DNA of 64,000 bases, taken from Eucommia ulmoides. Taxonomy: Eukaryota; Streptophyta; Magnoliopsida; Garryales; Eucommiaceae. The translations under genes and the position numbers were made by a program. The notes below the pieces were generated by a model. It was not told the DNA's origin, searched no databases, and saw nothing but the letters and a program-made list of their open reading frames with translations. The stretch spans positions 34,486,212-34,550,211 of the forward strand of contig CM028335.1 in NCBI GenBank assembly GCA_016647705.1, given 5' to 3'. Positions 1 through 64,000 of this stretch are shown here, one piece after another (the first letter of the stretch is position 1; each line of letters starts with the position of its first letter).

Positions 1-147
1 GGAGTTTAGGTTTAATATTTTAAATATGTTTTCATTATTGTGCATAAATGAGTTTAAATACCCATTCTCCGATTTAGGGGGAGCATGGTTATACTTTATT
101 TTGAAGAAAACATCAAAATTAATTGTCATCATAAAAAATGGGGAGAT
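1..147 (+). mobile_element. 3' tail of a Copia (SIRE-like) internal region with polypurine tract
   Basis: The stretch holds no usable reading frame. It contains a purine-rich AGGGGGAGCATGG segment near position 77 and a second purine run (AAAAAATGGGGAGA) at 133-146, immediately before an S-type LTR start. Purine tracts of this kind prime plus-strand synthesis in Copia elements and mark the end of the internal region. The rest of the element lies left of the window. Lineage is inferred from the LTR that follows. Confidence 0.55.
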
Positions 148-2894
148 TATTGAATCTAAGGTTTTGATAATCACTTAAGTATTGATATTTTTTGTAGAAC
201 TAATATTTTTACGAAGTGTTTCAGATTTATAGTTTTATGATTTTGATTAAGAAGAAGAATCATTGAAGAAAATATAAAGTGTAAAAGATGTACATGATGA
301 AGACGTAAAGAGTTTTGAAAACGCAAAAGAAAATTAGGTGAAAACAATTCTTTACTTATATACTCATAATGCAACCCAAATTAGGATCACGTACGACACT
401 TAAATGAGCTAATCCTATGTGTGTCTTGATAAGAAATAATAAGTTTAAGATCCTAAAATAAGATATTTTATGTTCTCTTTATGTGAAATGGTTTTGATAA
501 ATGATGTTGATCCTAAGATTTTGATAGACAATTAAATGTTGATATTTTTGGTGGAACTAACAATTTTATTGAGTGTTTCAGTTTATTAGTTCCAGTGAAG
601 AGATTATCATGAAGATATTGAGAAAAATGCTAAATGGATGCCAAAGATATTGACAAAGATGATGCATGTTAAGAGATCGAAGAATTTGAAGAACCTAGAG
701 AAAACAACTCAGGTTAAATTTATACTCTTAATGTATCCCAATTAGAACCATACACGACACAAAATATTTTTACAATTATGTCTGTTTTTTATAGGATCCT
801 AATTAGCTAACATATTTGCTCTTATATGTAATTGAAGAAGAAACAATTGATTTAAGAAAGATAATTAATTAAAATTGAATTTAAGGATTTAGTAGAGTTA
901 ACCAAGAAAAGAAATTGGTTAAAAGGGCAAAAACGTCGAGGAAATTTAGTAGAATATTAATTAAGGAGAGGTGTTCCAGCTCAATCGGTCGACCTACACA
1001 AATTGATCGGTTAACTGATGGAATGGAGCAAAAAAGAAAATTTAGTCCCTGAATTGGTCAATCGATAACTAGGTCGACTTATGGAAATGAGACAAACTCT
1101 CTGAATCTTCTGGTCGACAGGTAAGTCAACTTATGGTTAAAACGTGAACTCTTTGAATAGTTAGGTCGATAGGTAAGTCGACTTATTAAACTCTCTGAAT
1201 CATTCGGTCGACATATATAAAATGAGCGGTTGACTTATGGCGAAAGAATTTTGGCATAGGCTACGTCCTGAATTGGGCAATCGACCGATGGGTGTTGGTC
1301 AGTCAACCGATGACCACTTTTAGGATTTGAGATTTTTATGGTTTTGATCCAAAAAGTAGCCGTTACAAGCCGTTTTATGGTTAAGATATGTGAGATATCT
1401 CAGGGATCTGATAGTTTTTGAGCTATTTAGTTAATATTTTAATATCCCTATAGATACGGTTCAAGTACTTTGGATATCTCTCAATTTAGTTCATGAAATT
1501 CTTTCTATCTTATCTAATTGAGATTGAGTATAAGTTTGAGGGACTAAATTGAATGTTTTAAAAGATATAATTAAGTGAATTATGCCAGGAATGGGTCTTA
1601 ATGATATAAGGGGGCTATTGGAGTAATTATTTGTCATGAAATATGAGAACTAGTCGTTAGAGGGCTTGTTCTAATCCCCCATAAATAAACCTGCGTTTTT
1701 GGGGTTTCAATAATCCTATTCATTTTTCAATTCTGAAGAGCTATTAAGTTCTTGTGCTTTCTAAGAGTTATCATACTGAGAGAATTGTGAGAATTTTCTT
1801 GAGAATCATTTATGAGATATTTTGAAGTGGATTATAGTTGATTGCTGACTTAAGATTTTATTGCTTATCATATTTATCAGTGGATTCCTGGTGAGATTGT
1901 TTCAAGTTGATTACTGTTAATTGATTGTTTACTATTACCATATTCTACTTGGAATTTGATCTTTGAAATTGTTTTCCTATTTTTAAATTGAAAATTATTT
2001 TTGAAACAATTTCTTAAGAAAATTTGATTACGTGTTAAATTGTTTGCTACCCATTTTTTGTTTAAAATTAGATTTTGAAATTCTCATTATATTTCTATCA
2101 CTAGTATCGGGACATTAATTGAGTTCAAATTTATCTGGGGTGGTAGAAGTTCTGAGTGGAAAAATCACTTATCAATTTTTTAATTGGTAAGTTGAGTGTC
2201 GGATTAGATACTATTGAGAGTGTCTAATTAATGATAGTTGGTTTCAATCTCTTCCGGTAAAGAGATTGAAGTTTGATATTTACCTAAGTACAAAAATGTT
2301 AGGTTACTCTTTTCCCTTGAAAAGAGTTAGGTGTGATTCTTCCTGACTAGGATCAATTGTGAGTGAATTGTAAATGTTCCATCCTTACCTGGAAAAAAGA
2401 TACTTGGAGTGATTGTGAGGTTTGATTCTTAGCCTAAGGTATAAAAGAATTAGGTTTGATCCTTAGCCTATGAAAGGATTAGGTTAATCTTTAACCTGGA
2501 AAAAAGATAGGGTTATTCCTGAGCCTGTGAAAATGGATTGTAAATGTTGATTCTGAGCCTGCGAAAATAATCATTTTGTAAGGGTTTGGTTCCTACCTGG
2601 TTAAAGGAATCATAGTGATTAGTGGGTGCGACTCTCCTCAGAGCTCGGGGAACTAGATTAATCAAGAATAGTTCGGTGAACTAGTACAAATTTCTGATGT
2701 GCTACATTCTTTAATTTATTTATATTTGTGTTATTTGGCGTGCATCTAGTTGACATAATATTTTCGTTACTATAAAGATAATAATTAATTTAGAATAAAA
2801 TTAATTATTTGAGTTTTTGAAGTGTTATTATTTGATAATTTTTTTTTATTACTACCCAATTCACCCCTCTCTTAGGTAGCTCACTGGGCCAACA
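148..2894 (+). mobile_element. S-type Copia LTR with duplicated head
   Basis: Long LTR-like sequence that follows a polypurine tract and ends in CCAACA at 2889-2894, like the other S-type copies in the window. Its first part is present twice (148-504 and 505 onward), both with the same order of landmarks: a TGTTGATCCTAAG-like start, a TTGAGTGTTTCAG-like block and a block related to GGATCACGTACGACAC. A cluster of GGTCGACC-like motifs lies at about 980-1315 and a TATA-like CATAAATAAACC at 1680. The segment 2220-2640 has repeated short pieces of the type GATTCTTAGCCT. Old and diverged from the copies at 21395 and 38620. Confidence 0.65.
980..1315 (+). repeat. Cluster of GGTCGACC-like palindromic motifs in S-type LTR
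   Basis: At least ten copies or near-copies of GGTCGACC occur at uneven spacing, including TCGGTCGACCTAC near 985, AGGTCGACTT near 1072, TGGTCGACAGG near 1111, TCGGTCGACATA near 1205 and CAATCGACCGATG near 1280. Variants such as GGTTGACT and GGTCAACC differ from the core by C/T or G/A changes at the central CG. The cluster lies upstream of the TATA-like sequence at 1680. Confidence 0.8.
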
Positions 2895-4708
2895 AATAAC
2901 CTAACTGAAAAATGTGTTTTAAAGTGTAAAATATTGTGTTTTTAGGTCAATTCGGTCAACCGGAAAAAAGGGTCGGTCGACATATCAAAATATTGAGTTT
3001 TGCAAGTAGAAATAGAGTCCTACTAATCTAATTAGTCAACTAAGAAGAGCAATCGGTCAACTGATAGAAACAGTGGCTGAAACGAGTACAAGAGTGAGGA
3101 CTCTGATCGATTTGGTCAACCGAAGGATTCAGATTGGTCAACCGAATGAAACAATGGCTAAATTGAAGAAATTGGGAAAGCCACTGATCAAGTCGGTTAA
3201 TCGACAGGGTGTAAGGCCAACGGCTATTTCAGGCTTTGGCACAGAGCGGTCGACCGAGGGTTTCGGCCAGTCAACCGATTAGTTCAGTCAACAGATCGAT
3301 TATTTTGGTTTCTGCGTAAAAAAACTATCATTTTTTTTTTTTTTTAATTTATTTATTTATTCCAAGATAGATATTTGGGGGATTTGAGTGTAATTCAAAT
3401 ATTCCTGACTTATTATGTGATCCCTAGTGATTTGTTTCATATATTTTGATATTTTCTTAATTAAAGTGATTTAATACTTCCTATTCTTATGGATTTGAAA
3501 TCAGAAAAGTTTTATGGACCTAAATGGTTGTTTCAAAGAATAGTTTTAAATGAAATATACCTATATTGATAGAATATATTATATGGAGTCTTAGAATGCA
3601 TTTTTTACATATCTTTGAAAAACTAGCCGTTGGGGTTCTAGTTTTAGGTCTATTTAATCAGACATGCAGTTATAAGATTAAACACATCAAGAACATTAGT
3701 TTTGACATATTATAAGAGTGATATTAGTGCTGAAATTTCTACGATAGATTCTATTCAAGTTCTTGATCTAAAATGCTTACTATTTGGCATCACTAGTTTG
3801 AGTTCTAATTGCGATATCTTTCTTGTCCTCGTTGTTTCTCGGTGAGATCCTTCCAAGTTTTGTTATTTACTCTCTAAGATATATTATATGGATTGTTTGG
3901 GTTATGATTGTTTAGAAAATCGTTTTGAACTTAAAAGCTAAAAAAATATTTTAAACTTTTTTTTGATTGATTATTTGATTGCGTGCTTAATTTTTGCTAC
4001 CCACTTTATTATTAATCGGATTTTATTTGCCTCACATTGCACCTATCACATAATAATTATTCGGGCTATTAATTGAGTATATTTGTATTAAGGTGGTAGA
4101 TACTCCTTGTGGGAAGAAAGTTTCATTTTTTGTATTTGTGAGTTTGAGTGGATTAGACACGTTTGGGACAGTGTCTAGTCAGAGTAGCTAGGTTTTGATA
4201 TTTTTCTTGTGAAAAACATAGAGTTTGATCTTTGTCCTGTAAAAGGTTTAGATTATTCTTTTCCTTTGAAAATAACTAGGTTTTGATTCAGCCTGTAATT
4301 GAATTAAAAAGTGATTTGCAAAGGTTCGTCCTAACCCCGTGAAAAGGATAAGTGAGAGATTATTAGGTTGATTCTTAGTCAGTAAAAAGAATCAGAGTAT
4401 TATTAAGGTTGATTCTGAGCCTGTAAAAAAAATCGAGAATTATAAGGGTTTGGTTCCTACCTGGTAAAAGAATCAAGGGGTTTATTAGATTGCGAATCTC
4501 CGTGGAGCTTGGGAGATTAGATGTAGGTAAGAGTAGCTATTTATTTTCATATATTGTGTTTGGGTGTGCATTTGGTATTAAACACATTTTCGCTGCCTAA
4601 CAACATAATAATTGATTTAGGAAAATTGATTACTTGTGTTTAAAGGACTTAATTGTTTAAATTTAGTAACTACCTAATTTACCCCTTGGTTAGATTTTTG
4701 GGCCAACA
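2895..4708 (+). mobile_element. Second S-type Copia LTR, lacking its head
   Basis: Begins directly after the CCAACA end of the preceding LTR and ends in GGCCAACA at 4701-4708. It shares the S-type order: GGTCGACC cluster (about 2945-3290), GATTTCAGAGT-type mid-section, repeated GATTCT.AGCCT pieces (4240-4460) and the tail ending in CCAACA. About 400 bp of the usual LTR start is absent. Neither LTR is followed by a primer binding site, so this is a rearranged stack and not a simple LTR pair. Confidence 0.6.
2940..3300 (+). repeat. GGTCGACC motif cluster of second S-type LTR
   Basis: Contains TCGGTCAACCGG, GGTCGGTCGACATA, TTGGTCAACCGAAGG, TTGGTCAACCGAATG, GAGCGGTCGACCGAGG and CCAGTCAACCGATT among others. 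Most copies are GGTCAACC, the form left by loss of the central CG. A 69-residue open frame across it (3073-3282) is an accident of the repeat composition. Confidence 0.75.
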
Positions 4709-5632
4709 TGACATATACCTCTTTGGGGGCCGACGACAATAGAGGCATTTGACTCCAATTAGCCTGTCCAGTCAAATACCGAACAGTTTGGGAGAGATCA
4801 TATATTTTTCTTATTAGTTTTTTCAAGAGTATAGGTGACTCCCCCGATAGACTAGCTTTATGAGCAGCCGCGTGAATTGGCTATCTTTCGTTCTCATTTT
4901 CATTGGTCATGAATCCAGATCTCAGGGTAACCATTTACGTAATTTGTTTTGAAAATAATTGTTTGTCGTTCCCACAAACGGTGCCAATCTGATGATACCC
5001 AAAATGGATCATCGAACATTTCACGGTAAGATTTGGAAGATTACAATATCCTTTAGCTTAACACACTTTCTCTCCGCTTAGGTTGCTACGAAACAATACC
5101 CCACGGGTGGGCCTACTAGCGTTGCACCTCCGGTGTGAGAATTAGCCGAGAGTTTGTTGATAGAATCTGGTAATGTGGTGGCTAGAAAAAAGTATGTGTA
5201 CCTAATTAGCTCATTGTTCTGATGTTTATAAGGGGACGAAGACTTGTTTGGCAAGTTTTTCCTGATTCGCATCCTGTCATTATTAAGGTTGCGACGATTT
5301 TGGTCCATCACCATTAAGGTGGAAATGATCATGGGCATAAATCGTAAAGCTATTACTTAGGGAGGTAGCATTTTTTTCCTTGCTAAGCGGGGGTCATTTT
5401 GGATGCTCTCGAGTAGGGGCAGCATTAACTCTCTTGCCTAGTAGCTTGGCCCTGATCGGGTTCGAAGAAAATAATTGGTCAAGATGATGCCTATAGATGG
5501 TTTAATAAGGGTGGAATACTTCTGGAGGCGGTTGTTGGCTGGGATTGATGTGTCGACTGGTTATGAACCCATTGGCCGGGATGAATGTGTCGACCAGTTA
5601 AAAAGCTATTGTATTTTCTCGTGCCTGTCACA
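4709..5632 (-). mobile_element. Gypsy/Tat LTR with primer binding site and start of leader, reverse
   Basis: On the minus strand, 5632 down to 4990 forms a 643-bp LTR starting TGTGACAGGC and ending ATCA. It is followed by a primer-binding-like TGGCACCGTTTGTGGGAA (4986-4969) and a leader that resembles the region after the LTR of the Tat element at 41971 (shared ATGAC.AATGA.AATGA and GATAGCCAA.TCAC blocks). The two LTRs also share a TTCTGACACCG-type block, AGGCCCACC and GAGAGAAAGTG near their ends, and are similar in length (643 and 605 bp). Only this end of the element is present; the rest is lost or replaced by the neighbouring S-type LTR. Confidence 0.7.
4969..4986 (-). other. Primer binding site of Tat fragment
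   Basis: Reads TGGCACCGTTTGTGGGAA on the minus strand, close to the TGGCGCCGT-type tRNA-complementary sites of Gypsy/Tat elements, and sits three bases inside the predicted LTR end. The Tat element at 42579-42596 has the equivalent TGGCGTTGTTTGTGGGAA. Confidence 0.65.
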
Positions 5633-5739
5633 TGATTATGGTGTTTCTGGCATATATTTTGTCAGAACCTTATTTAGTATATCTTCAATCACTATATAAT
5701 ATTTTAAAAAATTAATGGGTAAATAAGTGCACCTTATCA
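5633..5739. other. Short unassigned spacer
   Basis: AT-rich spacer between the Tat LTR end and the Copia integrase scrap. A 10-bp inverted pair (TGCACCTTAT at 5728-5737 and its complement at 5758-5767) sits at its right edge. I see no gene. Confidence 0.5.
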
Positions 5740-6310
5740 TCGATTTCGTTATATCTAATAAGGTGCAATTTTTTCTTTACGATACACCATCTAATTATGG
5801 CTTATTAGGAGGATTTCATTGAGAAAGTATATCATTTTTCTTGAGATGTTCAAGAAACTCTATGGATAATATTCTCTACTCTGATCTAATTGAAATGCCT
5901 TAATACGTTTTTCCATATGCTTTTATATTTCGCTTCTGTATTCTTTGAAATTTTTGAATAATGAACATATGAATATCAAAAGATACACAAACTCAAACCT
6001 TGAATATTCGATAAAGGTTATGAAGTAAGGATATCCACCCCTATCTGTAGAGCTCATTGTCCCACACACGTCAATATGTACTGGGGGGCCTAATCTGTCA
6101 ACAACTCCTTCACAATATCCCAAAAAATGAAGATTTAGTCATCATATTCATTAACAAAATTCACAAGTAGGGAAAGGTTTCAGGACCATTGGGCTTAGAA
6201 CCCCATATTTGATCTTCTTGTTAATTATCTTCAACTATTATAACCAAATCTAAGAGGCCACATAAATTCTGAGTTGTACCAAGTCTGAATTCTTAGATAT
6301 ACTTTTATTT
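5740..6310 (-). pseudogene. Copia integrase scrap
   Basis: The minus-strand frame 6123-5923 contains HIDVCGTMSSTDRGG, YFITFIEYSRFEFVYL and FKNFKEYRSE. These correspond to the start of the integrase core of Ty1/copia elements of the TNT1 type (family pattern H.DVCGPM.....GG..YFITF.DD.SR). Weaker matches continue on both sides toward the pre-integrase zinc-finger region (about 6310) and the core end (about 5750). It is a broken fragment, with no LTR assigned to it, and appears more distant from the SIRE-like pol at 50074. Confidence 0.75.
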
Positions 6311-6455
6311 GATAATTTGTTAATATAACTATTTGTTTTTAAATAGAAGAGATCGTTTATGTAAATTCCATCACTAATTAATTCCAAATGACCAAAAAAA
6401 TTTAAAAAAATAAAAATACTACAAACATTACTACAAAAAATAATTAAATAACCAT

Positions 6456-6809
6456 TGTTATCCCCTGGGGTTTAAAATCCATGAAGTGATTTTGATGATA
6501 ACGCAATCATTTGAGGTTTTGTATGATTTACTATTACGTGTTTAGTTTTATAGATAGATAAAATCGAAAGAAAAAGATTGAGAGTTCCGAACTAACACCA
6601 TAATGGAGATGATTTTCCAAAGTGTCTAGAAATAAAGAACAAGCTTGAGCATGCTAAAGAAATGGAAGAACCAAGACATTTAAATATATTTAAATAGGTA
6701 GAAATAACACTTTACCTTGCTATATGTGTTGACTCAATGAGGATCACTCACACTTACGAACTAAATTTAGGACACTTAAGAGTTAATTAAAACTTCTCAA
6801 AATAGTCTA
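6456..6809 (+). mobile_element. Isolated S-type LTR head
   Basis: Starts TGTTATCCCCTGGGG and carries, in order, weaker versions of the landmarks seen at the start of S-type LTRs, including ATGAGGATCACTCACACTTA (compare GATTAGAATCACGCACAACA in the next copy). It stops exactly where the next S-type LTR starts (6810). Its length (354 bp) is close to the duplicated head at 148-504 (357 bp). The 6311-6455 stretch before it is AT-rich with no recognised content. Confidence 0.5.
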
Positions 6810-7189
6810 TGTTGACCCTAGATGTGTTGATGAATCAATCAACATTGACGTTTTAAGGAACTAATATGTTTATCGAGCATTTCTTATTTTAGTTCCGGTG
6901 GTTGAATGAGAAGAGGAATAATAATGATTGATATGGTTGCAATGAAGATATTGATTTTTTTTTTTTAGAAAGAAGAACAATTTTTATATTTCTAGGTAAA
7001 CAACTCAATTCTTCTTAAACTATTAATGCAACTCGATTAGAATCACGCACAACACTTGAAATTAACATGAAATATTTTTAAAGTGGTCAGAAGTGACAAA
7101 TTTAAGAGAATAAATGATTTTCCTAATCTGTCATCGAGAAAATGTTCTAAAAATTAGAAAAAATATGATTTATTGGTCTGGATGCTTGA

Positions 7190-7380
7190 TCGCCTGATAG
7201 ACCGGTCGACCATTTGATTCTTGATGGTGGTTTTTAGGGTTTTAGGCTATCCGATTGACTGTAAGGTTGAACGGGTGTTTTAGAGCCTAAAATGATCAAC
7301 CGACATGTCTTCAATGGCCATAAATCTATCTGTTAAAAGGCCATTTGGTCGACCGCTTGATGCGCCAGTCGATTGACTAG
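7190..7380 (+). repeat. GGTCGACC motif cluster of split S-type LTR
   Basis: Includes GACCGGTCGACCATTTG, ATCAACCGACATG, TTGGTCGACCGCTTGATG and CCAGTCGATTGAC. It is the same motif and the same LTR position as at 39025-39225. Confidence 0.75.
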
Positions 7381-7799
7381 AAGAAATTTAGTTTCTGACC
7401 GGGACGTTTTTCAATTTTCTTTCACCCATTTTTCAAACATTTGAATATTAAAAAATATTATTTTAATGGATTCTGACTTGTTTTCAAAGATATATCATAT
7501 ATTTTGGAGATTTTTTCATTTACTCCTTAATTTTCTCGATTTGGTGATTTATAGCGGATAAATTTATTTTTATTCTTTGATGGAATTAGATCAAACTACT
7601 TTTGGGACTAAATTTAGAGTTTTAAAATTTTTATTTTTGTTTAAATATTGATGAGTGGTTTATTTACCAACAAATCAATTACTTTTAGATTCAAATATTT
7701 GTGACTTTTCAAACATTTTTGTTAGTTTAATGTATTTTTTATGTTGTTTTGTAGAAATTATAAATAAATAGGAGAAAAGGTAAAAATATGAAAATTTGA

Positions 7800-8280
7800 T
7801 CGGAGAATACGGGCTGCAGCTCGATATTTTGGGCTGCAGCGGATCAAAACGAGTGAATTTGGTTAAAACATTGGGGCTGTAGTGCGAAAATGGAGCTACA
7901 GCATGGAAGGAAGAAGAGAAATCAGAACAAGCCAACCAAAAAGTTTGTGCCGCAGCGCAAAATCCTTTCATTGCAGCATCATTTTTCTATGTATTTTGGT
8001 GCTGCAGTGCCAACGAAATGGTACTGCAGCGCAAGATCAATTCACGTTATAGCGCCGCTCGACGAACTTCAAGCCCATTTTTTAACATGATGCAATTTGA
8101 TTTTAGAACAACTCAAAATATGAAAGTTGTAGATCTCTTTCTTAAATTTCCAAATAATTTTGAATCACCATAATCGAAGTTTAGATGAGAAGATTATGGC
8201 CATTTTTCAGAAGTTACGCGCTACAACACGAAAACTCCCACTGTAGCGCAAAATGCATACTACAGCACCAAAATGTGGGC
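7800..8280 (+). repeat. GCTGCAGC motif cluster, Athila-like II forward LTR
   Basis: Repeated GGGCTGCAGC, GTGCTGCAGTGC, GTACTGCAGCGC, GCCGCAGCGC and decayed forms such as GGGCTGTAGTGCG. The core GCTGCAGC is self-complementary. The cluster ends about 20 bp before TATATATA at 8301-8308. Confidence 0.8.
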
Positions 8281-8300
8281 ATGAACCCTAACGTAGAGCA

Positions 8301-8308
8301 TATATATA
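8301..8308 (+). promoter_or_regulatory. LTR TATA box
   Basis: TATATATACCACCTTA occupies the same place as CTATAAATACTACCTTA in the reverse copy (14307-14298, minus strand), which supports it as the LTR promoter. Confidence 0.5.
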
Positions 8309-8802
8309 CCACCTTATAACTTAAAACCCAGTGTGGTGATTTTGGGAGAGCTAACACCACATGGTGTGGCGATTTGAGACGGAATTGGAAACGAAAACAA
8401 TATTAGAGGCACAAAATCGCTTGACAGGGAGCTTGGAGTTGAAGTTTATTGAAGATTTGAAACTCATCTCCACAAAAAGAGTTTTAACTTTCTTTCTCAT
8501 ACCCTAATATTTATTGAATTATGTATTTTTGATAATGCATTGAACATGTTTATATTTCTAAATTTCTTGAAAAGATTAGTCATGGATTCCACTATGTTGA
8601 GTTAAAATTCATATCCAGAGCTTGGTATAGTCTCGTTGAACCATGTTTTGAATATTTTGTTAATTTTTAGTTTTAATTCCATTTTATGTATCTCTATGTT
8701 TAATGCATTTGATTCATGTGGCTAATGCGTTAGATGATTTTAGGTTGTGAATTTTATACTCGGGAGAAATTGAGTTCGTGACCAAAATTGAGAGTGTGTA
8801 AT

Positions 8803-10344
8803 TGGCACTGATTTATTTTGCTACACCGCAAGTGTACCAGTTAAGTTTAATTGTATAAGGAGAGTAGAGTACCATATCTACATGGATTGATTTAAATTGC
8901 TGCTAAATATCACGATTATCGTAACCCAAATTTATCTAGGCAACCAAACTTAAGGTTTATAAAAATAAAATAAAACTAACACAAAAAAAAAAAAAAGCTA
9001 AGTAAAATATGGACTTCCTATGCACAAAAGTTCTAGGGGATTGATTTCATTTCGTTATTTCCATGTTATCCTATTAAGCAATTATTAGTCAATTTCATTA
9101 ATTCAATAATTAAGGTCACTCATGCTCCCTCATTACTTCTCCCGAGTGTCAAGTGAGAGAATATGCGAACACTTCAAGACAGATATCCCTATCTAATATT
9201 TAGGTAAGAACATTTGTTATGCCTCAACCTTATAGATTACCTAAGCTTTAATAATCTCTCAAGCAATTAAAACTTACATTGTGCTTAACCTAAGATCGAA
9301 CCCAAAATTATCTTTCCCGAGTGTAAAATCTCAAGTTCTCAAATCAACCAAGATATCATATGGGAGCATAAATTAGAAGCATTAATAAGGCAAAAACAAT
9401 TGAATAGAGATTCCAGTAGATAAATCTAGAACTTGATCAAGATCCTAAATTCCCAACTCAAATACCTAGGTGTTGATATCTTCCTGAACTCACAACAACC
9501 TAAATTATGTACTCTTAATTTCGGTTACAAATTCAATCTCTCTCAACCGTAAAATTAATAACCTAAAATCATCTAATACATCGTCTACATAAATCGAACG
9601 CATTAAATATAGAGAGGCATAAAATGGAATTAAAACTAACAATTAACAAAATATTCGAAACATGGTTCAACGAGACTACATCAAACCCTATATATGAATT
9701 TTAACTCAACATAGAGGAATCCATAACTAATCTATTCATGAAATCCATAGAAGAAAATATGTTCAACACATTATCCACAAATACAAAAATCAATAAAAAG
9801 ATTAGGGTGAGAGAATGGAAGAAAAACTCTTTGTGGAGATAAGCTTCAAGCCTTCAAATCTTCAACAATCTTTAACTCCAAGCTCTCTTTCAAGGAATTT
9901 AAGGCCTCCAATGGTGTTTTTTTCTCCAAAATCAAGCCTCTAAAGTTGTCTTCCTCCTTAAATCTTGCCACACCCATGTTTGAGGCTTAACGTAGTTTTT
10001 ATAGGGCTTCGAGTGGGGTTTTTTGGGTTGAAGACGCTATAAATGGTGCTGCAATGGGGTTAGGCATGCTGCAGCACACTTTTGGGTTGTTGAGCATTGA
10101 TGGGAGTATGCTACAATGAAGAAAAAGCCCATTGCAGCGCACTTTGGGCAGTAGCTGGCTCAAATGTGCGCTGCAACGAAGAAAAATCACGTTGCAGCGC
10201 GCTTTGGGCATTGCTAACATTTTCACCCAATTATTTGTTCCTACAAAACAACACAAAATTAGATCAAACTAACAAAAATTCTTGAAAATTCACAAATATT
10301 TGAATCTAAAAGTACTTGATTTGTTAGTACATAAACTACTCATC
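8803..10344 (-). repeat. LTR-a (3' LTR of array)
   Basis: Plus-strand text starts TGGCACTGATTTATTTTGC and ends CTACTCATCA. It is about 170-215 bp shorter than LTR-b and LTR-c because a block near 10210, present at 14490-14690 in LTR-b, is absent. It contains a GCTGCAGC cluster (10030-10205) and a TATA box (CCTATAAAAA, minus strand, 10005-9996). Confidence 0.8.
10025..10205 (-). repeat. GCTGCAGC-type cluster in LTR-a
   Basis: Contains GTGCTGCAATG, GCTGCAGCACAC, GTTGCAGCGCGC and TGCGCTGCAACG. It sits about 25 bp upstream of the LTR TATA box in element orientation. Confidence 0.7.
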
Positions 10345-11915
10345 AAATATCCCCAAACTCACACATTTGCTTGTCCTCAAGTAAAAGAAAAGAAAGTAAA
10401 AGAAAATACAAATCAAGTACTACGACTCTAACGATAAAAATGTGAGTTTGATATCAAATCAACAATTGTGCAAGAATCTCCGAAGGCACAAAATGCTCTA
10501 AGCTCAAAGGAAGTGCAACCATTGAGAATTTCTACAATTTCAAGATCATGCATCAATATAATTCACTCAAGACTTTTGTTGTGTAAGTGTGTGTACAATC
10601 ACTCTCACCCAACCAAATGAGTCTCAAATAAATTTATGTACTAAGAAAACAATGAATAATTTCTAAATTGTGAATTTAAGAACAATCATAAGCCCATCTT
10701 TTGTGTCACTCTCCATTAATTATGCATAGGTTCATATGTTATGGGAGATCAAAATAACTTTGTGGGTTGTAATGTATGGCTAGAGTAAGAGGTACATGAA
10801 AATGCCATTTTTAGACTAAAATCACCCTAAGCATGTATCAAATTCATAGATCTTGCGATATTTCCAAAAAAATAAATAAAAATTCATCGACTCCCCATTT
10901 TGTCATATGTCATCTTTCAATCAATTCCACAATGTATTATTCACAAAACCAACTGAAGCAACATTTTTTTTCTTTTTTTCTTTTTCCAAAATAGGTAAGA
11001 ACCACACCCCCAAACTAAAAATCAACATTGTCCTCAATGTTACAGAAAAATACAAGGTGGTAGGCAGAGATACTCACCACTATATTAGAATGACATTTTT
11101 TTTTTCTGCCATAATCTAATCCACCAATGATTTTCCACACACATCCCATGCTAGTCCTTACACTCAATGATCAATGCAACAATGCCAATTAGTGATGGGT
11201 TTGGGAAGTGGAAATGCATTTAGTGGTTGGATGCACAAATGAGGGTAATGAAAGAATTTGGTAATAATGCTTGACGAGGGTAACGAGAGGTAAAAAAATT
11301 TCAGGGGTTAGCTTTAAAGGCCCAAACGATCCAAAAAAATGCCTAAATCATCTCTCCAACAACACATAACCTAGTATTTTGGCTCAAGTTTCACTCAAAT
11401 GGGTTTTAGTGTTCACGAGATGTCAAAGCCTACCTAAAGAAAATAAACTTTCTCCAAGTACTCAAAAGGTCAAGTAATCATGATTCATGGTGCTCAATGT
11501 AAAGTGAATTTCGATCAGCACAAGTCAAGCACATAGAAATCTCAATGTATTACATTTCAAAAGACCCAAGAGAATATCAAGTGTCTATACTCATCATTGA
11601 TATCAAGTTATTTTATCCCAATAAAACTCATAATTTATTCAAACACACTTAAAAAGAAAAGAAAAAAAAAAACTGAAAACACGGCCAAAAGAACACAAGT
11701 TATATGAAGAAACGTCATACGTAAACCTAACAAACATAAACTAACATGTGTCTTACCCCCAAACTCAAAGTAAAACATGAATTCACATTAAGTATAAGGG
11801 AATAAGAACTTGTACTGGGGAGGTGAGACAATCTCACCTCTTAATGCGGTCGGCAGTGATGCTCTGGGCATGGTGACCAGTATGGGGCTTTCTTCCAAAA
11901 CTTATATCCTTAGGC

Positions 11916-12953
11916 TTAATTATTTGAGAACTTGGGTTGCCTCCCAAGAAGCGCTTGGTTTAACGTCCTCGGCTTGACAACGGAGAAGGGCTCATCAAAG
12001 AGTGATTTTCGCTCATAGTATGTGTTATACAACACAATAAATGGGTCTTGGTTTAGAACACTCTCAAGCTTGGAAAGATGTGGAAATGTTTGGCACGTAA
12101 TCTGACCTTGGCTCAGCTCTGACACATATGCTTGGTGGGTATGAATAAACATTGCTAAAGGTGGTAGAGCACAAGTGAGCCACATTAGATCCTCATAGAT
12201 GTAGTCTTCCTTTATCGGTGGTGGCATCACAAAATGCATCTCTAAAGGTGAAGACTCAAAAGTGTCGTCTGGTGATTTTTCATCGTCGATCAATTCTTGG
12301 GTCTCCTCCTCATTAGAATTATCGTCATTGAACTAACCCAAGTTCCTCCCACTTATATTCAATTCCTCATGGTGGCTTTTACATATGGATGTGGCTTATG
12401 TGTTTCGCAATGCTACCGTTCCTGACTTGGCCACAATGTAGCTAGCAAGTTGACTGATTTGCGTCTCGAGGGACTTTACGGACACTTCGATATCATTGTA
12501 GGTCATCTCAATATTGTCAAGATGGGCTTTATGCTTATTGAGACGATTATAAGTTTCCCTCATGATACTTTGAGTTTTCCTCATTAATGCATTGAACTTG
12601 TCTTTCGGGGTAGGAGAAGACTCCATAAGTTAGTGTGGGGTATTAATTCATGGCGCCAAAATGTTGGAACTATCCCCCAAGCTTTGGTGACTTGTTGAAT
12701 CATTCCAACTCCAATAGTTAAAATCGGCCATGTCTTCCAACAACAAATTGGTTTCATCCGCGGTTAGTTGGTAAAACGAGGTGGTACTATTTCCTCCATC
12801 CAGCCAAGTTCTAGTTGCGGCTTGTAACCCATCGAAGAAGTTTAGTAGTTGACACTCCTTCGAGAAATTGTAATTGGGGAACCAAATAAGCAACTCCTTG
12901 TATCGTTCCCAAGAAAAATAGAATGGCTTGGAATTTTGTTGAGAAAACCTCAA
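11916..12953 (-). pseudogene. Athila-like gag relic, copy 1
   Basis: Minus-strand frames carry SFYQLTADETNLLLEDMADF preceded by WERYKELLIWFPNY and LLNFFDGLQAATRTWLDGG, the pattern of the N-terminal gag of Athila/Calypso-type Gypsy elements. A helical, coiled-coil-like stretch follows (LNKHKAHLDNIEMTYNDIE). Gag would form the particle shell. The copy is broken in several places. It aligns block by block with the copy at 16549-17432, which has a longer uninterrupted frame. Confidence 0.8.
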
Positions 12954-13092
12954 GACGACTTGTTAATGAAACATCATAAAGTACCTCACAATATAAACTA
13001 AACTCAAAAAATAAAAATTAGAAATAAAAATAAATGCCTAAATTAAAATGAAGTTACTTATTCACAATATTAACAACAATCTAAAACGCCAA

Positions 13093-13110
13093 TCCCTGCC
13101 AACGGCGCCA
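13093..13110 (-). other. Primer binding site, tRNA-Asp type
   Basis: Reads TGGCGCCGTTGGCAGGGA on the minus strand, close to the TGGCGCCGTTGCCGGGGA site that Athila elements pair with tRNA-Asp. It lies six bases inside the end of LTR-b. Confidence 0.8.
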
Positions 13111-14297
13111 AAAACTTGGCAGTGATTTATTTTGCTATACCGCAAGTGTACCGGTCAAGTTTTAATAGTATAGGGAGAGTATCGTATGGTATCCATATGG
13201 ATTGGTTTAAATTGTCGTTAAGTACCGCAATTATTGTAACCCAATTTCATCTAGGCAACCCAATTTAATGTTTATAAAAATAAAATAAAACTAACATAAA
13301 TTCCAAAGCAAAAGAAAATATGGACTTCTCATGCACAAATATTCTAGGGGCTTGATTTCATCTCGTTATTCCCATGTCATTCTATTAAGCGATTATTAGC
13401 CAATTCTATTATTTCAATAATCAAGGTCACTCGTGCGCCGTTAGTACCTCTCCCGAGTGTTAAGTGAGAGAATATGCTAACACTTCAATATTGATATCCC
13501 TATCTACTATTGCAGTGAGAACATTCGTTATGCCCTGATAGATTACCCAAACTTTAATAATTTCCCGATCTATTAAAACTTACATTGTGCTAAACCTAAG
13601 TCCGAACCCAAAATTCCCCCGAGTATTAAATCCCAAGTTCTCAAATCAACCAAGAATTCATATGAGAGCGTAAATTGGAAGTATTAATAAGGAAAATAAA
13701 ATTGAATAAAAATTCTAGTTGATAAATCTAGAACTTGATCAAGATCCGAAATTTCCAACTCGAATACCTAGGTGTTGATCTCCTCCCGGAATCACAACAA
13801 ACTAAATTATGCACTCTCAATTCCGGTTACAAACTTAATCTCTCTCCAGCATAAAATTCATAGCCTAAAATCATCTAATTCATCAGCCACATGAATCAAA
13901 CACATTAAACATAGAGAGACATAAAATGGAATTAAAACTAACAATTAACAAAATACTCAAAACATGGTTCAATGAGACTACATCAAGCCCAAGATATGAA
14001 TTTTAACTCAACATCGTGGAATCCATTACTAATATTTTCAAGAATTCATAAACAGAAACATATTCAACACAATATCCACAAAAAACAAAAATCAATAAAA
14101 AGATTAGGGCGAGAGAAGTGAAAAAAAACTCTTTGTGGAGAAGAGCTTCAAGCCTTTAAATCTTCAACAATTTTCAACTCCAAACTCTCTCTATAGGAAT
14201 TTGAGGCCTCCAATGGTGTTTTTGTCTCCAAAATCAAGCCTCCAATATTGTGTTCCTCCCCAAATCTCGCCATACACATGTTTGAGGCTTAAGGTAG

Positions 14298-14307
14298 TAT
14301 TTATAGG
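14298..14307 (-). promoter_or_regulatory. LTR TATA box
   Basis: CCTATAAATA on the minus strand. The same site is CCTATAAAAA in LTR-a (10005-9996) and a decayed form in LTR-c (near 18780). Confidence 0.55.
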
Positions 14308-14334
14308 GCTTTAACTAGGGTTTTTCGGGTTGAA

Positions 14335-14475
14335 GATTCTGCAAATGGCGCTACAGCGGGGTTGGGTGTGTACAGATAAGAAAAATCCAGCTGCAGCATG
14401 CTTTGGGCGGTAGCTAGCTTGAATGCGCGCTGCAATAGAGAAAAATCACGCTTCAGCGTGCTTTGGCAACGCCGA
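14335..14475 (-). repeat. GCTGCAGC-type cluster in LTR-b
   Basis: Contains GGCGCTACAGCGGGG, AGCTGCAGCATGC, GCGCGCTGCAATAG and CTTCAGCGTGC, ending about 30 bp upstream of the TATA box in element orientation. Lower symmetry than in the forward copy. Confidence 0.7.
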
Positions 14476-16548
14476 CACCTTTTCATAGTTTAGCCATAAA
14501 TTTTGCGTCCGAACTCTAATTTAGGTGATTTAAAAAGGAAATGGAAAGATAAGAAATAAGTCCACAACTTCCATGTTTTGAGTTTATCCAAAATAAGATT
14601 GAATCATAGTCAAAATCAGTCTTAACGTTGTTGCACGTGTACTACTGACGAACTGTTACAACCCAATTTACCTCATTTTACCACATTTTCTCATTTTTAC
14701 CCAATTATTTGTAATTCCTACAAAACAACATATAAATATTTCAAACTAACAAAAATGGTTGAAAACTCACAAATATTTGGATCTAAAAGTACTTGATTTG
14801 TTGGTAAATAAACCACTCATCAAATACCCCCAAACTCAAACATTTGCTTGTCCTCAAGTAAAAGAAAAGAAAATAAAAGAAAATACAAATCAAGTACTAC
14901 AGCTCTAACGATAAAAGTGTGAGTGTAGTATCAGATCAACAACTGTTCAAGAATCTCCGAAGGCACAAAATGCTCCAAGCCCAAAGGAAATGCAACCATT
15001 GAGACTTTCTAGACTTCCTAGATTTAGCATCGATATCATTCAATCAAGACTTTCGATGTGTAAGTGTGTGTACAATCACTCTCACCCAACCAAATGAGTC
15101 TTGAATAAATTTATGTGCAAAGGAGACAATGAATGATCTCTAGATAGTGAATTTAAGAACAACCATAAGCACATTTTTCGTGTCACTCTCCACCAATTAT
15201 GCATAGTTCGTATGTCATTGGAGATTAAAAAGATTTTGTGGGTCGTAATGTATGGGTAGGGTAAAAAGTAGGTGAATTTGTCATTTTTAGGCTCAAATCA
15301 CCCTAGGCATGTATCACGACTCATGGATCTTGCAATATTTCCAAGAAAACAAATTCACCGACTTACCCTTTTGTCATATGTCATCTTTCAATCAATCCCA
15401 CAATGTATTATTCACAAAACAAACAAAAACAACAACTATTTTTTTTTCTTTTCAAAATAGGTAAGAACCATACTCTGAAACTCAAAATAAACATTGTCCT
15501 TAATGTTACAGGAAAATGCAAGGTGGTAGGCGGAGATACTCACCACTATATTAGAAGGACATTTTCTTTTTCCGCCATAACCCAAACCACCAATGATTTT
15601 ACACACACACCCCATTCTAGTCCTTACACTCAATGATCTATACAACAATGCTAATTAGTGATGGATTTGGGAAGTGGAAATCCATTTAGTGGTTGGATGC
15701 ACAAATGAGGGTAATGAAAGATTTAGGTAGTAAGGCTCAACGAGGGTAACGAGAGGTAAACAATTTTTAGGGGTTAGCTTCAAAGGCCCAAATAATCCAA
15801 AGAAATGCCTAAATCATCTCTCCAACAACACATAACCTAGTATTTCGCCTCAAGTTTCACTCAAATGGGTTCTACTGTTCACGAGATATCAAAGCCCACT
15901 TAAAGAATATAAATGCTCTCTATGTACTCAAAAGGCCAAGTGATCATGATTCATGGTGCTCAATGTAAAGTGTCAAGAGTGAACTTCAATCAATACAAGT
16001 CAAGCACACAGAAATCTCAATGCACTACATTTCAAAAGACCTAAGAGAACATCAAGTGTCTATACTCATCATCAATATCAAATTATTTTATGTCAACAAA
16101 ACTAACAATTTATTCAAACACACTTAAAAGGAAAAACAAACTGAAAACATAGCCAAAAGAACACAAGTTATATGAAGAAAGGTCACACACACAAGCATTT
16201 CCTAAACCCAACAAACATAAACCAACATGTGTCTCACCCCCAAAGTCAAAGTCAAACATGTCTTCAAATTAAGCATAAGGGAATAAGAACATGTACCTAG
16301 GAGGCAAGATAATCTCACCTCTTAGTGTGGTCGACGGTGATGCTATGGGTATGGTGACCGGTATGGGGTTTTCTTCCAAAACTTGCATCCTTAGGCTCAA
16401 TTATTTAAAAACTTGGATTGCCTCCCAAGAAGTACTTGGTTCAATGTCCTCGGCTTGACAACGGAGCAGGGCTCATCAAAGATCAGCTTCCAGCCATAAT
16501 ATGTGTCATACATCACAATAAATGGGTCAGGTTTAGAATGCCCTCAAG

Positions 16549-17432
16549 CTAGGTGAGATGTGGAAATATTTGGCTCGTACACTCAACTTGACTAGGCTCC
16601 ATTACATGTTCTTGGTGGGTGTGAATGAACAGTTCTGAAGGTGGTGGAGGATAAGTGAGCCACATCAGATTCTCATAGATATAGTCATCGTTGATCGGTG
16701 GTGGCATCACAACATGGATTTCTAAAGATAAAGACTCACAAGTGTTATCTTGTGATTCTTCAAAGTCAATCAATTCTTAGGTCTCATTCTCATTAGAATC
16801 AGTGTCATTGAACAAACCCAGGTTTCTCTCACTTGTATTCGGTTTCTTATGGTGGCTTTCACATATGGATGTGGCATGTGTGTTTCTTAGTGCCACCGTT
16901 CTGACTTGGCCTCAATGTGGCTAGCAAGTTGACTGATTTGCGTCTCGAGGGACTTTACAGTCGTGTCGATATCAGTGCAGGTTGTTTCAATATTGTCAAG
17001 ACGGGTCTTATACTTATTGAGACGATCATGAGTTTTTCTCATTATACTCTTTGTTTTCCTCATGAATGTAGTAAACATTTCTTCTAAGGTGGGAGAAGAC
17101 TCCATAAGTTGGTGTGGGGTGTCAATCCATGGCGCCAAAATGTTGGAACTATCTCCCAAGCTTTGGTGACTTGTTAAATAATTCCAACTCCGATAGTCAA
17201 AATCGGCCATGTCTTCCAACAACAAATAAGCTTTGTCCGCAGTTAGTTGGTAGAAAGAGGTGGTACCACTTCCTTCATCCACTAAAGTTCTTGTTGTGTC
17301 TTGTAACTCGTCGAGGAAGTTTAGTGGTCGACACTTCTTCAGGAAACCATGATTGGGGATCCGAATAAGCAACTCCTTGTATCGTTCCCAAGCATAATAG
17401 AATGACTCAAAATCTTGTTGAGAAAACCTCAA
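16549..17432 (-). pseudogene. Athila-like gag relic, copy 2
   Basis: The minus-strand frame 17432-16887 (181 residues) holds WERYKELLIRIPNHGF, LNFLDELQDTTRTLVDEG, LTADKAYLLLEDMADF and a C-terminal helical stretch (RLNKYKTRLDNIETTC, SLETQISQLASHIEAK). A further gag-related piece lies at 16773-16549. The family gag is usually longer, so this is a relic of the N-terminal part, broken downstream. Confidence 0.82.
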
Positions 17433-17571
17433 GAGGACTTATTGATGAAACATCTTCAAGTACCTCACAATATAAACAAAACTCAAAAAACAAAAATTAG
17501 AAATAAAAATAAATACCTAAATTAAAATCAAGTTACTTATTCACAATATTAACAACAATCTAAAACGCCAA

Positions 17572-17589
17572 TCCCAGACAAATGCGCCA
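17572..17589 (-). other. Decayed primer binding site, tRNA-Asp type
   Basis: Reads TGGCGCATTTGTCTGGGA on the minus strand, a worn form of the Athila site, six bases inside the end of LTR-c. Confidence 0.65.
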
Positions 17590-17595
17590 AAAACT

Positions 17596-19352
17596 TGGTA
17601 GCGATTTATTTTGCTACACCGCAAGTATACGGGTCAAGTTTTTATAGTATAGGGATAGTAGAGCATCGTATCCACAAGGATTTTTTTAAATTATCGCTAA
17701 GTTCCGCAATTATCGTAACCCAAATTTATTTAGGGAACCAAATTTAAGGTTTATAAAAAAATAAAACTAATATCAATTCAAAAGCAAAATAAAATATGGA
17801 CTTTCTATGCACAAATGTTCTAGGGTCTTGATTTCATTTCGTTATTCCCATGTCGTCTAATTAAGCAATTATTAGCCAATTCCATTCATTCAATAATCAA
17901 GGTCACTCTTGTTCACCTACTTCCTCTCCTGAGTGTCATGTGAGAGAATTTGCAAACACTTTAATACTTATATTCCTATATTGTATTTAGGTGAGAACAT
18001 TCATTATGCCCCGACCTTATAGATTACCCAAGCTTTAATAATCTCCCGATCTATTAAAACTTAAGTTGTGCTAAACCTAAGTCTGAACCCAAAATTCCCC
18101 CGAGTGTTAAATCCCAAGTTCTCAAATCAACCAAGATATCATATGAGGGCATAAATTGGAAGTATTAATAAGGAAAACAAAATTGAATAGAAATTCTAGT
18201 TGATAAATCTAGAACTTGATCAAGATCCTAAATTCTCAACCTGAATACCTAGGTGTTGATCTTCTCCCAGACTCACAACAACCTAATTATGCACTCTTAA
18301 TTGCGGTTACATACTCAGTCTCTCTCAAGCATAATATTCATAACCTAAAATCATCTAATTCATGAGACACATGAATCAAACACATTAAACACAGAGAGAC
18401 ATAAAATTGAATTAAAACTAACAATTAACAAAATATTTAAAATATAGTTCAACGAGACTACATTAAGCCCTAGATATGGATTATAACTCAATATAGAGGA
18501 ATTTATGACTAATCTTTTTAAGAAACCCATAGATGCAAACGTGGTCAACACAATATCCACAAATACAAAAATCAATAAAAACATTAGGGTGAGAAAAGAG
18601 AAGAAAAACTCTTTGTGGATATGAGCTTCAAGCCTTCAAATCTTCAACAATCTTCAACTCCAAGCTATATCTCTAGGAGTTTGAGGCCTCTAATGGTGTT
18701 TTTGTCTCCAAAATTAAGCCTACAATGTTGTCTTCCTCCCCAAATCTCACCACACCCATATTTGAGGCTTAAAGTAGTATTTGTAAGGCTTCAAATAGGG
18801 TTTTTTCGGGTTAAAGACGCTGCAAACGGCGCTGCAGTGGGGTTGGGTGCATTACAGTGCGCTTTTGGGCCATGTAGCACTGACAATAGGGCATTGTAGC
18901 TGAGAAAAATCCCACTGCAACACGCTTTGGGCTGTAGTTGGCTTGAATGCACACTGTAGTGGAGAAAAATCGCACTGTTGCGCGCTTTGGGTAGCACCAA
19001 CACCTTTTCGTATTTTAGCCATAACCTTCGTGTGTGAACTTCGATTGAGATGATTCAATAAAAATAAAATAAAATTGGGAAGTTAAGAAATAGATCTACA
19101 ACTTCCATATTTTGAGTTTATCCAAAATCAAATTTCAATGTTGTCAAATTTGAGCTTGAAGTTGCTGCTCCTGTATTACTGACAAACCATTACAATCCAA
19201 TTCACCTACTTTTACGACATTTTTACCTTTTCACCCAATTGTTTATAATTAATACAAAACAACACAAAAATATATCAAACAAAAATACTTGAAAACTCAC
19301 AAATATTTGAATGTAAAAGTACTTGATTTGTTGGTAAATAAACTACTCAACA
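17596..19352 (-). repeat. LTR-c (5' LTR of array)
   Basis: A 1757-bp LTR, plus-strand text starting TGGTAGCGATTTATTTTGC and ending CTACTCAACA. It carries the GCTGCAGC-type cluster at about 18815-18990 (GACGCTGCAAACGG, GGCGCTGCAGTGGG and decayed copies). Confidence 0.8.
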
Positions 19353-20402
19353 ATAATTTAGGTTCTTGTGAGTCCAAGAGGAGATCAACACCTAGGTAAT
19401 CAGGTTGGGAATTTAGGATCTTGTGAGATCGGGAGGTGATCAAGTTTTAGATTTATCAACTAGGATTTCTATTCAATTGTGAATGCTTCCAAGGTATGCT
19501 TCCATATGATATCTTGGTTGATTCAAGAACTTGGGATTTGACACTTGGGAGAGGTGATTTCGGGTTTGGACTTAGGTTAAGCACAATGTAAGTTTTAATA
19601 GATCGGGAGATATTTAAAGCTTAGGTAATCCTTAAGGTCGGGGTATAACAAATGTTATCACTTAAATACTAGATAGGGATATCAGTATTGAAGTGTTTGT
19701 ATATTCTCTCACTTGATACTCAGGAGAGGTAGTGAGGAAACACGAGTGATCTTGATTGTTGAATGAATGAAATTAGCTAATAATTTCTTAATAGAATAAC
19801 ATGAGAATTACGAGATAAAATCAAGCCCCTAAAATAATAGTGCATAGGAAATTCATATTTTATTTTACATTTGAATTTATATTTGTTTTATTTTTATTTT
19901 TATAAACACTAAATTTGGACGCCTAAATAAAGTTGGGTTACGATAATCTCGGTAGTTGGCAATGATTTAAATCAATCCCGGTGGATACAATTCTTTACTC
20001 ACCTTTTACTATTAAAACTTGACCTGTATACTTGCGATGTAGCAAAAATACGCTACCAAATATAGACGTTATAAATCTATTTTATATATGGGGTTTATAT
20101 GTGCTATTTTTTTATAAATCTTTTGTAAATTGGTTATTTTAGGTTATGTTTAACATCGTTTTGTATAGACCTGCGAAATTCATTTAAAATCGATAAAGAA
20201 TACATATTAAATCAGACTTTTAAAGATAAAGTGAATATTTTTTTGAAATATTTTTGAGATAATTTTTTTACGAAATTCTTAATCAAGGCCTTCTTTGCAA
20301 AAACTCCGGGATTGATTCTATGTTGCTATTCTATGCATCTTTTTAAAGAAAATCCTCGTGAGAATACTCTATTTATTTTTGCTTACTCAAATTCGTTGTG
20401 AC

Positions 20403-21394
20403 ATTGAAAACCTTGAAGAAGAAAATACTTTTCTGAAAAATAATGTTATATATCTTCAACAAGGGATTACAAATTTTGAAAATCTTGAAAAATTAAATGA
20501 ATCTTCAAATGTTGAATTAAAAATTTCAAGGTGTGAAGTCGTTAGAGCATGTTTGAAAATCCACTGAGTTGAAAATGATGATTGAATCCTGAAGAATGAT
20601 CTTGAATTTATCAACAAGAAATATTTTGGCCTTCAAGTGAATATTGGCGTCATGGAACGCACGCTTGAGCAGACTCAAAAGGAACTTAAAGAGACTATTG
20701 AAAAATTCAAGAATTCAGAGAAACCTGAGTTTTTTTTAAAACAAATAGACTCTAACATAGTCTCACATCATCATTATCTGTTCCATGTACCTGCACGGGG
20801 ATCTAATTCTTTTAAGTTTTTTAAGAAGATCTCAAATATTTTTAGATGTTATTATTGTGAAAAATGTAGTCACTGTGTGAAATGTTGTTATCAACTACAT
20901 GGTCATCCAACCGGATCCAAAAGCAACTAGATACCAAGAAAAGAAACTTCTTATGTAGGTAAAAATGTGAATCATGCTGGCCAAAGTTGGATAAATGGAA
21001 GAAATATACAAGGGCTTATAGTGTAAAATTTTAGAAATCCACGAGTTCAATTTGTCAATACAAATAATGATCATAACAACATACATCATTAAGAAGTCTA
21101 AAATAAAGGTAAGGGGATTGTTATTGATCTTGAACCAAAAGTCTCTAGAGTGGAAAAAAGTGTTATGAAAATAAATCAACGACTTACCTTTAAGGATGAC
21201 AAGACAACAGAGATAGTTACTACAGAGGAGCACATGAATTGCATTAGTCACGGAAATAAGGTACAAACACCTATGGCTCCCAAGGACGAAAAATATATGT
21301 CTAATTTACTTAAGTATAAATTTATAACTTTGTTAGAGAGACAAAGCCATAAAATTATTCTACTAATTGAATGCTTCAATGTATTACGCTAATT
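20403..21394 (+). pseudogene. SIRE-like Copia gag relic (C-terminal part)
   Basis: Joined directly to the truncated S-type LTR at about 20402. It encodes a charged helical stretch (RCDIENLEEENTFLKNN, MERTLEQTQKELKETIEKF), then a cysteine-rich knuckle-like segment (CYYCEKCSHCVKCCYQLHGH) near 20846-20905. This order matches the coiled-coil then zinc-knuckle end of SIRE-type gag. It is broken, and no pol follows. A new S-type LTR starts at 21395. Confidence 0.75.
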
Positions 21395-21779
21395 GTTATC
21401 CCTAGATGTTTTGATGGACAATTGAACGTTGATGTTTTTGTTGAGCTAATGATTTTCATTCAGTGATTTCAAAATTAAGTTCCAATTGAGAAAATGAAAA
21501 AAGTGATGGATTTCAAGATAGTATTTGATGAAATACTCAAGACGGTTGTAATGACGACATTGAAAACTTTTGAAGAAAAAAGTATTTATTTTTAGATCAA
21601 ACAAATCATCTCTATATATACTCTTAATGGAACCCTAGTTAGGTGCACTAACGATACTAATGAACATTAATTGAATTATGTGTGCTATAATCTGAAGTGA
21701 TAAATTCAAGAGATTATATGATTTTTCAAAAAGTTTCGATTCAAGAAGATGTTTTAAAATATGAAAAAGAGGAAAAGTT

Positions 21780-22075
21780 CAAGGCTAAGTGGTTGACTGG
21801 CTAAGTAGGCGGTTGACTGATAGAAGTAGTGCATGGATAAAGTAGTTTCTAGTCCAATCGGTTGATCAACGGAAAGTATCAATTGACTGATGTGATTAGT
21901 AGCTTTGAATGATGAGCTTTAGGTCGGAATGGTTGACCACCATAATTGTTGGTCGATTGATCAAGGGTGCAAACAGTAAAAAATACTACTGTTTTGAAGG
22001 ATTCGATTGATTGACAGGGTCTCGGTCGACCTCACCAGGATTCCGTCAGAGTTGATTGATTCATTTTTAATATCT
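21780..22075 (+). repeat. GGTCGACC-type motif cluster (mostly decayed)
   Basis: Contains AGTGGTTGACTGGC, GGCGGTTGACTGATAG, CAATCGGTTGATCAACGG, AATGGTTGACCACC, TTGGTCGATTGATC and TCTCGGTCGACCTCACC. Nearly all departures from GGTCGACC are at the central CG. Confidence 0.75.
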
Positions 22076-22455
22076 TTTGAATAATAGTTGTTATAGGATA
22101 TCTTTAAAATTCTAATGATTAGACCTACAAATTTTGAACTGACTTGGGTTTGAATATTATTGTTTTGGCTGAATGGCGATGGATAGTATTTGGCGTCAAA
22201 GATATAGGAGAGATTTATGCGATTTTATTTGACCTTACGATTTAGTCCTTATACTTTTAGATTTTTGTAATAAAATTCTTTCAATACTTTCATTGACTTA
22301 GATCAAATTATTTTTGGGACAAATTGAGAGTTTTAAAAGTTATTTTGTTGTTCAAATATAGTCTTTATAAATATATATCATATGTGGGGTCCATATGTGC
22401 TATTTTTTTTATATATCTTTTGAAAAACTTTCCGTTATAGGCATAGATTGAATTC

Positions 22456-22466
22456 TATTTATATAG
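22456..22466 (+). promoter_or_regulatory. S-type LTR TATA-like box
   Basis: TATTTATATAG followed by ACCTGTG. The equivalent place in the first LTR is CATAAATAAACCTGCG (1680), and in the 3' LTR a worn TATTCATCTAGACTTGCG (39570). The shared downstream block supports a promoter at this position. Confidence 0.45.
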
Positions 22467-23416
22467 ACCTGTGTTTTTCAAAAGATACAATTAAGAACAA
22501 AGAGTTTAAATCAACCTTTGCTTAAATGAGAGAGTTATTCGACTAAAATATTTTTGAGAGAGTGATTTTGAAAGTTTTCTTGATCAAACCGTGAAAAGGT
22601 TTTTGCTATGGTTTGTGAACCACATTTTGTCTTAATTGTTTCCAAAGGAACCTCGATGAGATCGCTCTTAAATTTGTTTTAAATGCTCAATAGCTATGAT
22701 TAAATTGGTATGTATATTTATCAGAACTCGCAATAGTATTTGTGTGAAAAATTCTTTTCTAGTTTGAAAATCTTGAATATTTTGTGAAACCGGTTTTTAG
22801 TGATAAAATCGTTTTCTCATTGTTTAAATTAAAATATCTTGTGGAACAATTTTATTTGAGAATTTGATACAAATATGATTGGTGCTTAAATTCATTAAAA
22901 TCATATTGTATTCTTACTAACTCTATCATGTAGTATTCGGTACATTAATTGAGTTTATATTAATTTGTGATGGTTGAAGCTGCTGTGGGAAGAATCTGTT
23001 TTTTTTTTTTTTTTGTATTGGTGAGTGTGAGTGGATTAGACACACTTGGGTCAGTGTCTAGTCAGGGTAGATAGGTTTGATTTTTAGCATTCTGCTTGTT
23101 ATAGAATTATATTAGTCTTTAGTCTAAAAAAAAGATAGGTTTTTTCCTTGGCCTATGAAAAGGAAAATTTTAAAGGTTTGATTCTTAGCCTATAAAAAGA
23201 ATTAGGTAAGTCTTCGGCATGTGAAAAATATTGTAAGGGTTTGTTCCTATCTCGGAAATGAATCAGGGATTAGTGCATTGCAAAAACCCTGTGGAGCTTG
23301 GGGGATTACACTTAGGTATGAGTAGCTTACCGAATTAGGATAAATCATTTTGTGTCTTTTCTTTATTTATGGTTGTTTGGTTGTGCATTTAGTTAAATAT
23401 ATTTCTGCTGTGATAC

Positions 23417-24702
23417 TGATAGGTGAAATTTAGCTATCTATTTTCAAATCAAATTTGATAGTTTTCAAGTATTCTTGTAATATTTTAATTTTATTTTATT
23501 TATTTTTGTTCAAAATAGGGGTTAGGAGTGAAAACGGTCGCAAAACGAGAAAATCGGTGGAAAAACGATGAAGTGTTAAAGCAGAAAGTTCACCCCTGCA
23601 GTAGTCAGCCTACCGCCGTAGCGGTGAACAAACAGAGAGTTCCCTAAGTTTCTGATCGCTCACCGCTGCATCGGTGAAACCTACGGTTGTAGCGGTCAAT
23701 GGCTAGCCGTTTTAGATATTTTCTAGATATTTTGTTTTTGTTCCTGATCCATTCCCACTTCTCCAAGAACATTTTGGGAGTGTTTTTGAGTATTCTAAAA
23801 ATCTCTCAACCAACCAAAGCGGAGGAACACAATTGGAGAAGAGGAAACAAGATTAGAGCGATTTTTACGAACGCCACCTTCAGATAACGGCTATTCTCCC
23901 TTGTTTCTCTCTTTATTCTTAACTTGTTTTTAGTTGTTTGAATATGTATACATGGATTATTGTTGAATATTCGGTTATGGCCAAGAGCTAAACACTAATT
24001 ATCTATGGGATTGATGTAGTTTACTAATATACGTTGTTTGAGTAAATCGTGTTTCGTTAATGATTGTTTATCTTTATTCGATTGTGTTTACTATTATTTT
24101 ACCTCCATAATATTCTTGTTATGATATTGTCGTTGATTTGGGAATACGGGGTTTGACACTCAGGAGAAGTAACCCCGAATTCGGACTAGGGTTTAAACAC
24201 AAAGCGACGACCTAATGACCTGGGTGGGCGTTAAAACGTTTGCAACCCATAAGGTTGGGGCGAGACTCATGTGATCAAGTATCCTATAAACGCTCTAGGG
24301 GGACTTCGGCATTGACATGAAGTCACATATTCATTTATTTTACACTCGGGAGAGGTAGTGAGTAAGTTTTCGATACCTAAATTGTCGGATAGATTTGAAT
24401 ACCGTTATTGTAAACTAGATTGGATCAAACATATATAAGTAAACGGAGTGAATCCCTAGATAATCTATTCCCATATAATATATTTAGGTATTATAGTTTA
24501 ATCAATTGTTAATTTAGTATATTATTTATAAAAACAAAAATCCAATTTTTATCGCCTAAATAAAGTTCGGTTATGATAATCATGGTACTTAGCGACAATT
24601 TAATCCAATCCCTATGGATATGACAACCCTACTCCTTCACTATTCTATAAAACTTGACCCGTACACTTGCAGTGAAAGTAGCGACGTAATATTTCGCTAC
24701 CA
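23417..24702 (+). repeat. 5' LTR of gag-only Athila-like element
   Basis: A 1286-bp LTR. A cluster of CCGCTGCAGCGG-type motifs lies at 23590-23700, including CCCTGCAGTAG, ACCGCCGTAGCGGTG, ACCGCTGCATCGGTG and GGTTGTAGCGGTC. Its end carries ACTTGACCCGTACACTTGC, a block common to all Athila-like LTRs in the window. Confidence 0.8.
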
Positions 24703-24707
24703 AGTTT

Positions 24708-24725
24708 TTGGAGTAGTTGTCGGGG
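24708..24725 (+). other. Worn primer binding site, tRNA-Asp type
   Basis: TGGAGTAGTTGTCGGGGA, a worn version of TGGCGCCGTTGCCGGGGA, five bases after the LTR end. The flanking AGTTTT and ATTGGTTTTTAGATTGTTGTT match the reverse elements at 13093 and 17572. Confidence 0.7.
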
Positions 24726-24840
24726 ATTGGTTTTTAGATTGTTGTTGATATTGTGAGTAAATAACTTCATTTTAATTTAGGCATTTGTTTTGTTTATAAT
24801 TTTTCTTTTTAGTTTTGTTTGTTTTACGAGGTGCTTGAAG

Positions 24841-25900
24841 ATAGGTCATCAACAAGTCCTCATGTATTTCTTTCAACGAGATGTCGAGCTACTTTATTGT
24901 GCTTGGGATCGATATAAGGAGTTGTTCATCCGGTTCCCAAACTATCGTTTCCTGAGGGAGTTTCAACTACTGAACTTCCTCGATAGGTTATTAACCGCAA
25001 CAAGAAATTGGGTTGAAAAAGGAAACGGTACCACCTCTTTCGACCAACTAACCGTGGATGAAGCTTATAAGTTCTTGGAAGACATGGCGGAGTTTGATTA
25101 TCAGAGTTGGAATTATTCAACAAGCTACCACATTTTGGGGGGTAATTCCACCATTTCAGCGCCATAGATTGACATCCCGGACCAAGAAGAGGAGTCTGAC
25201 CCCACCCTAGAGGAAACGTTCGCTGAATTTATGGGAGAGACTTAGGCTTTCTTGAGGAAAATGAATGACCGGATCAACGAGCATGAGGATCGTCTTGACA
25301 ATATTGAGACAAGCTGCGATGAACTTGATACGATCATAACATCTTTTTAGACGCAAATCGGTCAATTTATCTGCTTTATTAAGGCCGAGTAAAAAATGGT
25401 GGCCCTGAGAGGCACAAACGCTACATGCATTGAAAGCCACTGTGAGGAACAAGAAACAAGTGGGAGGAACATGGGTCCATTCGAAGACGATGAAAAATCA
25501 CAAGATAACACTTGTGATTATCCACCATTTGAGATCCACCAAGTGTTGCCACTACCGATCCGAGACGATCACATCTACGAGGATCCGATGTGGCTCACTT
25601 GTCTTCCACCGTCTTTTGCAATGCTCTTTCATGCCCACCAAGTACATAAGATGGTAAATAATTAAGTTGAGAGTATGAGTCAAATAATACCAAATCTCGC
25701 GCATTTTGAGGGCGTTTTGAATCAAGACCCGTATGTTGTGTTATATGACCACCACTCACTTTATTCGGAGGCGAGATTGGCTCACCTCCTAGGTACGTGT
25801 TCTAAATCCCATTCGTCGGCATGCTTTATTTCAAATATTGAGATTGATGATTTGGACATTGTGGACACTGCCCGTTTTAAGTTTGGCGGTGATGTGTAGT
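24841..25900 (+). pseudogene. Athila-like gag relic
   Basis: Contains WDRYKELFIRFPNYRF, LLNFLDRLLTATRNWVEKG, LTVDEAYKFLEDMAEF and further stretches (FEIHQVLPLPIRDDHIYEDP, DPYVVLYDHHSLYSEARL) that line up with the reverse gag copies at 17432-16549 and 12953-11916. It has several breaks. The following 25901-27290 stretch is non-coding 3' sequence that includes an AACTTGATTTCACTC-like block shared in inverse orientation with 31050. Confidence 0.78.
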
Positions 25901-27304
25901 ATGCTAGTATGTTTTATTGTTGTTAGTTACATAGTTTAAAAGTTTTATTGTTTAACTGTATGCATGCTTGTTTAATTTAGTATTAGTATGTTAATGTTTG
26001 TAGTATGTTTGTTGTTGTTGTGTACTGAGCTTTGTAGCTCATCTAGGCCATTACCCAATGATGAGTCTATCCCCTACTTGTTTTTCGAGGTCAGGGGTAA
26101 TTTCCATTCATGTGTGTTCTGTGTACTTGACGTTTTGTTGTGGTTAAAGTTATTGTGGATTCTAACATGTACGAACACTTAAACTCAATGTATAGCTATC
26201 CACTTAATTTGACCCCGATTATTCGTTAGCCAAGTTCATGACAATAGGGATTCTAGAACCTGATTGGGGAAAACTTGAGGTAAAATCCTAGGCGAGATAG
26301 TTCAGGAGACATGATTTAGGCATTCATTTTTATCGCTTAAGCCTTTGAAGCTTACCATATAATATCATTTATCCCTTGTTACCCAGTCGAAGTCTGTTAG
26401 CCATTTCAATTCCGAACACGTAACAAATGCCTTGGCTAATTAAAGTTTTTCCAAACCATTGTCGCTAAACCTAAGGCACAATTTGAGTGAAATCAAGTTA
26501 GCATTTGTTTATGTTACTTAAAGTGAGCGGTTGGGTTTTAGGCAAACTATTGATTGGTTCGGAATTCGAGTACTCACTTATCATTTTTCTATTGTATTTC
26601 CACACTCGTTAAATTGTAAAATATCAAATAAGTTTAGGGGTGTGTTTAAAAAAAGAAGAAGGATAAATATAGTTCTATCTTTGTTTTGTCTTGACAAGTG
26701 AGTACTATGTTTTCAAATTTAAGTTCAGGGTTGTTTCGAATTGATTTGTGTGGGGTTACGAGTGTGATTGAGCCAAACGTTGTGCCTCAGGTATCATTAA
26801 GTTAATAACGTTAACCTGTTTTTATATTCCTGATATACCCTTGGCCATTTTCTAAAAAATGAACAAAGTCCTATTGATATTTTTGAATTTCCAAGCCTAC
26901 ATTAGTGAAGAGTGGAACCTATTTTGGTGTATAGATTTCCTATACGTTTTTGGTTTTAGTCATGAACTCTGTTGGTGGATAATCCAATTCAGTCTGTCAA
27001 TGGTTGTATGATTGAGTTTTTGCACACACACTTGAATAAGATCTAGAATGTCGCTTACTGCTATTGAATGTTGAAATTCTAGAACACCACATGATGCGTT
27101 TTACTCTTGAAATCGATAAGATTAGGGGTTGATGAGGGAAAACTTTTTGGTCGTTAGATGAATTTTAAAACATACACGTTATTTTTTTAAGTTCATTTGT
27201 GTTTTTCATTTTTAGTAATTAAATTCATTAATAGTTGTGGTAGTTTATTTTATTGCATGGGTGTTTTGCTTGAGGACTAGTAAAATTCCAAGTTTGGGGG
27301 TATT

Positions 27305-28651
27305 TGATAGGTGAAATTTATCTATCTATTTTCAAACCGAATTTGGTAGTTTTTCAGTATTCTTATAATATTTTAATTCGTTTTTATTTGATTTTATTTA
27401 TTTTTATTCAAAACATGGGTTAAGAGTGAAAATGGTCGAAAAACTAGGAAATCGATGGAAAAACGATGAAATATTAAAGCAGCAGTTTCATCGATGCAGC
27501 GGTCAGCCCACCGCTACAGTGGTGAAACAACAGAGAGTTCCCTAAGTTTTTGATCACTCACCACTGCAGTAGTGAAAGGGAAGAAAGCCTACCGACATGG
27601 CCACCGCTACAGCGCTAAAACCCATTGCCGTAGCGGTCAATGGCCAGTTGTTTTAGATATTTTTTAGATATTTTGTTTTTGTTCCCTTTTGTTCCTGATC
27701 CATTCCCACTTCTCCAAGAACATATTGGGAGTGTTTTTAAGTGTTCTAAAAATCTCTCAACCAACTAAAGAGGAGAAACACAATTGGAGAAGAGGAAACA
27801 AGATCAGAGTAGTTTTTACGGACGCCACCTTCAGATAATGACTATTCTCCCTTGTTTCTCCCTTTATTCTTAACTTGTTTTTGGTTGTTTGAACATGTAT
27901 TTATGGATTATTGTTGAATATATGGTTATAGCCAAGAGCTAAACACTAATTATCTATGGGATTAATGTAGTTTACTAATATACGTTGTTTGAGTAAATCA
28001 TGTTTCGTTAATGATTGTTTATCTTTATTTAATTGTGCTTATAGTTCTTTTACCTCCATAATATTCTTGTTATGATATTGTCGTTGATTTGAGAATACGG
28101 GGTTTGATACTCGGGAGAGGTAACCAACCATTCGAACTAGGGTTTAAACACAACGCGACGACCTAATGACCCAGGAGGGTGTTAGAAAGTGTGCAATCCG
28201 TGAGGTTGGGGCGAGACTCATGTGACCAAGTGTTGTACAAACGCTCGAGGGGGACTTCGGCATTGATGCAAAGTCACATATTCATTTACTTTATACTCGA
28301 AAGTGGTAGTGAGTGGGTTTTGGATACCTAGATTATCAAATAGATTTGAATACCATTAATGTAAATTAGATTGCATCAAACACGTATAAGTAAAAGAAGT
28401 GAATCCCTAGATAATCTATCCCATATAATATATTTAGTATTATAGTTTAATTAATTGTTAATTTAGTATATTATTTATAAAAACAAAAACCCAATTTTTA
28501 TCGCCTAAATAAAGTTCGGTTATGATAATCGCGGTACTTAGTGATAATTTAATCAAATCCCTGTAGATACGACAACCCTACTCATTCACTATTCTATAAA
28601 ACTTGACCAGTACACTTGCGGTGAAAGTAGTGACGTAATATTTCGCTACCA
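27305..28651 (+). repeat. 3' LTR of gag-only Athila-like element
   Basis: A 1347-bp LTR with a motif cluster at 27478-27645 (TCGATGCAGCGGTC, ACCGCTACAGTGGTG, CCACCGCTACAGCGC, GCCGTAGCGGTC). It is longer than the 5' copy owing to small insertions, one near 27580 inside the motif cluster. Confidence 0.8.
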
Positions 28652-28770
28652 AATACAAAATAATAACCAGTTAGAGAAATTAATAATTTGTGTGTTTGAT
28701 AATTAATTGATTAAATTTTTGTCACCACCCAATTCGCCTCACCTCTTGGGAAGATATGTGGACCAACAAG

Positions 28771-28785
28771 TGGTGTCAGAGTTGG
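28771..28785 (+). other. Primer binding site, initiator tRNA-Met type
   Basis: TGGTGTCAGAGTTGG, one or two changes from the TGGTATCAGAGC site used by SIRE and other plant Copia elements. It lies two bases after the CCAACA end of the S-type LTR, and fixes the Copia assignment and orientation of that LTR. Confidence 0.85.
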
Positions 28786-28799
28786 TTTAGCTCGATATG

Positions 28800-30212
28800 T
28801 GTACGATGCAATTTTTACGCTCACATATTAACTACTCGCAAGTGCACGATGTCATGTTTTAGTATAATAGATCTTTAAGATCGAATATCGTTCCACTTGG
28901 AAAGTGTTTGAATAATTGAATACCACAATTTGCATAGTCTTATATTATCCCCACGGTTCAAGAATTATTTAAAATTAAACTAATTAAAACTAAGTTAAAG
29001 TACAATTAGTGGGTTAATACTAACTAAGTTCATTACCTAAGGATTGATTTCATTCAATTAATACATGTTTGACTTTGTTTAGTTAACAATAACGATGCTT
29101 ATCCTATCCAACAATCTCGATATCTTAAACTCATACACTCTCTCTCTCGAGTGTTTAGTGAATGAATACATGACTTCGCATTGACGCCGAAGTCCCACTT
29201 GAACATCTTTTCGAACACATAGTCACGTGAGTCTTGACCTAACCTCATGGATTGAACACTCTCCAACTCTCTCCCGAGTTGTTGGATTGCTGCGTTGTGT
29301 TTACCCTAGTCCGAATTCGGGGTTACCTCTCCCGAGTGTCAAACCCCGTATTTTCAAAACCAACCCTAATACCTTAACAAGCATATTAAAATTGTAATAG
29401 AGTGATAACCACAATCGGATTTAGACAAACAAACTTTAAAGAAACTTATATTCCATCAAACTAGTATATACATGAGTTACAATTATCTCTAACTAATATT
29501 TATCTAATCTACCATGATCTTGGCCATTGAAACATTAAACCAAGAGGGATTCATCATCATTCACAATAAAACATTAAGTTACAAAGAAATAAACAAAGGA
29601 AGAAAGATCAAATCTTAAAGTGGAGTGGTCCACTATCGCCAAAGATCGATCCACTAGTGTTTCCTCTTCTCTGAATGATGAATCTCCTCTTTGAGCTCTT
29701 CAAGAATGGCCAAAGATCACCTCCTAATGTTAGGGATGTCCAAGAAGTTTTTTTGTAAGTGGGAGAAGAAGTTTTATACGTGTAAGGGTCCAAAAATATC
29801 TAAAAATATCTTAATTCTGTACAGAGTTGACCGCCTCAGGAGTGGGGATCACCGTTGCGGTGGTAGGTATGTCGGCTGGCTCCTAAATTCTCTGATCTTT
29901 CACTGTCACGATGGTGGATATCACCACCATGGTAGTGAAACAGGCTCCAACTATCCGCACTTTCACCGCCTCGGCGGTGGAACTTGTTCATTTTCAGCAT
30001 CTCCTAGCATTCTCACCGCTGTGGTGGTGGGTCTACTGCTCTTGAAACTTTGCTTCTTCAACGTTTTTCCACCGTTTCGCTCGGTTATCACTTTTTTACA
30101 TCCCTACACCTAAATTATATAAAAACTAACAAAAATGCAATTAAATATTTCTAATACACTTGAAAACTATCAAATTCGGCTTAGAAGTAGATAGGTATAT
30201 TTCAACCTATCA
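28800..30212 (-). repeat. 3' LTR of the 28800-36086 element
   Basis: A 1413-bp LTR with a CACCGCCGCGGCGGTG-type cluster at 29828-30030 (worn copies such as ACCGTTGCGGTGGTAG, ATCACCACCATGGTAGTG, CACCGCCTCGGCGGTGG, CACCGCTGTGGTGGTGG). A TATA box (GTATAAAA, minus strand) lies at 29779-29772. A 140-residue open frame across 29691-30113 arises from this repetitive stretch and is not a gene. Confidence 0.8.
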
Positions 30213-31899
30213 AATACCCCCAAACGTGAAATTTTAGTAGTTCTCGAGCAAAACACCCTAACACTAAATTAAACTAACTATACTAATTGACTAACTACTT
30301 AACTAAAAATTAATAAACTTTAACAATGAAAAAGTAAATGCATGCAAGTTCCAAGTTCAATCGAAGAAACCAAGTTGTTCCTCCCTCAACAACCCTCAAT
30401 CTAATCAAGTTCAGGAAATAACACACACCAAGTGGTGTTCTAGAATTTCAATACTCAATATTAATAAAAACCATTCTAGATATCTTTAAAGTGTGTGTGT
30501 GTGAGCTCAAATGTATAACTAACCAAACACCGGATTGGATTATTCAGTAGCTAAGCTCATGACTTAACCGTTTAAGGAATAAGGAAAACCATACGCTTGA
30601 CTAGGCTCAACTATCCACTAATGTAGGTTCGGACATTCACAGAGATCAATAGGGCTTGGTTCGGCTTTGGAGAACGACCAAAAGTATCACAGGAATAGAA
30701 AATAGAAAATCGTTATAATTGAACGATACCCGAGGCACAAATGCTTGTTGCTATCTCTCTCTCTCGTAACCCCACACATATAAAACACAACCCTGAACAA
30801 GAATTTAAGAACTTTGTATTCACTTGTCGAATGTAATGAAAATAAAAACTATATTCACATAGTTTTTATTTTTAATTTTAATTTTTTTTAAAGAACATAA
30901 CATATCCCCAAACTTATTTGAATTTTTACAATTTTAGGGGCATGCCAAAAAGAATTAAGAGAATGACAAGTGAATACACTAATATCGAATCAATAAAAAT
31001 TCATCTGAACCCTGACCGCTCACTTCAAGTAGCATAAACTAATGCTAACTTGATTTCACTCAATTTGAAACTTAGGCTTAGCGACAATGGTTTGGAAAAA
31101 TTTAATTGGATAGAGTATTGATACGTGTTCAGAATTGAAAAGATTATCGGCTTCGACAGGGGAATGAGGGATAAAAATTTTCAGGTTAGCTACAAAGGTT
31201 CAAGCAAAAAAATTGAAGGCCTAAATCACGCCTCCGGAATTACCTTACCTAGGATTCTGCCTCAAGTTTCCCCAAAATCAAGTTCTAGATTCCTCATTTC
31301 TGTCATGAACTTATTATTAAATAATCGGCGTCAAATCGTTCAGATAATTATACACTTAGTCAATAGGATCGTGTGATTTAGGATCAAAATAATTTTTACC
31401 TAGTCGACATGCTAAGCACACAAAACACACATGAATGACAATACCCCCGACCTCGATATACAATTAGGGGATAATTTTCATAATCGGGAAATGGCCTAGA
31501 CGAACTCAGCAACTCAACATGCAAATACAACTTCATACATAAACATTTCTACATTAACTCTAAATACTACATACATACACTAAACTAAGCATTTAACATG
31601 CAAAGACATGAAAATTAAAATAAAACTTAACTATATGTTTAAAGTCTACAATATACATTTAAAGCTTCTACAAACCGTAATTACGCATACATAAAACATC
31701 TAAAAATAATACATAAAAAAAAAATATTCATCCTTCTTCTTCAAAAAACAAAAATGAATGAACACCCCCCCAAACTTAAACAAGGCAGTGTCCACACTGT
31801 CTAAGCAGCGAACCCAATAGCAATTTATAGCATTCATGAACAAAATATTGGGTTTGAACACATACCTCGGAGATAAGACGTAGAAGTATCACCTCCTAC

Positions 31900-33000
31900 T
31901 GTTTACCTGGGAAAGCGTCATCGCTACCACTATCACGTCGGAATAGAAATTGTGGCGGTTACAAAAGGTACGGCGGCACATTCGGCATAGGCGGATAAGC
32001 ACTCATGTCAATGCCGAAGCGCTCGCACATGAGCCAATGGATTTGATCTTGATGTCTCGTATATTGATCCAGGTAAGTTCCAAGCTCGTATTGCCCTTGG
32101 CGAACCTCCTGGAGCTCCCTATAGATTCTCTCTAAAGTGACCTCCTCGTGGGCTTCTGATGGCCCCGTTTTTTCCTCTGTAGGCTCTTCCTCATCTTCAA
32201 CTTCATGCTCGGCCGCCCCTTATGCTCCGGCTTTCCACATTCTATTAATCATCGCAAGATCAAGTGGAACAATTGGGGGGCAAGGATTGTCCCCAGTCAC
32301 CGAGACACCGACGCGTCGGAATAAGTCAGTCAAGAGTGATAGAAATGGGAGACCGGCCTTCGTTGTATTGACCGGATGGATAATCGAAGAGTAGATCAAG
32401 TAGCCAACATTGATCGGCTTTCTAGTCTGGATCGAGTATAGCACCATGGCCCGGTCTTAAGAGACGTATGAGAAGTGAGACATCGGGAGAAGACTTCTAC
32501 ATACAAAAAGAGAAATTTTTCCAGGAATGTGGCGAGAGCCGGCCCAGTGTGTGTCTACTATACATTGTCGGAAGTGATGGATCTGATTATTATATCCAAG
32601 CTCGGGTCTCGGCCGCCATAAGGTTCGTCAGTGGTTCCAATCCCAAAACCTCATTGATGAGCTCAGGACTAAAAGAGATTGGGCGAGTGTAGACCCTTGT
32701 CCGGTAGTCAACGACTTCGGTGACATTGGCATAAAACTCCTAGACTAGGGCCACCTCGCCTTGGGGAGGTGATTTGCATAACTATTCCCAACTGCGGCTT
32801 CGAATGACATCTTGAAATTCCTTCGGGAGGTTATCTAATGGTCCAAATACCCTTTGTCGGATACAAGTTTGCTTATGCTCAAATCGGTGGAAATGTTCCT
32901 CCACTTGCTTGGACACAAAGCGTGTGGAATCGTAGTTCGTGGCGGCACCTCCGGTTCGAGAACTTGTAAACTTTTACCCCGTGCCCTCTTTGAAGCAACT
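31900..33000 (-). pseudogene. Putative plant transposon protein (PF20167-like) relic
   Basis: The minus-strand frame 32447-32220 contains MVLYSIQTRKPINVGYLIYS, then LPFLSLLTDLFRRVGV. This resembles the conserved end of the 'putative plant transposon protein' domain (family pattern: aliphatic LLY.I...INVG..I..SI, then G.PFPSLIT.LC...GV). The domain occurs in proteins coded by Athila-like and other non-autonomous LTR elements, and its function is unknown. Weaker matches extend to both sides. The frame is broken. Assignment rests on recalled family pattern. Confidence 0.6.
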
Positions 33001-33619
33001 CTCTAAGTCATGTTTCCTATTAATCACAATCACAAAACATGGCAACACAATCATATATGAACAATGAAAATAATCTCCTGAATTAACACCATCAAGAACA
33101 AGTCACATTTTCAATACACATACACCAATCGCAACAGTTTCAACAAAATATGAATAATGTAGCATGCAATTTTGTTTCACTAAATTTAACAATCCATGGA
33201 AACTTAGTTTATCACCAAAAATCAAACCAAAATCCCATAGAAAATGAAAATCGTGAAAATGGGGGTTTAAGGGTTTAGGGCACAATCCAAATCCAATGAT
33301 TATATATATATATAAACATGCAAATAAATCAAAGATTTCAACAAATAGATCAAATATAGGATCATAATCGCTTGTTGAAAAATTTTGGTCAAAATGATTG
33401 AAAATGGAGAGATTGCACCGTTCGTCCCTTGAACCCTAGGTTTTCAAAAATAGGGGAAAATCTAATTTTTGGAGGATGATTTGAGGTGGAAATCACAAAT
33501 TTTGTAAATGGAAGGATGAATTTGAGGGTTTGAAACGGTTTGGAAGGATGAGAATAGAGAGATTTTGGAGTTTTTGAAGTGATTGTGGCGTTTTTGTTTA
33601 GCGGGATGGTTTTAATCAA

Positions 33620-33815
33620 ATAGAGGCCTTATCGCCGTGGCGGTGTGAGTGCCTTTTTTAAAACCTCAGCATTCTACTGTTTCACCGCCTAGGCGGTGGG
33701 AATCATCGCCTTTCTTAAAAATATAACACTCTGTTGTTTCATCGCCGCGGCGGTGACGCATTTATGCTGAAAACTTGAAATCCTGTATTTTCACCGCCGA
33801 GGCAGTGAGCTTGTT
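33620..33815 (-). repeat. Extra CACCGCC..GGCGGTG cluster in the interior
   Basis: Four well-kept copies lie inside the internal region: ATCGCCGTGGCGGTGTG, CACCGCCTAGGCGGTGG, CATCGCCGCGGCGGTGAC and CACCGCCGAGGCAGTGAG. They match the LTR motif of this element and the solo LTR at 47792 (CGCCTAGGCG), but no LTR lies here. Confidence 0.75.
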
Positions 33816-34067
33816 GTTGGATTTTTATTTTTTCTTCAAGTTTTCAAACAAAGGCTCCATACTATGCGTTTCCACTTTGCTTGTTCAACAATTTTAAGTG
33901 CGAAACACATCCCCGAGTATCCATACTCCTTGATTCACCTCCAAACACGCCCTTAGACCATTTTGGCCTCCAAAAAAAAAAATAGTAGCAAAAATAGGGT
34001 AAAACTTGATACCCTCGGTTTCATATAAAAAAATGAGACATGCTTGATTTACCGTCCCTAGTTGGAC

Positions 34068-34385
34068 TTAGCAAATTGCATGATCATTATCAACGAGGGA
34101 GATACTCTCCATAACTTGTTTTTCATTTTTGATATAGCGCTTGATCCTCTCCTCTTCACCTTCTAGTTTGACTGAACCGAAAGAAAATTTGCTTGATCCG
34201 AAAAGGTCCAGATCATTCGTAAAAGGTATGCTGGCTTTAGGTATGGCTTTCGATACGTCTTTCGGTACAACTTCCATAGATAGGACGTAGTCTATAACAC
34301 CTTCATGAGTAGTTGACCTTTTTTCACCAAAATCCCTCATAGACAAGGAATTTGGGATTGTATGCTCCATTGGATCTCGATTCAT
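34068..34385 (-). pseudogene. Unrecognised open frame near the 5' end of the element interior
   Basis: A 105-residue frame just downstream of the primer binding site. It begins MNRDPMEHTIPN and has an acidic-basic C-terminal part (KLEGEEERIKRYIKNEK). Its location suggests the start of the element's first open frame. I recognise no domain. Confidence 0.35.
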
Positions 34386-34600
34386 GTTATTGAAGTTGGA
34401 TTCTTCTCTCTCTCCATATCCTTTTCAATGTATACTTGATCTCAAGATCAAGAGTCAAGAATTCCAAACTTATTCTTCGTTGCACACAGTGCTTGATCAC
34501 AACAAATGAAATAAAAAAATTTAAAAGAAAATACAACAAAAGAATTATAAGGATTGATATTCAACCACTTAGTCACAATATCAATCCATTTTAAAACACA

Positions 34601-34618
34601 TCCCCGGCAACGACGCCA
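34601..34618 (-). other. Primer binding site, tRNA-Asp type
   Basis: TGGCGTCGTTGCCGGGGA on the minus strand, one base from the canonical Athila site, a few bases inside the LTR end. Confidence 0.85.
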
Positions 34619-34624
34619 AAAACT

Positions 34625-36086
34625 TGTTCGATGAGGTTTTTACACTCACGTATTGACTACTCGCAAGTGCACGAGGTTAAGTTTTAGTATAATGGATCTT
34701 TAAGATTGGATATCGTTCCACTGGGAAAGTGTTTGAATAATTGAATAACACAATTTGGATAGTCTTATATTATCCCAATGGTTCAAGAATTATTTAAAAT
34801 TAAACTAATAAAAACTAAGTTAAACTACAATTAGTGGGTTAATCCTAACTAAGTTCATTACCTAGGGATTGATTTCATTCAATTAATACATGTTTGACTT
34901 CGTTTAGTTAACAATAACGATGCTTATCCTATCCAACAATATCGGTATCGTAAACTCATTCACTCCCTCTCCCGAATGTTTAGTGAATGAATACATGACT
35001 TCGTGTTGACGCCGAAGTCCCCTCGAACGTATTTTCGAACACATAGTCACGTGAATCTTGACCCAACCTCATGGATTGTACACTCTCCAACTCCCTCCCG
35101 GGTTATTGGATTGTCGCGTTGTCTTTACCCTAGTCCAAATCCGGGGTTACCTCTCCCGAGTGTCAAATCCCATATTCTCAAAACCAACCCTAATACCTTA
35201 ACAAGCATATTAAAATTGTAATAGAGCGATAACAACAATCGGATTTAGATAAACAACCGTTAAAGAAATTTATATTCCATCAAACTAGTATATACATGAG
35301 TTACAACAATTTCTAGCTAATATTTATTTAATCTACCATGATCTTGGCCATTGAAATATTAAACCAATAGGGATTCATCATGATTCACAATAAAACATTA
35401 AGTTACAAAGAGATAAACAAAGGAAGAAAGATCAAATCTTAAAGTGGAGTGGTCCACTATTGCCAAAGATCGATCTGCTAGTGTTTCCTCTTCTCCGAAT
35501 GATGAATCTTCTCTTTGAGCTCTTCAAGAATGGCCAAGGATCACCTCCTAATGTTAGGGATGTTCAAGAGGCTTTTTTGTAAGTGGGAGAACAAGTTTTA
35601 TAGGTGTAAGGGTCCAAAAATATCTGAAAATATCAGAAAATATCTTAATTCTGTACAGAGCTGACCGCCGCAGTAATGGGGTTCACTGCTACAATGGTGG
35701 GTTTGTTGGCTGGCTCCTAAACTCTCTGATCTTTCACCGCCGCAGTGGTGGATATCACTACTGCGGCGGTGAAATAGGCTCCAACTCTCTGCACTTTCAC
35801 CACCTCGGCGATGGCCAGACCGCCTAGGCGGTGGGACTCGTTCATTTTCAGCATCTCCCAGCATTCTCACTGCCGCGGTAGTGGCCTGACCGCTGCGGCG
35901 GTAGGTCTGCTGCTCTTGAAACCTTGCTTCTTCACAATTTTCCTACCGTTTTGCTCGTTTATCACTTGTTTACGTCTCTACACCTGAATTACATAAAAAC
36001 TAACAAAAAAGCAATTAAATATTACTAATACACTTGAAAACTACCAAATTCGGCTTAGAAGTAGATAGGTATATTTCAACCTATCA
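34625..36086 (-). repeat. 5' LTR of the 28800-36086 element
   Basis: A 1462-bp LTR. A cluster of CACCGCCGCGGCGGTG-type motifs lies at 35660-35915, including CACCGCCGCAGTGGTGG, CACTACTGCGGCGGTGAA, ACCGCCTAGGCGGTGG, CACTGCCGCGGTAGTGG and GACCGCTGCGGCGGTAGG. A TATA box CCTATAAAA (35604-35596, minus strand) follows about 60 bp downstream in element orientation. Confidence 0.82.
35596..35604 (-). promoter_or_regulatory. LTR TATA box
   Basis: CCTATAAAA on the minus strand. The same box is CCTATAAAA in the solo LTR (48798-48790) and GTATAAAA in the sister LTR (29779-29772). Confidence 0.6.
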
Positions 36087-36389
36087 ATATGCTTAACATC
36101 CTAGATAAAACGATCATGTGGCACACACTATGGATAATATTTTATGTGTATCATCTCTTAAATATGATAGATCCTTATGTGATAATATTATTAATGATTC
36201 TTGTGGTATTAGTGGCAGTGATGAAAATGATGATAATTCATCCCTATTGGGTGGATCTGTGGGCTAACACTAATTTAGTATTTTATATTTTATTTTAATT
36301 TAGTATTTTGTGTGTTTTTAATCATAATATTTATGTGGATCACTTGATAAATGAATGAGGATGCAAAAGTGTCAGAATTAATCCTATTC

Positions 36390-36540
36390 GATTGACCGAC
36401 AAGATGATCGGTTGACCAAAAAAGTGATGTGACATTTTAAATAGTCAAGTGTTATGATAGCCAGTCGACTGCCCTATATAATGGCCAGTCGACCGAATGT
36501 CGGCAATATATGCTTGTGAACCTAGGGTTTTTCCTCATTT
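36390..36540 (+). promoter_or_regulatory. Promoter-like segment: TATA box between two GTCGAC palindromes
   Basis: CTATATAAT (36474-36482) is flanked by CCAGTCGACTG (36461-36471) and CCAGTCGACCG (36485-36495), with GATCGGTTGACC and CGATTGACCGAC further upstream. The downstream text GAACCTAGGGTTTTTCC resembles a plant LTR leader. It may be the LTR remnant of a further element. Confidence 0.5.
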
Positions 36541-37084
36541 TTTTGGTTCATTCTCTATCTTCTCTGAGATTCAACCACTCAAAACACTTCATGTTCATTC
36601 TCACTTGATGATTTTTCCATAAATAGGCTATAGTTTTGTTGATTTGAAGGGTGTAAGTTTGATTTCAATACAAAAATCGTCGGAACTCCACAACTTTCTT
36701 TGAATCCCTCATTTTTGTTAAGATCTTGATATATTCTTCGTTCTTTCTTAATTTCACTCTTAGGGTTGTTAGAATTCTTGTCATCGTACTTGTAATTACC
36801 CATTATCTGTTAAAATAATATCTTTAGGGTTGCTTAGATTGTGTCTTTTCTTGTACTTTTTAAAATGGTTTAAAATCAAATGGCCAAGAAAATACAAAAC
36901 AAATCGGGCTATGATAACCAAAGGTTTTTAAGTAAAGAAAACCAAAGGAAGTTTTAAAGTGATTTTAACAATTGAAAGTGGAATGTGGTGGGCCAGTTGA
37001 TTTATAAGATTTAAGAAATAATGGTATTGATATCTTGACTAAATTAGGTGCCTTGAAATGGTGGTTTTTTTTTTTTTTTTTTGG

Positions 37085-38040
37085 TTTTTGTTTGAGATTA
37101 ATAAGTGGTTCTCTCATTGTGTAAAAATATTTTATAGTAATTTTTCCTATTTGGATGGTAGATTTTATTTAGTTGTGAATGGTGTCAACATTGAAAAGAC
37201 CTTAGATGAATTTGCTCCAATAATTAAGGTCCAAAGAGGCACTATTTTTTATAAAAAATAATGCCTATTGGATTACACAAAATTTCAATATGGGTTAAGC
37301 TCGTAGGGATCTAAATGTTGTCAATGCTAAGGATAGCTCATTGAGTCTTGTGAATTGTGTTTTACATTTTATAATCAAGTATTCAATTGCTCTTCGTAGC
37401 GATAATCGTGCCACGATTACGAATTTTGACACATTCATTCTTCATTCTATTGTCAATGGGTCCAAATTTGATGTTTCTTCCCTTATTATTGAGCACATGA
37501 AATACCTATTGGGGGGAAGGCATCTCATGTTTTACCGTATGGGGATGTTATAAAGCATATTCTTGAATTCTTTAAAGTTCTAGCAAATGAGAAGTGTTCT
37601 ACTTGCACTATGGCTAGCAATTCTTAGTTGAAGACAAATGCCATAATCTTCATATGGTATGAGCATGTAAGAAATCAATGGATTAAAAAAGGAGGAGGAG
37701 ATCAAGATGAGGAAGCTGAGAAAGGAGAAGAATGGGAAAATCTGGATGGAGTACACCAGAGGTTGAATTACCTCCAAATTCAGTTCGACAATTTTTAGCA
37801 GTATACCGAGATAGTTGATGGCCAACTCTATGGATTCAATGAACATATAGATGGTATGTCTATGCAAATGGGAAGAGTTTCGTAGTTAGTGGATCAAATC
37901 CAAGGGATGATGCAGAACTTTCAATCTACAATCCTTACACGCCTCTTGGAATGTCCGGACCATCAAGTTCATACTACGCTCCACCGCCTCTCGGTCCACC
38001 TGGTTCTTACTACCCTTTTCATGGCCATGGTCCTTATTGA
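37085..38040 (+). pseudogene. Putative plant transposon protein (PF20167-like) relic, second
   Basis: Frames at 37058-37261 and 37341-37553 show FYSNFSYLDGRFYLVVNGV, LVNCVLHFIIKYSIALRSDN and ITNFDTFILHSIVNGSKFDV. These resemble the plant transposon-protein domain (Y.N......V.G..V.F, then P......T.......L..I..G..I.....I). Downstream, an acidic segment rich in E/K (37690-37740) and a P/G/Y-rich stretch (37950-38030) are typical of the C-terminal tails. Broken in several places. Confidence 0.55.
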
Positions 38041-38619
38041 TTTATATTTTAAGGTTTTTAATATTTAAGAACAAGTTTCAAATAGTTTGGTCTGTAATAG
38101 TAAGTAGGTATTGGATGACTTTGATGAATAACTATAGTGTCCTTTAGTTAGCTAACTTCGAACCTAGTTAATTATAATCTCATTAATATCTCTCAAAGTG
38201 ATCCATATAAATATTTTCTAGTATCTCTTTCTCAATATAATTACCTTGTTATATATATGATTGAGTTGAATTCTTGTTGAATTCTTACCTAAAAATTAAA
38301 TTAGGTATATTTGTTCTTGATATAAGCCTTTTAGAAAAATATGAATTTTTTTGGTACTTCATGCTTTATATGGTTATAATTGTTATGTGTGTTGAAGGAA
38401 ATTTTAATCTCAAGATTTGATAAAAGAACAATATTTTAATTTTTTCATAAAACCTTTGGCAGAACATCAATTTTAAAAAATTATTCAGGGCTTGGGAATG
38501 TAAAGACACAATGATGTTTGTTTAGATTAAATTGATTGCATCACGAAAATTAATTTATGCATATCATTACGATGTTTTGATTTACCTTCCATACATTTTA
38601 AGATGATGAAGGGAGAGAT

Positions 38620-40395
38620 TGTTGGCCTAGACATTTTGATGAGCCAATTGTTGGCCTAGATATTTTGATGAGTCAATTAACAATAAGGTTTTGAGGAACT
38701 AATGTGTTTTTTGAGTATTTCAGATTTTAATTCGGGTTCTTGAATGAGAAAACTCTATGAAGAAGAATGATAATGATCGAGATGGTTACAATGAAGAAAT
38801 TGACGAATTTTTGGGCAAGAACAATTTTTTTGAATTTCTAGGTATACAATTCAATTCTTCTTAAACACTTAATGCAACCCGATTAGGATCACATATAACA
38901 CTTAAAATTATCATGTAATATTTTTGAAGTGGTCAAAAGTGATAAGTATAAGAAAATAAATGATTTTCCTAAGTCCTTGATCAAGAAAATATTTTTAAAA
39001 TTAGAAAAAATGATTTCTTGGTCTGGACAGTCGATCACCCAATAGGTTGGTCAACCGTTTGATTAAGAATGGTGGTTTTCAGGGTTTTAGGCTATCTAGT
39101 CAACCGTTAGGTTGAACGGTTGTTTCAGAGCCTAAAATGGTTGACTGCCCAGTCGATCGACTTGTGTTTAACAGCTAAGAAATCTATCCGTGGAAAGGCG
39201 ATCACGTCGATTGACTAGGTAAAATTCAGTTTTTTACCAGAACCATTTTTGAAGATCTTCCACCCATATTTCAAGTATTTGTACCTTAAGAAATATTACT
39301 TTAATCGATTTTGACTGGTTTTCAAAGATATATCATATATTTTGAAGATTTTTTTGTGCTATATATTTCTTGATTTGGTGATTTATACTTGATGAAATTA
39401 TTTCTATTTTTTAATTGGCTTAGTTCAAATTATTTTTGGGACTAAATTTGGAGTTTTAAATTTATAATTTTTGTTAAATATAACCATTATAAATCTATTT
39501 TTTGTATGGATTTTATATGCACTATTTTTTTTTTATATATATCTTTTGTAAACTAGCCGGTATAGGCTAGTTTTAACATCTATTCATCTAGACTTGCGAA
39601 ATTCATTTGAAATCGATCAAGAATACATATCAAATCAATATTTTTTTTAAGAGAAAGTTGATATTTTCCCAAAATATTTTTGACATAAATGTTTTAAGAA
39701 ATTTTTGATCAAGGCTATCTCTACCAAAACTCCAAGTGTGATTCTACGTTGCTACTTTATACATATTTTTTAAGGAAATCCCGGTGAGATCACTCTATTT
39801 ACTTTTTCTTGCTCAAATTGGTTGTGTTATATGTGATTCATATATATTTTGAGGATTTGAACTTGTTATTCTTGTGATCGAAAATAATTTTTATTACTAA
39901 ATACATTGAAAATCTAATTGCAAATATATCTATGCTTTAATTTCTGTAAATTGGATTTAGTATCTCATACAATTCTATCACTTGCCTATCGGGACATTAA
40001 TTGAGAGTAATTTTGAATTAAGATGGTAGAAATTCTTATGAGAAGAAACTTGTATTATTTTTTATATTAGTGAGTTGCTGCTTAAACCTAAACGTATCTT
40101 GTTTAAGTGAGAATGAATTAGGCATAAAGCTAATCAAGGTTAATCTTGCTTCTAGAAAAAAAAATAAAAAAAAAAATTAATCTTTAGCTTAGGAAAAAAA
40201 TAGGTTTGATTTAGAGTCTGAAAAAAGAATTAGGTTAATTCTGCGCTTGTGAAAGGAATTGTAAAAGTTTGGTTCCTACCTGAGAAATGCATCAAGAGTT
40301 AGTGGATTGCGAATTTTCAGCTGGAGCTAAATGGAGAAGATACAGGCAAGAGTAGCTTGTTGAACCTCCATAAATCTCCGTGTTTCAATTCTAAA
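38620..40395 (+). repeat. 3' S-type LTR, 3' end missing
   Basis: Starts TGTTGGCCTAGACATTTTG; its first 29 bp are duplicated in tandem (38620-38648 and 38649-38677). It carries the GGTCGACC-type cluster at 39025-39225 and the same mid-section landmarks as 21395-23416. Recognisable similarity stops at about 40395, before the usual CCAACA end. Confidence 0.75.
39025..39225 (+). repeat. GGTCGACC-type cluster of 3' S-type LTR
   Basis: Contains CAGTCGATCACCC, TTGGTCAACCGTTTG, CTAGTCAACCGTTAGG, TGGTTGACTGCCC, CAGTCGATCGACTTG and CACGTCGATTGACTAG. Symmetric but worn. Confidence 0.7.
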
Positions 40396-41339
40396 TTTTA
40401 TCCATTTTCAAACCTATATTGTTACAAGTCACTTATAATATGAACTTGGATACATATACATTAATTTGGTACAGGTTTTGCAAATTAAATTTTGGATCTT
40501 GGGTATCAATTTTAAAAATGTTCTTTCCTCTTTGAAACCTTCTCACTTCAGTCGTAAACTTTAGGGATTGGATGATCCCCATGATTCGATCAGAATGAGC
40601 CTGGTTTAGCTTACAATGTACATGAGTTTAGGGATGATTGAACTCTTTGAAACATTCCAATTCGATCTTGAATCGGATCAAATCGAAAGAACTCTTTTTG
40701 GGACATATTTAGTGCAATAACTTTTTCCAGCCTTGTCCTTCATAAATTGGCCATCCTTTTCATTATTTGAATAACACATTTTGTGTATCAAAGATACAAG
40801 AATTTATAAATAACATTTTATATAAAAACACTTGAGAAATCATTAGAAAGATCTATTGTTCTTTACAAAAAAATCTGAGTAATAGAAACTTCATCGATAT
40901 ACATTCTTCATCCCTGTAATTTTCCCCAATTGGACTGAGATCTACATTTCCTAGTCGGTGTTGTGCTTATTGATTTCATTGTCTTTCAAATCCTGGCAGA
41001 TTTGTTCTAAATTTCCTTGTGCTTTATATTGTTATTATTTCATTTAGCAAAATAGACTAGATCTGGAAATTGGACTTAGATATGAATCTATTTGATCTTT
41101 TGTGTGATGATTTTGATTTATTATTTGTAAAGCATTGCATTGGCAGCTTATATGTTTATTTGGTATGGTGAGAATCATATTCCATTAGTTTTGATCACTC
41201 AAAATATGAGATTTGTCAAACTGATTTTACCTGGTCTTTAAACCATTTTGGATAACTTTTTGAAGTAAAATCATTTTACAGATCACATATTTAGATATGT
41301 AATTTATTTATTGAAAATTGAATATCTTTATGAAGAATT
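40396..41339. other. Unassigned AT-rich stretch
   Basis: About 940 bp between the truncated LTR and the gag relic. It lacks a gene-length frame and any motif I recognise. It may be leader or N-terminal gag of the following Copia element, too diverged to assign. Confidence 0.4.
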
Positions 41340-41970
41340 TACAGAGTCATAGAGGATTGATCGAACTTATCGAATACGACTTGATTTATTGGAAAACTCA
41401 CCAGAAATTTCAAGAGGATGACCTAACAAACATTTCAAGAGAGAAATAACTTCAATATAAATAATATTAAATGTTTTAACGGCCATAAAAATGGATATGT
41501 TCAAGCCGATTGTCCTAAGACAAAGAAGGAGAATAAACGAAAGGAAATAAAAAAAGTGACAAAGGGGAAGAATAAATCCATGAAAACTACATCGGACTAT
41601 TCAGATTCAAGTAGTTCCAAAACATCCGACAGTGATGATACATCAATACTTGCCCTAATGGCCGTTGGGGATGAGGTATGTAAATGTTCTAGTACGTGTC
41701 TTTTGAAATTTGATGAGTTGTTTAATATATATCAAGAATTATTAAATGATTATAAAATTTAATGGTCAAAGATAAATGCCCTAAAAAGTACCATTAATAC
41801 ATTAAACAAGCAAGTTCAAAAAATTGAAGCCGAAAACATATCTCCAAAAAATTAGATTTCAAAACTTGTCACATCAAATTCGGAAAAGGAAAACAATGGT
41901 TTAAAATCCAAGATTATGGATTTTAATTCTATTATGCTAAAATTTACAAGTGTGAGTGATGAGGAGAAAA
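41340..41970 (+). pseudogene. SIRE-like Copia gag relic with zinc knuckle
   Basis: A knuckle-like CFNGHKNGYVQADCP lies near 41470-41515, where the family pattern is C..C...GH....C. A lysine-rich stretch (TKKENKRKEIKKVTKGKN) follows, then a serine/aspartate-rich segment and ALMAVGDEV. This order is typical of the end of SIRE-type gag, where the particle protein binds RNA. The frame is broken. The sequence stops at the Tat LTR start (41971), and Copia pol sequence resumes only at about 50074, missing protease and the first part of integrase. Confidence 0.78.
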
Positions 41971-42575
41971 TGAGCCGGAAGACACTAGGGCGCCACATGT
42001 CTTCGAACACGCTACCGGTTCGAGATTCCTAGAACTGACCGGTTGGAAAGGCCCCTCCATATATATGCTTTGGGTCACTACACCCTCCTGGGTCTCCATA
42101 TCCGTTTTGGATCTCCACACTTATCTCGGGTCATTACTCCTAGGGCATAAGTGCCTTCATGCTTCTATTCCAAAGGTAGTCAGAGCCACCTCTCTTGTAA
42201 AGGAAAGCACCGTTACCATAACGGTTCTGCGATCTTTGCCTATCATCCCATCTCTAAGTTCTGAGCTACTTACAGTATGGGTATCTAGAGAATTAAGGAA
42301 GACTTGCCAAATGGATCTTCTCCACTTCCTATATAAAGGTCAAAACCCTAGATTTATGAGGTATGCAATGTTGTATGCATTTTACTATACTACATTACCT
42401 TCCTCTCAGAAACCTGTACAGATTCTGACACCGAATGTGCAACGTCGGCAGGCCCACCTGCAATGCACAGTTTTGCAGGAACCAATTCGAGAGAAAGTGA
42501 GATAATCATTGCCGTCGATCACCTCCCTAGTCTCAGAAGCCGACGTATCTGGTGATCTACTTTCAGACGTAATCA
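41971..42575 (+). repeat. 5' LTR of Tat element
   Basis: 605 bp from TGAGCCGGAAG to GACGTAATCA. It shares end blocks with the reverse Tat LTR at 4990-5632. A 146-residue open frame (42065-42505) inside it is not a gene. The start could instead be TGTGAGTGATG at 41951. Confidence 0.65.
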
Positions 42576-42578
42576 GAT

Positions 42579-42596
42579 TGGCGTTGTTTGTGGGAA
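42579..42596 (+). other. Primer binding site of Tat element
   Basis: TGGCGTTGTTTGTGGGAA, three bases after the LTR end. Compare TGGCACCGTTTGTGGGAA in the fragment at 4986-4969. Confidence 0.75.
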
Positions 42597-42839
42597 CAAC
42601 TCACTGTTGTTCTTACGCTCTCAGTTGAATGGTCTCTTTGAGATCGAGACTCATGACTAATGACAATGAAAGCTCAAGGTAGCAAACTCACCCGATTGCC
42701 CCCGTGAATGGTCCCCCAAGAGAATCACCGGTGCTCTTGGGGGAGATAATGAGAGAATTCCAAAATCTCTCTTTGAACTTTTGGAGTCACGTCGAGCAGA
42801 TGTGTCCCCAGACGAAGAATACATGTTTAAAGTCTTTAA

Positions 42840-43220
42840 GAAGCCACCCACAGCAGAGAAGATGATTGTCTTTATCGACAAAAATCTCCATGGGGTATAC
42901 ACACCCCACGATAATGCTCTAGTGATTAACATGTACATCACCAACTATAATGTGGGACGCGTACTCGTCGATAGCGACAACTCAATAGAGATCTTCTACC
43001 TAGTAGCCTTCGACTGAATGGGAATTGACCAAGAATGACCGAAGTCAATGATAACCCCTCTAGTCAGATGTGAAGTAGAAACTATCAAGCCCTACTAGTG
43101 GATTAGGTTTCAAATTACAATAGGCAAGGAGCCAAGGCATGTGACTTTCGACACATGGTTCATTGTAGTGGACTGTTCGTCGGCCTACAATGCCATCATT
43201 GGAAGACCATGACTCAATGC
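42840..43220 (+). pseudogene. Tat protease relic
   Basis: Shows TPHDNALVINMYITNYNVGR, RVLVDSDNSIEIFYLVAF and IVVDCSSAYNAIIGRP. These correspond to the aspartic protease region of Tat elements (family: PH.DALVI...I.N..V.RVL.D.GSS..ILF, and VVD.PS.YNAIIGRP). Broken. Confidence 0.8.
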
Positions 43221-43399
43221 TTTGAGAGCCATCACCTCAACATACCACCTCATTCTAAGTTCCCCATGAAGAATAGCATGGGCAAAAGTGCATGGAAGCT
43301 AGAAGGTGGCTCGAGAATGCATCATGGCCGGGATAAACTCTCGAAGCACCATCCGCCGAATAGTAATCAAGGCGCTAGGGGACTGACAAAGACTTTTTA

Positions 43400-44300
43400 C
43401 CCATGGACATTGCCGAGCACCCTAGAATAGGGGACATACTAGACCCCTGGGTTGAGCAGCCGAGTAAGCCATGGCCCTATCTCAACGAAAAACTGGAGGA
43501 TATCCGAATCCATTCGACAGAGTTGGACCGAATGGTCCAGATTAGAAGAGCCCTGGCTAGGGGCATGAGGAATCAATTGGTTGAGCTCCTCAGAGCTAAC
43601 CAGGACGTGTTCACTTGGTCGCATGCGAATTTTCCTGGGGCATATTTGAACATCACTATGCACCAACTGCCCATGGACTGGATCTACTCGCCTATCCAAC
43701 AAAAGAAGCAAAAGTTTAGACCAGAGATGGAAGCAGTGATCTAAGAGGAAATAAAAAATCTCTTGGACACTAGCACCAATGAGGAAATCAACTTTCCCCT
43801 CTAGTTGGCTAATGTTGTCCAGGTCAAGAAGAAGACAGAAAAGTAGCACATGTGTGTGGACTTCACCGACCAGAACAAGGCATGCCCCAATGACTGCTTC
43901 CCTTTCCTGAAGATTGATGTGATCGTGGACACTACAACCATATACTAGTCACTCAACTTTCTTGAGGCATTCTCCGGGTACAACCAGATCAGAATGTACC
44001 AGCCTGACAAAGAAAAACATTTATCACCAACAAAGGTCTGTACTGTAACAGAGTCATTCTCTTTGGCCTGAAGAATGCTACAGCCAACTACTAAAGGTTA
44101 GTAAACAAGATGTTCACCGAACTACTTGGAAGCACCATAGAGGTATACATCGACGACATGCTTGTCAAAAGTATGAATGGCGAGGAACACCTCGCCAACC
44201 TGTAAGAATACTTCAACGCACTCAAGAAGCACCAGATGAAGTTGAACCCGAGTAAGTGCGTCTTCGGAGTAGCTACCTTGAACCCTAAAAAAGTGTTTGG
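43400..44300 (+). pseudogene. Tat reverse transcriptase relic
   Basis: Contains the pre-RT segment LVELLRANQDVFTWSHAN, then CVDFTDQNKACPNDCFPF and the active-site box YIDDMLVKS, followed by NPSKCVFGV. These are all landmarks of the Gypsy/Tat enzyme that copies element RNA into DNA. Broken. Confidence 0.85.
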
Positions 44301-44740
44301 AATAGATTGATGAATATGAAGCCGCTTTCCAGACACTGAAGAAATACATCTTAGATCCCCCGGTACTCATCACCCCAAAGCTAGGATAGAAGATGATCAT
44401 TTATTTGGACACTTCGACCACTGTTGTGAGCTCGACCCTAGTAATCGAAGAGCGTAGGGTCTAGAAGCCCATGTATTACATCATTTATACACTAATCAGA
44501 GCAGAATACCACTACCCCCTTGAGTTGATTGCATATACACTAATAATATCTGCCAGAAAGCTCTAACACTATTTCCAAGCCATCTGATGGTGGTGCTCAC
44601 CAACCAACCCTTGAGGGTTATTTTGCATCGACTAAAGACTTGCAGATGACTGTTGAAGTAGTCCATCAAACTAGAGAATTCTATATCGAATAACTTTGAC
44701 GAGTAATCATCGAAAGCTAGGCATTGGATGATTTTATGTC
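44300..44740 (+). pseudogene. Tat RNase H relic (first, Gypsy type)
   Basis: Pieces such as AAFQTLKKYILDPPVLITPK, MIIYLDTSTTVVSSTLV and AEYHYPLELIAYTL match the RNase H that follows the reverse transcriptase in Gypsy elements (family: F..LK..L..PP.L, LYL..S..AVS..L, E..Y...EK..LAL). Broken. Confidence 0.75.
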
Positions 44741-44829
44741 AGAGTTCACCTTCCCAGAAGGACTAATCCCCAGAAGCAGAGACAACACATGTTACCTAGA
44801 TTAACGTTCGGCCAAATGTTAGACAACGC

Positions 44830-45200
44830 ATATGGACGGATCTTCAAACTACAATGGCTCGGGGGTCAGAGTTGTGATCCACACTCCCAAAAATGACATC
44901 CTAGAATATACGCTAAGGCTCAAATTTAAAGCTAAGAACAACGAGCCCGAATATGAAGCACTGATATCCTCCCTAAGAAAAGATCTTGGCACCATCGAAG
45001 CTGAAATGCTCTGTGACTCCCTTTTGATAGAAAATTAAATCAATGGGGAGTACGCCACTATAGAGTCCAAAATAGTGCAGTACCTGAGCAAAGCCATGCT
45101 CTTGCTATAAGGGTTCAAAAAGGTCACTATTACGAGATGCCGAGAAAAGAGAACAAACAAGCTTATTCATTGGCTAGATTAGCTTCTGCCTTTAATTCTA
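44830..45200 (+). pseudogene. Tat second (archaeal-type) RNase H relic
   Basis: Starts MDGSSNYNGSGVRVVIHTP and continues with LRLKFKAKNNEPEYEALISS. The DGSSN..GSG...V...P and A.NNE.EYEAL patterns are those of the second RNase H found only in the Tat/Ogre lineage of plant Gypsy elements. This gives the firmest lineage call for the element. Confidence 0.85.
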
Positions 45201-45279
45201 TGAGATACCAAAATATCATAGTCGAAAGCATCCTATAGCCCAGCTACAACGAACCTGAAAAAGAGGTAGACATAATAAC

Positions 45280-46500
45280 GCATCAGCCCGGCTGGATGGA
45301 TCCCATCTATAATTACCTCCATAGAGGACTCCTCTCGGAGCAAAAAAGTGAGGCTAGAAAAGTTCGCTATCGGACATCTCGGTACACCTTGCTGTAAGGC
45401 ATCCTATATAAGAGCTCTTTCATGGGACCACAAATATGTTGTCTACGCCCGGATAAGGGCCACCTAGTCTTCTTGTATATCCATGAATGTCTCTTCGGCA
45501 ACCAATCAGGGGCATGATCTCTCTCCAAAAACATACTCAGACAGGGCAACTTTTTGGCCAACAATGGAGGACGATGTTAAAGAATTGGTAAACAAATATG
45601 ACGAGTGCCAAAGGTTCAGACCAACTATCAACATTCCAGCTACGGGTTAGCTGCTAACGTTTGAACCATATCCATTCACACAATGGGCAGTTGATATCCT
45701 CGGGCCCTTTCCTATCTTCACAACCCAAAATAAGTTCCTCGTCGTCGCCATTGACTACTTCACCAAGTGGGTCGAAGCCAAAGACATATCAAAGATCATT
45801 GATGCCAATATTAGAAATTTCACTTGGAAGCACATCTTATGCCAATTTAGGGTCCCATAGCCATTGGGAGTGACTATGGCTCATAATTTGACTACAACCT
45901 ATTTGATGACCTCTATGCCGACCTTGGAATCTGGTACCACATGTCGACTCCTAACCACCCTCAATCTAATAGACAAGTCGAGGTAACCAACCAAACTATT
46001 CTACAAACACTGAACACTCAAACGGAGAAGTTGAAAACCAAATGTGTAGATGATCTACCCTCGTTGCTATGGGCCTATCACACCACTTCAAATGTCTCTA
46101 TCAGTGAAACATCATTCGCAATGGCATTCGGATTGAAAGTAGTAATTCTTATCAAGCTGGGCCTACAAACCTACAGCGTAGCTCACTACGATCCCGATGA
46201 AAATCAGCCCGAGCTAGCGCTGAGCTTGGATCTATTAGAAGAAAAATGGGAGCATGCCCATATTGGATAAACTATTTTGCAAAAGACAGATGGCCAAATA
46301 CCATGACAAGCATATCAGAGCACCCTCGTTCGAAGAAGGTAATGTTGTGCTTCGGAAAGCTATGCATTCGACACAAGACAGAGCAAAAGAGAAGTTGGGA
46401 CAAAACTAGTTAAGACCGTACCGCATCACAAAAGTGATCGGCCCAGGTACCTATGAACTCGAAACGTTGGAAGAAAGATTGTTAAAGAATCCATGAAATG
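45280..46500 (+). pseudogene. Tat integrase relic
   Basis: Recognisable pieces: FTQWAVDILGPFPIF and FLVVAIDYFTKWVEAK (read in other frames than the open one), then the longest open piece 45941-46270 with MSTPNHPQSNRQVEVTNQTI and LPSLLWAYHTTSNVSISETS. These match the integrase core of Tat elements (family: W..DI.GP.P, VA.DYFTKWVEAE, P..NGQ.E..NK.I, LP..LWAYRTT). Broken. Confidence 0.85.
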
Positions 46501-46619
46501 TAGAGCACTTAAAAACATATTTTCAGTAGCATGTGCAATCAATGTTTTTCTCAATAACAATCTGTGTTTTACGTGAAATACTTGCGAGAGTCTACACATG
46601 TCAAGATGAAGTGGCAGAT

Positions 46620-47460
46620 GTGCCTAATAATGCGGCTACAAACCTCAATAGCCTGACCCGAGAAACAGGTGGTTGCGGCCCTTAATAGCCTGAATTTAGT
46701 TCTGGAAGGCTACGACCATCAATAGCCTATCTCACCAGATAGATACGTCCCTCAATAGTCTGGTCAAGATTCGATCCCTCATGCCATGCATAGGAAGGGG
46801 GTCATTGCCGACCAATAGCACCACTTACCCGATAAGGTTATCAATAGCTTGGCTCACTAGATGGCTATAACCCTTAATAGTCTAGTTGAGATTTGATCTC
46901 TCATGGTACGTGTGGGAATAGGGTCACCGCCGATCAATGGCATAACTCACCCGATAAGGCCCTTAATAGCCTAACTCGGCAAATAAGTAGCTACGACCCT
47001 CAATAGACTGAATTTCGTTCTGGGTAGCTACAACCATCAATAACCTGGCTTACCAGAAGGCTACAGACCTCAATAGTTTGGTCGAGATTCAATCTTTTAA
47101 GCCTTGCGTAGGGAGTAGGTCACCACCGACCAATGGCGCGACTCACTTAATAAGGCGGCTATGACCCTTGACTCGGCAAATAGGCAGCTATACCCTAAAC
47201 AACCTGAATTTGGTTTCGAGCGACTTCAGCCATAAATAACCTGGCTCACCAAATGGCAACGATGCTCAATAATTTAGTTGAGATCCGATCCCTCATTCCA
47301 TGCATGGAAATGAGGTCGCCGCTAACTAATAGCATAACCCGCCTAATAAGGCCATCAATAGCCTTACCCGACAACCATATGTCCAGGTGGCTACGACCCT
47401 TAATGGTCTGGTCCCTAGACGACTACGGCTGCAACGGTCTGGAAGGATGGTAGGACGCAA
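46620..47460 (+). repeat. Tandem repeats in the Tat 3' untranslated region
   Basis: A block starting AGAT.CGATC.CTCAT recurs at 46767, 46889, 47085 and 47281, giving spacings of 122, 196 and 196 bp. Shorter CTCAATAGCCTG-type pieces occur between. Hypervariable tandem repeats in this position are known for Tat/Ogre elements, where they can seed satellite DNA. Confidence 0.7.
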
Positions 47461-47791
47461 TACTTTTCCATATACTAGGTCACACCTGATAACCTACACC
47501 CACCTTCAATAGGTGGCTGACGAAAAGATGGAGAACATCATCATTGAAAGTGTTAAAAAATCCCTCAGTACAATCAGCCACTTCTAATAACTCGATCCAC
47601 CTTGATGAGAAAGGCTACTGAGCTGCGGAATCCACCGACGACCATACGAGTTTTAAACAACTTTGGATCCAACAACAAGTTTGTACAAGGATAAAAGAAC
47701 CCCCATATAATCGGACAAACTCGGTAACCTGTGTCCACCCGTGTAGGGGGTTGGCGAGGAGTGAAGTTCATACCTTACAAACTTGGGTCCA

Positions 47792-49247
47792 TGGTAGCGC
47801 ATGAAATACGCTGCTACTTACTCTCGCAAGTATACGAGCTCTAAGTTTTAATATTGTGGATCTTTGAAGATCGGATATCGTTCGCATAGGGAAAGTGTGA
47901 ATAATTAAGTATTGCAATTTATGTAGTCTCATATTATCCTGACGATTCAATTAATATTTTAGATTAAACTAATTAAAACTACTCTTAGGGATTAATTCTA
48001 ATTACACTAATTAACTAGGGATCAATTTCATTCACTTAATACCTATTTGGCTTAGTTTAGTTATCAATAACGGTTATCATCACATCCAACAATCTCGGTA
48101 TCTATAACTCACTCGCTCCCTCTTCTGAGTGAAAAGCGAGCGAATACATGACTTCGCATTGACGCCGAAGTCCCCCTCGAATGCCTTTTCGAACACATAG
48201 CCACGTGAGTCTTGACCCAACCTCATGGATTGCACACTCTTCAACTTCCTCCCGGATTATTGGATCATCGCGTTTTGTTTAACCCTAGTCCAAATCCGGG
48301 GTTACCTCTCCTGAGTGTCAAACCTCGTATTCTCGGTTTATCATAACAAGCATAATAAACGTGAAATAATGGTAAACAAAATTGGAATTGGATAACAAAC
48401 CATTGAAATAACTTATATTCAACCAAAGAGATAGTTATATGAATTATATCTAACCCTAACTAATATCTAACTAAACTAACATGATCTTAGCCATTACAAT
48501 ATTAACTCCAGAGGAGATCATCATCATTAATAATAAACAATAAGTACAAAGATGGGAACAAGGAAAGAAAAGCCAAATCTTAAAATAGAGTAGTCTACTT
48601 TCGCCGAAGAACGATCCTCCCGAGCTTCCTCTTCACCATTGATGAACTTCCTCTTTTAGCTCTTCAAGAATTAGCCAAGGATCACTTCCTAAAACTACTC
48701 TAATCTACTCCTAAATTATCTAATCCTACCTAAGGTGAAAAGGGCTCTCAAAACATCCAAGAGTATTAATGGAAATGAGGGAAAAATGGTTTTATAGGTG
48801 CAAGGTTTCAAAATATCTAAAAATATCTGTTTGCTGTGTAGAGGATTTCGCCTAGGCAGTGGATTTTTTGCCTAGGCGGAGGTGATGTCGGTTAAGGTTC
48901 TGTCGCAACTTCGCCTAGGCCGAGGAATTTTCGCCTAGGCCGAGGAGCTGCTCCAAAGTTTCTGTCTCAACTTCGCCTAGGCCGAGGAATTTCCGCCTAA
49001 GCCGAGGGACTTCTGCCTCAACTTCGCCTAGGCCGAGGAATTTTTATCTAGGCCGAGATTCTGCAATCTTGAAACCTTGTTCTTCATTATTCTTCATCGT
49101 TTTCCCACCGTTTCGCTCGTTTGTCTCTTGTTTGCATCCCTATACCTGAATTACATAAAAATAAATTAAAAAGCAATTAAATATAACTAAAACACTCAAA
49201 AACTACCAAATCCGGTTTAGAAGTAGATAGGTATTTTACACCTATCA
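47792..49247 (-). mobile_element. Athila-like solo LTR with perfect GTCCA duplication
   Basis: A single 1456-bp LTR (plus-strand text starting TGGTAGCGCATG and ending ACCTATCA), flanked by GTCCA at 47787-47791 and 49248-49252. It is related to the LTRs of the 28800-36086 element, sharing AGATCGGATATCGTTC, CATTGACGCCGAAGTCC and the CCTATAAAA box at 48798-48790. It carries its own palindromic motif, CGCCTAGGCG. The perfect duplication dates solo formation after a recent insertion into the Tat 3' region. Confidence 0.87.
48845..49065 (-). repeat. CGCCTAGGC-type motif cluster in the solo LTR
   Basis: Seven or more copies: TTCGCCTAGGCAGTGG, TTGCCTAGGCGGAGG, four TTCGCCTAGGCCGAGG-type copies, TTCCGCCTAAGCCGAGG and ATCTAGGCCGAG. 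The CCTAGG core is self-complementary. The cluster ends about 50 bp upstream of the TATA box in element orientation. Some copies form near-regular tandem units with CTGCCTCAAC-type spacers. Confidence 0.85.
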
Positions 49248-49252
49248 GTCCA

Positions 49253-49876
49253 CCACTGGATAACTCGCTACAACAAGGCCCAACTACAGACTAGTATCTT
49301 CTACAATTGTCTCCTACGACTCTATAAAATTTCCTCCATTCTATAGCTCAGATTCAATTATTTACGACAACATCAATAATATTTCATGTTATTAGAATAT
49401 ACACAACAAACAAAGCGAGCAGATACGCAAAGAAATCAAAGATCTTTTATTCATGAGTAATCTTTTTATACAAGTTCTCTCAAGTACATCTCCACACAAG
49501 TCATCCGATGCAATATAAAAATGCCCTATAGGAAATATGGAAGAAAAAAAGTTAATGCTGAAGAATTTGAACAAAAGTGGATTAGAAACTTCCCTAGTAT
49601 AGCCAGGAGAAATGTTGTCGAGGACAAGAATCTCTTTGGCTCAAGCATGTCCCATGAAGATCTACCCCTTTTCTCATTCGAGGAAAGACAATTGCCCTCA
49701 CCCGATGAAAGAAGGTTGGAGATTCCACCAAATGATTGGAAATCATGGGACATCGGAAAGAGATAACATAGTAGCCCCTTAGCTAACAATCTCAAAAAAA
49801 GGCGAACGAATGATTTAATCAAGATAGATTACCCCAAAATGGGCAAAAGTAAGGTTTTCCAGCCCAAAAATTGGCA
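49253..49876 (+). other. Remainder of the Tat 3' region; small unrecognised frame
   Basis: The sequence continues the Tat 3' region after the solo LTR. It contains an 81-residue open frame (49521-49766, starting MPYRKYGRKKVNAEEF) that is lysine/glutamate-rich and resembles nothing I recognise. No 3' Tat LTR is visible before the Copia pol at 50074, so the element's end is probably deleted. Confidence 0.4.
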
Positions 49877-50073
49877 AAACTCGGGTGCAGTAGGCGGGTC
49901 AGGTGAACTCGAGTGGATCATTCTATTACCCGCTAATTGATCCGAAAAAGTCTCTCTTTAGCGGGTCTACCCGAACCGACCATTTTTCATGCATCAGAAC
50001 CCGCATTTTTTAGGTGCAGGCCGGGCGAGTGTAGCGGGTGGGTCGGGTTTATGGGTTTCTTGCACACCCCCAA
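49877..50073. mobile_element. Possible short MITE rich in GGCGGGT / GGGTCGGGT
   Basis: About 200 bp, GC-rich against its surroundings. It runs from CGGGTGCAGTAGGCGGGTC to GCACACCCCC; the right end read in reverse is GGGGGTGTGC. Plant MITEs with GGGTGTGCA-type ends and internal CGGGTTCGGGT pieces are common. I cannot define a target duplication. Confidence 0.3.
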
Positions 50074-52765
50074 CAGACTTAGAAAAGACCTATCCCCAGA
50101 ACTCATTATATAGGAGAAACAATCATGCATTACAAATATTCATAGTGATAGAGGTAAAGAAATTAAGAATGATGACATTAGTAGCTATTGTGATGGGCAT
50201 AGATATTGTTAAAAATTTTCTACTCCTATAACCCATAATAAAATGCAGTTGTTGAAAGAAAGAACGTGACACTTTAGGAAATAGCAATGACTATGCTTAC
50301 TGAGAATAATCATCCTAAATATTTTTGGGCTGAAATCGTAAGTACTGTTTGTCATGTTATTAATTGAGTCTCTATCTGAAGAGGTTTTAACAAACCTCCT
50401 AATGAGATTTGGCATAACAAAACTTTAAATATATTGTATTTCAAAAAATTTGGTTGTAAATGTTTTATTTTTAATGAAAAAGATAATTTGGGGAAAATTT
50501 GATTCCAAATCCAATCAAGATATTTTCTTGGGTATGCATCAAATAATAAAGCATATAGTGTTTATAATATATGATCTTTAATCGTTGAAGAGTCTATGCA
50601 TGTGGTGTATGAAGAGGTTAATCCATTTGTGTCGAGAAAGGATTTGGATGATGATGATACATGTATAGTAACAAAACGAAAGAATCAAGAGACTAAGGGC
50701 ATGTTTGATAAAAAAAATTAAGTGCTTAAAACTGATTATATTAAGTACTTAATTAATTAAGTTTGTTTGATAAATATAATTAGTATCACTTAATTAATTA
50801 AGTTAACTTAAAAATTAAGTCAAAATGTGAATAAAAAATTAAGTCAAGACCCCTTCACTTATTTCATTTTGCTTAATGCACTCCATTATTTTTCACTTAA
50901 AAAAAAATTATGTTTTATCCATTTTGCCCTTAATCCCCTATGAGGATTTAATTAGAGTTAGGATTAATGAGAATTAAATTAATTTTGGATTATTTTATGG
51001 TTTTAATTTTATTTTATATTTAAATTATTGTTATAATTTAATTTAAGCAATTGCAACATAAAAAAATATATAATATTTACATATTTTTGGGTTAATTTTT
51101 ACTTTTAATTTTAATATAATTTTTTTTAAAAAAAAAAAATGACACCCTGATTTTATTGTTTTGTTCTCAATTTTTTTTCCTTTACATTATCTTAATTAAA
51201 ATGTAGTTATGTAAATTAAATAATTTTCAGCGTACAAATTTTGTACTTATCAAACAAATAAAAAAAATTCAGCACTTAAATTTTCAGTACAATTTTATGA
51301 AACAACCTTCTTAAATTTTCAGTACTTAAAATTTCAGCACTTAATTTTCATCACTTAAATTTTCAGCACTTAAAAATTAAGTTGTTATCAAACAAGCCCT
51401 AATTCTAAAAAAGAAATATCGAATCCTCTAGAAAAGTGGCCACCTAATGAGGAATTGGCTGCTCCAAATGTTTTCAAAACTGTTCTAGGAAATTCGGTGA
51501 AAGAATTTATAGGTAACTTTGAAAAGGCTATAAGTATAAGGTTTTCTCTTAGACCTGTTATTAATATTACATTTCTTTCTCAAATTGAGCCTAAAGATAT
51601 TGATGAAGGTTTAACTGATGAGTCATGGATTTTTGCCATGCAAGAGAAATTACTTCAATTTTTTAGAGATGAAGTTTGGTCTCTAGTTCTTTGACCTGAT
51701 TTTCACTCTTTTATGTGGCACTAAGTGGGTTTATCATAATTAAAAGGACGAAACATGAATTGCAATTAGAAGTAAAGCAATATTAGTAGTACGGAGAAAT
51801 AATCAAGAAGATGACACATATTATGATGAAACTTATGTTCTTATTGCTCGATTTGAAGTCACTAGAATGTCATTGGTCTTTCCGTGTTCTGATAACTTTA
51901 AATTATTTCAAATGACTATCAAAAGTACGTTTTTAAATAGTTTTATAACTGAAGAAATTTATGTAGAACAACCACCTGGTTTTGAAAAGAAGTTTACCTG
52001 ATCATGTTTTAAACTACGTAAAGCATTCTATGGTCTCAAATAAGCTCCTCGAGCCTAGTATGGGAGATTTAGCATATATTTAATTGAGAATGGTTTTCGA
52101 GGAAGAATTAGTGACATCATACTTTTTGTTAAACGAAATGATTTTGATATCTTTCAATACATATTTATGTTAGATGATATCATTTTTGGTTCTACCAATA
52201 AAGGTATTTTCCAAGAGTTTGCCAAGATAATATAGGTATAATTCGAAATGAGCATGATTGGAGAGCAAACATTTTTTCTTGAGCTATAAATTAATCAAAA
52301 CAAGGAAGGAATATTTGTCAATCAAGTTAAGTACGCCAAAGAGTTACTTAAGAAATATGGTTTGGATAAAAAAAATAAAAAAAAATAAAAAGAATACAAA
52401 CTCACATGGAAAACTCTGTAAGAATGACACAGGTACAAGTGGGAATGAGAAAATGTATTGAGGTATGATCGGTAGTGTACTCTATCTTTTTGCAAGTATA
52501 CCAGATATCATGTTTATTGTTTGTCTGTGTGCGAGATTTTAATCTTGCCCAAAAGAGTCTCATTTTACTATTGTCAAAAGAAATTTTAGATATTTAAAAA
52601 GAGCTTATGATCTAGGGTTATGGTATCCTAGGGGGAGTACCATCAGTTTAATTAGTTACTCTGATGCTAATTTTGCTAGTTGCAATGAGCGTACAAGCAC
52701 AAATTCATCATGTAATTTTTTAGGACAAGCACTAGTGTCTTGGTCAATTAAGAGACATAATTCTA
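50074..52765 (+). mobile_element. Copia (SIRE-like) pol relic
   Basis: The integrase part (50074-50690) shows MTMLTENNHPKYFWAEIV, LGKFDSKSNQDIFLGYAS and related pieces. The reverse-transcriptase part (51404-52310) shows IYVEQPPGFE and KLRKAFYGLK. The RNase H part (52470-52765) shows LGQALVSWSIKRH-type sequence. All are landmarks of Copia pol in the usual integrase-RT-RNase H order. A MITE (50697-51399) interrupts it. It is broken in many places, and its 3' end passes into an inverted LTR scrap at about 52765. Confidence 0.82.
50697..51399. mobile_element. Harbinger-type MITE (TAA target duplication)
   Basis: 703 bp with terminal inverted repeats GGGCATGTTTGATAA and TTATCAAACAAGCCC, flanked by TAA at 50694-50696 and 51400-51402. 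The 3-bp TAA duplication and GGGC..GTTTG ends fit PIF/Harbinger (Tourist-like) MITEs. The interior is AT-rich, repeats AATTAAGT/ACTTAAATTTTCAG pieces near both ends and has no coding capacity. The flanks rejoin Copia pol sequence, so the insertion postdates that element. Confidence 0.85.
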
Positions 52766-52919
52766 TATCTTTATTTCTACCATCTCAATATAATTATTCT
52801 CAATTAATGTCCCGAAATACTACGTAATAGCTTTTATTGTGAGACAAAAATCTGATTTAAACAATTTAACGCACAAATAGCAAATAATCAAATTTCTCAC
52901 AAATAGCAAACAATTTAAC
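52765..52919 (-). mobile_element. Inverted S-type LTR scrap
   Basis: The minus strand reads CGGGACATTAATTGAG and then GATGGTAGAAAT, as in the S-type LTRs (compare 2108-2150 and 39998-40040). The rest matches the LTR stretch around 1990-2100. It abuts Copia pol on the left and the HSP20-like coding end on the right. Confidence 0.65.
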
Positions 52920-53111
52920 CTTGATTTGTCCGTGCATCTACTGGAGTTTGATATGTGGAGGTTTAGTCTCCCGGTGTTGACTCGTCCACAGCTAGCTACT
53001 GCCGCGCACAATGACGGAGAGATTATTGTCACAGTGCCGAAAGGGGATAATCCCAATGTGGATGAGAATGGCGATAGCGACATCAAAGCAGGGCAAATTG
53101 TTCTTGTATAG
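52920..53111 (+). pseudogene. C-terminal fragment of an HSP20-like (alpha-crystallin fold) protein
   Basis: The open frame reads LDLSVHLLEFDMWRF, then LPVLTRPQLATAAHNDGEI, IVTVPKG and an acidic tail, ending at a TAG (53109-53111). The RF.LP.LTRPELA...DGEL.VTVPKG pattern is that of plant HSP20-like chaperone-superfamily proteins at the end of their crystallin-fold domain; I recall this pattern and could not search it. GC content and codon use differ clearly from the surrounding retroelement sequence. The 5' part of the gene is absent: an inverted LTR scrap is joined directly in front (about 52920). There is no ATG in frame. It is probably a truncated host gene or last exon. The AT-rich sequence at 53112-53310 could be its 3' flank. 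Confidence 0.55.
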
Positions 53112-53324
53112 TATTTCTTAACACATAGACATCTCTTAGCTTCCATCTAATATACATATTTTTTTAATAATTTATTAATAACTGCTTGATGTTCGCCATT
53201 GATATGATTTCTGTGCTTTGAATCGTCTACCGGAAACTCTTGAATGATATCTATTAATCAAAACTGATTTTTCAGAAATATATGTAGTAATAAGCTTGAA
53301 TGGATAATCAAAATCTCTAGATTT

Positions 53325-53695
53325 AGCATAGCAGTTGATCATGATGCATTGTTGGAGGGGCTTAGGCACTGTTCAGCTTGGGCCTTGTTGGAGGGATTTA
53401 TTTGTTTTTTTGTTTTGGTAATGATCATAGTGGTGGTGTATGTTATCTTAGGTGTGTGTAATGATACCTATTTTGGTATTTGTTCCAAAACCCCGGGGCT
53501 ACCCAGGTGTTAGCATGTTGGCACTGGGCGAGCTCTCTTATTCTTAGTCAGGCGGCGCCTGTTTTTTATTTTTGTTTGATTGTAATGCTTGTTTCTGGGG
53601 AGAGTTTTACGAGTTATATGATAAGCCTCTTACCTTGTAGTAAGGGATACCCTATCCCCTTATTATAATACAATTATTTGTCTATCAAAAAAGAA
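53325..53695 (+). mobile_element. LINE 3'-end insertion with 14-bp target duplication
   Basis: Flanked by identical AAATCTCTAGATTT at 53311-53324 and 53696-53709. The insert ends TTATTATAATACAATTATTTG plus TCTATCAAAAAAGAA, the usual tail of plant L1-type LINEs (an AATACAA..TTGTCTATC-like end and a short A-rich tail). At about 370 bp it is a strongly 5'-truncated copy with no coding region left. A SINE is the alternative, but I see no A/B box promoter at its start. Confidence 0.8.
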
Positions 53696-53709
53696 AAATC
53701 TCTAGATTT

Positions 53710-55737
53710 TGCTTTGATTACCCCTTTTGAAAATCGTGTTTTCTGTAGAAGATAAACAAAAAGGGCCTCAAAAATCATTTTTTTTTTATTTTTTTTATTT
53801 TTCATTTTTCTATGTTTTCAGGCTATGCCCTTCTAATTGATTGTTGTTTTCCAAGTCTTCTCATCCTTATTGCAATTTTCTTTCCCATTCTACCCTTTGA
53901 TAAAATTATTTACTCGGAATAAATTTTTTATTTTGAAATAGTATGAACATTCACAACAATACATAGTATTATGAATGTTCACAATTAAAACAGATATTCA
54001 TTTACAAATGCAAGACCTGACAATATTCCAATATGATAGTACATCTAAACCTTAAAGTTACAACAAATTATAACACGAAAATGTAAATGCTCACACAATA
54101 AATACAGTTAGTAAAATAGAGCGTAATATTTGAATGTTTCACATTAATAATTTGATATTTGTCGTCAAGGAAAGTCACAAATATGAATATTCATAATAGG
54201 CGTTGTGAATATACATACTAAAAACTGTAACCATTGTATTAAATGTTCAAAATAGTAAGGGCGAATTTCACAGTTAAATGAGACATTTATTTGCATATTC
54301 AGAAACTGAATGGTTACCCAAAGTGGTAATGTATCTAAAACGTAAGAAAATAAATAAGTCTACATATAGAAGGGAATAATGAGTGCAAAAATGTGAGATT
54401 CAAATATTTTAGAAAAATATAATCTCTACCAAAACCTCTCAAATTTGACAGTGGTGTGAACATTCACACCTCTGTATTTGTTTTTTTAAAATAAATATAC
54501 AATATGCATTCACAACTTTGTAATATTTTATTTCAAAGAAATATAGAATATGTATATCAAATATAGAATTTTACATTAAAATGATTTTTTTTTTTCGTTT
54601 TACATGGGAAACGTTCACAATGTTGATTTCTTTAGACATACCTTGTTCCATTATTTAATGAACTTTCTATTTTTATTACAACGGTTGCAAATTTTGTATA
54701 TTGGCATAATTTGCAAATTAAAGGTCAAACATGTTTAACTGGTTAACGTAAATGGAGTACTATTAGCTAAAGTAGCTTAGAGGATAAAAAACTTAATTAC
54801 ACAAGTTGATGGTTTTTTAGAAGTTTATGTTACTTCGGAGAACTAAATAATAAAAATTCCCCCGAAAAAAATTATACCGTATCTATTACTAAGCTAGTTA
54901 TATTATTATTCTGATTATTATGTGTATCATTCACTTTAATTATCCTAAACGTCCAGTCGGGGCGCCAAGCCGACCCTAAAAACAACTCTGGCCGTAACTC
55001 GGTCCTAAAAATTTGCGGGTCTAAAATTGAACTCTAATCCAATCTTGGGTTTAAACTCTCGGTCCAAATACTAAGAAATGAACAATGGGTTCAATAGGCT
55101 AGGCGGGCCTCTGCGCTTATCAACAACATTAATGTTAAGAGAAATTTGGGCGAGAATTCCTCCTACATTTCTTTAAAATTAATTATGAAAGGAGAGAAGT
55201 TGCCCCAGGAGCAGCAAAAAGGAAACAATGGTGGTGGTAACCCACGTACCAATCAATTAGTTAAGCAGCCAAACGGAACCCAAGTAGGTGCAAATCCCAC
55301 TCAAGAAATAATTAGTATTTTTAAAATGGTTGTCTATTAATAATTTTTTTAGTGGAAACGTCACGTTCGTTTTGTATAATCATTGGATTCATGAAATTCT
55401 TTTTCTGAATTATTTGAATGAAACAAGTTTTGATAGATTCCAAAATTAAATTAAAAAATTCACCATAAAGGCGTGTGAGTGGGATGCTACGTCAATTAAC
55501 TTAAAGAGAAAATGTTGTACAAGTTAACCAATTTTATAAGGTTTCTTTGAAGGATTAAATTTGGGATCCCATGATATTTAGATATGTTGCACATTGCTTC
55601 CTAATTTTTGTATATTTTCATTCGCCCAACTGCATAAATATGGCTTTTTGTCACTGTTGGGATACGCCATGCGACTAAAACCTGATAGGCCAATGGTGGA
55701 ATAAAAAACTGAATTATATTTTCAACTTATTTGTATG
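53710..55737. other. Low-complexity intergenic stretch with ATTCACAA-type repeats
   Basis: No gene. From 53940 to 54620 short motifs around GAACATTCACAA and its complement recur (about 53945, 53972, 54133, 54185, 54200, 54450, 54500, 54605), with no regular spacing. 54953-55090 is a GC-richer patch containing GGGGCGCCAAGCCGACC and CTCGGTCC pieces. A 64-residue frame (55146-55340) is Q/G/N-rich and not recognised. Confidence 0.45.
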
Positions 55738-55795
55738 TGATTGCAATTTGCTCTTTATTCTACCAGTGATTGTAATTTGCTCTTTATTCTACCAA
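55738..55795 (+). repeat. Two-copy 29-bp tandem duplication
   Basis: TGATTGCAATTTGCTCTTTA plus nine further bases, repeated immediately with two differences (55738-55766 and 55767-55795). Confidence 0.85.
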
Positions 55796-55946
55796 TAGAA
55801 GTTGATGGAATTATAACTATTGACCTATTTGAGGCAAACATTACATTAAGAGTAATTGGCAAAAAAAATAAAAAAAAAATAAAAAAAAAATAAAAAAATT
55901 GGAGGGCAAAGTTAAAGTGTACCAAAACTTTAGGGGTGAGAAAGTG

Positions 55947-55948
<2 letters not shown>

Positions 55949-56036
<88 letters not shown>
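55949..56036. repeat. Compound (AT)n(GT)n microsatellite
   Basis: Nineteen AT units (55949-55986) pass directly into twenty-five GT units (55987-56036). A preceding A-rich run (55860-55897) has AAAAAAAAATA units. Confidence 0.95.
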
Positions 56037-56037
<1 letters not shown>

Positions 56038-56500
56038 GTTATCCCGAACTTAATAAGTATTTGTTGCGTGCGGAATCTAATCTCATCTTTATCTTAGGAC
56101 ATGGTTAGGTGCATGGCTAACATAGCATCAACATGTTTGGCAAATGATCACTTCTTTAAGGTGGCAAATTACTTTAGTCGAATTTATCCGATTTCTAGAG
56201 TCAGGATGGATGGGGATTATCGTCGTGCAGTGTATTTCGCAACAACCAATCGTAACTGAAAACGTACATGACACACGAAGCTATGGGCAAAACCAAACCT
56301 CGGTTTATTGCGTTCAATAAAAGAAAGCACATACATCGAATCCCGCCACTGGTTGTTGGAATTGTCCTCACTCTTGAACCATGGTTAATGCCGACAAATT
56401 TGCACCAATAAGATTAACAGTTAAGAAGCCCCAACCCAACTACTAGGGCCTTCAACCTTTACAAATTTAAAAACTGTCCTGGAAGATTTAGGTTCCTACC
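56037..56500. other. Intergenic stretch, nothing recognised
   Basis: Moderate GC content, no gene-length frame, no repeat structure. It may include a diverged exon, but I cannot support one. Confidence 0.4.
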
Positions 56501-57576
56501 CCGTTTGGTAACTACTTCCATTCCATCTCATTCCATTCTCATTCCAGATTTTTATTGGGTATAGCGTTTGGTAACCACTTTCATTTTTTTTGTTTCCATT
56601 CTCATCCCATTCTAAAATGAAAATTGTGCCCATTTATTTTTAAGGCTTGAGAAACAAAAAAAAGTTATGCCCACTTATTCCCATTCCATTCCCAATTCCT
56701 AAAAAGGACACGTGCGGTATTTTTGCAATTGTTAGTGAGACCTCCTTTCAAACTTTTGGTAGCCTCCTTTTCTTTCTCTCATTTTTCTTTTTTTTTTTTT
56801 TTTTTTTTCTTCTTTTCTTCGTGTTCTTGCGTCTTGTTCGTTCCTCCTTCGTTCCATCTTCTCGGTTTCCATTTCGATTTCCTATTTCGATTTCGAAATC
56901 GAAATCGAAATCGAAATCGAAACCTTAAGATTCAATTTCAATGGTGATCTTCGTGCTATCTTCTTCGGTTTCGATTTCGAAATAGAAATGATTCTTCATC
57001 CATCAATCTTCTTTGTCTTCTTCGTCTTCATCCATCAATCTTCTTCTATCTTCTTCGTCTTCGTTCGTCCATGGCTGCTTTGTCTTCGTTTTTCAGCGTC
57101 TGCTTCGTCTGCCTCGCCTTCGATTTCGAAATCGAAATTGAAACAAAAATGATTTGTGGGTTTGGATTGAGATTTCGAAATTGTTGTAAAATCGAAACAG
57201 AAATACGAGGGTTTGGATTGGGATTTCGAAATCGTTTCGATTTGTGGGGTTCTATTTCGGGTTTCAGATTTCGAAGTCAAAATTGTTCTTGGTGTTCTTG
57301 AATAAAGATTTGGATTTGTGATTGTTGTTCTTGAATTTGTTCTTGGTGTTCTCAAATTTGTTCTTGGATTTGTTTTAGAATTTGTGGTTTATGGTTCGTT
57401 CTTGATTTCTAGGATAAAATCGTTACCAAAAACAATTATGTTCCTAGAACAAAAAAAAAATTGTCGTTACCAAACGCGATTCTGCTCCTAAGAAGGAAAC
57501 ATAATTCTCATCCCATCCCATCTCATTTCCATCCCACTGCATGGGATGGGAACGGAAATGGTTACCAAACGGGCCC
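56501..57576. mobile_element. Non-autonomous TIR element with nested subterminal inverted repeats
   Basis: The ends are inverted: CCGTTTGGTAACTACTTCC at 56501 and, read in reverse from 57574, CCGTTTGGTAACCATTTCC. A second inverted pair lies inside: GCGTTTGGTAACC near 56565 and its complement GTTACCAAACGC near 57464. The TCCCATTCC/GGGATGGGA pieces near the ends are also mirrored. No transposase is present. Target duplication and superfamily are unclear; hAT or Harbinger types both use GTTTGGTA-rich ends. Confidence 0.7.
56868..57270. repeat. CGAAAT / ATTTCGAAAT palindromic repeat inside the TIR element
   Basis: A CGAAAT run of five to six units at about 56890-56921 opens with TTTCGATTTCGAAATCG. 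Further ATTTCGAAAT or TTTCGAAATCG copies lie near 56970, 57122, 57172 and 57225. The core TTTCGAAA is self-complementary. Confidence 0.8.
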
Positions 57577-57690
57577 TAATTATCTATTGGAACTTTCCAA
57601 GATCAAGCACATCCAAACTGTTTCCACATGTCTTGCACGTAATGAGTATTCCATGCAGATGCTTCCGGCTTTTCCCTTGCGCATCAAAAC

Positions 57691-57733
<43 letters not shown>

Positions 57734-59034
57734 GTGCATCCAGGCAAATTTACGTACACCTTGACTAATTATATCTGTGTAATTTTAAGAACACACTCCT
57801 CCACATTGACTTAGTGCATTAAAGATTAAATTTAAGATTTAATCACTGCAGCGTTCTTCAGGTGATTGACAAAGAAGGATAGTATTTTCATGTAAGACCT
57901 AATTTTATACGTGCACAGTTTTAATTGCATTTTAAAACATTTATAAAATTAATAGGGTTTGTTGTGTCATTTAAATTTCACTCTAAAATTTTAATATTAA
58001 GAATTTCAGGGATTAATGTATAAATTTTAATTTGACTTTATAAATGTTGGGGACTAACTGTATTTTCATTTTTATCTTTTGGGGATTAATAGTATTTTTA
58101 ATTCCTAAAACCACCTTTACCGGTTGCTTACCTCCTGCATCCGGTTGCCCAAGTGAGTTCCCGCTTCATCTTCTCATCTTTTGAACTTGCCTTCGTACTC
58201 TTTCCCTCGCGGCATGGTTGGGTATGTCTCTCTCTTGCGGCGTGGTTGTGGCTTGTAGTCCCTGTCTCTCTCTCTTTCTCGTGGCGGATTTCAAGAACAT
58301 GCTTCTCCCTCGTGAAGAACATGAGGTTTATTTTTCTATTTCTCTCTCTCGCTCCGGCTTTGTCTATGGTTTGAAAATAGATGTCCTGCCCTACGTTGTT
58401 CTGATGTCCCAACTCGATTTGAAAGCACTATATTTGTCAAGTTTCAGTTTGAAAACCCTATATTTGTCAAGTTTTTTTTTTTTATTTTCACTTGAATAAT
58501 CGGTTTAATATCTATTTTTTTTTTTGGTTTTTTTAATTTATTTTTTGGGTAGTTTAAGGAATGGGAATCTCTGCACGGGGTTGTTTTCATTATTTGGATA
58601 CCAGACTATTGTTCGGTCCGGTATCTTGTGATACCATATGCAGAGCAAAAAGAGATTTGTGTTTTGCAGTTGTTGGAAGCCAAAGGTGAAATGATCAAAA
58701 GGTGATAGCCATGGGTTTAAATAGATGTGTTACGTTTTTCTATTTTTATAATGAATTCCGTTTAATTGTTATTCTGTTTTTAATTTTGAAATTGATTTCT
58801 AAACCAAGTTGGGACATTGATGATTGTTTCTTTCTTTCTCCCCCTTTCTTTTTACTGATTTCATAGATATTTATTGTTTAAATAGTGTAATACAATTTGT
58901 TTTTCATGGCATGTGGTTTTGAATATTTGCCTATTTAGGTTTCTTGTTTCATTCATTATTTTATGATATTTATGAAGTGAAATAGATTTAACTTGTTGAT
59001 AAAAAAAAATAAAAAAAATCATTAAAATAAGGAA
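57577..59034. other. Region upstream of the Ulp1-like gene; microsatellite at 57691-57731
   Basis: An (ATT)n tract of about 13 units at 57691-57731 is the only clear repeat. CT-rich segments (58220-58360: CTCTCTCTCTTTCTC) lie in the part that could be promoter or 5' leader of the gene at 59035. The GGGGACTAACTG/GGGGATTAATAG pieces near 58050-58090 are of a kind seen in plant transposon ends. No coding region is supported. Confidence 0.45.
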
Positions 59035-59260
59035 ATGGACAATAAGAAAATGAGGAAAAGAGGTTTGAAGTGCAAACATAATGCGTCAAATTTATCTGTG
59101 TAAGTATGTCTCTGGAAATTAATTGTTCCCTTTGTATTTAGTTTGTTTAGACATGTGTCTACTGCTTGTTGAGGTCCTGTTAATATTGTAGTACTGAGGT
59201 TGATTCCACTGTTGAGAAACGTGTATCGGAGGAGGAAGCAAAATTGTTAAAGGGTACAAG
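59035..59260 (+). pseudogene. First two exons of the Ulp1-like gene
   Basis: Exon 1 (59035-59099) starts ATGGACAATAAG and ends at a GTAAGT donor. Exon 2 (59192-59260) follows an ATTGTAG acceptor and ends at another GTAAGT. Joined, they stay in frame: MDNKKMRKRGLKCKHN, then SVTEVDSTVEKRVSEEEAK and LLKGT. The start is the first ATG of the open frame. A lysine/arginine-rich start could be a nuclear signal. A related third segment (about 59350-59450, DNCDVANHGDKKEEGNVS) has no clear acceptor. Confidence 0.5.
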
Positions 59261-59675
59261 GTAAGTATTTATCTTAAAACTAATCAATGTGTTTGTCTAC
59301 TATTTTGATGTGTCTACTTAGACTTGTTGAGATCTTTTTAATTTGGTAACACGGAGGACAATTGCGATGTCGCCAACCATGGTGACAAAAAGGAGGAAGG
59401 GAATGTATCCGGTGATTCACCAATGGTAAAAAAAGGTAAAGATTATAAGGTAGATTATTTATAGTTAGTTTAAGCAATTGTGTTATAGAATTGTATATGA
59501 TTTTTTTAATTTTTAATTTTTAATTTTTAATTTTTTAAGGTTACTTGTTTAATTAGGTTCATGAATTGTAATTGCATTGGAAGCATATTACAAGTTCTTT
59601 TGTGAATGTTACAGTTTCATCTTAGTTTACAAGTTTTGAGTTTACATCATATGTTTATTTGACTAATGTTTGAAT

Positions 59676-59889
59676 TTGTCACAAGTATTATGTCAATACA
59701 AATTTCATTTCTCATAGATTGAAGTGGTTTGAATAATTGGACATTTTTTTGTTTAATGTTATAAGGTTGGGATGAAAAGTTTAAGGTTAATAGTTACAAG
59801 TTCTAACATTAAACAAAAAAATGTCCAATTATTCAAACCACTTCAATCTATGAGAAATGAAATTTGTATTGACATAATACTTGTGACAA
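59676..59889. repeat. Perfect 86/86-nt inverted repeat, 42-nt loop, in an intron
   Basis: The left arm 59676-59761 (TTGTCACAAGTATTATGTCA onward) is exactly mirrored by the right arm 59804-59889 (ending TGACATAATACTTGTGACAA), with no mismatch that I can find. Transcribed with the gene, it would fold into one long RNA stem. It could be a very young foldback MITE or a new small-RNA hairpin. No target duplication is clear. Confidence 0.93.
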
Positions 59890-59962
59890 GTTCTAATGAA
59901 TTTACGTGTGATGATTAATAAATATATGATGTTTATAAAAATTGTATTGTTTGTCTTTGAAG

Positions 59963-60565
59963 GCCCTCATTGGTACGAGGATAGTTATGCATTCGATATT
60001 GAATGTAGTTGAGTCTCTTAATGAGCTGCAAAAAGCAATTGTTGTTAAGATGGGGTTTGGAGGGGTCCTTAGGATAAAGTTTAGGTAACTGCCTTTGACA
60101 TTTTTGGGGTGGTTAGTGGGAAGATTTGATCCAATTTCTTGCTCTCTAACAACACATGGCAAGAAATTGGAGATTACTTCGAAGGATGTGCACGACATCC
60201 TTGGTTAAGTTATGAGGGACTCCCTTTCAAGAAAGAGGGAGAGGTTGATGAGATTAAGGAATTGAAGAGTCTGTCAGGTTTGAGGGGTCAATCGGTACCA
60301 CTAAAGGACCTTAGGGTTGAACTATGTAAAATATATACGGATGGGGTAGAATTCCGTTTAAAGTTCCTATTGTGGTTGATTGGGATTTTCCTTTGTCCAA
60401 CTAGCAACACAAGGGTGGCTCTATCATATGCACACCCTGAACCCATTGAATAAAATCGCCAACAACAATTAGGTGACATTCGCCTTTTGTTTTCTATGTG
60501 ATGGTTTGAAGAAGAGGGCAAAAAGTGCGACGTCAGAGGCAACTGGATGCCTTCCGCTCTTGATA
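59963..60565 (+). pseudogene. N-terminal conserved domain of the Ulp1-like gene
   Basis: An open segment at 59963-60084 encodes VESLNELQKAIVVKMGFGG and LRIKF. It is followed by LPLTFLGWLVGRFDPISCSL and KKLEITSKDVHDILG, then in another frame EGEVDEIKELKSL and FRLKFLLWLIGIFLCPTSN. Together these resemble the plant-mobile-domain-like (DUF1985-type) region found ahead of Ulp1 peptidases in plants; the family name is my recall. It has stops at 60086 and 60206 and a TAG at 60470 in a position where a tryptophan would fit. Confidence 0.55.
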
Positions 60566-60639
60566 GTAAGCTATATTTTTCTAGTATTAATATATTATTT
60601 GTAGCTTATTCATGTTTCTTCCAATTAACTTGTTCTCTT

Positions 60640-60816
60640 GGACAATTTTTTTACTTTGAGAATTTTTCGCTTGCTGGGGATGTTCTTCATTCCCTAGATA
60701 ATATGACCTTAACCCGGATAATTGCTTGGGGTAAGGACGAGATAAAACAATGTATTGATCATCTAAAAGAATTAAGAGTGTTTGATAAGGATGAGGTACT
60801 TTTTTGTGACCTGTAA
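60640..60816 (+). pseudogene. Middle exon of the Ulp1-like gene
   Basis: The open frame FYFENFSLAGDVLHSLDNMT, then LTRIIAWGKDEIKQCIDH ends before a GTACTT donor near 60796. The YFE....... R..WG..EI pattern continues the N-terminal domain of the family. The acceptor is not evident. Confidence 0.4.
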
Positions 60817-60895
60817 ACAATTTTTCTACTTATTTGTTTTCTTTTTCATGTTTTGGACATTATTGTTTATATTAACATTTTATTATTTGCTTTAG

Positions 60896-61721
60896 ATTTT
60901 GTTTGTGTTGATTGTCGGTCCACAAAAGATGGAGGAAATTGCGGACAATCCGAAAAGAAAGGATAAGAGTAAAGAGGTTGGGAAATATGGTATTGATGAA
61001 AGCCAAAATATTTTGGATGTTCATGGGTTGGACATTAAGGAGGACATTAAGGAAGTGAGGGCTGAGTTAGGTGTAATCCAAAAAGATGTGACCGACCTTA
61101 AAACAACATTCGTTGTATCCACTTCACGAATCTTGCATGTGCTCCATACGTCACTGTTGCATGGGGAGCCGTCGGTTGCGTGAGATCCGTCCATACAACC
61201 ACAAATGCAGGACATGCCACTGTCTATAACTGTTCAGGTTGGGAAATATGACATGAAAGTTGACCGTCTTGAACTTGTTGGGGACGCGGGTTGCCCAAAG
61301 GTTGTGTTTTCAGTGGAGACCTTGAGCAATAATGTTGAATCAATGACGTGGTGCCCCTCCGCTGTGGTTGAAATCAACTTGAGCCGTGTGTTGGATGCAC
61401 TACTAGGGAATCTTGAGAAAGATCAGGAACAGGTACATGATTGGGAAGCGACTGCGGTGGAGCCGTTGACATCCCTGGATACCCTAGTTAGGGAGCAAGT
61501 GTGGGCAGTACTGGGCAATAAAAAAGAAGATATGGTATCGCCGAACATTAAAGACATGCCGAATACGGTACTGCCTTTAGAAAATCTAGATGCTGCATGT
61601 TCATTAGAGTTGGTCACTACACAGAGAAAGCGAAAGAAGCCTATAATTAGGCTGGAAAAAAACTATGATGATGTGCTGACAAATGATCTTACTGTGCGTA
61701 TGTCGACGAGGTCTTCGATGA
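60896..61721 (+). pseudogene. Central linker exon of the Ulp1-like gene
   Basis: Follows a TGCTTTAG acceptor. It encodes a charged, helical stretch (IKEDIKEVRAELGVIQKDVT) that looks like a short coiled coil, then a less conserved acidic linker (EINLSRVLDALLGNLEKDQE; TQRKRKKPIIRLEKNYDD). One in-frame TGA lies at 61181-61183, and the frame is open on both sides of it. The exon probably ends near 61721 (GTAATG). The hydrophobic tail of the long open frame to 61837 is intron read-through. Confidence 0.5.
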
Positions 61722-61837
61722 GTAATGCACTTTTATTATATTTTGTATTATTTTTTTTTTGTTCCATTATATCTATTCTTGCCCTCCTCGCCCAATGCAA
61801 CCTAAGTAAATTATTATGTTTTGTATTATTTATGTAG

Positions 61838-63306
61838 GCTGCTATTAGCAGCAAAATAAATTTATTGATGCAACTCAGTCCTAGGGAAGAAAGTGTGCAA
61901 AAGTTTATTTTGACCCTAAACTGAATTAACGGTATGCTACGCTATTAATATTTGAATGAGTTGTTAAATCATCATATATGTTGGTTTTTTGTAACTTTCA
62001 TTGGTGTTCCATCGTATATTACAGCGAAACGTTGGTTAATATTGTAACCATTGTTGCTACTCGGTCAGACCTTGTAACGCTGGCACCGAGAGCATGGATC
62101 GGTAGAGAGGTAAGTCTTTCATCATGGACCGTTGTCCTTAAAATTATGGCACCAGTGTAGTCAATATTGATTTGATTGATAATGTTGATCTAGGTGATTA
62201 ATTGCGTTGCTGCAAAGCTCACCTATGAGCAAAATGTTAGACACCATCCCTGTCTCAATTGGTCGTCTGGGTATTTTCCCACATATGTCGGGGTAAGCTT
62301 TATGAACATCACTCTTAGTTGGAGATTTTTGTCAAATGAGTCTGTTAGAAAATGAATGAATTTTTATGCGTTATAATTTTAATTTTTCGGGTAATGTTTG
62401 CGTTAGAGACAAAATTGCTACCACCGGGTAACCACAATATGAAGTCTCTAGTTACTGCTTGGATGGGAGAATATTGTTACACCGTTGATTTTGATGCTTG
62501 TCGTATAGTATGACACAATGAACCCCAGACGTATTTTTTTGGTGACCTGTTTCGTGACTTTAATTTAATGATGTCAATAACCACTGCTTGTTAGATATAT
62601 TTATCTATCAATATGGATCAAGAACATTGGTTTCTTGTGGTTGTGGATTTTATTGAAATGCAAGTCTTTGTTCTTGATTCTTCGATGTGCCGAAGAACAT
62701 CCAATGCCCACGAAAATAGGGCCAGATGCTTGGTAAGAAATTGACATGCTTTAAATTCGTGCTTTTAGTTTCAAAGCAGTATGTTGATGTTTGTCTCATC
62801 GTACATGTATGTAGGTGAAATATCTTCATGAGATATGTGTACAAAATTTCGGTATGAAGATGAAAAACGTCGACATGCAAAGTTTCTCAATTGAAGTCGC
62901 AAATTGGGCACCACAACAGCCAAACATGTAATCATTTAACAATTCATTGGAATGAACTAGTATTCATAAGTTTCATATATATATTTTTATATTCTTGTTT
63001 TTATTTCATACTTGTTTCAGATTTGATTGTAGAATGTACATAATCAAATTGATGCAAGCTGATAAACTGCATCCTCGAATGAATTTGAAGGTAGGCTTGC
63101 TGCATGGTCATTTTTGTTCTAACCTTGCTTGTCCTGGAATGAATACGTCACTAGATATGTTTTGAATTCATTTCCTGTTTCAGTTCGACTCCAATGTATC
63201 TAGGGTTCGACTTGCATTGGATTTGGTCATGTGCGACGAGAATTTAGTCAAGCATGAAGTAGTGCATAAAATGGATGAATCAACCAAACAAAGTGATCAA
63301 AGGTAA
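61838..63306 (+). CDS. Ulp1-like peptidase domain, C-terminal exons
   Basis: Exons as read: 61838 to about 61910; 62025-62109; 62194-62292; 62409-62732 (or 62409-62507 plus 62595-62732); 62815-62927; 63021-63090; 63184-63306 with TAA. From 62025 on, donors and acceptors keep phase: AWIGRE|VINCVAAK, RARCL|VKYLHEI, QQPN-I|FDCRMY, MNLK|FDSN. The His-Asp-Gln-Cys set of C48 peptidases is present; the residue after Asp-Cys is Arg where Gly is usual, which may alter activity. Two in-frame stops (62511 and 62592) fall inside one 87-nt GT-AG stretch (62508-62594) that can be spliced out without changing frame. It remains possible that the gene is simply dead. Confidence 0.6.
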
Positions 63307-63406
63307 TCCGGGATGAAGCGCCGCGAACCGTCGGCACTCTGAAAGGTTGAAGGACCCTACGGTGCCTCCACATTGAGTGAAGTTCAGTAGGGATTGTCGA
63401 GGCATT

Positions 63407-63661
63407 CTCGGGCAGAGCGGCCTTGCTTTTTACATCGGAAACACGTGTCTTTGCCCACTCTATTGGAAAATGAAAAAAATTCACACTTGACTGTCAATCA
63501 ATCTTGATCTAGAGAGTGTGGGATCCATGTTATCCTCAAAATGGAGCCCACAGTCTCGAGATCAAAACCGATCGGCGGTCGGGTGGGAAAATTTTTCGTT
63601 ATCCCATCGAGTGAGCAAAGACACTTGTTTCGGTGTGAAAAGCAAGACCACTGGGCCCGAG
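63407..63661. repeat. 255-nt imperfect palindrome just downstream of the Ulp1-like stop
   Basis: The arms 63407-63528 and 63541-63661 fold onto each other along their full length around a 12-nt loop (GTTATCCTCAAA). Matching blocks from outside in: CTCGGG/CCCGAG, GTGTCTTTG/CAAAGACAC, TTGATCT/AGATCAA, GTGGG/CCCAC, GGATCCAT/ATGGAGCC. Pairing is roughly three quarters or a little more by eye. It is GC-rich compared with its surroundings. Confidence 0.82.
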
Positions 63662-64000
63662 TCGCGTGTTTCCTGTATCGAAAGCAATGCCACTGAGTGG
63701 TGGTATTCATGAAAGTAAAAGGTGAATATTTTTTTGTGATCATTTCATATTCAGTGAATCTTTGTTTTTTGATTATTTTGTTAAATTGTATTAGTCGATT
63801 TATTTATTTATTTTGGTTTGGTTTGTTACTGTTAACTTGTGTAACTTTTTTTCTATCTTGTTTAATCTTGTTTGTCCATGCTGTTGTTCAAGTGTTTGCT
63901 GGTGTTGCTTGTTCTTTCTGCTTTTTACCAAAGCTTCTACTGCTGTTATGGTTGCTAGGGTTGGTTGTTTTTTTCCTCGGATCAATGCAACAGTTGTTTC
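63662..64000. other. Right edge of window, no gene recognised
   Basis: Composition becomes T-rich (63720-63990). A minus-strand open frame (63985-63800) is lysine/glutamine-rich and low in complexity; I do not support it as a gene. Confidence 0.45.

Follow-up and report, generated by a model that had tools for sequence, protein, structure and literature searches.

Palindrome arrays in the LTRs of the window

The window, a stretch of 64,000 bp from the Eucommia ulmoides genome, contains LTR retrotransposons that we assign to the Copia and Athila-type Ty3 groups on the basis of the motif word, the PBS and pieces of PF20167. The Ty3-type elements are taken to be Athila from their PBS, TTGGCGCCGTTGCCGGGGA, which is unlike the Sirevirus PBS, and from the PF20167 pieces. 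The Copia LTRs are labelled Sirevirus-like from the motif word, GGTCGACC being the core of the repeated motif of the Vitis Sirevirus, and from a Met-type PBS remnant. Clusters of GC-rich near-palindromes were confirmed in the window LTRs. The Copia stretches are:

987..1308, + strand, Copia LTR array; 7 tolerant copies, of GGTCGACC and its CpG-decayed forms; a TATA-like word follows after 371 bp
2954..3276, + strand, second array in a Copia LTR, with 7 copies; a TATA-like word follows after 374 bp
7204..7354, + strand, Copia LTR array; 4 copies; LTR split by an Athila-type insertion at about 7648
21791..22031, + strand, Copia LTR array of 5 copies; a TATA-like word follows after 334 bp
36390..36494, + strand, short Copia-type cluster; 3 copies
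39049..39146, + strand, Copia LTR array of 4 copies; a TATA-like word follows after 213 bp

The Athila-type arrays, with copies counted by a tolerant motif that allows for CpG decay, and the associated reading frame are:

7813..8031, + strand, array A, within an Athila-type LTR; 5 tolerant copies of the GCTGCAGC type with TGCA core, the last four with gaps of 21, 31 and 22 bp; TATATATA at 8301
10047..10199, - strand, array B; 5 tolerant copies with a TGCA core; TTTATAGG at 9998
14348..14457, - strand, array C; decayed TGCA-core copies, 1 of which passes the tolerant motif; TTTATAGG at 14300
18830..18922, - strand, array D; heavily decayed, 2 copies pass, inside the shuffle range
23611..23676, + strand, array E1; 5' LTR 23417-24703; 1 tolerant copy, inside the shuffle range
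27491..27636, + strand, array E2; 3' LTR 27305-28652; 2 tolerant copies, as many as the highest shuffle count
29832..30026, - strand, array F1; LTR 28800-30213; 5 copies, in which CGC....GCG arms enclose mixed cores
32223..32739, - strand, broken reading frame that lies downstream of internal array X, at a distance of about 0.9 kb
33633..33804, - strand, internal array X; 5' leader of the F2 element, some 0.8-1.0 kb past the PBS; 5 copies where shuffles reached at most 2, gaps 52, 57, 24 and 29
35666..35900, - strand, array F2; LTR 34625-36087; 7 copies, gaps 20, 50, 20, 42, 21 and 72; TTTATAGG at 35597
48849..49034, - strand, array G; 6 copies with a CCTAGG core, separated by gaps of 51, 42, 20, 43 and 20; TTTATAGG at 48791

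The ten chosen Athila-type segments (A, B, C, D, E1, E2, F1, F2, X and G) total 4,688 bp and contain 40 matches to the tolerant motif, against 28 in the remaining 59,312 bp. Dinucleotide shuffles, 200 per segment, gave means of 0.21-0.65 copies and maxima of 2-4, and the copy number of C, D, E1 and E2 did not rise above the maximum of their own 200 shuffles. The six Copia stretches hold 7, 7, 4, 5, 3 and 4 copies, where 50 letter shuffles gave means of 0-0.8; among six additional Copia relatives (L083-L088), the largest clusters comprise only 4, 1, 3, 5, 2 and 1 copies. Scans of the window that did not start from a motif gave less. Near-perfect palindromes, counted as GC-rich 12-mers in which 5 or all 6 of the pairs match, numbered 72 against 47 (sd 6) expected, a modest excess only, and a scan for repeated palindromic 8-mers found 19 windows with at least 4 copies where letter-shuffled control words gave a mean of 8 and a maximum of 22, a weak result. 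As for the individual words named in a preliminary description of this DNA, CGCCTAGGCG and TGTGTCGAC each occur exactly twice in the window, while exact matches to CCGCTGCAGCGG and CACCGCCGCGGCGGTG number zero.

Distribution among LTR lineages

We sampled 30 loci with an Athila-type PBS and 30 with a Met-type PBS from the same genome, taking 1,500 bp upstream of each, so that long LTRs are only partly covered. The Athila motif was present upstream of 28/30 Athila-type loci, with at least 4 copies in 15/30; at Met-PBS loci it was found in 2/30 and in two or more copies in 0/30. An unsupervised search for GC-rich palindromic words gave at least 4 copies in 19/30 Athila-type loci, compared with 2/30 for a mirror-image control and 1/30 for a direct-repeat control. 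The same search of the 30 Met-PBS loci (1,500 bp upstream) gave 2/30, with 1/30 and 3/30 for the respective controls, palindromic words thus being no commoner than controls there. The array design is not general among LTRs. The preliminary description had proposed one design across LTR lineages. This picture survives for the Copia (Sirevirus-like) and Athila-type Ty3 groups; it does not extend to the Met-PBS loci, 28/30 of which lack the Athila motif upstream, and it finds no support in Tat, where the supposed array is a non-palindromic 9-mer present twice, at a distance of 37 bp.

In the 1,500 bp upstream of the PBS, where copies are decayed, at least 8 copies were counted at 5/30 Athila-type loci (13, 11, 10, 8 and 10). 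The LTR at 35 kb, its partner and 18 relatives (L001-L020) have 2-8 copies each, again decayed. Medians compared at 18 loci were 0.51 vs 0.34 for GC content, 5.4 vs 2.2 for CpG per 100 bp and, as a plain ratio, 0.87 vs 0.79 for CpG observed/expected.

Placement relative to the LTR start and the TATA box

The array begins 184-217 bp from the LTR start in 17/20 of L001-L020, in agreement with the start some way into the LTR that had been described for Athila-type elements. Proximity to the TATA box, described for the arrays at large, was borne out for this group, where TATAAAA lies 53-85 bp past the last copy in 17/20, and failed for the window Copia arrays, where the distance is 213-374 bp and no TATA-like word was found after the array in two of the six stretches, both short. 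Among the 18 loci of the Athila-type PBS sample with at least 4 copies, a TATA word follows the array at 33-72 bp in 11, and none was found within 130 bp in the other 7. Array-to-TATA distances step by about 10 bp; we give this no weight because a 10-bp tandem repeat sits there.

The spacing of palindrome pairs is nearly fixed

Among the pairs listed, which were counted genome-wide by word and not confined to verified LTRs, the centre-to-centre distance is 19-23 bp in 46/50 CTAG-core, 42/50 CGCG-core and 66/76 Copia pairs, where even spacing would put 16% in this range. The main minority classes are 32-33 bp, with 3 and 6 pairs of the two Athila words, and 12 bp, with 5 Copia pairs; a distance of 24-29 bp was found in 1/176. 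Pairs are not independent observations because copies share descent. Among the 10-nt spacers, 26 and 20 different sequences were counted, their mean identity being 0.50 and 0.47, and spacer length is therefore preserved where sequence is not. In the window, gaps of 20-22 bp also occur in the TGCA-core arrays A and B; no helical phasing was seen in the gaps of internal array X.

Helical phasing was also considered for the longer gaps as a whole. Before any correction the periodicity is strong, with R 0.72 at 10.25 bp over 200 gaps, falling to 0.31 with each distinct gap length counted once, and R was 0.80 for 100 of the pairs listed; random sets of four block lengths were equally phased in 0.19 (19%) of cases, and the 50 listed distances of 41-71 bp fitted a period of 9.6 bp best. 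This wider phasing was rejected, and only the pair spacing is claimed, because the phasing rests on few independent block lengths and the longer distances fit 9.6 bp best.

Homology and drift of the Athila-type words

The Athila LTRs are homologous, and their words have common CGC....GCG arms around a variable centre. Single-linkage clustering of upstream sequence, at matches of at least 500 bp, joins all 30 Athila-type PBS loci into one cluster. Together, this cluster and the common arms rule out an independent invention of each Athila word. The words had been described as private to their subfamilies and as having arisen several times within Athila; they are variants of one homologous array.

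The central pair of the palindrome is paired in 84/135 cases vs 55 expected under independence, with locus strands mixed in this count. Compensatory change preserving palindromes in dead copies was considered and dismissed, as the arms are without covariation and only the central pair exceeds independence. The central-pair excess fits two inherited core types, and the CTAG and CGCG cores look like two such subtypes. Non-CpG palindrome columns are conserved at 0.91 and 0.92 vs 0.84 and 0.89 for spacers in two subfamilies; in the F subfamily, the palindromes are less conserved (0.76 vs 0.80). CpG-like columns are lower in palindromes than in spacers in all three groups (0.76/0.78, 0.82/0.83 and 0.62/0.76), and decay of the CpG type is evident in the copies. 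On oriented loci, sense-strand decay amounts to 75 C>T and 96 G>A (p 0.13), with C>T not in excess. The alignment of one subfamily shows pair-holding blocks of about 70 bp in tandem and in varying copy number.

An internal array in the 5' leader

Internal array X shows that an Athila-type element can carry an array outside its LTRs. Two of the four separate pieces of the broken frame downstream of it match PF20167, both under the curated cut-off, and none of the four matched any known DNA-binding family. Another open frame in the window, 16887-17438, has two weak Pfam hits, both below cut-off and neither from a retrotransposon family. In ten elements compared, LTR and internal arrays often differ in core or mix cores, with cores differing in several; in two of the ten, the LTR stretch that was taken contains 0-1 copies. 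The idea of one word per element is accordingly unsupported, and the differing cores count against a strictly word-specific factor.

Interpretation of the arrays

We put at about even chances the reading that the arrays are paired, same-face candidate sites for a dimeric DNA-binding protein, forming upstream regulatory blocks of the LTR promoters. The blocks would act in an enhancer-like manner, each two-fold symmetric site could be occupied by a dimer, and the pairing that sites often show, at 20-22 bp or about two helical turns, would place two dimers on one face of the DNA, where they may bind cooperatively. Arrays would grow and shrink through tandem duplication of pair-holding blocks, the central letters drifting while the arms are retained. 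Athila-type elements can have an additional array in the 5' leader, with another reading frame downstream of it and possible promoter activity at the array. Dimeric factors were one of three functions suggested in the preliminary description, beside a silencing anchor and RNA stems, and are the best fit of the three because the pair spacing is nearly fixed. The placement of the Athila-type arrays, the higher conservation of non-CpG palindrome columns in two subfamilies, the array ahead of a reading frame and the lack of a C>T excess also speak for this reading. Against it stand the lower palindrome conservation in the F subfamily and at CpG-like columns, the arms without covariation, the unphased internal array, the remoteness of the Copia arrays from a TATA-like word, the small clusters in L083-L088 and the 7/18 Athila-type loci that lack a nearby TATA word.

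That spacing also bears on the possibility that the arrays work as RNA, the transcribed U3 of the 3' LTR and the 5' leader forming hairpins from paired palindromes and giving rise to small RNAs and silencing, a model put forward for maize Sireviruses. Fold z-scores vs dinucleotide shuffles are -6.3 for F2, -3.7 for G, -6.2 for B, -4.8 for A and -2.4 for the Copia array, for which 1/100 dinucleotide shuffles fold as well, and palindrome-rich regions of maize Sireviruses have a small-RNA excess according to citing papers. However, any palindrome array folds well and a low fold energy is not independent evidence. A hairpin needs no exact loop of 10-12 nt, yet 24-29 bp spacings are almost missing from the listed pairs, and tolerance of G-U pairing would give more C>T than G>A on the sense strand, an excess that is not seen. 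We regard an RNA role as unlikely. It is likewise improbable, in our judgement, that the arrays are neutral, self-propagating minisatellites, whose pairs arose once per lineage and spread by tandem duplication and retrotransposition without function. The tandem pair-holding blocks of variable copy number and the F-subfamily palindromes, which vary more than their spacers, are what such a process would leave, and pair spacing could be inherited by descent; but the spacers are widely diverged in sequence and still mostly 10-12 nt long, the same spacing occurs in two groups without a mutual LTR match of at least 180 bp in the window self-comparison, and the pre-TATA placement recurs inside the Athila-type group.

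A further candidate reader is an element-encoded anti-silencing or activating protein, comparable to VANC acting on its own VANDAL elements, which are DNA transposons. VANC targets are non-coding motif arrays with tandem-repeat turnover in which subtype changes spread within the array; the CTAG and CGCG cores resemble two inherited subtypes, and an extra reading frame sits behind the internal array. Against this, VANC motifs are arrayed in one orientation while the Athila and Copia words are self-complementary, several of the ten elements have one core in the LTR and another in the internal array, and the four frame pieces matched no known DNA-binding family. We judge sites of this kind very unlikely. 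A long shot, too, is the broader proposal of a retrotransposon counterpart of VANC, in which two-turn paired arrays would have evolved independently in Athila-type elements and Sireviruses at each promoter and would be read by an element-encoded dimeric factor, perhaps the product of the frame behind the internal array, through private, drifting words.

Comparison with known systems

The Copia half of the design is already known, having been published in 2010. In Bousios et al. 2010 (PMC2829016), palindromic repeated motifs are described upstream of the TATA box in 13 Sireviruses, with a CGG-CCG signature, at least 8 copies per element and a start 200-400 bp into the LTR; they border a CpG island, with the TATA box on average 37 bp past the island, extra copies lie upstream of the downstream env-like gene, and the motif is termed Sirevirus-specific after comparison with other Ty1/copia elements. 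The Vitis word given there for one of the 13, CGGTCGACCG, is the word of the window Copia arrays. A dyad-symmetric, GC-rich word repeated in the LTR is found here too; the 200-400 bp start with a close TATA box recurs in the Athila-type arrays, the TATA part being absent from the window Copia arrays. Unlike in the Sirevirus report, an array is found here in the Athila-type Ty3 group, with an extra array in the 5' leader; this second array, upstream of a reading frame, is reminiscent of the Sirevirus motifs upstream of the env-like gene (PMC2829016).

New, then, are the palindrome-array design in what the labels indicate is a Ty3-type lineage, the second array in the 5' leader of Athila-type elements, and the fixed pair geometry, with a spacing near two helical turns. 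A literature survey made mostly at the level of titles and abstracts, and weak as evidence of absence, found no description of palindrome arrays in Athila LTRs. The palindrome motif had been presented as a Sirevirus speciality of unknown function. With the same architecture in a second superfamily and near-two-turn spacing in both, what reads the motifs becomes a direct binding question, and weight moves from RNA structure to protein binding. A host factor as reader would provide a shared entry point for switching on unrelated retrotransposons, whereas an element-encoded reader would represent a new anti-silencing strategy.

Maize Sireviruses (Bousios et al. 2016, Genome Research, as relayed by citing papers) also have palindrome clusters in the LTR cis-region with strong predicted structure, tied in those accounts to small RNAs, whereas the arrays described here are known from sequence alone. 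The VANC/VANDAL system (Hosaka et al. 2017, PMC5735166) likewise has family-private, short non-coding arrays that evolve by tandem repeats; its motifs differ in being non-palindromic, in lying in one orientation and in having demonstrated binding. The array words, being self-complementary, have no single orientation. Tnt1 box I is a single palindrome and not a paired array. Like the arrays, it is a dyad-symmetric regulatory box in an LTR, and it is named as a symmetric regulatory sequence in the Sirevirus report (PMC2829016).

Palindrome clusters in the LTRs of the window

The window consists of plant LTR retrotransposons, degraded and nested, in which the following features were located, the LTRs by self-comparison:

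23417-24703 and 27305-28652, plus strand: LTR pair
28800-30213 and 34625-36087, minus strand: LTR pair
about 47823-49250: related LTR
33633-33804: second palindrome array, in the 5' leader of the element at 28800-36087

Self-comparison also points to an apparent tandem of three LTRs, from about 8.8 to 19.35 kb. Within 6817-20400, a plus-oriented Athila-type LTR, in two parts at about 7648-8803 and 19353-20057, appears to split a Copia LTR; between these parts, at 8803/19353, it seems in turn to be interrupted by a tandem on the minus strand that includes three copies of an LTR. Outside the LTR arrays, one family of long perfect palindromes is represented twice (56884-56905, ATTTCGATTTCGAAATCGAAAT, and 57119-57136, TTCGATTTCGAAATCGAA). 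A 228-bp inverted repeat at 59669-59896, matching its own reverse complement at 89% in self-comparison, is possibly a hairpin element.

As the preliminary description had proposed, GC-rich near-palindromes cluster in the Athila-type LTRs and in Copia LTR stretches of the window. The words quoted for them fared less evenly: two occur twice each and two others have no exact occurrence; a consensus had been inferred from decayed copies. A tolerant motif, which accepts a single arm mismatch as well as CpG decay (CG to TG or CA), gave 40 matches in the 4,688 bp of ten array segments, picked since arrays had already been noticed there, vs 28 in the remaining 59,312 bp; in segments C, D, E1 and E2 its counts did not exceed those of their shuffles.

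One array with a changing centre

In the LTR at 34625-36087, its partner and 18 relatives (L001-L020), the arms ACCGC....GCGGT are common to 135 copies (strands mixed), among which the centres are CTAG (22), TGCG (17), CGCG (16) and others, these last mostly decay products. With common arms and a varying centre, the words described for LTRs of this type are therefore variants of one theme in homologous LTRs, not motifs private to each Athila-like LTR. Decay of the arms is chiefly C>T and G>A.

Association with the Athila-type primer-binding site

The window's own genome (947 Mb) contains 1,580 exact matches to the Athila-type primer-binding site (PBS) TTGGCGCCGTTGCCGGGGA and 4,201 matches to the Met-type pattern. 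For each type, the first 30 loci among the matches listed, all on contig C1 and thus consecutive rather than random, were taken with flanks of 1,500 bp in either direction, a span that covers longer LTRs, including those of Sireviruses, incompletely. An unsupervised search for GC-rich palindromic words found at least four copies upstream in 19/30 Athila-type loci (mirror controls 2/30, direct-repeat controls 1/30), vs 2/30 Met-type loci (1/30 and 3/30). The specific motif itself lies upstream in 28/30 Athila-type loci, with at least four copies in 15/30, vs 2/30 Met-type loci, where at least two copies were found in 0/30. The upstream regions of the 30 Athila-type loci form a single homology cluster (500-bp matches). 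We presume these elements to be Athila from their PBS and PF20167 pieces.

A second, internal array

Motif copies recur downstream of the PBS, at a distance of 600-1,110 bp: at least one in 10/30 Athila-type loci and at least two in six of them (L027, L030, L031, L035, L037 and L039), L043 being left out since its copies sit in a nested LTR. Three more loci have one copy each, located more than 1,300 bp downstream. Among Met-type loci, 4/30 have one downstream copy and 0/30 have two. After the window's internal array come a pyrimidine-rich stretch and, some 0.9 kb further, broken frame pieces; 2/4 of these pieces match the putative plant transposon protein family PF20167 (E 5e-10 and 9e-5, both below the curated cut-off). 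A genome search with this region gave 41 matches in the 40 candidates scored of 2,152 first-look ones. In ten further elements the core of the LTR array did not reliably match that of the internal array; for two of these elements, the stretch taken contained just 0-1 LTR motif copies. Beyond the internal array and the pyrimidine-rich stretch, L037 and L035 have a splice-donor-like CAACAAGTAAGT, which suggests a spliced transcript starting in the leader.

Position relative to the TATA box

The six Copia clusters of the window have 3-7 tolerant copies each; in six additional Copia relatives (L083-L088), the largest cluster has 4, 1, 3, 5, 2 and 1 copies. A TATA-like word follows the array 213-374 bp on in four window stretches and 104-443 bp on in the relatives, so that the claimed placement just upstream of the TATA box fails for Copia here. 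In 987-3276, CpG decay turns GGTCGACC into GGTTGACC or GGTCAACC; these contain TTGAC, the W-box core, and decayed copies could therefore gain WRKY sites.

At 35615-35645 and in L001-L020, a roughly 10-bp tandem repeat (AAAATATCTR, plus strand) lies between array and TATA box, and in L001-L020 the distance between the two varies in steps of about 10 bp. Helically phased A-tracts may cause a bend in this interval.

Spacing of palindrome pairs

Genome-wide, CGCCTAGGCG forms 4,814 exact pairs no more than 30 bp apart, where the backward control gave 0. The corresponding count for CGCCGCGGCG is 52 (control 0), and the Copia word yields 71 pairs in forward and 56 in reverse orientation (controls 0 and 1). 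Among the pairs listed, 46/50, 42/50 and 66/76, respectively, lie 19-23 bp apart centre to centre, where even spacing predicts 16%; the 76 Copia pairs are what remains of 100 entries once opposite-strand duplicates offset by a single base are merged. Minor classes among the listed pairs lie mostly at 32-33 bp for the Athila words and at 12 bp for Copia. Gaps of 20-22 bp also occur in window arrays A and B, which have a TGCA core. Ten-nucleotide spacers among the listed pairs fall into 26 and 20 different sequences, whose identities average 0.50 and 0.47. Longer-range CGCCTAGGCG distances, among 50 listed of 7,236, fall at 42-43, 50-53, 62-65 and 68-71 bp with none between, and are partly sums of a few blocks; their best period taken alone is 9.6 bp, and helical phasing of the four block lengths was not significant (0.19). 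What stands is a pair spacing of about two helical turns common to two groups and three words, in pairs that share descent, were counted irrespective of whether each lies in an LTR and, as listed, are the first places in the genome.

Pairs of proteins on one DNA face would need near-fixed spacing while leaving the spacer sequence free. Since this is the pattern found, our preferred reading, held at about even odds, is a promoter-proximal enhancer in which paired sites would be bound by dimeric proteins. RNA hairpins feeding siRNAs are an unlikely alternative: five arrays do fold well as RNA (z -6.3, -3.7, -6.2, -4.8 and -2.4), but hairpins do not require near-fixed spacing with free spacer sequence. 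Arm decay showed no excess on the side favouring G-U pairs, either in the L001-L020 family (75 vs 96) or in 168 CGCCTAGGCG copies (55 vs 64).

That the arrays are neutral repeats seems equally improbable. Non-CpG palindrome columns are slightly better conserved than spacers in two subfamilies (0.91 vs 0.84 and 0.92 vs 0.89) and kept worse in a third (0.76 vs 0.80); CpG-like columns are kept worse in all three. Binding by a factor that the element itself encodes is less probable still; for comparison, each VANC protein is reported (PMC5735166) to recognise motif arrays private to the element that encodes it, arrays that turn over via tandem repeats.

Comparison with known systems

The Copia half of the design is already known. 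According to Bousios et al. 2010 (PMC2829016), 13 Sireviruses carry repeated palindromic motifs, that of Vitis being CGGTCGACCG. These motifs begin 200-400 bp from the LTR start, adjoin CpG islands and lie ahead of the TATA box, and additional copies occur before the env-like gene; the motif is called Sirevirus-specific and absent from classic retrotransposons. CpG islands in LTRs have also been discussed for Del elements. In maize, passages of citing papers report an excess of small RNAs over such palindromes. Titles, abstract openings and passages of the literature searched yielded no description of Athila-type palindrome arrays. The Athila-type array is the same kind of feature as the Sirevirus motif, in a second superfamily.
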